This document shows positions 1 to 64,000 of a stretch of DNA of 64,000 bases, in pieces (position 1 is the first letter of the stretch; the number at the start of each line of letters is the position of its first letter). The DNA is from Tetracentron sinense. Its lineage: Eukaryota; Streptophyta; Magnoliopsida; Trochodendrales; Trochodendraceae. The DNA is taken from contig CM026564.1 in the NCBI GenBank assembly GCA_015143295.1, positions 13,256,416-13,320,415 on the forward strand, given 5' to 3'. A program made the translations under genes and the position numbers. The notes beneath the pieces are model-generated. The model was not told the DNA's origin. It worked only from the letters and a program-made list of their open reading frames with translations, and ran no database searches.

Positions 1-1229
1 AAAATACACATCTAATAGGAAGTTAAAAATATCTGGAGTAGAAAACATTAATTAAAAATTTTGGAGGAAAAAAATGATTTTTTCATTTTTCCTGATTTTT
101 TTTTTGGTGAAAAGTCTAGGGTTAGGGGTTAGTATCTGCTCAACTCAAAATGTGGGGAAATCAGAACGCCCACCCTTGCGGGACTCGATGCCAGATTCAC
201 CCTCATAAGAAGGGGTATATTACCTTTGGGTTATTCCCATGGTTTGTTCATTTTCCTTTTAACTTGACATATAATGAGAAATCGGGTAGATACCATATTT
301 CCAAGCTCTGCCTTGACTTTGTGTGAAAATATTAAATGAGCTAGAGAAATGACCCAGAAGACCGAACCCATCCCCTATAGGGTGACCAAATAACCGAGTT
401 TCTACTAGTAGAAGGGTGTCCATATTTTGCTATCTATTGCAGATAAATTTCATAACTAATAGGATTAGGAAACACTGAAAATGAAGACATTAAACTTCTC
501 TTCCGTTACATTCGCTACCTGATCAATTGTATCAAAAGGTAAATATGCAGTTCCCAAATCATGAGTGGCTGCAATGTGAATGGAAAAACATCTTGAGCCA
601 TTCAATATATTGGAAACAAACCATACGAAAGTTGTATTCTTAAGTTTCAATTAAGATGAGTATAACGTAGCATGTCCTTTCATTCTAAGATCTAAAAATC
701 CTTCTCACATCAGCACTACATCTTTCCTCATTACCACTATACTATATACATATAATCCTCAAGAAAACATAACCACGAACACGGGTGAATGCCAAGAAGT
801 ACTTGAAGACTAGGTTCCAATACATAAACATATTACCAAACAGTTTACATGCATGGCGGAAAAGCGGTTGGTTTGTTTATCAAATGTGTGGCTACATTAG
901 TGATGCCAAGTGTAGATAAATACCTATATAGTTCATGCCAAATTGATGATCATTATGTTACTACCTACCAACATTCAGTACCGAACCAATTTAAGATCCC
1001 AATCATGTAAGAGTTCAAATAACAATATGACTAATAAAATGATGATCATGCAATTGCTACAAACAAATGTAAAATAATTCGAAAAAGAAAGGAAAATGAC
1101 TGTTGTGAACATGAACTACGAAACATATATCATGAAAATGTCAAAAATGAAGAAGAATAAAAATAAAGGAAGAAATGATCTTCGTTATCAAAGTAGAATC
1201 CTAAAACAGTAACCAAAAAGGTTTCATGA
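1..1229. other. Unassigned AT-rich sequence
   Basis: No convincing coding region, RNA gene or element end is visible. Short open frames here lack codon structure or family motifs. The stretch may be the continuation of the LTR-like sequence that follows, because the composition does not change sharply at the boundary. Confidence 0.4.
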
Positions 1230-3598
1230 TTCAAAAAAGGATAATCAAACAATGAAATGAAGAAGAAAATGTCCAACTAAAAGTATATCGAAACTAGTGC
1301 CACAATTTCTGTTGATAAACTCCATCACAAGAGAGAGAAATGGGAAATCCAAAATGGCCATGAGTGGGAACATGCATTGAAGGGGGATCCGGATAAAAAT
1401 TTATGTGGAAAACAAGATCCCCTAGATCTTAACACCATAGAAAACATCAAATATTATCTAAAAGTTTTAGTCATATCACCTCGGTGAATGATGTTCACCA
1501 TTGAAGCTTAAATCCACTCGAATCGTCAGAACTCTTTGTAGAGATTTCTCTAAAAAATACTCGAAGCTCGATCCTTATTATTCGCTATCCCCATGAAGCT
1601 TTAGAATCTTTCTTTGGAATTGAAGAAGCAAGAGGAAGAAGATGGAGCAATGGTGTAGACTTTCTATCACCCACAACCTTAAGGTTCAAAACCCTTAAGT
1701 TGCAAAACCCAACTTGAAGCACCCTTAGTAGCTCACAAAATTCCCTAGGGGAGACCCTAGGAGCTCACGGTTTGGAGAGAGAGGAGAGAGTGAGTGAAAA
1801 AAATTCTGGAGAATTATGAATATCTTCTCCTCCATGAATTGGGTGTTGGGGGTATATATAGATTGGATCTAATCCAAATCCTACTCCAACTTGATCTTAT
1901 CCCTTATGAATTATTTATCAATAATAACTCTTATTATTAATTAAACAATATCCTAGTTTATCTATAACTACTTTAGTTATAGCAAACCTACTAATTAAAG
2001 AGTCATTTTCCAAAAAGGATTCCTCAATTTAAAGGGATTTGTCAACAACCAACATGAGGGAGGAATCCTAGTCAAACTAGGAGATCATAACCATAAAGGG
2101 AGGGCGTGAGCTTTGGGCAGTTAAAACTCCTAGTAGTAATCCAATTACAACTTCATCTTAATCCTTCTTGTATTCCAACTATTGGATTTTAATTCCATAA
2201 TTAATAGAGTTATTATTCAATAATTATTCAAGTAACCAAGTCCTAATCCAATTAGGATTACTCAAGTGGGCACCCCACCCTAGGGTTTAAACCCATGGGC
2301 TTGGGCAAATATTAAAGGTCCATATTAAATGGGTTTATGGATATGGGTCAAACCCATTTCCCCTTTAATTTTGTTAATTAAATAATTATTAAAATAATCC
2401 CTCAATTAAAATTAACAATTAATTTAAACAATAGATTAACTTTTAATCTATTTAATTAATGATTAACTTTTAGTCACTTAAATAATTTATTAACATTTAA
2501 TCAATTATTGAGCTTGTATTTCTTATGTGAGCGTCTCCATAGATTGCTCTGGGACATTCTTACCTTGGCTTACCCAATGTTATCCCATTAACCTTAAACA
2601 AGAATTACATCAGAATTGCAAGTGACGTGAGATATCCATGTTGCAATTGAATCTCAGTGTATGAACATTAACCAATACGGATCCCACCACATGAACTATT
2701 TAATTCGATTGATCCTTCCAAATACATTATCCCTAATGGGCCTTCGAGATTGACATACTATCTAACTCATAGCCCATTGCACATCATCCGGGTTTCCAAG
2801 ACTTCTGATTAAGTCATGAGAAACAATTTCTCATGTAAAACATTGTGAGAAAATCATTTGATAAGTATAATATCTTTTAATAAAATTATATTTCAAAACT
2901 TATTTTGATTTCAAAATCACCTGTGTAGGATTTATATTTAATCAACTGTCTTACCCAGAACTTGGATAATCTCTCAAATTAAAGCATGAATTTCTTGTTT
3001 GAAATTCATCATGACTCGAACAGCTTTTTGACTATCCAACTGTCACTATACCGTACTCCCTAAGGTAGAAAATACTTTGGTGGCATTAAAATAGTCAAAT
3101 TACTGCTCAGTCATAGATGAACTCATAAGATCTAAGGATCATCGAAATTGTTCAATGTAAATGAAAGACCAACTATCTGATAGTATGTTTATGCAAGAGG
3201 TCTCTCATTGAATGCAATTAGTCAATATACATTTAAGCACCCATATGCTGATGTGTAGTCTTTACTACAATAGTTCGAGATAGAACTATACCTTAGCTAT
3301 TGAGAACATCTTAGCATAGTGGCAGCCATATAAGTGAAGTGCCCAGCTTCACCCACAGCTGTAACTATATAAGGTATAAGGAACCAGAAAGTTATATCTG
3401 CCTGTGATAATCCAATCACATAACTTTCCTACAATATATCCTATGGACCTTTATTGATATCTCATACCGTATAGATCATCTCATGATCATGGTCAATTAC
3501 TCATAATGAATTCACAATAGATTAAGAAGAAGTCTTTATTAATCAAATTAATAAGAATCTAACAATCTAAATGACTATTCTGGGCATCATGTCTAACA
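1230..3598 (-). mobile_element. Probable LTR of an unclassified LTR retrotransposon (fossil)
   Basis: Read on the minus strand, the stretch starts TGTTAGACATGATGCCCAG near 3598. It has a TATA box (TATATATA, about 1853-1860) followed by a CT/GA-rich leader-like stretch, the usual order of U3, promoter and R/U5. No primer site or partner LTR lies in the window, so the lower boundary is uncertain. Copia or gypsy cannot be decided. It lacks the palindromes found in the other LTRs here. Confidence 0.35.
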
Positions 3599-3960
3599 GC
3601 ATGCCAATGGTTAATGGTGATAATCTGAAAATGAGGGGGCGCCACCGAAAACTGCATACACAGAGAGAGAGAGGGAGAGAGAGAGATCAATGGTCAGCGT
3701 ATTTGGGAGGAGGAGTTCCATATATTGTTCTCAATCTAAGGTCGTGTCATTTGAGGGGGAGAGAGAGATGTAAAGGTCGTGTCGTTTAAAGTGGGAGAGG
3801 AATATGGGCTGGAAAACGCTTAGAAGAACTGTTTTGAAAACCAAAGAGACTGTCAATGTTACAAAAACTCTTAAGTGTGACACGTGTCATAAGATGGTTC
3901 AATGCTAATCCTACGTCGCAGAAGGAGAAGGGAGAAAACATCCTGGCTTATATTTAGTTA
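3599..3960. repeat. Spacer with GA-rich simple repeat
   Basis: Holds an imperfect (GA)n run at about 3663-3690 and a second GA-rich patch near 3755-3770. The small + strand open frame across the repeat looks like a by-product of low complexity. Confidence 0.5.
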
Positions 3961-4225
3961 GGAAAATAGTCACCTCCTCCGGCCGAGGGGGTGAGTTATC
4001 GTCTCGTCCCCTTTTTGGGGTCTCGTGTCCCCATTTTACTTCCATTAACTGTGGTTAAGATTCAGTCACCCCTAGGGTTCACACATCTACCCTTGGTTTT
4101 TAGAAAAAAATAGTAAAAATAAAATGAACCATAGGAGGTGGTTAATTTTTTAACCATAGTTCAAAGCGTTTGTGAGAGTGAGGAGGAATAGTCCCCTCCT
4201 CGGCATGAGGAAGTGACTATTGCTC
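3961..4225. mobile_element. Mutator-type MITE
   Basis: A 265-bp element with imperfect terminal inverted repeats of about 35 bp. The left end contains AATAGTCACCTCCTC and the right end, reverse-complemented, contains AATAGTCACTTCCTC. It is flanked by a perfect 9-bp direct repeat ATTTAGTTA (3952-3960 and 4226-4234). A 9-bp target duplication is typical of Mutator-like elements. It has no coding capacity and must have been mobilised in trans. Confidence 0.7.
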
Positions 4226-5166
4226 ATTTAGTTAATAGAATAGATAGATTCTTAATAATCTATTTTTTATTTTTATTTGTGACGTGATGCACTTTAGCCC
4301 AACTCCATCCTGAACCCGTGCTCTTAAAAACCTAAAACCAGCCACAACTCAAGTTAGAGAAACAAAAGACTTTAACAGACATGCAAGACCATTAAATAAG
4401 ATGGAATCTCCTAAAAAAACAACAAAAATAACATTGTATTTGAAAAAGAATAAATTGTAAGAAATTTAGGATTCATTAGACTAAATTCAAAATCCCCTTT
4501 CTTTTTCAAGTAGATTTATTATGATTTTGTTATTTGGCCAGAATCTGAAAATCCCAATAGATATTTTGTACTAATGCCTGAGAAAAAAGAGAGAAGTTGA
4601 AAATGATGACTTAAAGAAAGACAAAAATAGAAAGGATTCCGTTTAGAAAATGGCAATGACAATCCCGTTTATTGCCTCCAGTTCCAGCAGATGGGTTGCA
4701 ACTCATTTCTAATTAAATCATTGCAATTCAAAAAAAAATCATTATAATAGGAACAATTACAAAGGAAAAAAAAAAACAATCCATCGTGTAGAGAATGGAA
4801 AAGAGGAGGAGGTGTACTTGATGTTAGCATCGGCGGCGCCAAAGCAGGAAAATAACAGAAGACCATGTTGACAGGCAGGTTTGCTCGAACGGTGGTGCCA
4901 AAAATGTCTAACAATAGCAACAAAGGATTCTTGAAGTTGTTGATGATTGGGGTGGGAGGACACTAATATAAAGGAGGAAGAGAGGCGTAGTGGGGTGGTG
5001 TCATTTAGAATCCGGTGGGAAGAAGATGAAGAGGGAGGAGAAGGGACGTTATAAAAGGTGAAGTGGTTAGGGGAGATGGATGGGGAATGTGGGAGATGAA
5101 TGGGGAAACCGGAAAGTGAATGTGGAGGAGAAATAAATGTGGCCACAATCCACTCTCTAGAATTTT
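4226..5166 (-). other. Spacer with CT-rich open frame of unknown nature
   Basis: On the minus strand an open frame at about 4757-5146 is rich in Ser, Pro and His (HSLSGFPIHLPHSP near its start), which could suggest an N-terminal exon such as a transit peptide. It has no ATG at its first codon, no recognised domain, and lies in CT-rich DNA that also occurs across the LTR insertion (9300-9420), so it may be leader sequence rather than coding. The rest of the interval shows nothing recognisable. Confidence 0.25.
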
Positions 5167-5388
5167 TGTAGTGCCCCGAAACTTTTCACACTTAGTGAAT
5201 AGTATTCGCATAGCCAATTTGACCTTTCACGTAGCCCAACTATTAAAGAAGGAAGAATTTGACAATTCTAAAATGCTGGAAATGTTCCCTTTCGAATAAT
5301 GAATCCAACACAAGTTAAATCGTCAAAATCTGACAAACGAGTCAAAAGATATGGCCGAAACAGTGAAACCTGTAGAGCACCGATCGCT

Positions 5389-5534
5389 AGGGATCAATTG
5401 GTATCTATCAACTGGTTAACTTTTTTGTATTGGGAAAAATTCCAGAGAGGGTGTTTTCAACCGATCGCTCGGTCAAAAACACCGATCGCTCGGTTGGGCA
5501 CCGATCGATCGGTCATAACCACCGATCGCTCGGT
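5389..5534 (+). promoter_or_regulatory. Palindrome array upstream of TATA, arm type ACCGA
   Basis: Five copies of a 14-bp palindrome: a diverged one at 5389-5402, ACCGATCGCTCGGT at 5460-5473 and 5481-5494, the perfect palindrome ACCGATCGATCGGT at 5500-5513, and another copy at 5521-5534. A spacer around GTATTGGGAAAAATTCCAGA lies at about 5428-5447. A TATA box (TTATAAGG) follows at 5595-5602, about 60 bp downstream. CpG is very dense here compared with the surroundings. Confidence 0.75.
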
Positions 5535-6020
5535 CCTTTGTGTTTTTGCAGAAATTTCAGGGTTTTTTTATCTTTTGGCCAACACCCTTTGGCCTTATAA
5601 GGCTTGCTCGAGCCTAAGGGTTCAAAAAGCCTTAGAGATCACATTTTGAGAGAGAGGGAGAGAGGAGGAAAGGGTTTTGAACCCTAGGGCATCATCTTGA
5701 AGATAATCAAGGGTTTTGAAGACCCAAGATCATCCCTTTGGCTTGGAATCCTCAAATCCACCCTCAAGCACGTGTGGGTTCCTTCTCCAAGCTAGGGCAA
5801 CATCTTCCTCGACATTCACAAGGGTTTTCCTCCCTCCTTTTCAAGGTTAGTGCATCCTTCCTAGCTACTATAGTGATAATCTAGATTTTCTTGTGAATAT
5901 GGTGTATTGAATCTTCCCCATTTCTCCATTGTGTTGAAATATGCTAAATCCCTAAAATATAAACAAGATAATATGAATGAATGGTGAAATGTATGGATGG
6001 AGGAGGGGATTGAGGCGATG

Positions 6021-7958
6021 TGTCACGGCCTTAGTTATTTCCCCAACCTTGACCGTGCGGCACTCGTGCTAGAGTCCATCCTAGACGAGTCAGCCTTACC
6101 CTTAAACTAGTAGGAGAGAAGTAGGAACACTCTTTGGAAGAACACTATACTTCTTATTACCCAAGAAGCTTTATACACTTGCTAGGATACCACTCCTTGC
6201 TTGATTACAAATGAGGGGGTCATCCCCTTTATATACATCTCAAGAGAAGGTTCTAGACTCTAGAACATTCCCACCTCCTTTAGAGGATTTCTCTAGAACC
6301 CTTTCTAGAACCCTTATTCTAGACTACTCCACTAAGAATCTTCTAGAGTATCTTCTACACCCTTCTTCCTAAGATTCCTCTAGAATTCCTATTAGTATAT
6401 ATATACCCAAGCTCCCTACCACAAAATTTGGGGTGTGACACTCTCCCCCACCTAATTTCGCGACGCCCTCGTCACGACTTATTCCTGCGCCGCATCCAGC
6501 TCTGTTTCCTTCGCTTTCTCCACTTCAGGGTCTTCCATTCATGCCCCTTCGCCACGTGAAGAATCGTGAACCATTTTGTATCTATTTTGGTCCCTAGCAT
6601 CAATGGAACCATACTTGGTTCCTCCTTCCTCAAGGAGTTAGTATGGGGCATAGGTGCCCTTTTTACCATACCCCCAAACTTAATCTTCAAGTTGAGTTGG
6701 TAGCCGTCCCTCCTGACTACCGGCAAGCTTGCCTTCCCCCTCCATGCTCTGCTGTGCAGTCTCGCTCCCTGGACCACACCATAAATGGGTTTGGCATCCA
6801 TTTTGACCACTTGGATCATCCCCGATCCCTTGGCCATCTTTACTTTTGCTTCCTTTGTCTCTTCCCCTGAGACAAAGTTGTTTTTAGCCTCCATGTCTCC
6901 CTGTGCATGTAAGGCATCCCCATCGAGGTGCTTCACATCGACCCTAAGCCCTTCACCCTCGGGTTTGGTCGCATCCACCTCCTCCGTTGGGTTGAGGAGC
7001 TGTACTGACCCCATGCTCGGCTCCTCCCCCTCATTATCCTCTTCATCGGATTCCTCCTTGCCTTCATCTAACCACTCGCCGCTTTCCAACTTTGCTAGGC
7101 GAGCCTTGTGAACTTCACAATCCCTAGCATTGTGAGTCCCATCGTAGATGAAGCACCAGGAGTTGATCCTTTCTATCATCTTCTTTATTTGCTCCTGGAT
7201 GGTCTCTACCCGTTGCCGTAGAGTAACGAGCATCGCCTCCCTGGTGCTCAGCATCTCCCCTACGGATTGCTCGATTACCCTCTCGAGTCCCGTCATGCTT
7301 AAACCCAGCTCCCTTTTGCGATCTCCCTTGCTCGTCACGACATGCGCACCCCCTGTAAGTCGTGTCCCCATGGCACCTTGAGCATCCCTGGACTCGCTCC
7401 ACCTTGGCTTGTCTGCTCCCAGGTTAAAAACTATCGCTTTGCCTTCCATTCCACCAAGTTGTTCCACCACAATTCCCGTTGTTGTGGCCTCTTCAATCCC
7501 AGACGTTATGACCTTCTCGTAACCCGCTCTGATACCACTTGTCACGGCCTTAGTTATTTCCCCAACCTTGACCGTGCGGCACTCGTGCTAGAGTCCGTCC
7601 TAGACGAGTCAGCCTTACCCTCAAACTAGTAGGAGAGAAGTAAGAACACTCTTTGGAAGAACACTATACTTCTTATTACCCAAGAAGCTTTATACACTTG
7701 CTAGGATACCACTCCTTGCTTGATTACAAATGAGGGGGTCATCCCCTTTATATACATCTCAAGAGAAGGTTCTAGACTCTAGAACATTCCCACCTCCTTT
7801 AGAGGATTTCTCTAAAACTCCTTTCTAGAACCCTTATTCTAGACTACTCCACTAAGAATCTTCTAGAGTATCTTCTACACCCTTCTTCCTAAGATTCCTC
7901 TAGAATTCCTACTAGTATATATATACAAGCTCCCTACCACAAAATTTGGGGTGTGACA
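6021..7958 (-). mobile_element. Short non-autonomous LTR element with a gag-like frame (TR-GAG-like fossil)
   Basis: Two near-identical LTRs of about 420 bp (6021-6440 and 7540-7958; TGTCACGG to GTGTGACA) bound a 1.1-kb interior. On the minus strand the primer site AGTGGTATCAGAGC adjoins the LTR at 7540, and a purine tract (complement of CTCTCCCCCACC, 6441-6452) adjoins the LTR at 6440. The interior is largely one minus-strand reading frame (6472-7545) with a gag-like helical region and a zinc-knuckle-like segment. No protease, integrase or reverse transcriptase is present, matching the TR-GAG class of gag-only elements. The LTRs differ at about six positions plus small indels (about 1.5%), so it is young. 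The flanks share GATG. Confidence 0.8.
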
Positions 7959-8332
7959 GATGGGATGCCATGTTGTGATGTGTTGAATGATGGAAATGGT
8001 GGGAGGGTATTGTACACATAATGAATGCACATGTGATTCTTGATGAAATGCTTGAGAAAGAAATTAAGAGTTTAAAGGACTAAAGAAAATGTAGAATATC
8101 ACTTGCTTGGTAAAATGCATAAATGAGAATACTTGAATTGAATGAAAGTTCGAAAAGCATGATTCATGTAGTTTTCCTAAAATGGCGATTATGAATATAT
8201 TTCTATATGCTTGTTTAAATTCTCATATGAATGTGATAAGAATTGAAATGCTATATGTTACTTCTCATGTCGTATATGTCATCATGTTTTCATAAATGGT
8301 CATGCATAAGCTCGCATGTATATGGAAGAAAT

Positions 8333-8662
8333 GTCAAGGAGGTTGGTAGCCCCGGTTAAGGGTGCTAACCTCTGGCTCATAAGAAAGGTATTAGACTGTC
8401 AAGGAGGTTGGTAGCCCCGTTAAGGATGCTAATCTCTGGCTCATAAGAAAGGTATTGGACTATCAAGGAGGTTGGTAGCTCCGGTTAAGGGTGCTAACCT
8501 CTGGGTCATAAGAAAGGTATTGGAAATGTCAAGGGGGTTGGTAACCCAGGGTTGTGCGGGTGCTAGCCTCTGGCTCATAAGAAAAGACTCAAAAATATTG
8601 TACTATCGAGGAGGTTGGTAGCCCAGGGTGTGCGGGTACTAACCTTTGGCTCATAAGAAATA
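8333..8662 (+). repeat. Tandem repeat inside the gypsy-type LTR
   Basis: Five direct copies of a 64-80 bp unit, each holding GGAGGTTGGTAGCCC, a (GG)TTAAGGGTGCTAACCTCTGG-like hairpin and GGCTCATAAGAAA. The later copies carry a variant middle (GGGTTGTGCGGGTGCT). It lies downstream of the TATA box, so it would be in the transcribed part of the LTR. Confidence 0.8.
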
Positions 8663-8893
8663 TGGAAAGGAAAACTCATACAAACTCATGTGTTTCATAG
8701 ATATGGTTTGGTTTTCATTAGAGTTGTGATTTAATAAATGATGTTGTTTTAAATGATTATGAACTGTATCCTTCTAGTACTTGCATATGATGTTTTGTTC
8801 GTTATTATTATTGTAAGTTAGGAGCTTGACTCGCTGAGTATAAAGTATTTCATGCTCAGCCGTACTTTTATGTAGGTAGGTACACGAGTTCCT

Positions 8894-9025
8894 TTTGACA
8901 TTTGTGTCCCGGGTCCTTGGGTTGAGGAGGACTACGGCGAGGAAGAACCATATGAGGATTCGGTAGTTGAGCCTCAGGCTGAGGCGAGGGACTTAGACCA
9001 TTGGCCCCATGGGGGTGACTACTGA
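8894..9025 (+). other. Conserved acidic peptide-like segment in the gypsy-type LTR
   Basis: One frame reads FDICVPGPWVEEDYGEEE, then an acidic stretch, then LDHWPHGGDY and a stop. Related segments occur in the LTRs at 16081-16194 and about 26179-26285 on the minus strand. No start codon lies just upstream in frame, so any translation would need splicing or read-in. Whether it is truly coding is not known. Confidence 0.45.
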
Positions 9026-9293
9026 AAAAGAGAGAGAGCTACATGTTTTGTATTTTGATAGGTGGACATGTCCACCTTTACATGTCATATTTTATATAAA
9101 CTTGGAATAGTTGTTAGGGTCATTGAAAAGAAAAAGTTGGTTTGTGTTTCCGCCATATTTTAGCTTCCGCACTCTGTATTATATTTCTATTAGAACATGT
9201 TATACCTTGTTCGTTACAGGATGGTTTGTCAGGTTAAGTATAGTCACACCTAAAGCATCCCTTAACTCCTAGGAGGTATTTTGGGGCGCGACA

Positions 9294-10575
9294 ATTTAAA
9301 AGGCAAATGTGTGTAAGGGGAGAGATGAATGGGATAGAATAAAAAGGAAAAGAGAGATTAATGAGAGAGGAATCGTGGGAGGGGGAGATTAAATAGGTGT
9401 GGGTGGGGAGATTAATAGGTAATTAACTAAATAATTAATGAATTTGAAAATTATTAAAGTTGTTTGATAAATAAGCTGACAAATGTCGACAATTTGAAGC
9501 ACAAATAGTGTGCAATGGGAAGTGTCACGTGGCATCCAGAGAAAGACTTTAACTGTGTATTATTATAGTAGATAGATATATGGTATAACTAAGTATTATG
9601 GTCTTAGGTTATTAGAAGCCTAACAAGTTATTAACGGGTTGTAAAAATCATATCCATAGGATCCAAACCTCAATTCTAACCTGTGGAAAATAGTCCATAG
9701 GTGATGGACTGGCCCAAGCTAAGGAACCTTCACCCAAACCAGCTTAGTAATTTTTCAAAATTTTTTTTTTTGCATAAAACATTGTTAGTACTTGGTAACA
9801 ACTAGATTTTTGAAAATCAAGGTTTGTTTTTAGAAATAGAAAACAAAATGAGAAAACACATTGTGCTCCACCTTTGTCCAGTGACTCTCGTTCACTACCA
9901 TCCACCACCTACCACCACCATAAATTGGAATGGTTTACCCAAGTTATTATATTCACCTCGCACTACCATCGCCACCACCACCACCCACAACCCACCACGA
10001 CCATCCACCAATACAACCACCTCCACCACCACCCTAGATTGGAATTGTTTACCCAAGTTATTATGCCCATCATATTTATGACATATTTACAGGGGCAAGT
10101 GCCTAAATGATATTATTTTAAATGGTTTTTTAATAAACTCTTAAGTGGATTAATGAGTGGGACCCTTAACTGTTTAGAGATTAATGTCTTTTTATAATTA
10201 TTTGTATATTATCTATGTAGTTATCAAATGCATTTTTCTGTTTTTTAAAAATAAGTAACAGTTAATAATGCCAAACATGTTTCCACTCTAAAATTTTTTT
10301 GAATACAGAGTTGTTTCCTGTTTTTAAAAACAGAAAAGTGACGTGCATCCAAATGGGCCCTAAGGTTTGAAGTTACTCTCATTAGGAGTCCCCTATATTT
10401 TTCCCTCACAATGTTTCCTAGAATCAAGGCGTTGCCATTAGAATGTACATATTTTTCCTGATTTAATCATTGAAAAGTGATAAAAAAATTTAGCTTTTAA
10501 ACCTGTTTGGACTTTGGATAACAAGTGATTTAATCAATTTCATAAAATCATTAGCTTAGTATTTCGCATTTACAG
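9294..10575. other. AT-rich spacer with small duplications
   Basis: A short direct duplication built on TGGAATGGTTTACCCAAGTT (about 9929 and 10039) flanks a CCACCA-rich stretch. Near 10335-10365, GTGCATCCAAATGGGCCCTAAGG resembles the end of a hAT or PIF/Harbinger MITE whose partner end was not found. No gene is visible. Confidence 0.4.
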
Positions 10576-10902
10576 TTTGCCGGTGATACCTTAGTATTTT
10601 GTGGTGCCTCATGCTCGCAACTTATCAATCTCCGATGCATTCTGAGATGTTTTGAGGCAGTGTCGGGACTTCGAGTCAACTTGAGTAAAAGTGAAATCTT
10701 ACTTGTTGGAGATATTACCAATCTTGATCTCTTGGTTAGTTGCCTCGGGTGTCATAAAGAGTCCCTTCCATCTACTTATTTAGGGTTGCCACTGGGGGCT
10801 TTGTTCAAATCCAAGGCTGTTTGGGCCCCGGGTATCGAAAGATTCTCTGCTTGCAATTACATATTGAAGAGAATGATAACAAATGCAATAGCACTGACTT
10901 AA
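10576..10902 (+). pseudogene. LINE (L1-type) reverse transcriptase fragment
   Basis: The frame contains FAGDTLVFCGA, a changed form of the FADDT catalytic box in which the first Asp is Gly. Then come FEAVSGLRVNLSKSE and YLGLPLGALFKSKAVW, the conserved blocks that follow the active site in plant LINE reverse transcriptases. The frame ends soon after at a stop and the following DNA shows no thumb region, endonuclease or RNase H. It is an inactive 5'- and 3'-truncated piece of about 110 residues. Loss of the catalytic Asp alone would abolish polymerase activity. Confidence 0.8.
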
Positions 10903-12132
10903 CCAGAATTGCACCAAATCGCCTACTGTATCTGTGTGATCATCCACCAATAATCACATTTCAGCTTCCACCTTACTGCACCCAATTTATTTCTCCAGGC
11001 TCTTGCCTCCCATATTTAAATAATGCCTGGCTTCGGTTTATCTGTCAAATTTGTGGCTATCGGAGCAGTTTTAATCTGACAAGGTTTGCTAACAATTAGG
11101 GAAGCACATGGTTTGCACAAGGATAGTTGGGTTTAGAATATGTTTTTCTTGAGAATTCTGTATTATATTTTTATTTTTTCCTGTGGAAGGGTTTAGAGAG
11201 GTCAATTGATCCTTGATGCCCACGGAAGTTATTTGATTCTTCTTTTTTGGGTTTTGGTCAGTATTGAAGGTCCTTTTAAATTGTAATTCAAAAGCATCAA
11301 ATGGATCTGAGTGGTAATGGTTTGGCTTGTTTAAAGGATAAAGAATATAAGTAGGCTCTCAAAGAGGGACATAATTATGATTTTGTGAATGCTATGAGGG
11401 ATGGGAGTAATTGGGTTTCTGCAAGTAACAGAAGCCTCATCAAGAGACAAATGAGTATTGGATGACCTATGGAAGAGGTGTATTTCATCATACCTTATTA
11501 TAGTACTTCCATATTATTACCCAATAGGTGTTGCATTTTAATTAGTGGACTACATGCTGAGCAATATAACCTGTGGTTAGATTTTGGCCTCTAAAAATGG
11601 GTGGCATCAACAAGTAATTACTTAGGGGCACCAATTTTTCTTGCAACTTTGCAAGTGCGAAACCTGCAAGTATGGGGCGTTGATACATTCGTGTTCAAAT
11701 GCAGATTTTTCTTTTTAACCACAGCTCACTGGAAACGTATATCATAAAGCATAGTCACTAAGTTGGGTGGCATCAACAAGTAATTAATTAGTGAATTATA
11801 ATCTCATTTTTTATTAGTTCATAATCAGGATTTTTGATTGATCTGAAGAGGTGCTTCCTCGTATTTAAATTATGTATTATTTTAATATCTTGAATCACCC
11901 AAAAAATTATATACCTCGAATCAAACATATTAATAGGAAAAAATATATATATTAATGTTAAATATTTTATGACATTATTTAGTGTCATTGGGTCAACCCA
12001 GATTGACCCGACGGTCCGACCGATTTGAACCAACCCGCCCCCTTTACCGGGTTAGTGTCCGGTATGGGTTTTAAAACATTGCACTGCACGAAGATTAGAA
12101 AGGTAGTGTTTCCTAATATACAAGGATAATTA
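10903..12132. other. Unassigned spacer with long direct repeat and MITE-like end
   Basis: A perfect 22-bp direct repeat (11599-11620 and 11765-11786, core GGTGGCATCAACAAG) flanks a 144-bp segment, like a long target-site duplication. At about 11990-12085 a stretch with GACGGTCCGACCG and GGGTTTTAAAACATTG resembles the end of a class of plant MITEs. The other end was not found. No gene is seen. Confidence 0.4.
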
Positions 12133-12729
12133 GGGGTAATGCTAGCTCTACTTTCTTTTATAACTTACTCTCTTTTTCTTTGGACACAATATTAGTTCAA
12201 AACACGTGTATTCTCCTAGGCTTCATTTATTAGATGTAAATAAGGGAAATTAAATTAAATCCATGGACAATATTATTTTTGTGTGTTTGTTTGCACATAA
12301 AATCTTATATGATTTATAGAAAACGAATATATATATTTTTTTTTACAGGAAATGACTTACATTTCAAAAATCCGTAAGTCATTTTTCTATAAATACTCGC
12401 CTCTTCAAATATATTTTTAAAATTACAAAAGTATTCATCTTCGCGATTTATTATTTATTATTTGTTGTTTTTATTTTTTAAAATTTAATTTTAAAATTTT
12501 TTTAATTTATTTTTCTCAAACACAAGTAAGGAATATAAAGAACTTTTTTGCCTTATTTTCAAGAATTTGCCCAAACAATAAAAAAAAAAAAATCATCTTT
12601 TACTATAAAAACTTGTTCATCGTTAAAACCATTTACAGTCATAAAGTAGAGCCTTAAAAAAACATTACACATGTCTAATGTCTTTCCTTTGAAAAAAGTG
12701 AGTTAAAGAAAGTGGAGCTGGCAATCCCC
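12133..12729. mobile_element. MITE with long imperfect terminal inverted repeats
   Basis: The left end (GGTAATGCTAGCTCTACTTT...) and the reverse complement of the right end (GGGATTGCCAGCTCCACTTT...) match over about 60 bp with substitutions and gaps. Flanks share TAATTA, a decayed target duplication. The interior is AT-rich and non-coding. A Mutator or hAT affiliation is possible. Confidence 0.55.
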
Positions 12730-13400
12730 TCGTAATTAAGGTTGGTGTTACTGTCCCGTGTCACTTGGAAAGTGATTTATATGGGAAACTCAGTTACATA
12801 GAGAATGTTTTTTTTTGGGGGTGGTGTTGTTGCAATCACATAGAGATATGAGTAAGGGTAACAAGTAACAACTAACAACCTAACGGCAGAATATTCAACC
12901 GTACAACGGTGTGGGCCTCCTATGTTCGTGGACTATCACCCTTTTAATTCTCTCACTCTTTTAATTCTACAAGTAAAGCGGTATTAAATTTTTATTAAAA
13001 GTTTTTGGTATCTTAATTTTTTTTAAAGAAAATATAATTATATTAAATTAAAATTAATATAATACAATTTATATAAGAGTCGTATCTGATACGCGTGCGA
13101 ATCACACAGCCGGAAACAATCTTTCCCCTTTTTATATAATAATTTTTATAACTTCAAACAAATGAAATTTAAAATATATATTTTATAAAATTATTATTAA
13201 AAGTTATTTCTTTAATAAACAGATAATACATAATCATAATATAAATTCTCAATAGATAGTTTTAAATTTTTTATTTATGTTAAACTCTTAATTACATATT
13301 TTTATTGAAATAAATATCTATAATTTTTTAAAAAGTATATATAATTTTAAAATCTATTTTATATAATTAGAATAAATCGGATTTAAATAGACATTAAAGA
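12730..13400. other. AT-rich spacer
   Basis: Long A/T-rich runs with no recognisable gene, RNA or repeat structure. Confidence 0.5.
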
Positions 13401-13408
13401 TTAGTAAT

Positions 13409-13963
13409 TAGGGGTGTAAACGAACTGAGCTGTGCACTACTTGAGCTCGACTCGTTGGAATTTTACAGATGCTCAGACTCGGCTTGGTTCGTTGGAATTT
13501 TACAGGAGCTCAGGCTCGCCTTGGTTCGTCCACAAATCATTGAGCTCGAGCTCGGCTCGGCTCGGTTCGATAATTTTTTTTTTTAATACATTGATAAGCA
13601 CTAAATTCAATAAAAAAAATTAAAATGGTTTTTTTTTTTTTGTGGGATGTCATGTGATTCACGTGAAAGCTTGAGTTAAAACTTAAACAGAAATAATTAT
13701 GTTAATGTATACTAAATATATTTTACCAAAAAAATGTATACTAAATATATAATATAAATTTAACTTTTAAAGGGTATTATTATAAAATTAACTCGAGCCG
13801 AGCCGAGCCGAACTGAGCCACCTATTGTTCAGGCTCGGCTTGTTTATTTATTTTTCGAGCTCACTTTTAAGGCTCAGACTTGGCTCAATGAGACCAAAGT
13901 AAAAACTCAAGCTCTGTTTATTTCGAGTCGAGCCGAGCTGGGCTCGGCTCGTTGACACCCTTA
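13409..13963. mobile_element. hAT-type MITE with GAGCCGAGC subterminal repeats
   Basis: Ends TAGGGGTGTAAACGA and, reverse-complemented, TAAGGGTGTCAACGA are inverted repeats, flanked by a perfect 8-bp duplication TTAGTAAT (13401-13408 and 13964-13971). Both ends carry clusters of GCTCGGCTCG / CGAGCCGAGC motifs, the expected form of hAT subterminal transposase-binding repeats. The middle is AT-rich with no transposase. The larger hAT element at 47719-54531 has similar GGGCCGAGCC clusters. Confidence 0.85.
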
Positions 13964-14798
13964 TTAGTAATAGGACTTGCTAATAGGTTCTCGTCATGGA
14001 TATGTATGAGGTGATGAGACCCATTGTTATTAAACATTAAATAATCTAATGAAAGTAAAAAAAAAACTATAGATATTTAATTTTATAGGTTTCTTATTTT
14101 TAGATTTAGAAAATGTTTGGACCCACCAATTAATTCTCTCCACGAATAAGTATGGTCGTGGGACTCATTGTTATTAAATTTTAAGTAATTTAGTTAGATT
14201 AAGAAACTTCTAAATAATCTTATTACTAAAATAAACCTCTATAAAATTTATTAATAAATTTTAATTTAATATAATACAAGGGTAGATCAAATAAAATTAT
14301 TAAAAGAATAAATTTTTCAAAAATAAAAATAGAACTTGTGCCTTTCTTAATAAAAAGACCGGTACAGTTCCTCCAGCACTAAAAAATGAAAAGGTAGCAC
14401 TTGTCCTATTATCCTAAGATGAGTTAATATTAAACTCAGGTCTAATGCTTACTCAACTAATATTTTAGAGAAAAAAACTATGAACTTAGGACACGTGTTT
14501 CATTCCGTGAATATTGGAGAAAAATCATTTACCGGTGTGATAGAGGATCCAAATTGTAAAAATTGTGTCCCCACAAAGTACTGTATAATGTCACAATATA
14601 ATAGTACCCGGCTGTTCCATCAAGTTTATATCTTTCATTTAATCAATAAAAAAAAACTGCTCAACGCATAGGACATGACAAATTGTGTCCCCACAAAAGT
14701 ACTTTGTAATATCACACCAGAATAAGTACTTGTTCCATCATATTATTATCTTACATTTAATCAAGGCATTTTAGGTTATAACATTCAACAAGTGATAT
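13964..14798. repeat. AT-rich spacer with a roughly 120-bp duplication
   Basis: Two diverged copies starting AAATTGTGTCCCCACAAA (about 14555 and 14680) each run on to a CATTTAATCAA end (about 14646 and 14766). No gene is seen. Confidence 0.5.
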
Positions 14799-14960
14799 AT
14801 ATATATATTTTTTTTTTTTGGTATGTCCTAAATTATTTATCTAGCTAGGTTAGGCGGTTAGCACTCATGGAGGGCGCTCAAAGCCACACCGAGACTCGAA
14901 CTCGAGTCACACCTCCCAAAAGGGAGATACACAACCACGAGGACACAAGCATGGTATGTA
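14799..14960 (-). mobile_element. tRNA-derived SINE
   Basis: On the minus strand a polymerase III B box (GAGTTCGAGTCTC, complement of 14891-14903) lies about 40 bp downstream of an A-box-like segment (complement of 14932-14944). The element ends in an A-rich tail with TA repeats (about 14799-14822). A 13-bp target duplication with one mismatch, CAACAAGTGATAT / CAATAAGTGATAT, flanks it (14786-14798, 14961-14973). This supports LINE-mediated insertion. Confidence 0.75.
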
Positions 14961-15046
14961 CAATAAGTGATATTAACACACAAAACAATTTGACTAATTC
15001 ACATGTTAGGGAATTAAATTTATCTAAAGATATCATTCACCTATAT

Positions 15047-15143
15047 TAGTACGCATTGGGGATTGGAGTTCTTGCTACTCATCACACGGGGGAGTGGATC
15101 CTGAGACCTCTTAAATGAGAGAGGCCACACCCCACCATTGGCG
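15047..15143 (-). repeat. Possible degraded second SINE
   Basis: The minus strand contains GAGGTCTCAGGATCCACTCC, which resembles a worn B box. No A box or target duplication could be confirmed. Confidence 0.25.
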
Positions 15144-15144
15144 C

Positions 15145-15856
15145 AAGTAGCGGTGTACCAATAATTTTTTCTTAGGGGGGGCAAAGTAGGTGTACAAAGA
15201 GAAAAATAAGAAAACAATTTTAATATCATGTATGTAGTAATTCACTAAGAACATATTAAAAGTATATCCAATCAACTTTAATATGGATATGTACAAAAAG
15301 AAAAACAAAAAATAAATTATCTCCCCAATATACAAAAAAACAGTATTTGAATTCTTTCATTTTCCAACATAGAGGATCATGCATAAAAAAAAAAACTACA
15401 CACTTCTTAGAACCTTCATCAAAGATCTTATAGTGACTAAAGTCATCTCAAGCATCTATTGAAGTTGTGTTCGGTGTTCTTTCATAGAATAAAAATCCTC
15501 TATTATTGATTCAGTAGTAAATTTTTATGCAATCTCCTTTTCAATATTTAAAATTAAAGTATCTGCAAGATATTCATCCTTCATCTTGTTGTGAAGCTTT
15601 GTTTTGACTATCTTCAAAGCCGATAATGACCTTTATATTCTTGTCGTTGAAACGGGAAGAGTCAACACAAGGAGAATCAATTGATCTACAAGAAGATAGA
15701 TCGTCAACTTTCTGGTCTTTACTAATCCTTAACAAAGTTCAAAAATTGTCAACATGTTTCGCAATGCAAGATATTGAGGCACATCATGCTCATAATGTTG
15801 CAATTGATATCTCAAATGAATATTTTCCTACTTCATGAAAACTTGCGGATAAGATT
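15145..15856 (-). pseudogene. hAT transposase, C-terminal relic (TTF/ZMYM-type)
   Basis: On the minus strand the translation reads HYEHDVPQYLALRNMLTIFELC, then LVLTLPVSTT, RSLSALKIVKTKLHNKM, DEYLADTLILNIEKEIA and SIIEDFYSMK. These are the final blocks and dimerisation region of the plant hAT transposases that carry a TTF-type zinc finger. In-frame stops are present (for example after FELC and in IEKEIA-KF), so it is dead. The region near 15145-15180 (TTTTTTCTTAGGGGGGGCAAAG-like) resembles the usual terminal sequence of this family. The upstream part is cut off by the gypsy LTR beginning at 15857. Confidence 0.7.
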
Positions 15857-16080
15857 TGTGTCGTGACCCAAAATCCCACCTAAGAGCATGTGAGACTTTG
15901 GCTCGTGATTTGCACATCAAACCATCCTGCAAGGAGCATACAAGGCACTCTAAGAGGTAAACCTGAAATTTTCTCGTAACATAAACTGCATCAAAGTGTA
16001 CAAAAATTTAAAAGATCACAAGTGATCATCTATTACAACCTTTAACTTAATCATAAAACACAATCTCTCCCTCTCATCGC

Positions 16081-16194
16081 TCAGTAATAAGGCCACCTGT
16101 CAATGTCACTCTCTTCCTTAGGATGATTTAATGCAAGTTCCTCTTCTATATACTCCTCCTCAACCCAGGGTTCTTGAGCGTAAATGTCAAACTT
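16081..16194 (-). other. Conserved acidic peptide-like segment in gypsy LTR
   Basis: On the minus strand the frame reads FDIYAQEPWVEEEYIEEE, a variable acidic part, then DIDRWPYY and a stop. It aligns with the segment at 8894-9025 (FDICVPGPWVEEDY... LDHWP). DNA just upstream is also similar in the two LTRs (CTTAGCCGAACTTTTAT and CTCAGCCGTACTTTTAT). Confidence 0.45.
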
Positions 16195-17195
16195 TGGACA
16201 TACCGAAAATAAAAGTTCGGCTAAGCATTGAAAACGTTCAGCGTATATATACCACTAGCTAATGATGTTATAAACATTAACTCAATATTCTTATCGCAAT
16301 TCATCATAACAAACATGCATTCTTTAATCAGAGTGCGGAAACCATTCTTTCTTTACAAACCTTAAATGTGCATACTTTTCAGAAATCTTACTTCAAAGTC
16401 ATAATACATTAAGTCTTATTCACTTAAAGTCATACTTTACAAGCTTACTTTGGATCATATTTTACAAGCTAGGTGACTAGCACCCTTGAGAACTGAGATT
16501 TTATAAACAAGGTACGTCAATACCCTTGAGAAGATCATACTTTAAACAATTTTACAAACAAGAAATTAAATACCCTTGAGGCGAACATACTTTGAACAAC
16601 TTTACAAGCAAGGTATGTAAAAAACCCTGAGGCGAACATACATTGAAGTTTTTGGTGAAATCCACACTTAACAATAAAACCATACCTTTCGGATACCCGT
16701 ATTAATGTGAAAACTTGGTCATGCAATCATGTGTGTTCATATATCATTTGTGAGTGACATGGTAGACAAGGAAAATCCTCAAGAGACATAGTAATACTTA
16801 TTGCATCTCATCCTTAGCAATAGCATACATATACATAGGTAATACACCTCAAGTTTCACCAAATTTCACACTTTCCCGTCACTTTTCATCAATGAATCAC
16901 ATAAAGGTTAACTAGTAGAGTGTATCTACCTTTCAAGATTGATTCCTTGAGATCTAGTGCTTGAGAAAGTCTTTAGAGGCAAAAACCAAGATTCACCTTT
17001 GATCACAAGCAATAGCCATTTGAAACCCTAGCTTTCTCTCTTTTTTTCTCTCAAAACTTGTCTTAGAACTTTTGGTAACCCAAACCCCACAAAAATGGCT
17101 CTATTTATAGAGTTTAGGGGTTTGCCAAAACCCCAAAATAACCCTAAAATATCTCAAAAAACAATAGTAGGTCGGCTAAGGCAAAAACCAAAGGG

Positions 17196-17326
17196 AGTGG
17201 TCGACCTGTTTTGGGGCCGGTCGACCGGCCCTATGCAATCCCACTGGAAAATTCTCCATACATTTTTCAAGCATCCACAGTTGACCGGTGTTGGGGGCGG
17301 TCGACCAGTTGGCAAGCGGTCGACTG
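17196..17326 (-). promoter_or_regulatory. Palindrome array upstream of TATA, arm type CCGG
   Basis: Copies include GTGGTCGACCTGTT near 17197, the perfect palindrome GCCGGTCGACCGGC (17216-17229), GTTGACCGGTG (about 17279), GCGGTCGACCAGTTG (about 17297) and GCGGTCGACTG (17317-17326). A spacer block resembling the one in other LTRs (minus strand ATGTATGGAGAATTTTCCAG) lies at about 17245-17270. The TATA box is about 85 bp downstream on the minus strand. Confidence 0.7.
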
Positions 17327-18010
17327 TGTTGCCCAGATAATGGACCCTAGAGGGGAGGTGAATAGGGTTTATGGCAATTTGAAATTTTGGCTAAGTGATT
17401 TTTACGGAATTAAAAATTAATCACTAATGCTACCAACAAATAAACAGAAATAAAAAGATAGAGAAAGAGTCAGAGATATCAGACACGCGATATTTAATTG
17501 GGGTTCAACAACTTGCCTACGTCCCCACCTTTAAGCTTCCCGCTTTAAGAATTTTCACGATTTCAATAATCACACTCTTCTTTACAGGTAGAGAGCAAGC
17601 CTTTACAATCCTTTTGCAGGCTCAGGAATAACCTTTTACAATCCTTTTAACGGGCTAAGGAAGAATTTCTTCAAGAGAAACTCTCTCTTGGGAACAAGAA
17701 GACAATCTTCTTCAAAAGGTGCAAGAATCCCTGATTCTTGACTTTCAGCAATTACAAAAATTGAGTAGATTTAAAATCCAAATTGAAAGCTCTTAAGTGA
17801 GCTAGATAAGAGTGAAAACACAATCTTACATTCTCTCAACATGGATTGGAATTGAATGCTCAAAGAGTGAGGGATTTGGATTCAAGATATTCAATGCAAA
17901 AACAGAGTATTGATTACTTGAAGGTGTGAGCAATCAATATGGCCGTTGGGGATAGCATTTAATGCAGACTAGCCATTTAAAACTAACTGTTATATGATTT
18001 TTCCACAGGC

Positions 18011-18105
18011 ACTCGTCGACGAGTGGGAGAAAATCAGGTTGGAGTCGTCAATGAGTGGGAACAGAAGCTATTGCTTCATTTATATTCCTTCACTCGTCGA
18101 TGAGT
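18011..18105 (-). promoter_or_regulatory. Palindrome array in LTR of copy A, arm type ACTCG
   Basis: Perfect palindrome ACTCGTCGACGAGT at 18011-18024, AGTCGTCAATGAGT at 18043-18056 and ACTCGTCGATGAGT at 18092-18105. A mini-hairpin AGAAGCTATTGCTTC lies between the second and third. A TATA-like stretch (complement of GTTATATGATT) lies just downstream on the minus strand at about 17985-17996. Confidence 0.7.
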
Positions 18106-18739
18106 CCCTTACACTCGACACAAGTCTACTGAATTTTTTCAGTAAACTCATCATAATGAGACCAATTTAATGGGAATCATGCTAGGACCCTTAGGTATTC
18201 AAATTAGCATTATTTTAATCATTTTTAGGGCCTTAGAATGATGTCCAAATTATACTAGGTCTCCTAGGGTTTATCTAGGTCAACTTTGAGTAATTTTTTC
18301 CAATGTCTTGAGGACTTTTACAAGGTCCTAAACATTTTTAATTACTACACTAGTCTTCATTGAAAGATGATCTTCATTCTTGATTTGAGGATCTTCATTC
18401 TTGATGGATCTTCATGCTTTGTCTTGAGCTCTTTGAAGCTTTTTCTTTGAAGGACTAGTATTTGAACTTTGACCTTGATAATCTTGAATAGTTGACTTCT
18501 TCAACTCATCATGACTTAAAAGATATCTTAATACTCTGAAATTTCACATTCTAAATAGAAGAATTAGTATCATAAAGTTCATTCCATTATTGTGTTATCA
18601 TCGAAACCATTAAGGGTACTTAGAGTTGTAACCTTGAGGCTAACAATATCCCCCTTTTTGATGATGACATAATAATGTGAATGACTTGGGTTGAGCTCTC
18701 CCTCAGAATATATATTCTTGAAATTTTGAGGATAACTCC

Positions 18740-19070
18740 CGCTCAACATGTGTATTATATAGAGAAAAAAAATTCAGATTATAAAGAGCAAGATCATTCA
18801 AGAATTAGTCAAAAGCATTTAGATGTAAATTTAGGAATCAAGAGAAGTTCCATGAGGAAGATTGTAAGTTGTAATTGTTAACAACACACAAGATTGAACC
18901 AAGAGAAGTTCCACAAGGAATAGTATGTGTTTTAATATTTGTAAACAAAGTGTAATATCATTCTTAACTTATATTTGGAACCAAGAGAAGTTCCACAAAG
19001 AAGGTATGTGATTTTATATTTGTTAACTGAAATTTGGAACCAAGAGAAGTTCCACAAAGATAGATCATAT
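18740..19070 (-). repeat. Iterated GGAAC-N8-GTTCC hairpin near the 3' end of copy A
   Basis: A unit GGAACCAAGAGAAGTTCCAC, or a variant, recurs about four times (near 18836, 18895, 18979 and 19034), each time in front of an AAGG/TATGTG-like stretch. GGAAC and GTTCC can pair across an 8-nt loop. It lies between the purine tract and the extra reading frame. Copy B has the same unit about three times (22840-22960). Confidence 0.65.
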
Positions 19071-19569
19071 CAATTTCTATTATTCACTTTTTAAATTTCT
19101 ATTATTCATTTACATTTTCTCCCCCTTGGCATCATCAAAAATAGATATTGAAGAAATAAGATAAGCAGGGAAGATATGATGGGAAACAATGGAATGTCAT
19201 ATATAGTAAAAAAGATACATGAAAGGGCAGACATTACATCAAACAAAAAGTAATACAAAAGTCACAAAAAAATCAGAAAACATCATCAAAACTTCTGCCT
19301 CTTGGTAGGCCTGTCAGGCTTTGAGGTTGGCTTCTTGGGCTTGGCAGTCTTGGACAGGTCTTCTGAGGAAGAGGAGATCACATCAGGTTGCTCTTGAGTA
19401 GCCTTTTCAGCCTTGGAAGGAGGCTGCTCTGCAGGAGGGAGTATAACAATGGCTGGAGGTGGCTGATTGTGAGGAGTTTGGAAGACAATAGAAGAAGATT
19501 CAAATGTTGAGGAATGCGAGGGAAATCGGATTTGAAATATTGAACAGTAAAAAATGGGAAAAAATTAGG

Positions 19570-19710
19570 TTTATATATATATAGACCCGAGGGCACTCGT
19601 CGACGAGTAAGAGAAAATCAGGTTGGAGTCGTCGACGAGTGGGAACAGAAGCTATTGCTTCATTTTTGTTCCTTCACTCGTCAACCAGTCCCTTGCACTT
19701 GTTAACGAGT
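19570..19710 (-). promoter_or_regulatory. Internal TATA plus palindrome promoter of copy A's extra frame
   Basis: On the minus strand, palindromes of arm type ACTCG (19697-19710, 19676-19689, 19627-19640 and the perfect 19596-19609) are followed within 15 bp by a TATATATATAAA box (complement of 19571-19583) and then the extra reading frame. The arm type is identical to that of the LTR of the same element. Confidence 0.65.
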
Positions 19711-20336
19711 CTATTGAATTTTTTCAGTAAACTCATCATAATGAGACCAATTTAATGGGAATCATGCTAGGAACCTTAGGCATTTAAATTAACATTATTT
19801 TAATCATTTTTAGGGCCTTAGATTGATGTACAAATTATAAGGGTCTAATCTAGGTCAACTTTGAGCAATTCTTTTCCAATGTCTTGAAGACTTTTACAAT
19901 GTCCTAGACATTTTTAACTAATACACTAGTCTTCATTGAAAGATGATCTTCATTCTTGATTTGAGGAGCTTCATTCTTGATGGATCTTCATGATTTGTCT
20001 TGAGCTCTTTGAAGCTTTTTCTTTGAAGGACTAGTACTTGAACTTTGACCTTGATAGTCTTGAATGGTTGACTTCTTCAATTCATCATGACTTGAAAGAC
20101 AATCTTAATACTCTGAAATTTCACATTCTAAATGGAAGAATTAGTATCATAAAGTTTATTCCATTATTGTGTTATCATCGAAACCATTAAGGGTACTTAG
20201 AGTTATAACCTTGAGGCTAACAGACTGATAGGCCATTTTGATGCCTACCTTGGTTTGGTCTACACTAAAAACACTTAGAATATTTTTCTTTTCTTTCTTG
20301 AAACCCTAAACACACTTAAAATTTTAATTTGATACA

Positions 20337-21232
20337 AAAACCATGATTATCATAGTTCTTTTGTCTGCTCTGAGCCATCTTCAACCTTTCCCTTATCACC
20401 TTGACCATATCTAAAGTCCGTTCAATCAATTTGGGACCCAGAATCTTCCTCTCACCTACTTTATCCCAGTATAAAGGAGACCTACAACTTCTTCCATACA
20501 AGGCCTCAAAGGGTGCTATCTAGATACTCAACTAATAGCTATTGTTTAGGCGAACTTAACCAATGGCAAGTGATCCTCCCAACTGCCCTGGAAGTCCAGC
20601 ATACAAGCTCGTAGGATGTCTTCTATTTAGGTTGACCCTTTCAGTCTGCCCATTTGTTTGTGGATGGAAGGCGGTGCTAAAGTCCAAACGAGAACTCATT
20701 GCGTGCTGAAAGCTCTTCCAAAATCTAAAAGTAAACCTTGGGTCTCTATCTGACACAATACTGACTGGCACCCCGTGCAAATGGACTACCTCCTTGATGT
20801 ACAAACTCGCAAGCTGGTTTGAATTGAACGTAGTCCAATACGGAATGAAATGGGCGAACTTAGTCAATTTGTCGACTACAACCCTAATATCATCGAAGTT
20901 TCTTGCCATCCTTGGCAAACCAACCACCTAATCCATGGAGATATTCTCCCACTTCCATTTAGGAATAGGAGGAGGAGGGGCTACAAAATTCTTCCCAGTC
21001 TCTAATGTTCGGCCTTAACTTGCTGGCAAACCAAACACTTGGACACATATGCTTCCACATCCCTCTTCATATTCCTCTACCAAAAATGCCCCTTGAGATT
21101 CTAGTACATCTTGGTACTCTAGGATGCACTGTGTATTTGAACTTGTGTGCTTCATCCAGAATCTCTCACCTCAGGTCTTCATTGGCGGGAACACACGGTC
21201 TTCCAATGAATGTGATAGCACCATCACCATTC
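20337..21232 (-). mobile_element. Ty3/gypsy integrase remains (fossil)
   Basis: On the minus strand there are a zinc-binding segment (KCLVCQQVKA at about 21010-21060), a core domain with VVVDKLTKFAHFIPY and SDRDPRFTF (about 20700-20890), HPQTNGQTERVN (about 20640-20690) and YGRSCRSPLYW (20440-20500). These are the conserved blocks of a gypsy integrase of chromovirus (Del/Tekay-like) character. The integrase acts on element cDNA in the nucleus. The region is broken at several places and is bounded by the LTR at its lower side and by element B at its upper side. Confidence 0.8.
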
Positions 21233-22651
21233 TGTTGGCCAGGTAATGACCCTAAAAGGGGGGTGAATAGGGTCTATGGCAGATTTTAAAAATTTAGACT
21301 CTGAATCTATAATGCGGGATAAAATTAATTTTCAACTAAAGCTTAGTCAGAAATAATGATGAAAGTAAAAGAGAAAAGTTAGAAGAGCAAACACAGAATT
21401 TGTTCACGAGGTTAAGCAATTTCAGCCTATTCCCCGCCTCAAGTTGTTCCAGCTAGAGGATTTACTATGATTCCTTAATCATACAGACTCCTTCATTGGT
21501 GGAGCCTAAAGCTTTACAACCTCTCTTTCAAGTCGAGACACAATCTTTACACACCCTCATTTAGGCCAGGTTGAAGCCTGCAGGAGCATTTCCCTCTCTT
21601 GCTGAAATGAAGCAACAACTTCAATGCAAGAATCCAAGATTCTTGTCTATCCTCAATAAATGATTTGTGGATTAAAAAATCCGAGTTAAAAGCTCCTGAA
21701 ATGAGCTGAATAAGAGTGGAGTACAAACTCTAATGAAATCTCTCAAAATAAATGGAATTGAATAGCTCAAGAAAGATTTTGGGGATTTCTATGTATGTGA
21801 GTGAGTGAGAAATCAATGTAAGTGAATGAGTTGTTGATTGAAGTTATTGCACTGATCAAGAGTTGTATTTAGTTCATAAATGAACTCCTTTTATAGCACA
21901 TGATCCAATAGAGCCGTTGATGAAACATTAAATGCATAATAGGTCGTTGAAAATTAGTTAGCTGATACAACGATTTTTCTGTTTCAGGCTTCAATTCGTC
22001 GACGAAGTGAGGTTACCTTCTTAATTCATTGCCGAATTTTAAGACAGTGAGCACAGGTTTATTTTCTATTTCCAATTCGTCGCCGAATTCAGAATACTCT
22101 ATGAATTCGTCGATGAATTCAGAACAAAAATTTTGAATTCTGTCTTGGATCAGAACAAGATGATGGGAATGAATTCCTTGGTCAATTGGCAATGCTTAAT
22201 CATGATTTTTATGAATTTTAGGGCCTTAGAATAATTTCCAATTTGTGTCTTAGGCTTCTATGGTCAATCTATATAATTTGAGCAATCAACTTACCATCTT
22301 TTGAGGACTTCTTACATAAGTCCTAGATAGTCTCAAAATAAATAATAAAAATATATTTGAAGGCTTCTTGAGAGTTGATCTTGACTGAGCTTGAGTCTTG
22401 TAAATTGGCTTTGGCTTCAAGGGACCCGACTTGGACTATGGGTATAACTTTGAATCTTCAACTTTTTACTTTGAACTGAACTTTATCTTGGATAATTTCC
22501 ATATTTTTTCCATGATTGAAGTGCAAACTTCCTTATAGTCTGAAATATTCAAGCACTTAAACAAATTTATTAGTACCATAATTTTCATTTAATTATTGTG
22601 TTATTATCAAAATTAGTAGGGATACCCAAGGTTGTAACCTTGAGGCTAACA
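21233..22651 (-). repeat. 3' LTR of element B
   Basis: TG...CA ends; 1419 bp. It starts TGTTGGCCAGGTAATGACCC and carries the GGGGGGTGAATAGGG block, which also sits near the same end of the LTRs of copies A and C. It contains a palindrome array (21993-22119) and a TATA box (complement of TTTTATAG, 21889-21896). Its outer end GAGGCTAACA equals that of copy A, so A and B are related subfamilies. Confidence 0.75.
21993..22119 (-). promoter_or_regulatory. Palindrome array in LTR of element B, arm type AATTCG
   Basis: AATTCGTCGACGAA at 21993-22006, AATTCATTGCCGAATT at 22023-22038, AATTCGTCGCCGAATT at 22074-22089 and AATTCGTCGATGAATT at 22104-22119. The TATA box is about 95 bp downstream on the minus strand. 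Confidence 0.7.
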
Positions 22652-23983
22652 ATCTCCCTATTTTTTATCATGACATAATAATATAAGGAAATAGGATTGA
22701 GCTCCCCCTCAAAATATATTTTTCATAAAGCTTTGAGGTTAGCTCCCCCTAAACATATGCATTTATATAAATAGAACCAAGTTTTTACTTAGATGCATAT
22801 TTTAGACATTTCAAGAGACATATCATCATTTTTTAATACCAAGAGAAGTTCCACAAAGGTAATTATTTTCTCTTTATTTTTCATCACAAGTGATCAAATT
22901 AAGACAGTCAAGAGAAGTTCTATGTTATTAAGTTAAGAAGATAAAATTTGAATAAAGAGAAGTTCCATAAACATGATAAATTCATTAATTTTATTCACTG
23001 CAAAATTAAAAAGATGGATTCAAAGAAATGGAATTTCATTCAATGTCAGAGAAAAAAGTACTAAAAGTATTTTCAATTTCAGTTCATTACATATATTCCT
23101 TCTCCCCCTATGGCATCAAAACAAAAGAAGAACATCTTCAATTTCAATTCATTTTCAATTTCAGAAAAAAATGAATTACAACTCATCTTGTGTTTTGCTT
23201 CTTCCTAAGCTCTGCCATCTTTTCTAAAAGATCCTTGGTTGGACCTTCATCTCCATCATTCTTGTCTTCTTCTTCTTCCTTAGCATGAGGGTTATCACTC
23301 TCATTTTCATCTTCATCAACATCATCATCTTCATCTTCACTACTTCAAATAACAGTAGGGGAAGGAGGAATGGAATGAATTTTAGAAGACTTTGGAAGTA
23401 TAGAAGAGCAGGTTGCTCCCTTGACCACTTGAAAAGATTGCTTCTTGACGTCGAAGACTTCTATAGAAAGCTGAGTCACTTGGGAGGCCATCTGGTGAAT
23501 GATTGGAGCTTGGTTCTTGAGGAGTGAAGACATTTGGTCAATGACAAGACTTTGATGTCTTAAATGCTTCTCAGATCCTTCAATTTTTCCCTTCATCATG
23601 GTTACTAGGTCATTGAGTTAAAGCCTTTGCTCCATGGCATCCACTGCCTTTCTTTCTATGAGAGATAGGATAGAATCTATCCTATTTTTAGTGACTTCTC
23701 CTGCAATTTCTATCTCATCCAATCTGGGCTCTATGGATTCAAAAATTTTCTTCACTTCCCCTGGGATGCTGTCCATCCTAGCCTGAAGGCTCTGAAGGCA
23801 CTCTCTGGTCTCTAACTGAAGGGTAGTCAAGTTGGCTCTACTCTCTGCCATGAAGGAGAGCATAGAAGCTCTCATCTCATTCTGAAATCTCATCTGGCTG
23901 AGTCTCATCTTCAGCTGGAACTGCTCCATGCTGGTAGCTATGGAGGCTATCTGTCCTGCCATAAAGGTCATCTGCTCATCAGA

Positions 23984-25550
23984 TGTCACACCCTGATTTC
24001 TAAAAACTCACAACTCAGCCTATTATCTATGGTCCGACCTGAGATCTAGAATTCGGGGGTGAGGATTATTAATAATTTAATTTATAATTGGTAGTTTAAG
24101 TATATTATTTTTTTGTTTTCTTTTGTTTTTTTTTCTTTCTTTTGGGTTCGTTTTCCGGATTCTAGATTTTTCTGAAAGTTCATTTTCCATCAAAATTATT
24201 ATGAAATAAATAGTAAACAAAATTATTTTGGCCTAAAAGTTTACAGGGACATACTTCTATAAGTTTATAAACTACGTATAAAATTTCAGAATTTTCTGAT
24301 AATGGAAAAATATTCTGTAAATATTTTTCCGAAACTAAACTTAAAATTTCAAGAAAACAACAATGTCGCATTATTTTTATTTCAAATATTTAAAACTAAA
24401 ATTTGGTCTCTATACCTATCATGTCTTCCTAAGATATATAAATGAATTATAGAAAATAAATTTACTTCCAAAGTTCATACATCATTCACTAATTTCAATT
24501 AAATAAACAAAAAACATTAAAAATATCCACTAAAACATGATCCATTAATTTTGTAAATAATTCTAAATCATGAGAGAAGTCTTCATATTTCTTCTTCACT
24601 TCCAAGCATCTATTACTCCATACCTGAAAATATTGACATGAACATCTAATGAGCTATGAAGCCCAATAGGAAAAATTCACTCCCTTTCTTACAATTAATT
24701 TACAATAAAAAGGCATGCAATATAAATACATTGAAAAATATATAAATTAATATTATGATTCATGCAAGTATGATGGCTCAATTTTCACACCAGCTCAACC
24801 TTACTATCATCACCGATTTTAGTACCAGTTTCGGTCAAACTGACTATCCCAAGCAAGGGATCTTCCTCGAGGGCTTTAGAGCCTTTCACCCAAGGATCCG
24901 CGATCCTGGCTTGCTCATCATTTTAGGGGCTCTCACCTACGACATCATATAACCGTCCTTAATGCATCAATCATGCATAACATGCTATTTACAACATAAC
25001 AATTATTGTATCACATATTTTTCATCTATTCACAAATCTCATGTTATAGATTTCTACATTATTTGTGCAATAATAAACAAATAAAAATTATTGTATGCTA
25101 ATATAATTATGAAAATCTCAAATAACATGTCATCATCTAATTATAATTTTTAGTAACAATATCATCACTATCAAACATTTACTTTCTTTTTTTACTACAA
25201 ATTAATTATAAAAAAAAAGAATGGCAAAAACCTACCTGGATTTTCTCAATTATTGATTTCCTCCCGAAAACTTTCGACTCAAACTTTTCACTCATTTTCT
25301 CGGGCTTGATCTATGCTTCTCCATAATTCTTAATTCTCATTTCTTTCTTTTTTTTCTTGCGATTTCTCTCTCTCTCTCTCTTGTATTTAGTTCTTTTAAA
25401 ATTTAAAGAGATTTTAAAGATTTTAAAAGAGATCTAATCTAAACTAATCTCTATCTCCATAGTTTAAATTTAAAACAAATGGTGAGCTTTTAGCTCATAG
25501 GTTTTCCACCTTAGACCTATATTATTATTTTTTTTGTTCAGGATATTACA
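23984..25550 (-). mobile_element. Solo LTR, probably Ty3/gypsy (fossil)
   Basis: 1567 bp with ends TGTCACACCC and GGATATTACA on the + strand, flanked by a perfect 5-bp duplication TCAGA (23979-23983 and 25551-25555). No internal region is present, so it is a solo LTR. Minus orientation is suggested by an AT-rich start followed by a GA-rich leader-like stretch. It lies inside the extra frame of element B and is therefore younger than B. It lacks the TCGA palindromes. Confidence 0.85.
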
Positions 25551-26178
25551 TCAGATACTGCTGGCCTGCTAGGTAGCTCAAAGAAATGACCAGGTTCCTC
25601 AAAGTGAGGAGACATTTGTCTCTGAGAACTCTCAGGAACCTCATCATCTACCTCAATCTTAGGTCAGTCAGATACCATCTCTGTTGCTAGAACTACTTCA
25701 GCCTCTATAGCTGGCTCATCCTCATCCTCTGGCTACTGCACTGGCTAAACTACTGTCTCTGGGGCTGGATCTGAACATGGAGAAATAGGAGGAGTAGATG
25801 ATGGAAAATGATCAGAAGCTGGAGGAGGAATGTAAGGAGAGGGATCAGAATATAAAGAGAGAATGGATGGCTAGGAAGAAGGTTTGTGTCGCTCTCCAAA
25901 ATCCCACCTAACTTAATGTGAGACTCTGGCACGTGACTTAATCATTAATTTTCATAACTTCCTGTCACAAAGCATTTAAGGCAATTCTAAAACATGAACC
26001 TGAAAATTTTCCTTTAAATAAATACTGATCAAGTCTAATGTCTGGAATAAATACTAAAACATCATAATTAATTCAATTCATCCTATATGATCTCAAATCA
26101 TTAATTCAATCTAACTATAAATCTAGAATCAAGTCTATTACAACGTTTAAAACTCGAAATCAAAACACTAATAATCTA

Positions 26179-26285
26179 AATTTCAGTATATGACCAGCGA
26201 TCCAAATTCCATTCCCCATCAGGGTAATCACCTGTTGGCTCTTCCTCTTCCAAAGGTCCTGGAGCACAGATGACAAATCTAGAAC
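26179..26285 (-). other. Conserved acidic peptide-like segment in gypsy LTR
   Basis: On the minus strand the frame reads FVICAPGPLEEEEP, a variable part, then NLDRWSYTEI and a stop. It is the third and most diverged copy of the segment also seen at 8894-9025 and 16081-16194. Confidence 0.4.
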
Positions 26286-27629
26286 CTTCCGACAATAACA
26301 GTCATCCGCTGAGTAACAAGTTACCCAGCGTATATATAAAATCTTATCTAACAATATAACAATATTTAATATAAACATAATTTAGAATTCAACATAACAT
26401 GTAAACATATAACAATTCAAAGTGTGGAAGCATAACTCAATTTCAGTTCTTATACTTGATCACTTGTACTTGTTTCTCTTGTTTATCTTACTTATTTTCT
26501 TGTTCGAGAATGTATCCAACAACATGCATATGCAATAACTTAATATAACTCTACCCCATATATTGGGTAGAGACTAACATTTACCCTACTTTCCAAGGTA
26601 CCACACGATTTACACATTATCCGGTGCATACGGCTTGTCTACACATTAGCCGGTGTATATGGCTGGTCTTACCTTGATCATAGGCTTTTGGGTACTCTAT
26701 CAGTGCAAAATTCAATCATACATCATGCTTGTATCCTTGTGTATTTGCATAATACTTGTCATCTTGTTTTATTCTCATGTTTGTTCATATTTAATTACGT
26801 GAATCAGTATGAGTACAATAATGATGATTGTAGATCATGCACTAATTTAAACATGCATAATTTCTCATAATTAATCACTATGAATATAGATTTGTCAAGT
26901 TTTCGATAATAAAATAAAAGACAATTTCATTTATCATGCATCAATCTTCAATACATAATTTTAATCAAATAAATCTCACGGAACCCTAGTTTCATAACAT
27001 ATCCTAATTTTAGAGCAAACTAATAATCATTCCATTAATTCCAATCATCATCCTTTCATCCATTCACCATCATATATACACCATAATTTCATTCAATTTC
27101 CTCTTATTGGTATGAATAATAGAATCATAAGGAACATCTCTCACATAATAATTTTCACAAGAAAATTATAAATTAAATTACAGTCTACGCATCATATCTA
27201 CTTTCAATAAGAAAATCGTGATTTAAAATGCTCTCTAACATCATATATATTTTTACAAGGGAATGATGATAGAAAACATCACAAGCATATTTAATTTTGT
27301 TCATTCTTGCCTTAGATTTATCACTTTCATAATATTCATATCAAAATCACTATATTGAGAGTAGGGAGGTTATATTTACCTCTCCCGATCACTTCCTTAC
27401 GATCACGCGCTTGCGAATGGGATGAATCTAAGCTTTTTCACCCTTCTTTCTTGCAAAACTTTGATCCCTCCTCTTGGATCTCTCAAAATCTCATTCTCTC
27501 ACTCTCTTTTAGGTCTAAAAATTTTTAGAAACCCTCAACCCACGAGTATAAGGGGTATTTATAACATTAGGAGCCCTAGGGACTCAAAATACGCAAGATC
27601 GCGCAAACCTGCTGCCGAATAGTATTTTG

Positions 27630-27643
27630 GGCGATCGATCGCC
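27630..27643 (-). promoter_or_regulatory. Single palindrome upstream of TATA, arm type GGCGA
   Basis: Perfect 14-bp palindrome GGCGATCGATCGCC, about 65 bp upstream of a TATA box on the minus strand. The same arm type recurs at 61719-61753. Confidence 0.6.
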
Positions 27644-28880
27644 GGCGTCGAATATTTTTTTTTAACTCTTTTGCTACTTTTTGCTTGTCTCCCTTTTCAT
27701 GCAATCAAACCTCAAAAATGACCTAAATTAAGTGTTTTATTTGAGTTTTAAAATCAACATTTTATATCATTAAGTTTGCAAGCTTAAACACATAAAAATT
27801 AATCATATGTTTTCCATAGCATTTAATAAATTTCACAGGTATTAAGAATAATAGATTCGAGACTCTATAGTTTGGGAGTCCATTCCTTCTGGCTATCATT
27901 CCAAATATAACCCATCCTTTGGATGGTTGTCTTGCTATAAATGGTAGAATCATCAGGGTTAACAAAGTCAGTGTGGGAAGAAAGAGAGACATAAAAGTGT
28001 TTGAAGATTTTGGTCAAGGCTTGACTAAATGGAAGGCACCCTAACTTCCTCTTATATGCATCATCCATGCAATGGACAATGATATAAGATAGGTCAATAG
28101 GTGTGGAAGTGAGGATACACCACATGAGAAATACATCAAAGAAAATTAGGTATTCCCTACCACCAGCTCTAGGGACTAAGTTATCGGTGATGATGTGGTG
28201 GATAAGTCTAGAGGTCGGAGTGAGCTCTTTGACTTTAAGTTGGAATGGAGTGGTGAAGTCTTAGTTTATGCACATGAGTTTTAGTGCTTCAACCACATCA
28301 AATCCTTCATGTTTGGTCCACTGACCATCCCCAAAAGATTGAAGGGGATATTTTGGAATTCTAAGGATGTTATGCAATTGATCCAAATGAAAAGAAATTT
28401 TCTTTCCTAGAACATATAAGGAAATTATTTGAGTGGATTAGTTGAAATGAAAGTAAGTGTAAAAGATTCTAACTAATTCAGGAAACATGGTTTCGTTAGA
28501 AATTACGAATGAATTCCACTTACGGCAGAAAAGAGGGTTTTAATTTGACCTAGGCCGTAGGCTTCTAGGTTGACAAAGTTAACTATCTTACCGTACAGAG
28601 GAGTATGAGGCAAGAATTTCTCCTTGAATAGCTTTTCGTACTTGGGGGATTTGAACTTGGAAGGAGCTGAAATCATGGCCACCTCTTTACCTTTATCTGT
28701 GCAAGCTTTCTTCAATGGGGGCTCCACAGATGCATTCTTCATTCGTGGCTGCATCTTCAGAGATTAGGGTTTGATTTGGTGAGTAATGGAAGGGATTTGA
28801 GTGAGGATTCAATGAAACAGTGGAGTGGAGGGAAAACTAGGTTTGAGAAGTGATTTGAAAAAAATTGGATTTAGGGGTTT

Positions 28881-29109
28881 TAATTTATACCTAAGATGCA
28901 ACTCGTCGCCGAAATGGGCTTGAGCCCTGAATTCGTCGCCAAATTGATGTCAGGAAACTTACTGTTTTTGGTTCTTGATTGACTTCGTTGTCGAAATTGA
29001 ATGACCCATTCAATTTCGTCGCCAAATTGGGTACAGGAAGCTTATTGTTTCCTATCCACCCAAAATTTGTTGCCGAATTCCAAATCCATATATGAATTCG
29101 TCGCTGAAT
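28881..29109 (-). promoter_or_regulatory. Internal TATA plus palindrome promoter of element B's extra frame
   Basis: Six copies of the AATTCG-arm palindrome with TCGC or related centres: 29094-29109, 29064-29079, 29012-29028, 28982-28997, 28930-28945 and 28900-28915. A TATA box (complement of TAATTTATACC, 28881-28890) follows on the minus strand, and the extra frame starts about 125 bp further on. A mini-hairpin AGGAAGCTTATTGTTTCCT lies at about 29038-29056. Arms match this element's own LTR. Confidence 0.7.
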
Positions 29110-29309
29110 TCAGTACAAAATTTGAAAGAGCATTTTATTTTTGATTTTAAAACCATTTTTCCTAAAACCATTGATTCAATATAACATCTAAAACATATTA
29201 AATAATTTAAATCAAAATCATAACATAATCAAACAGATTTTTAAAACATCAATCCACAAGTTTTCATTTTAGAGTAAGTTTTGGCATAAATATGATCAAT
29301 TAAGTTCAT

Positions 29310-31580
29310 TTGGACTAGCTATACCCAATTTTCTTCTCAATGTACTAAATCTATCATATTGAAGGGGTTTTGTGAATATATCAGCAAGATGATTGTTTGT
29401 ATCTACAAACTCCAATACAACATTCCCATTTTGCACATGATCTCTTATAAATGATATCTGATTTCAATATGTTTGATTATTGAGTGTTGAATGAGATTTT
29501 TAGTCATGCAAATAGCACTTGTATTATCACACTTAATTGAAATTTTAGAATAGAAAAGTTTAAAATCTTCTAACTGTTGTTTCGTGTATAAAGTTTAAGC
29601 ATAACAATATCCAACTGCCATATACTCAGCCTCAGCTATGGATAGGGTCACTGAATTTTGTTTCTTATTGAACCATGAAACAAGAGAATGTCCTAGAAAG
29701 TGACAAGTTCCACTAGTGACTTTTCTATCAACTTGCATTCAGCAAAGTCTGCATTTAAATAGCTTATTAGGTCTAGTGACTTTAGGATACCATAAACCTA
29801 ATTCAATAGTGCCTAACAGGTATCTAAAAATCTTTTTTACAGCAATCATATATGATTCTTTTGGACAAACTTGAAATCTTGCACATATGCATACACGGAA
29901 CATAATGTCAGGCCTACTTGCTGTGAGATACAATAGATTACCTATCATGCCTCTATACAATTTTTCATCAATATTTTTGTCATTTTCATCTTTATCAAGT
30001 TTGGTTGATGGACGGACTCATGGGAGTATCCATTACTTTAGTATTTTCCATTCCAAACTTTTTAAGCAATTCTTTAGTGTACTTGACTTGATTAACAAAA
30101 GTTCCTTATTTTGTTTGCTTAATTTGGAGTCCTACGAAGAAGGTTAATTCTCTCATCATACTCATTTCAAATTCATGTTGTATAGTTTTAGCAAACATTT
30201 TACAAAGTGATTCATTAGTTGATTCAAATATAATGTCATCCACATAAATTTGAATTATTAGTATATCATCATCTTTGGACATAATATGTAGAGTAGTATT
30301 AATTTTTCCTCTAATAAATCTATTTTCAATCAAGAAACTACTCAGTCTATCATACCAAGCTCTAGGAGCTTGCTTTAATCCATAAATAACTTTAGTTAAT
30401 TTGAACAAATGATTTGAAAATTTATGGTTTTCAAAGCAAGGAGGTTGATAAACATATACTTCTTTATTTATAAACCCATTGAGAAATGCATTTTTTACAT
30501 CCATTTGAAATAATTTAAATTCTTTGTGACTAACAAATGCAAGTAGCATTCTTATACCTTCTAGTCTAGCAACCGGGGCAAATGTTTCTTCATAATATAT
30601 CCTCTCTTCTTGGTTGTAACCTTGAGCTACTAGTCTTGTTTTGTTCTTAATTATATTTTTATTTTCATCCTTTTTATTTTTAAAGATCCATTTTGTACTA
30701 ATTATAGATTTATTATATGACCTAGGTACTAGATCTCACACTTGGTTTCTATCAATTTGATTTAATTCTCCTTGCATAGCAATGCCCTAAGATTCATCTT
30801 CAATGGTTTCTAAGGCATTTTTAGGTTCAATTTGACTTAGGAAACAAGGTTCATTAAATTTCTTTTTGTTCTAATCTCTTGTTCCATATTACCAATGATT
30901 AAATCTTTAGGATGGTCTTTTATTAATTTCCAAGCTTTGAGAAGTTGATATAATTTTTCATCCTCATTTTTTTCCTCATTATTTATTTCAATGATTTTAT
31001 CATTAGATTATTTTTCCACTTGGTTATCTTTATTGTCTTCGTTAATTTTCAAGTTAGAGACTTCTTTTGGATGATTTTCTATTTCATCATCAATTTCATT
31101 ATTAGATGAAGTCTTATTAAATAAGTTTGATTCATCAAACACTACATGAATTGATTCTTCAACAATTAATGATTTTTTTATTAAACACCCTATAAACTTT
31201 GCTATTAATAGAATATCCTACCTTCAACAGATTTATGATTGAATTTCTTTAGATGATGTTTATCATTTAGAATGAAACATTTACACCCAAACACCTTAAA
31301 ATATCTTATATTAGGGATTCTTCATTTCCAAAGCTCATACAGAGTTTTATTTAATTTATTTCTTATAACTGCCTTGTTGATTACATAGCATGAAGTATTA
31401 ATGACCTCAGCTCAAAAATAATTAGGTAGTTTGTTTTCATTAAGCATTGTCCTAGCCATTTCTTGGAGAGATCTATTTTGCTCTCAGCTATACCATTTTG
31501 TTGGGGAGTTCTAGGAGCTGAAAATTTATGGTTAAAACTATTTTCATCACAAAATGACTCAAGAATGCTAAAACCATTAG
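29310..31580 (-). other. pol remains of element B (RNase H, reverse transcriptase, integrase)
   Basis: Minus-strand segments with YVDDIIFEST and [20 protein letters not shown] (copia reverse transcriptase, about 30106-30549), LLYLTASRPDIMF (29739-29960), an RNase H/end region with the ADIFTKPL-like block (about 29340-29400), and integrase blocks around 31430-31510. The order RNase H after reverse transcriptase after integrase on the minus strand is that of copia. Broken many times. Confidence 0.75.
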
Positions 31581-31582
31581 CA

Positions 31583-32190
31583 ACCTCTACTGTGCCCTAA
31601 GTCCTCAAGAATTTAGAGTATCTGGATGTGACTCTGCAAAAGAGATTTGGGATAAACTCCAAGTCATATATGAAAGAACAAATCAAGTTAAAGAAGAAAA
31701 GATAAGCATACTTGTTCACAAGTATGAATTATTTAAAATAAAAAAAGAAGAATCAATAAATGAAATGTTTACCTGATTAACTCACATTATTAATGGTTTG
31801 AAATCTTTGAATAAAGTGTATTCAAATGCATAGAATGAAAGAAAGGTTATTCGTTCACTGCCCAAGAAGTGGACTCCAAAAGTTATAGCCATCCAAAAAA
31901 CAAAAGACCTCACTAGGCTGCCTATGGATGAGCTGTTAGGATCTCTCATGACCCACGAGATCATAATGAAGGATCAACTTCCAGAGGAACCAAGAGTAAA
32001 GAAGGGGTTGACCCTTAAGTCATCTTTTGTGGAAGAGAGTGATGAAGAATCCAGCAGTGACAATGAAGACATTGTCTTAATGGCAAGAAGGTTTAAAATG
32101 TTTCTCAAGCATAAAAAAAACTTCAAGAAGAGACCATATAAGAAGGAGTTCTCAAAGGAGGTGTCCAAATTTAAAAAAATACCTAAATAA
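31583..32190 (+). mobile_element. Copia gag relic in opposite orientation (fossil)
   Basis: On the + strand, SAKEIWDKLQVIYERTNQVK, then KVIRSLPKKWTPKVIAIQ and an acidic DEESSSDNEDIVLMARRFK block are the UBN2-type gag of a copia element. It lies head-on against the minus-strand pol remains of element B, so either an inversion or a second copy is present. It is broken, and its LTRs were not found. Confidence 0.75.
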
Positions 32191-34496
32191 GGTGACACTA
32201 TACCTAGAACAATTACACACAAGCACCATTGCTCTCTTTGACATTACCACAAACACTTTTGTTTTGTAGATTTTTGTGGTGCCTGTCATCCAAGGCTAAT
32301 AACCAGAATTTAGAAAGTCGGACATTGCAGGAAAATTAGATCAATCAAGAACAGTAGAACACCAACTAGAATAACATAATATGATTATACCCTAGAAATT
32401 GGTCGGAGCTTTGTCGGAGATTCGTTGATTTTCTGTGTGAACTTTGTCTTCTATTTAAAGAATGGAAGATGGGTTGAGTCGTGGAGAAAATAAGGTCTTG
32501 TTTTTATTGGGCTTCATTTTAATTAAGTTCCACAAGTTTGGAACTTAAAAGTTCTAGACTTTTGGGTGGAATTTGTAAGTTCTACATTTGTAGAACTTTT
32601 ATACCATGTGGAACAGTAAAGTTCCAAAAATTAAACAAAAGAAAAAATATGGAACAATAAAAGTTCTGGAACTTTAAAAGTTTCACCCTAAAGTTCCACC
32701 AAAACAACAAAAAAAAAAAAAAAAAAAAAAAAAAAGACTCTGGATTTAACTTTTAAAAGTTAGGGGCCATAATACAAAATCACAAACCAACACAAGGTGT
32801 ATTAGGGGTTTAAAAAAAAAGAAAACCCAAAAGAAACCCGCTCTTCCCTTGCGTTGTTGCTGTCTTCTCCCGCCAAACGCCGACCGCCGACCGCCAACCG
32901 CCGACTGGCGACCGTAGACCGCCGAATCTAGACTGGTACGTCTCGTTCTCTCTCGTTCCTCTCAAGTCTTAGACTCTCTCTCTTTGGCTCTCTCTCTCGC
33001 CCCTCTCTGCTTCTCACTCTCTGTTTCCCTCTCAGTCTCTCTCTCTCTCTCTTCTCTCGTCTCACTCTCTGCTTGCCTCATGCGGTCACGCCCTCCCTCC
33101 CGATCTCTGTCTGTCTCCCTCATTTACTTTGGGTTTGTGAGTTTATTCTATAAAATATATTTGTTACAGCATATTTTGAAGAACTTTAACAAATGTTTGT
33201 TGAAATTCCCGAGTGAAAATTGTGTTTGCACTGCTCTTTTGATTTGAGAATTTTGTAAATATTGATTCATTGAATGTTCACTTCCAAAAAACTTGCCAGA
33301 TTGTATGATTGCAACCATTGAACTTGTTTCTTTCTAAAACCCATTCGTATGTTTTTAAATTCTTTAACAGGAATAAGATATAGACCAGAATCATGATTTA
33401 TAAGATGGTTAGTATCATACCATTTGGTTGATTCATGATTACTTTCGTTTCAGAATCAGTTGATGTCTGGGATTCACAATTCAGTACATTTGTAGAAGAG
33501 AAATACTTTATCTTGGCAATTTAGTTTGCTTGATTTGTTCACAAATGGTTGGGGCTTTTGCAAACTTGGTAACTAGGAGTTGATTCTGGCATTGCTTACT
33601 TCAGCAATTAAACAAATATATTTTGGAATTCTTGGGAGGGGAATATCCTGTTAGTTCGGTTATTTTTGAACAGCCTACTTAACTAGAAGTCCGATGGATG
33701 GGTCATTGATCTGGAATGAGAGTTTTCCCAAGTAGAGACATCAATTGGAACGTTCCTCCCCCTCCTCCGATTGTATTCTACGTTTAGAACACTACTAGGT
33801 TATCCCTCAAGTCGATCACACAAAAAAAAGAAAATAAAAGTTTATTCCTTAACTCCATATGTCTTCGCACAAGTATCCCCCCTCTTTATCTATGGCAAAC
33901 ACTCGGGCAAGCATTTTTAATTGCTCATCCCCTCAAAATTGTCTATTTGACATAGCTCAGTGAGTGATTTTTGTTGATAGGATGAGGTTTGATCTGAACA
34001 TTGCTTCTCCTTCTTTTATGGGTTCTTTAAGTATTAACCTTTGAATATCTCCTCTTTACTCTTGTTTCTGTTCTATATTCTCATTTTGTGTCCTCATTTA
34101 TTTAGGGTTAAATTTACTGTTACTCAATTACCTAGAGAGAAAGACGAAGAAGTTCTAATTAGGTGGTTAGGCCAAAGCATCACATATTGTGCAAATATAG
34201 TGATTCTTCATGTTCAATTGTTTGTATTTGTATCCACGTATTTCGCTAATATTGTGACAATTCTAATCTTGACATACAATTGTTGTAGAAAATATATAAC
34301 TATATAGAATGATGTACTTATATGTAAATCATATATATAAAGTGGAGGACATTTTATAAGGAGACAAAATTGGAGTTTCGTGGTGCTCCCTGATATAGTG
34401 GATGAAATGCGCTACATTATATGTAAATATTATTAAATTGATGAGACCTCTAAGTATGCTATTCATGGTACTTTTGATCTCATGGATGTCTCGATC
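32191..34496. other. Unassigned stretch with TGGAAC repeats, poly(A) and a GC-rich leader-like segment
   Basis: From 32520 to 32700 short GTTCCA/TGGAAC motifs recur in both orientations, then comes a run of about 30 A (32706-32738). At 32840-32935 a GC-rich stretch has CGCCGACC repeated in tandem, followed by CT-rich DNA (32945-33120), like the start of a transcribed unit. No open frame of known family follows. It could be a DNA transposon promoter or a broken host 5' region. Element C is inserted at the right edge. Confidence 0.35.
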
Positions 34497-34501
34497 GTGG
34501 T

Positions 34502-35723
34502 TGAAATTTATCCAGATCAATGATCTCTAAGACCTAGAGGAGGGGTGAATAGGTCTATCTAATAATTTCTAACCAATTTTAATTTTTCAATTAATATGTT
34601 TAGAAATCAATGAACAATTCACTCAGACAATCTACACAAATCAAACACAGAAGATTTTTACGTAGAAAACCCTAACAGGAAAAAAACCACGGGACCTCGT
34701 CCAGCAACAAACTTCACTATGAAAAGATTTCAAGTACAAGACAAGACCTTACCAAAACAGAAACGACGTTCCTAGGTATAGACTCTTACTATTGATTTCC
34801 ACGAACCAGCAGGTTCGATCTCCGCCGTAGCAGCTTCGGTTCCACACCGACCAAATCTTCTCAAGCTACTTCAAAACCACGATCACACACGATCGATCTC
34901 CTTCCACGAAGGCTCCGGATCAAATACCGGACACACACACAAGGTGTAGGGTTGTGAATCAATTTAGGAAGTTTCAAACCCTAGAGGGATCTCATATAGA
35001 TCTGAGATCACACAATGCAAGATCAAAAGTTTAGATCTATACTTGCATTCTCTAGGATCAAAGAAAGAGGAGGGATCAACAAAGATCTAAAAGAACAAGA
35101 GGAAAAACCCTAGAGGAGTTTCTTAGACCTCTATTATTTCAAAAATAAACAAAGATGCGAATTAAGTCTCCAAAAAGTTGTTTATATAGGGTTTAACAAA
35201 AGAATCCAGAAAAATAAAAATTCTTTTTACGGGGACCAATCGAGCGGTGCTCATTACCGATCGCTCGGTCCAAAACGGATCGCTCGGTGCTCATAACCGA
35301 TCGCTCGGTTAAAAATCACATCTCTGGAAAAATACCCCATACAAATTTTTTGTCCAGTCGATAGCCACCGATCGCTCGGTAGGCCACCGATCGATCGGTC
35401 TCAACACTGAGCGATCGGTTGAGACAGAATTTTTTCCAAACCATTTTTCTTTTCATGTTTATTTGATTCAACTAAGATCAAACAACTTTGTTAGGTTTAA
35501 AACTATCCTCCTAGATATGTTTAGAGTTATCTAAGTCAAATCCAACCTAGGTAGGGGTCTCTAAGTCCATTACCTTTCTAGATCCAGAGTAGGAGCTTTT
35601 TCTTCACTTTCTTCAATCTTCATTATGCTTTAGCTCTTCTCTTCTGACAAGTTGAACACGACTCGACTCACATGACCTATCTAATGATCACGGAATTTGC
35701 CAACACCTACTTAGGGATTTACA
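34502..35723 (-). repeat. 3' LTR of element C
   Basis: Starts TGAAATTTATCCAGATC and ends CTTAGGGATTTACA on the + strand. It has a TATA box (complement of TTTATATA, 35181-35188) and a palindrome array (35236-35419). Confidence 0.9.
35236..35419 (-). promoter_or_regulatory. Palindrome array in 3' LTR of element C, arm type ACCGA
   Basis: Seven copies, including ACCGATCGCTCGGT at 35256-35269, 35296-35309 and 35367-35380, the perfect ACCGATCGATCGGT at 35386-35399, and ACTGAGCGATCGGT at 35406-35419. The shared spacer (minus strand GTATGGGGTATTTTTCCAGA) lies at about 35323-35343. The TATA box is about 50 bp beyond the nearest copy. Confidence 0.8.
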
Positions 35724-35736
35724 ATCTCCCCCTTTG
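35724..35736 (-). other. Polypurine tract of element C
   Basis: The complement of ATCTCCCCCTTTG directly adjoins the 3' LTR. It is the expected plus-strand primer for element DNA synthesis. Similar C-rich tracts occur further inside (TTTTCTCCCCCTC at about 37566). Confidence 0.8.
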
Positions 35737-36059
35737 GCAATTCCGGGACAAAACAAGACTAACTCATATACTAGGTTCAAATTTTCCCAAATGATTCAAA
35801 AATGGAAAATTGACCTTTACATGACTCAAAAATAATTACATGACATTTGACATTTTAACTTGTCATGATTCACCAAACTTAGAACCTGTTTGCCTGCACA
35901 TGCTAAATCAAAAACCTGTGAAGCATGGGAAATAAAATATGGGAAGAAGTAAAACATGTATAACATCCACAATTCCACAATACTATATCCATAACAGGTT
36001 AATCATGTATCCATAACATCATCCACAAAATCACAAAATCATCATCCACAATATTATAT

Positions 36060-37323
36060 CCATATGCACTGCTGCATCGAGTGATCCAAGTCTTCCACGG
36101 ATCTCTGTGGTGAACTCCTGGTGGGATGAAATATGCGTTGAGAGATCCATCTGCATCCCTCTCATCATTCTGGCTAGATCATCAATCGTGGCCGGAGGTG
36201 GATGAGAGGATCCTGTACCAAAATCAGCTTCCTCCTCAATATCTCGAACTGAAGCATGAGAGAAACTCTAAGCGATGGTCTTTTTGTTGATTGGACCTTT
36301 CGGATTACGGGTAGGAACTCCAGGAGGAGCAATAATCCCTTGAGAACCAAGGAGTTTAGTAATCAGGGATCCAAACGGAAGAGCTCCAACCACAGTTTGA
36401 GTTTGATGGGCTTGAATCATCAAATCAATTATGTGTGCTGCAAGGTCAATATCTTGTCCACGAAGGAGACTGAATAAAAATCGAGCTCTATCTTCCCTAA
36501 GGTCTGCAGTATGAACCTTTGGGTGGATATTGGCACTCATTACTAGGTTTACAAGTCTGGCATCCCTAGTGAGTTTTGTTACTTCTATTAAGGAACCAAC
36601 CCAACGTGTAGGAGCACCACAAAGAAAGGTGACTACATTGTTCATAGATTCTTTATCCTCATCTTTCTTGTATTTATAAGGATAATAGGCATCTGGAACT
36701 CGAGGACAACCAAGAAATTTAGCAATGACATTTGGATTTATCAAAACTGATTGTTCTAAAGATCAAGATTTAAAAGACCAGGTTTTAAAATTGATTTCAG
36801 AGAAATTTGAGTAAAATTCCTGGACTAACTGAATAGGAGCAGGACCGGATAAAGTGAGAAGACCTTCCCAGTTACGATCGGTAATGAGCTTAGAAAGGTA
36901 ATAATCACCAAAATCTTAAAATCTAATGCTCCTTTCAACCATAACACTCTTTTTACTAAAATACTCACTATAAAGCTGAGGAGCACTAGGGCTAATGAAG
37001 GGACCCAATAGAACATTTGAAGATAAACTAGCTTTTCCCTTTTGTTTCCGGGTTTTATCTGCCAAAGACTTTTGGCGATTTTCAGTAGTAGAATCCACCA
37101 TTCTACGGATTGGTCGATCCCCTATTGAAATCCCATGTCCTATTGGAGTGAAAGAGTATGGCTCATTGTGTTCCTCTTCCTCTAGAGGGTCCTCTTGGTT
37201 ATTGAGGACCAATCTCTGGCGTTTAGAGACACCGGACATGAGGAATGCAAGAATAACTAAGGAGTATGAGAAAATCATGATGAATTTTTGATGCCCTAGA
37301 TGTGAAAAGTAAACCAAAATCAA
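36060..37323 (-). other. Extra frame of element C, downstream of pol
   Basis: A coding region in the sense of the element between pol and the 3' LTR. A likely first ATG near 37239 opens MSGVSKRQRL; further blocks are FISPSAPQLYSEYF, FLGCPRVPDAYYPY, TRWVGSLIEVTKLTRDARLV and LARMMRGMQMDL-like sequence. The whole resembles the plant family usually annotated as 'putative plant transposon protein', common beside retroelements, function unknown. It has one or two breaks. It is preceded by its own TATA and palindromes (37469-37526), so separate transcription is likely. This is not a recognised envelope: no signal peptide or membrane segment is evident. Confidence 0.6.
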
Positions 37324-37468
37324 GAAAATGATTAAAGATTACCTTTTTAGATGCTAGGAGACCCTTGGAGTAGAAAGAGATGAACGTAAGAGATATTTGG
37401 AGAAGAAGGGACCGAGGGATCGCTCTAGAGTTCGGAGAACAAAATAATAGGAAACTGATAAATGAGGG

Positions 37469-37526
37469 TTTTATAACCCTGTTCACGAAAGACCGATCGA
37501 TCGGTCATTAACACCGAGCGATCGGT
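37469..37526 (-). promoter_or_regulatory. Internal TATA plus palindrome promoter of element C's extra frame
   Basis: On the minus strand, ACCGAGCGATCGGT-type (37513-37526) and perfect ACCGATCGATCGGT (37492-37505) palindromes are followed at once by GGGTTATAAAACC (complement of about 37467-37479), and the extra frame's ATG lies about 230 bp downstream. The arms equal those of the LTR of the same element. Confidence 0.75.
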
Positions 37527-38672
37527 GGTCTGGAAAATTTTCTGAAAATTTTTACTTATGATCATTTTTCTCCCCCTCAACCAAAGCAAGACTTATACTC
37601 ATTTTCACCTCAAAATCTCTTAACAACTATGCACTTATGCAAACATTTATTTCATCAAAATCAAAAAAAATTTAACCAAGAATGTATCTTACAGAATAGT
37701 TATGAATAAGGATTCTGTTAAGAACTTTTAGTTTCCATAAGTGATTAATTTTGATTTTTGCATCAAATCCACATTTAGAGTAAATAAATGCTCAGAAGTA
37801 ATGTGTGTGTAATATTAAAAATTCATAACATGACTCTGAGGATTGGTTTTATCCACAAAACAAGATTTTGATATTATAGCATAAAGGTACTCTAGAATGT
37901 TCAAAAACTAGAATTAAAACCAAAAACCATCCATAGAATTATGATGAGCAATGTTTACCCCAAATTTGATCTATAAGTTTATTTCAGTTTATGATCAAAT
38001 TTTACACATTATCTTTTCTTTGGACATTGGTGACTTTCACTCAAGTGAGAAGGTAGCCCTCTCTAATGACAGTGGGGGCTTTCACACTAGCAACCCATAT
38101 AGATACCTACTGTTTGTCTAGGTAGCCATTTCTCACTGTTTGCATTCACTAGAAGCTATCACACAAACTCAAAGGTAGTCCTTTCCATGTCAATAATTTT
38201 TTAAAACTAGGGGGCTCATCTTATGGAATTTTAATCACTTTGGTTATACTAGATTTGATTAAACTAGGGAACCATATGATATAATATTAGAATCTATAAA
38301 TAGGAACTAATACCATCTCAAAAATCAGTTAGAGTGCATGTGCAACACATAACATCATTATTTACTCAACTCTAACTGAGATTGGTGACCATGACCATTT
38401 TAAATCACCAGATAGAACTAATAGTTGAACTATCCTTATTTACACAATCCTATGATAGATTTACCCTTGGAATTAATATTCAATTATGATTTCAAAGGAA
38501 TAACTTTAAGCATAATGATAGGAAAGAAGGTCATACAAACACATTATTTTTTGCAAGATTTTTCAATTTTTTGAATGTTTTTGGATTTTTATTAATTAAA
38601 GGAAACAACAAAAAATAGCTCTATGAATTAAAATCCAACAAGAATAACACAGGCTATGAAGAAAGCACACCA

Positions 38673-41600
38673 TCACTCAACTTCGCACAAACCAATGGAT
38701 CTCCTAAGGAATTCAAACCTAAGGGAATCTAAGGGTTTTGTGAGAATGTCTGCATATTGTTTCTTTGTTTGGACATACTCAATACACACAACATTTTGCT
38801 CAACTAAATCACGAATGAAGTGATGCCTAATGTCAATGTGTTTTGTGCGAGAATGTTGAACGAGATTTTTGGAAATATTGATAGCACTTGAATTATCACA
38901 ATACACAGTCATAGTGCCTTGTTCAATCCCGTAATCATGCAACATCTGCTTCATCCACAGAAGTTGAGTACAACAACTGCCAGTTGCTATGTACTCAGCT
39001 TCGGCAGTGGACAATGAAATTGAATTTTGCTTTTTGCTAAGCCAAGCAACTAAGCAGTTTCCAATATAGAAACATCCTCCGGAGGTGCTCTTCCTATCAT
39101 CAGCATTTTCGGCCCAGTCGGCATCGGAATATCCAACTATTGTGGCATTGGTATCAAAAGAATACCAGAGGCCAAATGATGGAGTTCCACTTACATATCT
39201 AATGATACGCTTGACTGCAAGTAAGTGAGACTCTTTTGGGCTTGCTTGATAGCGAGCACATGCTCCAACACTAAAGGCAATGTCTGGTCTAGTAGCAGTT
39301 AGGTAGAGCAAACTACCAATCATGCTTCTGTAAGTAGTTTGATCAACATCCTTGCCTGAAGTATCTTTATTAAGTTTTGTTGTAGAACTCATAGGAGTCC
39401 TAGCATGCTTAGCAGAACTCATACCAAATTTCTTCACCAGATTTTTAGCATATTTGATTTGAGATACTGAGATCCCAGAATCAATTTGCTTGATCTGAAG
39501 ACCAAGGAAGAAATTCAGCTCACCTACCATGCTCATTTCAAATTCATTCTTCATTTGTTCAGCAAATGATTGAGCATGTAAGTCTAATGTGGAACCAAAC
39601 ATAATGTCATCAACATAGATCTGGGCAATGACAATATCACCTTTCACATTTTTTATAAAAAGGGTTCTCTCTACTCCCCCTCTTGAAAATCCATTTTCCA
39701 AGAGATAAGTAGTCAACCTCTCATACCAAGCTCTTGGAGCTTGCTTTAAACCATAGAGGGCCCTTTTTAATTGATAAACTTGATCAAGGTGATGTGGATC
39801 TTCAAACCCTTTTGGTTGTTCCACATAGACTTCTTCCTGTAGAATGCCATTCAAAAAGGCACTCTTAACATCTATTTGAAACAACTTGAATTTCATATGG
39901 CAAGCCACAGCTAGAAGAATTCTGATTGATTCTAGCCTGGCCACAGGAGCAAAGGTCTCATCGAAGTCAATACCTTCAATTTGGGTGTATCCTTGTGCAA
40001 CTAACCTAGCCTTATAGTACATTTTTCATCAGTTTTGTTCTTGAAAATCCATTTGGTACCTATCACATTTGTATTGTTAGGCCTAGGTACTAAATATCAA
40101 ACATCATTCCTAGTAAACTGAAGTAACTCATCTTGCATTGCATTGATCCAATTATCATCTGCAAGGGCTTCAGCTACATTCTTAGGTTCAAAAGATGAAG
40201 TATAGCAAATGTAGCTAACTTCATTTTCAATTTGTTTCCTTGTTCTCACTCCACTTTCAAGATCACCAATTATATCTGTGGAGTTGTGAGGACTTATGAC
40301 CCTAGGATGTGTGAGTTTTAATGGAGATGATTGCTTAGTAATAAGTGGAGTTGAAGAAGTTTCAACATTTTCATTTCCAGCATTATCATCATCCTCAAGT
40401 TGCACATTTTCAACACTAGAGTCATCCACAACTACATTTATGGACTCCATAATCGTAGAGGTTCTCAAGTTGTACACTCGATAAGCTCTACTGTTGGTGG
40501 AATATCCAAGAAATATCCCTTCATCATTCCGGGATTCAAATTTGCCCAGTTGCTCTCTATCCTTAAGGATATAGCATTTACTTCCGAATTCTCGAAAGTA
40601 CTTGACACTGGGTTTCTTGTTATTCCACAACTCATATGGGGTTTTCCTTATTCCAGGTCTTACAAAAACTCTATTAACTATATAGCAAGCAGTGTTAACT
40701 GCCTCAGCCCAGAAATGAGAAGCTAGATTGTTGCTATGAAGCATAACTCTAGCCATCTCTTGGAGAACCCTGTTCTTCCTCTCTACTACACCATTCTCTG
40801 AGGTGTAATAGGTGCAGAAAATTCATGTTTGATACCCGACTCATCACAAAAGTCGTTGTACTTAGAGTTTTCAAACTCCTTTCTATGATCACTTCGAATT
40901 CGAGTGATTGGGCATCTTTTCTCATTTTGAATTTTCAAGCAAATACTTTTGAAATTGTCAAAAGCATCGGATTTCTCTCTTATAAATGCCACCCATGACA
41001 TTCTTGAGAAATCATCAACCATGACTAGGATGTATCGCTTTCCACCTAGGCTTTCAGTTCTTGTAGGACCCATAAGATCCATATGAATTAATTCCAGTGG
41101 ATATGAAGTAGCAATACTTGAAGTCTTCTTATGTGGGGTTCTAATTTGTTTACCAATTTGGCATGGCCCACACACAGCAGTAGAAGGCTTTCCTAGTTTG
41201 GGAACACCTCTTACAAGCTCTTGCTTAGAGATTTTACATAGGTCTTTGAAGTTCATGTGACCTAGTCTTCGGTGCCACAAATCAACCTCCTCAATTTTAG
41301 TCTTATAACAGACATTTGAGGGATTAGGACTGGGAATTAAGCCGTAGCAATTGTCAGTGGTTCTCAACCCTTCTAGAACACACTTACCTTTACCATTAAT
41401 GACTAAGCATTTATTTTGGGTAAAGTGCACAACATGGTTATCATCACATAGTTGACTTATGCTAATTAAATTAGCTTTCAGTCCTTCAACAAACAAGGCA
41501 TCTTTCAATTTTGGTATGCCTGGTGAATCGATGATACCCTTCCCTTTGACTAAAGACTTGCTTCTATCACCAAATGTAACAGTCCCATCTGGACAGTCCT

Positions 41601-41720
41601 TAAATTGAGTAAATAAGGACTTGTTACCTGTCATATGCCGAGAACACCCACTGTCGAAGTACCACATTTCTGTGTTTTGGGCTTTCAAGGCAGTGTGAAT
41701 GACGAAGCACTTAAGGTCAT
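38673..41720 (-). other. pol region of element C (protease, integrase, RT, RNase H)
   Basis: In order on the minus strand: retropepsin-like protease with DSGCSRHMTG (about 41640), a pre-integrase zinc region with LWHRRLGHMNFKDL (about 41250), an integrase core with LIHMDLMGPTR and MVDDFSRMSWVAF (about 40980-41090) and its C-terminal part, reverse transcriptase with DVKSAFLNG and YVDDIMFGS (about 39590-39880), and RNase H with [14 protein letters not shown] and [13 protein letters not shown], ending ADILTKPL (about 38725). Protease-integrase-RT-RNase H order defines copia. These enzymes copied the element RNA in virus-like particles and inserted the DNA. The region has a few breaks. Confidence 0.9.
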
Positions 41721-43983
41721 CCTTTCTTACATACACAGTCTTTAAACTTTGTTTAGATCTTTGATCATTAAACTGTATATTAGAAACCTTTTTCCTTTTT
41801 GTCCTCCTTGACCTTTTCCTATTTTGTTCAGTTCTAGCTTTTTGATTAGTCAAATTCTTTCCTATTGAATAATCATTTGGAATAAATTGACCAGTTCTTG
41901 TCATAGAGATTTGAGCAATTCTATTAATATCTTCGCTCAATATTCTCGACTTTTCAGCCAGAACCTGAATCTGCCTTTGAAGAGTCCCTTGACTTTGATT
42001 TTGGTTCCATGAACCATTTCGGGGAGCTCTCCTAAAAGCATTACAATTTGGTCGAATGTGACCTCTCACACCACAAAAGTGACACGTGGGTATGAATCTT
42101 GGTAGAGGAGGAGGATTTCTTCTAAAAGGAATTTGATTCCTCATAGCATTCACTCTAGGAGCTGTATTTCTAGGCTTTACAAAATTTGTATAAGCCTCAG
42201 TACTTGATGTAGAAGGTAGATTCACTTTAGGATCAGAATGTATTGGCTCAAACACTACACTAGCCATTGTACCAACAGCTAAAGGACCAGCTGGTGTGTC
42301 AGCATGTCCTATCGCAGATCTACTCGAATTTGACCCATATTTTCTAACTAATTCATCTAGGCAGCTAGTGTTACCAAACATTCTTACTTCTTTTTCAAGA
42401 GTATAGACCTTCTGAATCAAGTCAGTCTTGTCTTTAAGGGTAATTTGATGTTCTTTTTCAAGAAATTTCACCTTATCAACAAGAGAGTCTTTAAAAGTTT
42501 CCAGCTCCATTTGCAGAGTTCTTAACTCTTCAATTTCTTTCATGGAAGTGTCTCTTTCAACTTCTAATTTTCTGACCACATTAGTCAATGAGACATTCTC
42601 TTCCAAAAGACATTGAACTTTCATAACAAATGCTTCTTTTTCATTTTCCAACTGACTAACTAGAGCACTCTTCTCTTCTGCTACTAGTTTACAAGTATCT
42701 CTTTCATTTTGAATGATTTTGAGTTTTTTGCTCAAAGAAATTTTTGTTTTAGTCAGCTTCAAACTTTCAGCATACAACTTATCATAAGTTGTTTTCAAAT
42801 CTTCATCACTTTCAGAGTCAGTTTGACTCTTCTGTATGTCATCACTAGACTCAGTATGAACACTCTCATCACTTCTATCCTTTTCATCAACCGCAGAGGT
42901 AGTCTCAAGAATCCCAGAAAGGGAAACAATGAAAGCCGTATGATTTCCAGTATCTTCACTTGAAGAGGAACTGTCCGATTCTTCATTCTCGGAATCACTG
43001 TCATCTCAACAGGCATTCATCACCTTGCCCTTACTCTTCTTCTTGTTAGGGCAGTTAGGTGAAATATGACCGAAGCCATGACATTCATAACATTGAACAC
43101 CTTGGGATTTCTTGTCGCCACTCTTGGAATTTTTCTTGTTTTCCCAGGGCTTAGACTTTGACTTCTCAAAAGATTTTCCTCCCTGTTTGGGATTGAACCT
43201 CTTTTTCGTTCTAAAAAATTTTCGAAATTTTTTAACGAAGAGAGCCATTTCTTCCTCATTCATATCTCCATCCCTGTCATCCTCATCCAAAGATTCCTTG
43301 ATAGATTTCAAGGCTAAAGATTTGTTCTTCTTGGATGGACGGAGATTGAGTTCATAGGTTTGGAGTGAACCAACCAATTCCTCAATCTTCAGAGAGTCAA
43401 CATTTTTACTCTCTTCGATTACAGTGACTTTGGGTTGAAATCTCTCAGGGAGAGATCTAAGGACTTTTCTAACTATTTTGGACTCAGATATTTTTTCACC
43501 TAAATTGAAACTAGCGTTGACAATGTCACTAAGTTTTGCATAGAATTCATCAAAAGTGTCATTGTCATCCATGTTTAAATGTTCAAATTTGGTGGTTAAC
43601 ATTTGGAGTTTTGAGATTTTAACAGTGGTAGTACCCTCATGGGTAATTTCAAGAATGTTCCAAGCCTCCTTTGCTGTTTCACATGAAGAAATTCGTCTGA
43701 ATTCCTCAGTAGTGACTGCAGTAAAGATAGCATTGAGACCTTTAGTGTTCCATCCACTTGACTCAAGCTCTTCTCTGGTCCATTCATTAGAATATTTGAC
43801 GACAGTCAAATCACCTACAGTTTTTATGGGCGTAGTCCACCCATTCTGTATAGACATCCAAATTCTCTCGTCAATTGATTTGAGAAAGGCTCTCATTCTA
43901 GCTTTCCAGTATGCATAATTATACCCATCAAAAAGTGGGGGACGAGAGACGGATCCACCTTCTCTTAGAGTACTCATGATCAC
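41721..43983 (-). other. gag region of element C
   Basis: It starts near 43977 (MSTLREGGSVSRPP), about 50 bp after the primer site. Blocks: DUF4219/UBN2-type core (FDGYNYAYWKARMRAFL, LRSLPERFQPKVTVIEES), a zinc knuckle CYECHGFGHISPNC (about 43050-43090), a long coiled coil (about 42380-42790), and a second zinc knuckle CHFCGVRGHIRPNC (about 42040-42085). Gag forms the particle and binds the RNA. The long coiled-coil extension and second knuckle fit the Sirevirus type. There are one or two breaks. Confidence 0.85.
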
Positions 43984-44025
43984 GGATAATACAGGATCAC
44001 ACTTAAGGGATTAGCCTTATCAGTG

Positions 44026-44042
44026 AACAAGCTCTGATACCA
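44026..44042 (-). other. Primer binding site of element C
   Basis: The minus strand reads TGGTATCAGAGC two bases after the 5' LTR, complementary to the 3' end of initiator methionine tRNA, the usual copia primer. Confidence 0.85.
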
Positions 44043-44044
44043 AT

Positions 44045-45264
44045 TGAAATTTATCCAGATCAATGATCTCTAAGACCTAGAGGGGGGGTGAATAGGTCTA
44101 TCTAATAATTTCTAACCAATTTTAATTTTTCAATTAATATGTTTAGAAATCAATGAACAATTCACTCAGACAATCCACACAAATCAAACACAGAAGATTT
44201 TTACGTGGAAAACCCTAACGGGAAAAAAACCACGGGACCTCGTCCAGCAACAAACTTCACTATGAAAAGATTTCAAGTACAAGACAAGACCTTACCAAAA
44301 CAGAAACGACGTTCCTAGGTATAGACTCTTACTCTTGATTTCCACGAACCAGCAGGTTCGATCTCCGCCGTAGCAGCTTCGGTTCCACACCGACCAAATC
44401 TTCTCAAGCTACTTCAAAACCACGATCACACACGATCGATCTCCTTCCACGAAGGCTTCGGATCAAACACCGGACACACACACAAGGTGTAGGGTTGTGA
44501 ATCAATTTAGGAAGTTTCAAACCCTAGAGGGATCTCATATAGATCTGAGATCACACAATGCAAGATCAAAGGTTTAGATCTATACTTGCATTCTCTAGGA
44601 TCAAAGAAAGAGGAGGGATCAACAAAGATCTAAAAGAACAAGAGGAAAAACCCTAGAGAAGTGTCTCAGACCTCTACTCTTTCAAAAATAAACAAAGATG
44701 CGAATTAGGTCTCCAAAAAGTTGTTTATATAGGGTTTAAAAAAAGAATCCAGAAAAATAAAAATTCTTTTTACGGGGACCGATCGAGCGGTGCTCATTAC
44801 TGATCGCTCGGTCCAAAACGGATCGCTCGGTGCTCATAACCGATCGTTCGGTTAAAAATCACCTCTGGAAAAATACCCCATACAAATTTTTTGTCCAGTC
44901 GATAGCCACCGATCGCTCGGTAGGCCACCGATCGATCGGTCTCAACACCGAGCGATCGGTTGAGACAGAATTTTTTCCAAACCATTTTTCTTTTCATGTT
45001 TATTTGATTCAACTAAGATCAAACAACTTTGTTAGGTTTAAAACTATCCTCCTAGGTATGTTTAGAGTTATCTAAGTCAAATCCAACCTAGGTAGGGGTC
45101 TCTAAGTCCATTACCTTTCTAGATCCAGAGTAGGAGCTTTTTTTTCACTTTCTTCAATCTTCTTTATGCTTTAGCTCTTCTCTTCTGACAAGTTGAACAC
45201 GACTCGACTCACATGACCTATCTAATGATCACGGAATTTGCCAACACCTACTTAGGGATTTACA
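44045..45264 (-). repeat. 5' LTR of element C
   Basis: 1220 bp, about 98% like the copy at 34502-35723. It carries the same palindrome array at 44778-44960 and a TATA box (complement of TTTATATA, 44724-44731). Many of the differences between the two LTRs are C/T or G/A, as expected for methylated CpG decay. Confidence 0.9.
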
Positions 45265-45269
45265 GTGGT

Positions 45270-46935
45270 TTCAGAATTTCTCCATTACTGATTCTCAAGT
45301 CTTTGACACTTCTCTATTCTCCATATGCATGAATGAGTCTGTAGATGTTGTTTCTGAGTGGTCTCCTTCTTGATCTCTTGCTTGGGCAACGACAAGTGTT
45401 GTGGTCATAGAGCGAGTCATGACTGAGCATATGAAAACTCGAAAGATATTACGATTAAAAACGAGATGAATGAGCTTAAATGAAAAAAGTGCACAAAATG
45501 ATCAAGCAAAACACACTTTATTACGGAGACTTCAATGTACAATGAGTTAAAAGCAATGAAGATGAAAAGCCTTTATGCAATTGTACTTGCCTAAAGAACT
45601 AGATCCTACAGGTACTTTATGATGAGGTAACGAAATCAAGTGGCCTCAGCACCCCCTCGAGGTTCATGATCTGCTGATAAAGAGCTTTTACAGTGTCTAT
45701 CATTGAACTTTGAGTTCTTTGGACATATTGTTGTATTTTGCTATCAGTTTGGGTTTCTATGTTCATCTGCTCTTGGCTAAATTGTAGGCGAGTCTTGAGT
45801 CTTGCACCTTCTTTACCTTGCCTCCTTAAGCCCTTTTGGAGAGACGTTGCCACATGTTCTGCTTGGTTCTTTTCTTGCTTCATTCGCTTGACTAATTAGT
45901 GTGCCCCACTATGTACTTCAGCCCTTCTTGGTATAGGTTTGCCATCTTCCTTTTTTCTGTAGCTATGCACGCCTTCTCTTCCCTAACCTTTATGTACTAT
46001 TGCTTTATGTGAATTCGAGCATTAAGAAAGGTGTTCGTCCATGGTCTGACACACTCAGTATGGTTCCTTTCCTTGGAGCTATTGCAGGTTTAAGTAGTGC
46101 AGTTGAAATTGGTATGTCACTCTTTATGTCTTGCATCTCTAGCCACCGGGCATAATTGTCTGTGGCCGTGGGCTTGACACTAGGCTTGCTACCCAACATT
46201 TATTGCCATTTGAATAAACACCAACTTGATATAAACTGATCCTTCTCATGCTGTGAAAGTTTATCGAAATCAGTATGGTCTTGTTCCATCGGATCTTGTG
46301 TTGGAATAATTTGTACAAACCCTAGTTGTCTGAGGACTTGCTAGAACCAAACATGTGCATTGAGCCATAGTTAACTGAGGTTGGATCTGTTGGGCATCCA
46401 CGGACATCGCAAAACAATGTCTCTTTGAGTGCTTGGAGGCGAGCTATAATAGGCTTTAACATCCTTGTGCATTGGCTTGTGCTGATGTGCTATGAATCAT
46501 AAGCTTAGCCACTATTCCAGCCAGGATGATCCAGTATATGCTCGATCAACCAAATTTGTGAAATTGTAATGCTACAGTTTAGGGCTCCTTTGTGCTTTTT
46601 AACATAGGAAGAGATGCTTCTGAATAATTTAACTAGTATCATTGGTACAATGGTGCACTCTCTCTAGCTTTGTTCAATAACAATCATAAGACCAGTGCTG
46701 TATGGTTTAGTCCTCTAGGAAAGGAAGCGAGCTGACCACTGCCAAGATGAATGCATTTAGCCAATTGATCAAAGCTTTAGGGCTAGTATAATCCCAATTT
46801 GGGTTGTATAACTGTAGTAAAAAAGTATTTGGATAGTTAATGTGACGTCGAACATGAGAGACTAAGAGAGAGACAAGAGAGGGGGAGAGGCCGTACATCT
46901 TACTGTCATTTTTTTTTCCGATTATACTCAAGAAA
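45270..46935 (-). mobile_element. Decayed coding relic, DUF7745/gag-like (fossil)
   Basis: Minus-strand pieces such as NYPNTFLLQLYNPNWDY and LINWLNAFILAVVSSLP (46707-46931), TDNYARWLEMQDIKSD (46005-46199) and a coiled-coil-like MKQEKNQAEHVATSLQKGL (45617-45883) are in the order seen in plant DUF7745 proteins that occur as the front part of some gypsy polyproteins. The match is from memory and weak. It is broken many times. Element C is inserted at its downstream side. Confidence 0.4.
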
Positions 46936-47710
46936 TGTAATAAAAAATATATAATTGGAAAAAAATGTAATCATGGGGTTTGCAGTTATTTAAATTATAA
47001 AAAACCTCTTTAAATATGAGTTTATGAGAGTTTTGGGGGTCTTAGAATAAATTTGAAGCATTTAAAGACTTTTATTTATATTATTGGGCCGCCTAAGCCC
47101 ACTTGTATGCTTGGTCGCCTAGACAACGCTTGTAACAACCATGCAAAGACAGATGTGGACCATATGGTCCACCCACAAACAGAGGAAGAGAGAGAGAGAG
47201 AGGCCAATTGTCCACCCATTGAACAAGAGAGATGACATGTTAACATGAGGGAAACATACATGACATCATTCCTCTCTTCTTTCTTCTTCTACCTGCAAAC
47301 ATTTTTTTTGTTGGATATACAAACTCTAGCATATTATATGGTAAAAGACACAAAATGTATATAAAATAACATATTTTTTTGTTTATCAAACTATTATATT
47401 CAAATAAAATAACTTTTCTATCTTTAAACAATAATAATATTACATGGATCTTATTTATAATAATGACTACATGAGGCAGCCAGTCGCTTGAGCCCGACAG
47501 AGCGCCTGGTTGCCTAGGACTGCCTGAGGCGACACCTTTAACAACTATGCGACCAGTAGCCTGAGCTTAGTAGAGCGCCTGGTTGCCTATGCAATCGGCT
47601 GAGGTGACGTCTTTAACAACTATGATGCATGGGCTAGCGTAATATATATATATATATATGCTAATCTGTCTATGTAACACAGTTTATTTTTCTAAAGAAA
47701 GCTGCACTAG
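46936..47710. repeat. Spacer with GGCGCCT-type MITE ends and an 80-bp tandem repeat
   Basis: Two copies of a unit with GAGCGCCTGGTTGCCTA and TTTAACAACTATG lie at about 47480-47553 and 47554-47632. A related GGTCGCCTAGACAACGCTTG with ACAACCATG lies at about 47112-47142. This is the look of a small MITE family whose ends read CATAGTTGTTAAA. A (TA)n run follows at 47641-47660. No gene is seen. Confidence 0.4.
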
Positions 47711-47979
47711 ATGGCCATTAGAGGTGTATTCGGGCTGGGCTTGGCCATGCTCAGCTTGGCTTGAATTCTTACAGTTTAGGCCCGGCCCAGCCTGAGCCCG
47801 AAATTGAAATAGAAATTAAGGCCCGAAGCCCGGCTCGAAAATGACTATTCAAGCTCGAGCTCGGCCCAAGCCGAGCTTGGCTTGATTTTTTTTTTTTTGG
47901 GGGCTTCCTTCCCCTGTTTCACTTGCTTTTAACACTTATTTAACATACTCTTCAAAAAAAAAAAAAACCTATTTAACAC

Positions 47980-48195
47980 ATGAATAGACAAATAGACAAT
48001 AGGTGGTTGTAAGTTGTAACACCCAGTTGAACCTTTTTTCACCTGTTTAACACATCATAACACCTGTTTTTTCACCTGTTTAACACCAATAGGTACCTTG
48101 TAACACCCATTGAACCTGTGCAACACCCATTGAACATGTTTAACACATCATGACATCAATAGACCTGTTAATAATTTAACACCTATTAACACATA
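47980..48195. repeat. AACACC/CTGTTTAACACA minisatellite in hAT subterminal region
   Basis: Short units such as CACCTGTTTAACAC, TAACACCCATTGAACCTG and GTTTAACACATCATGAC recur about ten times with variation. Confidence 0.55.
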
Positions 48196-48990
48196 ATTAT
48201 ATAAATAAGCATCCAAATTTGTAAGCTAGGCTTTACAGCCACCTAATATACTAAGCAATTAACTCCATTAGTATCTTCAAACACCTTGTGGTGTTGTTGT
48301 GTTCAACAAAAAAAAACAGTCACCTGTAGCCCAATGAATCAAAATTAGATGTCATGTCAATTACAAAATAACCTCAAAAAAACTGAAAAATATATATGCT
48401 TCTCATTTGCCGGTTCTTTGTCAAAGCACTGCATCTCTTAAAGTTTCTCTTGGTTATCAAAAAACACCTACATAACACAACAACGTCAACTGAATATGTT
48501 AAACAAATACATAAAAATAAAGGAAATTCATTTCAAGATGCGACTAAGACAAATTGCAAAGTACCTCCAAGGAAAAGGCTTTTTTCTATGGACCACCATG
48601 GAAATCCAAATACATGAGTTATATTCAAAGAAGGGGAAGCAACAATCATGGGTCCATCTGTGAGATAATGCTAACTGTCATAAAGAGAATACAACTGTGT
48701 TCGAGAATATAACAAATCATCTTCTTAAACAATATAACTATGCAAGAAACATTCCGGTAGAACTCTACTTAGAGGAATTCAAAGAGGGCAAGTGAGCAGA
48801 CAACTATAAGGATAAAATTAGGAGGGACCAAACTTGGCTAAAACCCAAAGAAGAGAGACTAGACTCTTCCCCTAATAGTAATAGTGATGAATCTTGATTT
48901 AAAGTGGAAAGAGGCCACCTATACTATAATTGGCTACTTAACAGTTGAAGAAGAAATGTGGTTGTGTCTCATACCACAACCCCTAGTAGC

Positions 48991-49935
48991 CATAGTAACA
49001 AAGTTCGGATTCGGGAATTATTCGGTAGGGGTTAAGTTCGAAAAAAAAGGGAAAAAATCGGCAAATTCGGGTTAAGTTCAGGAAAAGTTCGAAAAAATAA
49101 AAATTAATAATTATAAAAAATAAGAACGTGATGCCAACTAATCCATCTACCAATCTATATGTATTGACATCTCTTACTATGTTAACATTTATTCCAATTT
49201 CTAAAAAACAAGCATTATGTAAACTCGCAAACTCAAGAAAAAAATTACATAAGGCTTAAGTAAGCTTTATGTAATTTAAGAAAAAAAAATAATTTAGATT
49301 ACATGTTTGTATATGCAAATCAAATTATATAATTCAAAAATATATAAAAACAAGAAAAATAATCTGAATAGATAAAATCAGAAAAGCAATATATGAGTGT
49401 ATTTGTTTGGCATAACATAGTTATTTAGCAAAATATAGAAATAGCTCAGAATAAATAACACAAATCTTATTTTCTCTTAATTCAGTGGAAATTCAACAGA
49501 CTAACCAACTTGCAAAATTATCTTTTTTCTCTCAATTCAATCGAATGTAGTCAAAATCCTAAAATAGCGTACTCGAATAGAGTTTTCTCATTCTTCTATC
49601 AGTTAGTGATTTCAATCAAATGAAGATTTCTCGGTGTGAAATAAGTCTCGAGTTATTAGTAATAATTCTATTGCTAATAGAAAATTCATTTTATCCTCAT
49701 TTTTATTTTAGAATTCTGAATAAGCATGAACGAATAATTTGTGAGAAATCTTCATTCGGAATAAGTTCGGCATAAGTTCGGAATAATTCGTTCGTTCGAG
49801 AATTATTCGCGAATAATTCGTCAGTTCGGGAATTATTCGTTAGTTCGGGAAAAAGAAGCCTTTTTAAACGGCACCCCTTAAAAAATGAATAGTTCGGGTA
49901 CAATTCGGGAATTATTCGAGAACTTTGTTACTATG
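48991..49935. mobile_element. hAT-like MITE nested in the hAT transposon
   Basis: 945 bp with perfect 16-bp inverted ends CATAGTAACAAAGTTC, flanked by a perfect 8-bp duplication CTAGTAGC (48983-48990 and 49936-49943). Both ends hold many copies of a partly palindromic TTCGGGAATTATTCG / GTTCGGAATAATTCG motif, denser on the right (49760-49920). There is no transposase inside. Its TIR differs from that of the host hAT, so a different transposase moved it. Confidence 0.9.
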
Positions 49936-51059
49936 CTAGTAGCTAGAGTATCTACCAACTGGTTACTTTCACTATAAGCATGCGTGGCACTTTCTTAATA
50001 CTTTCTAGCTGTCTAGTCTTAATGGTGGAGGCACCATTTGAATTTGAATTTGCATATCTTGCCTGAATTATCTTAAAAGCTTCAAAATCTTCTTAGGCAT
50101 CCTCACATGGAAGAAAAGGATTACAGTGCATCCTTCTACCATCATCTTAATCTAGTAATTCAGCTCCACCATCAACAATAAAGTACATTGCATGGTTCTT
50201 AAATTCATCAGTGATGCAATAGAATTGCAGACTAAGGGAAACCTGCAAGTGACCTTCATAAGAAGCAATGGTGAATTCCATCACTCATAGTAAGGGTGGT
50301 AGTAGACAAATAACAGAAGTATAAATGAAATAATTTTTTAATCTTTTTTTTGGAAAAAGGCCAAATTCCTAAAGCACCACTTAAGATATGTGCCAGACTG
50401 GTTATACTAGAAATAGAAGTTTATGAGGCAGGTCAGCATGGTGAATCGTGCTGACTCGACCAAATTTAATACACAAAGTGTTATTAAGGGTTCTGAGTAG
50501 GGATACATAATAATAAAAGAGTTATTAAGTGAAAGCATATAACCATGCATGCAAGTGTTTTGACAAGTATGCTTTTTATTGGTTTAATACAGTTTTTCAT
50601 TGCCAATAAAACAATGCATGCATAAAATAAAGTGTTATTAAGTGTTCTGAGTAGGGATACATAATAATAAAAGAATAAAAGACAAAACTTAGAAGCCAAC
50701 AATTGGTTTGGGATGGGAAACACTTTGTAACTGGTACTTATGATAAAAGGAATTGATTAACAAATGTGATTTCTAAGCCAAATGTCCTTTATCAAAATTA
50801 CAAATGGATCCAAAAAATAAATATTTGGAATGTCATATTAGCATAATAAAAGTTTATCAATCCTTGCATCCCTTGCACTAAACATATTAGCATAATAAAA
50901 CATTTAACATGAATTTTATTATATTGCATAATAAAACAATAAAATATATAATTAAAGCATATAAAAACAATTTACCTAAGAAGACGACTCTTCGTCCTCT
51001 TCGCTCTCGGGATCAAGAACATCGCCATAAAGTGAAAGCATATAACCATCATCAAAAGA

Positions 51060-53003
51060 TGAACGCAATCAATCCTCTGAACAAATTAATGCCTCTGTAG
51101 TCTTCGGTAACAAACAGCTACGATACTTGCTTATCACTCTACTCCCAGTGCTAAATGCTGATTCTGATGATACTGTTGTTATTGGAATAGAGAGAATATC
51201 AGAAACCATCTTTGAAAGGGTGCAAAATCTAGTAGCATTCGATTTCCACCACTCCAAAATATCAAAATTTGTCCATGAATCGAAGAAGGGCTTCTTCAAA
51301 ATAAACATCCAAATCCGATCTAACTTTATGTTTTGGTACTTCGCTTGTAGCAAAGGTCTCAAAGTCATACTCAGCATTACTAGTAGATGTCACCCCACTT
51401 GAACTGCAAACATTTGCTTCCATGCTCTCTTCTTGACCCCCATATAATTGATATAATTCATACAATGCTTTATGGATTATCTTAATCTCTAGCTCAACCC
51501 TTTTATCAGAATAGATCTTCGGAACACAAAATCGAATAAAAGTCATCTTGTACCGAGGATCTAAGATAGTTCCTATCGCCATTAAAAGATTGCATTCGCT
51601 TTAATACTTGTCAAATTTTTCTTTCATGGCACAAGCCATCCCTTGCATAAATATAGGCCCAGAAATTGAATGTTTGAACAAATCATCTTTAATTTTCCAA
51701 ATCTCAGGCAAAAAAACATTTGAAGTAGGATACTTGCTTCCCACACTTCATCTGCCTTCAACCAATCATCGACCGAGGGTAACCAATGATAGTTCAAATC
51801 CCATTTGGCATAATGAGGAAATACTTGTTTTAACTCGAGGACTGAATCCAACATTTCATATGTCGAGTTCCATCGAGTACAAACATCTAATTGCAATCCT
51901 TTTTTGCATGATAAGCCTAAACGTTTAATAATTTCATTGAAATTGTTGTGTCGGGATTGCAAATCTCTAATATATTTTATGCTCTCTCGGATGTTCCCAA
52001 TTGCAGACTCAATTAACGCAAGCCCATCTTTAACAATAAGGTTCAAAATATGAGCTGAGCAACGCACCTAAAGACAAAGTTGATAGAAATCATATAATAC
52101 AAGTTAGTCATGTATAATGTCTACAAAGTGTACAAAAAGATACAATAAAAAAAGTTAAAATTATCATACCTGAAAAATTCTTCCACCAAAAAAAAGTTTT
52201 CTAGTTGACTCAAAAGTCAGTTGAAGGCTTCTTATCACAACATCATTCGCCGATACATTATCCAAAGTGATTGCATAAATCTTGTGCTCAATACCCCACT
52301 CCACAAGACACTTGTAGATAACATCTGCAATGACAACTCCAGTGTGGGGAGGAGGAACATGTTTAAAGTCAAGATTTTCTTTTGCAAAACCCAATTAGCA
52401 TCTAGATAATGTCCCGTCAATGACATGTAACCTACGTTTTAACTGCAAGATGTCCACATGTCTGAAGTTAAACTGATCCTATTCACCTTCACCAATTCCT
52501 TCTTCAATCTCAACTTTTCTATTGAAAATATTTTCATGCATTCCTTTTTTATCACTCCACGTGATATCTTCTCATGCAAGGGGTTAAGATATTTACATAA
52601 TACTGTAAATATCTTACTTTCTACAAACCTAAACGGTTTCTCTTCTAAGATCACCAACTTAGCAATCTAACTCTCGAGCCTTTTCAATTTCATATTTGTG
52701 TTTTCCAAAACTAGTATTGTTTCCATCTGCTTCAGAGTCAAATGTGATCTTTTATTGGCCTCCACCTGAATTTGGCTGCTTTGAACATTTTTTTCCTATA
52801 TGGCGATGTAGATGAGTTGTGGTCCCATTTACATTCGGTTTGAATTTCGAGTTGCAATGTTTACAAACCACCTTTTTTTCCCCATTTCTCATGAATTTTT
52901 CATCAAAATGATTCCAAATAGGGGCTCTTTTCTTACCCTTTTGTGGAGATTTCTTTACAATTTCATCTGTGGGATCAGGACCTTCAGGTTGATTTGTTGA
53001 CAT
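51060..53003 (-). pseudogene. hAT transposase, BED zinc-finger type
   Basis: ATG at 53003. The first segment (53003-52752) holds a BED finger with C47, C50, H68 and C73 after a basic stretch (KKSPQKGKKRAPIWNHF). Then come EEKPFRFVE, LTSDMWTS (first catalytic Asp region), LTGHYLDANW, FKHVPPPHTG, AITLDNVSAND, an intron 52169-52068 (GT at 52169, AG at 52068) joining GGRIFQ to RCSAHILNLIV, CTRWNSTYEML, a DUF4413-type part (GTILDPRYKMTFIRFC), and the dimerisation region (WWKSN...SIPITTVSSESAFSTGSRVISKYRS). Frames change at several places (near 52660-52750, 52380-52440 and 51270) and stops occur in between, so it is a pseudogene. The family order is otherwise complete, about 650 residues. Confidence 0.85.
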
Positions 53004-53089
53004 CTAATCATATAAAAAAGCATAAAAAAAAATTAACTCTGACAGATAACATTTTCAAATAACCAAAAACCAAGAGAAAATAATAATTT

Positions 53090-53260
53090 TTCATGGCATT
53101 TTCAAATAACCAAAAAAGTAACTCTTTTTTCATGGCATTTTCAAATAACCAAAAACCAAAAAAAAAAACTATGGCAGATAACATAATAGATACACAGTAA
53201 CACAGAGGTACGCTGACTTTTTTCATGGCATTTTCATATAACTAAACAATGAGAAAATAA
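53090..53260. repeat. Direct repeat upstream of the transposase
   Basis: TTTTCATGGCATTTTCAAAT followed by AACCAAAAA occurs three times (about 53089, 53130 and 53220), with spacers of different length. Confidence 0.6.
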
Positions 53261-53699
53261 TGATTTTACAAAGAATTAATGTGTATTTATGAATGAAGAT
53301 GAAGAATAAGGGTATTTAGGGATTCCATTGCCATTACTTGTTTCATAGCTGCTGGCCTACTGCTCTAATCATATATTTATGAATGCCTACCTTTTAAGTG
53401 AGATTTCAAGCATTCCAAAGAAATTCAGTTGATACCATCAACAAAACCCGAGCATAAAAAAAAAAAAAACACACAATTATCTGCTCTGAAGTTCATCACA
53501 ATAGAGATGTCTCGACAAAATCAACAGAAATCAGCATAAAGCCTAGGAGAAAATTTTCATCTGTAGTACATCAAAATGAAGGGCATTAAGACCAACTATA
53601 AAACGAAAACAGATCAAAAAAAAAAAAAACCATTCTTTATGAACCCCAAATCATTAACAGGAAAAGAAAAGAGAAACCCCCATAAATCAATGGGGTCAA

Positions 53700-53960
53700 A
53701 TAAGATGATCTCTTTAAACCCCATATTATGCCAGATCCCTGGCCATTTATGGTGCCGTAATAAAGAAGAAGAAGAAGAAGGGTATTTCTTAAATACACAA
53801 TCACAATAATCATTCATCGAAGAAGAAGAAGAAGAAGAAGATGATCTCTTTAAACCCCATATTATGCCAGATCCCTGGCCATTTATGGTGCCGTAATAAA
53901 GAAGAAGAAGAAGAAGGGTATTTCTTAAATACTCAATCACAATAATCATTCATCGAAGAA
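53700..53960. repeat. Tandem duplication of about 135 bp in the hAT 5' region
   Basis: The block from GATGATCTCTTTAAACCCCA through (GAA)n, GGTATTTCTTAAATAC and ATAATCATTCATCGAAG is present twice (about 53704-53838 and 53839-53960) with almost no change. It ends in (AGA)n runs that may have mediated slippage. Confidence 0.75.
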
Positions 53961-54539
53961 GAAGAAGAAGAATTTGCGTTCATACTTGAGTATTTGGAAT
54001 GGAGGTGATTTCATGGAAGTCATTCCTTTACTCCGGCGAAGGTGCGGCAATGGCAAGCGGCAGCAGGCGAGCTGAGTAGGGTTTCTACTTCCTCCTAAGA
54101 ATTCTAGGGTTTCTCCAAAGAGAGCTCTGTCCAGACTGTCCCTCAATCTCTTTCTAAGTTCCTTCTAACTCGTATAGTCGTATGACTCGTATTGGGAAAT
54201 GGGAATTTGGTTTTGGGGGGAGGTTTGAAATTTAGGAAACCCAAAAGTCTAAAACCTTTAAAGTTAAATACTTAAGTTATATTTTTTTTAATAACGTATG
54301 AAAACCAAGCTGGGCCGAGCCGAACTACGGGCCGAACCAAACACAATCGAGCCGCGCATCGGGCCGGGCCGGATCAAACAGGGGTGAGCCCAAGCTCGGC
54401 TTGAACCCAGTTTCAAGCTTTTTTTAAGGCTTGGCTTGGCCCTATCGAGCCTAAAAAAGCAAGCCGATCTCGGGCCGAGCCAAGCCGATCCGGGCCGCAC
54501 AATCAGGCCGATCGGGCTTTGTGCAGCCCTAATGGCCAT

Positions 54540-57455
54540 GTTAGACAATTGTAAATGTGGCTATTAAAACCTTATCACGCCCTTAGTTTTTGCAATGTAT
54601 GTTTAGCAATTTTATAGGTATAGTCACTATCTATCTAGATGTACATTTACGTATCTCTTTATATCCATCACTAAGGGAATGGGTTAATTCAATTTCATGG
54701 GGTTTAAATTTACTTTTTCCTAAAAAATTTGGGTTGGCATAATTATCAAACTCTTGGTGTTTTTCTTAATTCCTGCAATCTGACCCAGTTTTTGCCTCCT
54801 CAGGTAATAGTCTCATTTTGAAACAATTCCACTCCCCTAAAAAGAGTATTGATTTTTCCAGTATTACTATTCCTAGATCCTGTTGACATACATCTAAGAA
54901 TTAGGAAAGTTGGATAGAATTAATGGTAGGTTGCTTTAATAATATCAATAATCTATATTTAGTTTGAATTGCTTCCTTTGTTTACCAGAAACTAATGAAA
55001 GTATGTTACCTTATATAGAAGTATTTGGAGCTCATTTTTCTCCCCAAACCTTTCCTCTTACATACCCTCTAATCTTCCTATCATCAAACCCTCAGAAAAA
55101 TTTGTGACAAGAGACTTTGTGGTAGATCACTTGGAGAGCTGGTAAATTGTCCATAAATATCACCCCAACTGTAAATAAATCTCTCGTACTCTTATGAGTT
55201 TAAAGCTTGAAGCTTGCATGTTAAAATTCTGCATATTTTCCTTATTTTCAAATCATTTCATGAATGTATATAATTTGTTTTATTGATGTTCATTTTTAAA
55301 ACTATGAAGTATTTGCATGTTTTAGTTCATTCATATTAAGAAAAGAATTTCCAATCTCTGATTTAAGCATGTATAATGTTTTATACATATTTTAATGTAT
55401 TTTAGAAAATCTGGAAATGTTTCCAGAAAATTCCGTAGGCACCTTGTATTGTATATGAGTTTTGATATATTATTTTAATGAAATATAGTTAGATATTTCG
55501 TGTAAAATTTATAAATTTCGTAGAATGAGCAATGAAGGTACTGTAGTAAAAATTTGAAGATGATCCAATGGTTAGATTTATATCTAAAAATCCCAAAAGT
55601 CAACCTTGTAAATCTGGCCTGTACTGCAGTAACAGATTGACCTCTTTGTACTCATGAGATCATATCTCAGCCAATTCCAACTAAAATTGCCTGAAATTTT
55701 TACAGGTTTATCTAGAGGTTCACTTTCTTTCCAATGACACTGGTCTTGTAAAATTTAAGTTCAGGAAGTCTTATTTTAGAGCACATCTTCTCAGGTTATG
55801 TTTTCTGTTAGTAACTAGAGACATACACCATTGACCTCTGTTACAGAAGCTATAACTCAACGATCCGAGTTCTGATCATAGTCATTCCTATTTTGAAATA
55901 CATTATAAGTCATCTTTCAAATAAAGCAAGAACATTTAATTCTAACAGGTATTTACAAAGATATGAATTTTTAAGTAATAAAGTGTCTTGCTGGATTTGC
56001 TGACCTGTGTACATTTACTCCAAGACTTCCGATGTGTGTAATGCACACACATTTTGGGAACTCAAAAATCTGAGCTTATGGACAGAATGATGGGATACCA
56101 TAGTCCATGTTTAGAAGTGGTTATTTGATTTAAATTATGACTGATATGTCACACCTAGATTGCAGAGTACCATGGTGATTTGTGATGACACACCTAAATA
56201 CTAGAGTACCAAGTTTTGATCTGTTTAAGCATGAATGTTTCACATGATCGCTGTATGATCGCGATTGATGTATGTAAAATGTAATAAGAAAATGAAAAGA
56301 TATGGTATCTACGACACTCACTCACTATTCGCCATCTTAGCGGATGGGTCCTTGCATAGGGGTGGTTTACGAAGCATATCGATGGGCAATGGGTGGGGTG
56401 AGCACCTTAGTGGGTGATATTTAGACCTCCCAATGGGAGTGATAAGGCCTTGAGTGCCTGTGACCACTTTAGCACGGGTGTGACACTCCTCTTTGACGTA
56501 CTGAAGATGGAACTTTGATTTCTGGACCTGGGTTGTTGTGTTGATGCCACACACCATTAATTTAAAGACTTAAAATAATTAAATTACCCTTTAAAAATTA
56601 ACATAATATGAATATATGATTATACCAATCCACTCACTTGAAACCATTGCACATCACTATTCATATTCCTGCATTATTCATCATAGGACTGTGTGCATGT
56701 TGATTAATTCATTCCATATGGCACTCACTCGGCTTACTACACAATAATTTCATCAAAACACCATAACATTCGAATCTATGATTTGAATCTGATATGTGAT
56801 AGGGCCTGATAGATAGTCGTCAGACTAATTGGATTAGAATTCAAATTATGCTATTCTCCGCTACTTTATGCGTCTTTTTGGCTCGTGTACAAAGATATGA
56901 ATGCCCGTCTTAGCACCTTGCATTTTGATTGAGACAAAACTGATTTAGTAGACTTTGATTTCTAAATTCTGAATGGAATTTCAAGTTTTGGTTTAAATAC
57001 CAAATTGAGTTTACACTGATATTTACTTTTGAAACCCTCATATATCTGTTTGACTCTCATAAGATATGGATGAGATTGCTTACTGGGTCGTCCAACTCAC
57101 AACATAATTGTTATGTCTAGATTATTCTACCTTAGATCAATGCTTTGTGTACCATGCTTTGATCGTGTAGGCTTGCACTTAAGCTAGGAGACTTGCGATT
57201 CAACTTTTGATTTTCTTTTGACATACACAAAATCAGTGGGATGTAATTAATGGGTACATTGTGAGGTTATGGGAAACTTGGACTAGTAATTTTTTTTTTT
57301 GAGGAATATTTATTTATTCCTGCTTTTGTATTAATGCGCCATACTCTGAATTTAATGATGAATGACCGCTTCCGCATTATGAGTTTGACCGTTGGCGCCT
57401 GCTTACAACCCAAAACTTGGGTATACAGGTTTTGGGGCAAGGGCGGGGCGTGACA
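54540..57455 (+). mobile_element. Upstream region of the lipid gene, mostly a gypsy-type LTR (fossil)
   Basis: The right end (CAGGTTTTGGGGCAAGGGCG then GGGCGTGACA at 57455) has the look of a Ty3/gypsy LTR end, like GGGGCGCGACA at 9293. The left end was not fixed; candidates lie near 54880 or 55149. A TATATAG stretch at about 55011 followed by a CT-rich leader and GAGCTG|GTAAAT (about 55142) could be either the LTR promoter or the host gene's own first exon and splice donor. No palindromes are seen. The rest shows no gene. Confidence 0.4.
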
Positions 57456-57622
57456 GTAAGTACCTGAAAGTCATGAATTTTTATTTCTTTCTTTTTCTGC
57501 TTAAATTATTGAAAATTGAAATTTCCATGCGATAAATGGGATTTAACAGATGTAGGCGAGGGCTGGAGGCTGTGTGAAACTCTGATACATTTTGTGCTCT
57601 TTGAATTTCTAGAAAGGCTGCA

Positions 57623-58165
57623 ATGTCTAACATGCCGACTCAGAGAACATTATCTGTATACCTTTACGTCCCCAATATCATCGGTATGCTTATAACTGTT
57701 GTTTGTTCCCATCAGTTTTAAATTCGATTCCTTAACTGTACATTTTTCAAACCATCGAATGGAATATTCATGTTTCTACTGAAAAATGTATAGCAAAATT
57801 TTTATTATTATTTGGATATCCATTATACAACTCTATTTCTTCATAAACCTCCTCATATGTATTCTTCGTTGCCTCTTATCATTGCACCTCACAAGTTTCT
57901 TGTATAATTCTGCTTACATGGGATGCAGGATATATAAGAATTCTCTTGAACTTTGTTGCATTTTCGCAATGCTTTTCCAACAAAAAGAAGTTCTCCATTC
58001 TCTATTTTATCAGGTGATTATTAATTAATGACTACTATCTTCTAATATTTAGATTTATTTGTAACTCTAGATGATTGGTTTGTCAACTTTGGACTCATAA
58101 AATCCGTGGTTTCAGCTTTGTCTGTGATGGCTTAGATGGTTGGTTTGCCCGAAAGTTCAATCAAG
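57623..58165 (+). CDS. PIS: Phosphatidylinositol synthase (CDP-diacylglycerol-inositol 3-phosphatidyltransferase), 5' exons only
   Basis: Three exons: 57623-57683 (from ATG; acceptor AG at 57611-57612 marks a 5' intron), 57929-58013 and 58116-58165, with GT-AG borders and consistent phases. They encode MSNMPTQRTLSVYLYVPNII, then GYIRILLNFVAFSQCFSNKK, KFSILYFIS and FVCDGLDGWFARKFNQ. This matches the start of plant PIS proteins (LSVYLY.PNI.GY.R.LLN) and the first half of the CDP-alcohol phosphotransferase motif D-G-x2-A-R. The enzyme joins CDP-diacylglycerol and myo-inositol to make phosphatidylinositol in ER/Golgi membranes. The remaining roughly 150 residues are not seen before 64000. The next intron is probably very long and full of transposons, or the gene is truncated. 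The exons themselves look intact. Confidence 0.85.
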
Positions 58166-59410
58166 GTACAGTTGGATCTATTCCATCAATATGTTTGTTG
58201 CTTTAATCATCTGAATTCAAGTATGACTGAAATTAATTGAGTTAGTGATTGTGGTTAGAAACATCCAATTTTTATATAAGTTCATGAAGATTTAAGTAGG
58301 TTCATTTTCCATAAGATGTATTAACTTAAAGCAATATGAGAGAAGTGGAGAGGGAATCATAAAAATCAAAATAGAACTAGTGTGGAATACTTGGAACAAA
58401 ACAAAAGTATTGGGGTAATAGCTCATACTGTAACTCTAGAAATCGTGGCTGCAAAGACTCATTTTAACTACCATATCAACTCATGTGCCAAATGCTAAAT
58501 TTGCTATTAAGAAATTATTATTATTATTTTTTTAGGCAACACTTCCTTCAAGTTCTTTTCCACTTTGCAGTCTTAACTAAGCCTCTGCCAGATTTAAATT
58601 GCAAATTGAAATTCGTTGTCCTCAAATGTGTAGACATATGTATTAGATTTATATCCTTTGTTAAGAATAACACAAAGCAAGGAGCTACAATTTGACTTTA
58701 AGCTGTTCTTGTTTTTTCTGTGTTTTATTTTATCCGCGGTTTTCAGCACAATGAATCTTCAGTCCACAAACATAAAATGATATTACATCTATCTTGTAGT
58801 TAGGTCGTTGGAATTTGGCTCGCCTTTATTGTGCTGGCCTCATAGATAGGCATGGCGTATGTTGAATGATGTCAAGAAGTTAAGACCAATTAGAATATCT
58901 GAGTGTCAAAATAATGATCGTAAGGTCTTCGTAGCAACACAATTAGAATATCTGAGTGTCAATATATTTATCTCTAATTCTTAGAAGGAAAATGGAAGGA
59001 AGGAAACCCTAGATAGATTTGTTCATTGCCGATGGGGATATTTATTTATTTTCAAATTTGGGATGTGATTATGTGAAGGTATAGTCCTCATGTCTTACTT
59101 GGACAAGGGTTATAAATGGGTGGGTGGAAAAGCTGTTAGATTCTCATGGTGTATTCTGGATAGAAATGTGTTTAGCCTTAAAATTGAAAAATGGATTAAG
59201 TTGTGATATTGTTAATTTTTGGGATTCTATTAATGACGCCCCCTATAGTTTTATCCTTGTTGTCCATGCCTCTATGGACTTCACCAATAAGCCCCACAGT
59301 TTCCTTTGTTATGGAAGCAAATCTCCTTGAGTTATTATAATATGTTTTTGTTTGGGCCTGCAAAAAAGCTCTCAATCAATAGTAGGTTGCAATATTTGTT
59401 TGTGAGGTTG
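58166..59410 (+). other. Probable intron sequence of the PIS gene
   Basis: It follows splice donor G|GTACAG at 58166. The DNA is AT-rich with no exon matching the rest of PIS (no sequence for STFGAVLDMVTDR was found). Short open frames are without family features. Confidence 0.5.
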
Positions 59411-60840
59411 CCGTTGATATATGTAATATCGAGGGTATAGTTGTAAAATGGTATATATGTAATGTTCTCTCAATATAAGATGCTAGTAGGGCTTTCTTTC
59501 TCTTACTAAGCAATTTTCCCTAATCTCTCTTCATCCTCTCTTCTCTCTTTTTTCTTTTCTAAACCGTAAATCCTCCAAACCCTATCTCCAACTTGGTATC
59601 AGAGCTTCATCAAAAGAAGGAAAAGGTCATTTAAAGCCACAAGAACAACCAAAGAACGGAGAACAGCTGAGACGTTTTTAGCCATACGGTCTGTCTCTAG
59701 CCGTATGGCCTAGGCCTTATTTCATTATTTTTGGGTTCTTCAAAGTTATATTTTCAGATATCTTGATTTTAGAGGATTTTTGAATCCTATATCGTGTGAT
59801 TTGATTCAATATTGAGGAAGTTACAATGATTTGAAGGAGAAATACAGAAAAAATAACTTATTTAGTTCAAATTTTTTTGCTCGAATGAGACCTTTTTAAT
59901 GTTGTTTGTTGATCATTGATGAACCATTTTTTTTACAAGGGTTCTTTTACAACCGAGTTTCTTTAATTTGGATGAGATTTGAAGGAGTTATGAGGTTTTT
60001 TCAATCCTTTGCTCTACCGTTTTTCATTGTGAGGGTGCTTTTATGGACTGTTTTGCTTATAACAACACCTTAGATCAATGTTTTGGTTATCTTACTACCT
60101 ATGGACATGTTCTTAATGAGATTAATTGATCGGAAGTGTGACTTCATTTTTCACCTTAAGTTACTCCTATAAATGCTAAAGTTCTTACTCCACCGGCTCT
60201 TTCCGACTCCGTTGTCCACTCTACTTCCAATATTAAATTCAATCGTGATAATTTTCTTGCATGACAATACTTTATTGAGCTTTATATTGGGGGTTGTTCT
60301 AAAATGGGTTATCTTGATGGTAAAATCCCTAAGCTGGAGATAGTTATTTCCAAGATTGCTACATGGAATGCCGAGAATTACATTATTTTGGACTGATTGT
60401 TTAATTTTATGGAGTCTCAGATTGCTGTGAAATTACATTTTCTGTAAGGATTGTCATGAGCTTTGTGGTTCTCTTATTCAAACTTATGCCTTAGTGGAGA
60501 ATAATGCTCGGATTTATCAACTTACTCGTGAGATTGCTCACTTTCAGCAAGAGTATTTGCCTATTTCTAATTATTTTGGGGCTCTTCAGCATTGTTAGGA
60601 AGAATTGAGCCATTATAAGTCTCTTTTTGAATTGTCCGATGCTTCTGCAAAGGTTATGATAACGCAAATTGAGTGTCATTGCATTTATGATTTCTTGGGT
60701 GACCTTTGTGCCGAATTTGAGGAGTTGAGCACTCAGCTCCTTGCCATGTCTCTTCTACCCTCTCTTCGATTTGTCTACACGGTGTTCAGTGAGGAACGCC
60801 GACGGGTTGTTATGTCTTTGAACTCCCCTTTTATGCTCAT
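59411..60840 (+). mobile_element. Copia element 5' part: short LTR, primer site and gag remains (fossil)
   Basis: An LTR-like segment of about 180 bp (about 59411-59592, TTGATATATGTAATATCG to CCCTATCTCCAAC) is followed by the primer site TTGGTATCAGAGC (59593-59605). Gag remains follow at 60050-60830 (FNRDNFLA, LDGKIPK, QLTREIAHFQQEYLPISNYF, CIYDFLGDLCAEFEELSTQL, FSEERRRVVM), UBN2-type. It is broken at several places and the rest of the element is absent from the window. The very short LTR points to an Ale-like lineage. Confidence 0.7.
59683..59710 (+). promoter_or_regulatory. CG-containing inverted repeat in the copia leader
   Basis: GCCATACGG and CCGTATGGC, separated by about 10 bases, can form a 9-bp stem in the leader between primer site and gag. 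Confidence 0.5.
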
Positions 60841-61718
60841 CATCTAAAACGGCGAAACCGCAACGCGTTTTGTGTCCAAAATCAAGAAATTTGTGAGTTT
60901 TGCAGTTTTCTTCCGGACTTACTTTTTACTTTCAAAACTCCATATTTTTTCTTGAAATTTGCACAGCAGGTGCTAGACTGTCCCTAGTACGGTCACCTGT
61001 AATTTTGGTACCATAGCGCGTCGTCTCGCTAAGTTACGGTGTCCCGTTCGTGAAAAAATTGAAAACCGCGGGTTTTGGGTCAAATGGTTAAAGAGTCAAA
61101 CAAGGGTGACATCATTGCGATGACACCATTACATCACCTAGTGGGACACCTCTTCCCCTTCCTCCTCTATAAAAGAAGACCCACCCCCCATCTGTTCTCA
61201 CGTCCAGAGAGCACCGAACCCCTGCGTGGGGATTTCTAGAGAGAGAAAGTGAGGAGAGAGAAAGGAAGAGAGAGAAAGAGGAGAGGAGAGTAAGAGAGAA
61301 GAAAGAGGACGTCCACCTTGGGGTTTTTCGGTGTTCCCGACACATTGGCAACATCCGTTTTCCTCCTCGGTACCTCGATTGGCGTGTAAAGAGAGAAATA
61401 GAGAAAGTGGAAGTTAGAGAGAGTGAAGGTTCATCCTAAGGTTCTTCGACGTTCCAGACGCAACCGCACCGTCCTTTTCGTTCTCCAGAGCCTAGGTTTG
61501 CATGTAGAGAGGTAAAATCCCTTTCCCTCTTCTCTATTTTCCCTTATTTATGCTATATGTTATGTGAAATGACGTGTTTACTTTATGGCATGAATGGAAA
61601 AGGGTCGGAGACCTCGTGGTTGGTGTATGGAATGTAGGGGAAGGGATTAAATTCGAGAAGAGGGATGTAACCTCGGTTTCAGGTTGTTAAAGCCCAGAAT
61701 TTCAGCTCGGGTTGATTG

Positions 61719-61753
61719 GGTGATCGATCGCCCAACACTGGCAATCTATCGCC
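61719..61753 (+). promoter_or_regulatory. Two palindromes of arm type GGCGA
   Basis: GGTGATCGATCGCC (61719-61732) and GGCAATCTATCGCC (61740-61753), close relatives of the perfect copy at 27630. They are not placed just upstream of a visible TATA box. Confidence 0.5.
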
Positions 61754-61899
61754 AGTGCACAGAAATTGGGGTTTTGTTTCCTTAATGATGCTCGGACCCT
61801 CCAGGAAGCCAGTATTGGATTACTTGTGTGTTTCGGCGCCACCCTTAGGTGTCAGAAAGACGATTTTGAATGTTGTTAAGGGCGAAGGATGGATCCATC

Positions 61900-62170
61900 G
61901 GCCCGGATAGGTTCCCTATCAGAACAATATTGTATGATGTGATGTGTTTGGACGATCTTTAAGGCGATGGAAGGATCCATCGACCCGGATATGTTTCACC
62001 CTGGAACAACCCTTGTATGATGCGATGTTATTAAATTAGTTAATGGCGATGGACGGATCCATCGGCCTAGATATGTTCCTTATTGGAACGACTTTGTATA
62101 CTGTGATGTTATTGGACACTAGTAAGGCGATGAAAGAGTTCATCGGCCGGGAAATGTTCCATATCGGGAC
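61900..62170 (+). repeat. About 75-bp tandem repeat
   Basis: Four copies of a unit with GGCGATGGAAGGATCCATCG (or variants), CCGGATATGTTTC and TATGATGCGATGTTATT. GATGGATCCATC-like sequence is itself palindromic. Confidence 0.7.
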
Positions 62171-62429
62171 GGTACACCTTCGAAGCAGGTCCACGGGCAC
62201 GAGGCCCAACGAGTCCAATTATTCAAGCAAGACTTGGAATAATTGAGGGATTTCTTACGGTTAGAAAACCTAACCTGTATTAAACGCTATCTGTGGTCCC
62301 TCTTTGACTAGGTCTAGAGAAGCGGGTCTGTTAAGAGCCGGGGTTCCTCCGTGACTGATAATCGGGAGAGTTAGGATGACATTGGGCCTATAGGCCCAGG
62401 GTTGATTGGGGTCTATGGACCCAGTAATG

Positions 62430-62800
62430 TATTGAGTTTACGAACTCAATAATGTTACCTTGAGGGAGCATTAACCTGTGTCGGCAGGTATGCACCCAAT
62501 AGAGGCTGTGATGACCTATGATGGTTGCTTTGAGGGATGATGTTATGTAGGGGCAGGTACATCCCAACAGAGGTTGGATTAAGCGTTGTATTGTCAGAGG
62601 TGTTGTGCCTGATAGGATTACGAACTCAATAATGTTACCTTGAGGGAGCATTGACCTATGTCGGCAGGTATGCACCCAACAGAGGCTGTGATGACCTATG
62701 ATGGTTGCTTTGAGGGATGATGTTATGCAGGGGCAGGTACATCCCAACAGAGGTTGGATTAAGCGTTGTATTGTCAAAGGTGTTGTGCCTGATAGGATTT
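62430..62800 (+). repeat. About 180-bp direct duplication
   Basis: The block from TACGAACTCAATAATGTTAC through GGTTGGATTAAGCGTTGTATTG occurs at about 62436-62600 and 62619-62780 with only a few changes. It is a recent duplication inside older tandem repeats. Confidence 0.8.
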
Positions 62801-63205
62801 GATGTCAGAGGCGTTGTGCCTGACAGGATTTGATGTCAGAGGTGTTTTACTTGGCGTGGGTACTGTCAGAAGTGTTTTGCCTAACGGGGTTATATTGTCA
62901 GGTGTGTTCCTGTTAGTCAGGTGTTTCTTGATAGTCAGAGGTGCATCCCTGACATGTCAGATGTGGTATCCTGACATGTTGGATGAGTTTCCTGGCTATC
63001 AGATGTGTATCCTGGCTATCAGATGTGTATCCTGGTTATCAAATGTGTTGCCTGATAAGGGTGTTATGTCAGAGGTGTTATGCCTGTCAAAGTGATATGT
63101 TAGATGTTTTCTGGTATACAGGTGTTTCCTGGTAGTCAGAGGTGCGTCTTTGGCATGTCAGATGTGTTATCCTAGCATGTTGGATGGGTTTCCTGGTTAT
63201 CCTGG
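62780..63205 (+). repeat. TGTCAGAGGTGTTxTGCCTGA minisatellite
   Basis: About fifteen short diverged units such as GTCAGAGGTGTTGTGCCTGA and TATCAGATGTGTATCCTGGC. Each holds a TCAG...CTGA inverted pair. Confidence 0.65.
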
Positions 63206-64000
63206 TGTAGAACCCCAGATCTCAATCGTATAGCTGGTGAATAGTGCCGGTGAAAGGTGGTTAAAGGCTTAAAGCATTATGTGTTGCATGGTTTGGTTTT
63301 AAGGAAAAAGGGGGTTTTGCCCAAGTTTCGTGTGGTGTGGGTAACAAGAAGAGTATAATACTCTAGGTTTAATGGTTGGGTTTTTAGGGGTTAGAAACTA
63401 AGAGTAGAAATACTCTTAAGTGTTAGAAATGGGAAAAACAGGCAAAAACTGGTCGACCGATTTCGTTACGGGTTGACCGAACAGCTACCGGTCGACTGAA
63501 TGCCTATCGGTCAACCGATAGTCCCTACCGGTCGACCTGTTCCCCAAAATTTTGTATGGGGAATTTTTCAAGAGAGGGAGTTTTTGACCCGTCGACCGGT
63601 AGGATTTTGTTACCGGTCAACTGAACAGCTACTGGTCGACCGAGTGTCCTCACCAGTCGACCGAATGCCTATCGGTTGACCGATAGTCTCTACCGGTTTA
63701 CCAGTTCCCCAAAATTTTGTATGGGGAATTTTTCCAGAGAGGGAATTTTTGACCGATTGACCGGTGCTCCCTACCGGTCAACCGCTCCGTCGCATTTTGC
63801 CTTATTTGGTGGGTATACTGGTCTTTGACCACCCATTATTGGCCTATATAAGCCCAAATTTCGTGGGGAGGGTTTCACAAACCCTCTAAGACAAGAATTT
63901 GGGGATTTTGGAAGTAGAAGGAAGGGGAGAGCTAGGGTTTTGGTTCCAAGACCAAGGGTGGTGCTTGGATTGCCTGTCAAAGTGGGATTTTACTTGTCCA
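63206..64000 (+). mobile_element. Start of a Ty3/gypsy-type LTR, cut by the window end (fossil)
   Basis: TGTAGAACCCCAGATC at 63206 resembles the start of the LTR at 5167 (TGTAGTGCCCCGAAAC). In + order: U3, palindrome array (63448-63786), TATA box (CTATATAAG, 63844-63852), leader with TCTAAGACAAGAATTTGGGG. It runs past 64000. Confidence 0.55.
63448..63786 (+). promoter_or_regulatory. Large palindrome array upstream of TATA, arm type ACCGG
   Basis: At least a dozen copies around the consensus ACCGGTCGACCGGT, for example at 63448-63461, 63487-63500, 63506-63519, 63527-63540, 63587-63600, 63631-63644, 63671-63684, 63752-63765 and 63773-63786. The spacer GTATGGGGAATTTTTCCAGA is present at about 63717-63738, and a close variant at about 63554-63575. 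The TATA box is about 60 bp beyond the last copy. Confidence 0.8.

What the first reader, a model, noticed from the sequence alone, without database searches (positions are those of the whole stretch)
5389..63786. A shared promoter code: palindromes with TCGA centre and family-specific arms in copia and gypsy LTRs
At least ten places carry 14-16 bp palindromes built as arm + TCGA (or TCGC/TCAA) + inverted arm. Arms differ by family: ACCGA (5389-5534, 35236-35419, 37492-37526, 44778-44960), ACTCG (18011-18105, 19596-19710), AATTCG (21993-22119, 28900-29109), CCGG (17196-17326, 63448-63786) and GGCGA (27630-27643, 61719-61753). In nearly all of them a TATA box on the same strand lies within about 15-100 bp. 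Palindrome-rich promoter regions are known for Sirevirus LTRs; a common design shared with gypsy-type LTRs is not something I know to be described. The unrelated arms with a constant centre suggest a fixed spacing for a dimeric protein, or a structure that matters more than the sequence.
Basis: partly seen in the sequence, partly recalled or inferred. Interest (0 to 1): 0.9.

Follow-up and report, generated by a model that had tools for sequence, protein, structure and literature searches.

The report
Promoter module shared by unrelated retrotransposons
Two unrelated kinds of plant jumping gene carry the same block of short mirror-image DNA sites, spaced like turns of the double helix just before their start switch, which suggests that one took its control region from the other.

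Summary
The palindromes are real and non-random. In the window's own 1.16-Gb genome ACCGATCGATCGGT occurs 30,033 times (read backwards: 3). TATA-like sites follow 19 of 24 arrays tested (16.8% of random positions; many arrays are related copies). In Sireviruses (Ty1/copia) such 'repeated motifs' (RMs) are known, in LTRs and before the env-like gene; B, E, F and G fit that. What goes beyond: (1) the same arrays lie in Ty3/gypsy LTRs (A; by LTR homology D; a relative with two LTRs has gypsy gag, protease and RT domains and a weak integrase match); (2) a ~185-bp module (three RMs, a 57-bp core region, four RMs) is homologous between gypsy-type and Sirevirus LTRs (68-77% identity, E to 1e-36) while their flanks do not match, so this part of the 'code' is common descent after exchange, not convergence; (3) sites fall on a ~10-bp lattice, as expected for dimers on one DNA face; (4) arms of an array change together by one or two symmetric bases (ACCGA/ACCGG, ACTCG/ATTCG). 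Within the ACCGA family the arms, not the centre, are best conserved. Bound protein, promoter function and direction of exchange are inferred.

The parts
5167..9293 (+). A: gypsy-lineage solo LTR (2189 bp without the insert at 6021-7958), TGTAGTGCCCC...GGGGCGCGACA, flanks ATTTT/ATTTA
   Evidence: LTR homology to a gypsy element at G000:C3 outside the module
5379..5534 (+). A: five RMs of ACCGA type (first degenerate) around core 5424-5451
5596..5601 (+). A: TATA-like site, 62 bp after last RM
17196..17309 (-). C: three RMs of ACCGG type in an LTR fragment cut by Sirevirus LTR E; TATA at about 17104-17109
17327..18645 (-). E: Sirevirus LTR, RMs of ACTCG type at 18011-18105; PPT-like AGGGGGATATTG at 18644-18655
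19592..20222 (-). E2: 92% copy of the E U3 with RMs 19595-19710 and TATATATATA 12 bp further, apparently in the internal (linker) part
21233..22652 (-). F: Sirevirus-type LTR (homologous to E), RMs of ATTCG type at 21994-22118, TATAAAA 99 bp downstream
27868..28260 (-). G: env-like fragment (Transposase_32, 40 bits, below the 45-bit cut-off) downstream of the G RM array
28901..29109 (-). G: linker RM array (ATTCG type) with TATAAATTA 12 bp further
34501..35723 (-). B 3' LTR (Sirevirus) with module 35235-35419; PPT 35722-35733
36268..36759 (-). B env-like ORF piece (Transposase_32)
37492..37526 (-). B: two RMs upstream of the env-like region, TATAAAA 17 bp further; conserved in L023 (2722-2756)
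38676..44007 (-). B: ORF pieces for copia gag, integrase and reverse transcriptase
44044..45264 (-). B 5' LTR (Sirevirus), 98% identical to the 3' LTR; PBS at 44031-44042
44778..44960 (-). B: shared module, [3 RM]-core-[4 RM]; TATATAAA 47 bp further (about 44726-44731)
63206..64000 (+). D: gypsy-lineage solo LTR running to extended coordinate 65436 (locus L028), target-site repeat CCTGG
63448..63786 (+). D: eleven RM-like sites, mostly ACCGG type and many degenerate, around two copies of the core (63551-63578, 63716-63743); TATA 59 bp further

Best explanation
The palindromes are arrays of binding sites for a dimeric DNA-binding protein (two inverted 5-bp half-sites, 4-bp centre), placed about every 20 bp (or 30 and 50 bp) so that the dimers line up on one face of the helix just upstream of the TATA box in U3. 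They act as an upstream promoter or enhancer, in Sireviruses also as part of a promoter for the env-like gene. A ~185-bp piece of this promoter (RMs + core + RMs) has passed between a Ty3/gypsy lineage and a Ty1/copia Sirevirus lineage of the same host, more likely gypsy to Sirevirus, by recombination or template switching. Within lineages the sites of an array change arms together, as expected if the protein's specificity shifts or the array is re-homogenised. SHOWN: arrays, position, phasing, homology of the module across superfamilies, concerted arm differences. INFERRED: protein binding, promoter function, direction and mechanism of exchange, cause of arm turnover.
For: Gypsy identity: an A-type element at G000:C3 has the module in its LTR (L026), TGGTATCAGAGC after the LTR end, and gag, RVP_2 protease, RVT_1/RNaseH and a weak Integrase_H2C2 match in gypsy order. 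With the module masked, that LTR piece matches A, L001, L003, L007, L017, both L019 LTRs, L023 (minus), L029, L031 and L033, but not the B, E or F LTRs (E <= 1e-3). D's R/U5 is homologous to A and to that element. Sirevirus identity of B; L023:4832-6047 is 88.7% identical to the B LTR over 1,225 aligned positions and has PPT-like and integrase-signal matches. Module homology: all 24 gypsy-type/Sirevirus pairs (8 x 3) align over 140-209 bp at 68-77%, E 1e-13 to 1e-36, and the alignments end within about 17 bp of the module edges or inside it; with RMs masked, 6 of 8 gypsy-type rows beat the best of 100 (mononucleotide) shuffles, 29.2 bits, top 52.7. Phasing: 34 spacings from nine arrays, R = 0.80 at 10.1 bp, 0 of 5000 jittered sets reach it; control palindromes R = 0.04-0.07 (n = 51). 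Arm switch in one U3: L033 is 85% identical to L026 over 194 bp before the array, yet has ACCGG instead of ACCGA arms. Arrays of >=4 RMs: 15 in window and L005-L027, 0 in each of 3 shuffled sets. TATA 19 of 24. L032 carries a CCGG module joined directly to U3 sequence plus ACCGA module of the other type. CpG O/E in arrays 0.84-1.92 against 0.45 elsewhere.
Against: No binding, expression or methylation data. With RMs masked, A (24.7 bits) and L026 (21.1 bits at the core), the latter the only module whose own element has tested gypsy domains, do not beat the shuffles; L026 is also the least similar to the Sirevirus modules (68-70%). Short off-diagonal flank matches (up to 18 bp) also appear there. 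The integrase match of the C3 element is below Pfam's cut-off. Phased spacing could partly be inherited from tandem duplication of a ~20-bp unit (the 30/50-bp spacings of E, F, G argue against this as the whole story; with the 15 distinct spacings R is 0.71, p about 6e-4 at 10.2 bp before any search over periods). The module tree is poorly supported (2 of 15 inner branches starred) and unrooted, so direction rests on parsimony: the core is in A- and D-type gypsy LTRs but was not found in E, F or G. RMs do decay: in the B LTR pair 4 of 22 substitutions fall in RMs, 98 of 1221 bp. Most arrays are related copies, so counts are not independent.
Confidence: 0.68

Rival explanations
1. Known Sirevirus RMs only: the gypsy-like LTRs A and D are really Sireviruses or fragments, and nothing new is present.
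For: RMs before TATA and before env are described for Sireviruses (PMC2829016); B is a Sirevirus and E, F, G look like ones.
Against: An A-type element has Ty3/gypsy gag, protease and RT domains; its LTR outside the module matches A and ten other LTR copies in nine loci but not B, E or F; A and D LTRs are ~2.2 kb with other termini.
Confidence: 0.06
2. Convergence: host factors favour CpG-rich palindromes before TATA, and copia and gypsy LTRs evolved them separately.
For: The ACTCG/ATTCG arrays of E, F, G use another core and another spacing; Sirevirus RMs of other plants have still other arms (Table 3 of PMC2829016).
Against: For ACCGA the non-RM core and the spacing are homologous between superfamilies in 6 of 8 gypsy-type rows. 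Convergence may still hold between the ACCGA/ACCGG group and the ACTCG/ATTCG group.
Confidence: 0.13
3. RNA or DNA structure is what counts: hairpins in U3 transcripts feed siRNA-directed silencing, or serve RNA dimerisation or packaging; arms drift freely as long as pairing is kept.
For: Module RNA folds far better than shuffles (z -6.7, 0 of 200); in maize an excess of small RNAs maps to Sirevirus palindrome clusters (passages of PMC10760457 and PMC5311732).
Against: Arms are strongly conserved in sequence across copies and superfamilies (0.896), sites keep a ~10-bp lattice, and position is tied to TATA. Silencing may be a cost rather than the purpose.
Confidence: 0.13

Closest known systems
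Repeated motifs (RMs) of Sireviruses (Bousios et al. 2010, PMC2829016; passages, section 9 and part 1 of 2 of section 15 seen)
   Same: Palindromic, family-specific, multi-copy, CpG-rich, upstream of TATA in U3 and upstream of the env-like gene; the Vitis RM CGGTCGACCG is contained in the ACCGG-type RM here.
   Different: They report RMs as absent from 'classic' elements of their Ty1/copia set and report none in gypsy in the parts I read; here gypsy LTRs carry them, with a homologous module. ACCGA, ACTCG and ATTCG arms lack the CGG-CCG order; a helical lattice and concerted arm changes are not described in the parts I read.
[quoted passage not shown] 2016; paper not held, known from passages of PMC10760457 and PMC5311732)
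   Same: Palindrome clusters in the regulatory part of the LTR, described as rapidly evolving.
   Different: Motif CACCGGACNNNGTCCGGTG; PMC10760457 also finds it as the top motif of maize Helitron structured regions, so sharing beyond Sireviruses has a precedent.
VANC target motifs in VANDAL transposons (PMC5735166, 12 of 23 passages; PMC10398659, abstract and outline)
   Same: Dense short motifs in non-coding repeats, differing between related TE families and changing together; VANC6 also acts on unrelated AT9TSD1 that carries its motif.
   Different: Motifs recognised by a TE-encoded protein (the word palindrome does not occur in PMC5735166); no such protein is known or tested here.
Template-switched complex LTR retrotransposons (PMC1950507, search listing and start of abstract only)
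   Same: Composite LTR structures between elements.
   Different: Here only a ~185-bp promoter module is shared across the Ty1/Ty3 divide.

Membership tests
Sirevirus (element B) | PPT AGGGGGAG followed by AT/TG attachment site | tested here: met
   35722-35733 AGGGGGAGATTG
Sirevirus (element B) | PBS containing TATCAGAGC next to the 5' LTR | tested here: met
   44031-44039, minus strand
Sirevirus (element B) | copia gag/IN/RT plus env-like gene with RMs upstream | tested here: met
   RMs 37492-37526
Sirevirus RM (arrays here) | Palindromic, repeated, upstream of TATA | tested here: met
   TATA in 19 of 24
Sirevirus RM (arrays here) | CGG-CCG core signature | tested here: not met
   Met by the ACCGG type only; ACCGA reads CCG-CGG, ACTCG/ATTCG have neither (Tnd-1 is a known exception)
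Sirevirus RM (element B) | At least eight RM copies per element (3' LTR plus linker) | tested here: met
   Seven in the 3' LTR plus two (and one weak) in the linker; not tested for E, F, G, whose arrays hold 3-5 sites each
Sirevirus RM (arrays here) | Restricted to Sireviruses | tested here: not met
   A gypsy element and LTRs homologous to it carry them
Ty3/gypsy (A-type LTRs) | Ty3-type gag, protease, RT and integrase in gypsy order in a copy with two LTRs | tested here: met
   G000:C3 element, 4 of 6 ORF pieces hit; integrase match below cut-off
Ty3/gypsy (D) | Own internal domains | not testable with these tools
   D is a solo LTR; assignment by R/U5 homology to A and the C3 element; its first 795 bp do not match the L026 LTR piece
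VANC-like anti-silencing target | Motifs bound by a TE-encoded protein that removes DNA methylation | not testable with these tools
   No methylation or binding data

The most novel reading that the evidence does not exclude
LTR promoters of one plant genome form a shared, fast-changing recognition code: elements of both superfamilies compete for one or a few dimeric regulators through phased palindrome arrays, swap whole promoter modules across the Ty1/Ty3 divide, and shift half-sites in concert to escape silencing or follow a changing activator.
Probability: 0.35. Interest if true: 0.87.

Novelty: new variant of a known kind. Interest (0 to 1): 0.72.

Why it matters
Retrotransposon promoters are usually treated as lineage property. 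A homologous promoter module in both Ty1/copia and Ty3/gypsy LTRs, built on a motif present about 30,000 times in one genome, would show that regulatory parts move between superfamilies and would explain how an element gains a working promoter at once. The phased sites give a direct handle (DNA pull-down, DAP-seq) on the unknown protein behind the Sirevirus RMs, a question left open in the 2010 paper.

Tried and rejected
Rejected: arms as unrelated (they differ by one or two symmetric bases); TCGA as the fixed element (centre varies more than arms). Env-like protein as the common RM-binding factor: not pursued; the homologue search of the 36268-36759 piece gave nothing at E <= 0.001. Core and RM patterns in viral and prokaryote contigs: 0 matches in each of five scans. 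My first identity comparison of module and flanks was useless because its gap scheme gave shuffled sequence 0.72 identity; replaced. Direction of exchange by tree: unresolved. Count of TGCGA, copies of B-type Sireviruses, copies of the core and of D: not completed; for D I fetched the LTR's own continuation instead. No count was asked for ATTCG, GGCGA, TACGA.
Full report
WHAT IS THERE. The window lies at G000:C14:13256416-13320415 of a 1.16-Gb assembly of a plant, probably a eudicot (most named matches among the 120 listed for the copia RT are eudicots such as Prunus, Acer, Malus, Camellia). It is full of LTR elements. B (34501-45264, minus) is a Sirevirus: LTRs 98% identical, copia gag, integrase and RT domains and an env-like Transposase_32 piece, PBS and the Sirevirus PPT. 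E (LTR 17327-18645; PPT-like site), F (LTR 21233-22652; homologous to E) and G (RT piece 30106-30732, env-like piece 27868-28260 just below cut-off) look like Sireviruses on the minus strand. A (5167-9293) and D (63206 to extended 65436) are solo LTRs of another kind, with TGTAG..CCCC starts and GGGGCGCGACA ends and 5-bp flanking repeats (A 4 of 5 matching, D CCTGG).

IS IT MORE THAN CHANCE. Yes. Palindromes with TCGA centre: 20 against 2.9 in shuffles; RM-like sites 63 against 3.3. Genome-wide, ACCGATCGATCGGT occurs 30,033 times, ACTCGTCGACGAGT 2,111 and ACCGGTCGACCGGT 506; the same letters read backwards, themselves palindromes, occur 3, 1 and 2 times. Of twenty 10-kb stretches at fixed positions, 4 hold arrays of at least four RMs, seven arrays in all (L007, L017, three in L019, two in L023); with six in the window and one each in L025 and L026 the total is 15, against 0 in each of three shuffled sets.

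ANATOMY. A site is arm(5)-centre(4)-inverted arm(5). Sites stand 19-21 bp apart in the ACCGA/ACCGG arrays, with much the same order of spacings in different loci and a start-to-start gap of about 60-71 bp that holds a core (TTTGTATGGGGAATTTTTCCAGAGAGGG-like); in E, F and G they stand 30-32 and 49-51 bp apart, with a different sequence between. Thirty-four spacings from nine arrays share a period of 10.1 bp (R 0.80; 0 of 5000 jittered sets; control palindromes 0.04-0.07). These arrays are partly homologous; with the 15 distinct values only, R is 0.71. A TATA-like site follows within 110 bp in 19 of 24 arrays against 16.8% of random positions, and precedes in 1 of 24. In env-linker arrays the distance is 12-17 bp (Benv, E2, G, L023env), in LTRs 46-99 bp where found within 110.

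ARMS. Sites have arms ACCGA, ACCGG, ACTCG, ATTCG, GGCGA, and outside the window TGCGA (L025), TACGA (L019), GACGA-like (L007) and mixtures with AGGGG (L029, L031). E and F are homologous LTRs (67-77% in three blocks) whose RMs at matching places differ by one symmetric base per half-site. L033 and the gypsy LTR L026 are 85% identical over 194 bp before the array, but one has ACCGG and the other ACCGA arms. So arms change together along an array. Of perfect-arm 14-mers in the DNA held (L002 and L004 left out), TCGA or TCGC/GCGA centres occur in 63 of 93 with CpG-bearing arms and 2 of 879 others.

GYPSY CARRIERS. A's first 219 bp matched 40 scored places of 5,063 candidates. A pair on C3, 9.9 kb apart, bounds an element of which 4 of 6 submitted ORF pieces hit Pfam: Retrotrans_gag/Ty3_capsid, RVP_2, RVT_1 with RNaseH, and Integrase_H2C2 (the last below cut-off); of 4 pieces from a second A-type element on C20, 2 hit (Retrotrans_gag, Integrase_H2C2). 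In C3 the order is LTR, PBS, gag, protease, RT, integrase, and the LTR has the module (L026). With the module masked, that LTR piece matches A, L001, L003, L007, L017, both L019 LTRs, L023 (minus), L029, L031 and L033, and not the B, E or F LTRs nor the part of D inside the window; D is tied to the lineage by its R/U5.

SHARED MODULE. Gypsy-type and Sirevirus modules align over 140-209 bp at 68-77% identity in all 24 pairs, E 1e-13 to 1e-36, ending within about 17 bp of the module edges or inside; only short off-diagonal matches (up to 18 bp) appear in the flanks. With RMs masked, the core gives up to 52.7 bits; 6 of 8 gypsy-type rows beat the best of 100 shuffles (29.2), A (24.7) and L026 (21.1) do not. 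That spacer sequence and order are shared besides the palindromes is not what convergence predicts. Parsimony favours gypsy to Sirevirus: the core is in A- and D-type gypsy LTRs and was not found in E, F, G. The tree keeps the three Sirevirus modules together (92/89, not starred) but does not resolve direction. L032 shows a U3 in which a CCGG module runs directly into the U3 and ACCGA module of another LTR, the kind of recombinant that such exchange would make.

HOW IT MOST LIKELY WORKS. Dimers bound on one face of DNA before the TATA box drive or license transcription; the same site pair with its own TATA box lies before the env-like region in B and in L023, which supports the internal env promoter that Bousios et al. 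favoured but could not identify (section 15). Elements that share the motif can use the same factor; concerted arm change lets a lineage leave or follow it. Binding and function are inferred.

COMPARISON. Bousios et al. 2010 describe RMs for 13 Sireviruses and call them Sirevirus-specific, within a Ty1/copia set (passages, section 9, part of section 15). I found no report of such arrays in gypsy LTRs or of a module shared across superfamilies in the searches (listings, open-licence papers only; Bousios et al. 2016 was not held). VANC targets are the best functional analogy for concerted motif change and for a motif shared by an unrelated element. The lineage name Tekay/Del that the A and D LTR ends recall to me comes from memory, not from a call.

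VERDICT. On re-checking, the masked-core support fell from 7 to 6 of 8 rows and the integrase match proved weak, while strengthened the gypsy assignment; the odds of the main reading are left as they were.

Noticed in passing
window 6021-7958: A 1.94-kb element with ~420-bp terminal repeats (98% identical), Met-type PBS on the minus strand and one open 371-aa gag-like ORF without Pfam match: looks like a non-autonomous gag-only (TR-GAG-like, name recalled) element inserted in LTR A.
   Followed up: partly
window 19592-20222: A second copy of the U3 of Sirevirus E, with RMs and TATA, lies apparently in its linker rather than in an LTR, as if U3 had been copied to serve the env-like gene.
   Followed up: partly
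L032 (G000:C3:1599700-1600600): One LTR U3 in which a CCGG-type module is joined directly to an ACCGA-type U3 and module: a recombinant promoter.
   Followed up: partly
L029 and L031: Arrays mixing ACCGG and AGGGG half-sites, including hybrid sites with one arm of each, as if caught in transition.
   Followed up: no
window 51265-51600: hAT-like RNase-H fold fragment on the minus strand (Pfam E 1.5e-11).
   Followed up: no
window 61874-63200: Minisatellite-rich LTR-like region (82, 180, 31, 20-bp units) into which solo LTR D is inserted with a CCTGG duplication.
   Followed up: partly
protein P0116: A copia protein is filed under a bacterium (Solirubrobacter sp. CPCC 204708), presumably plant contamination of that record.
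   Followed up: no
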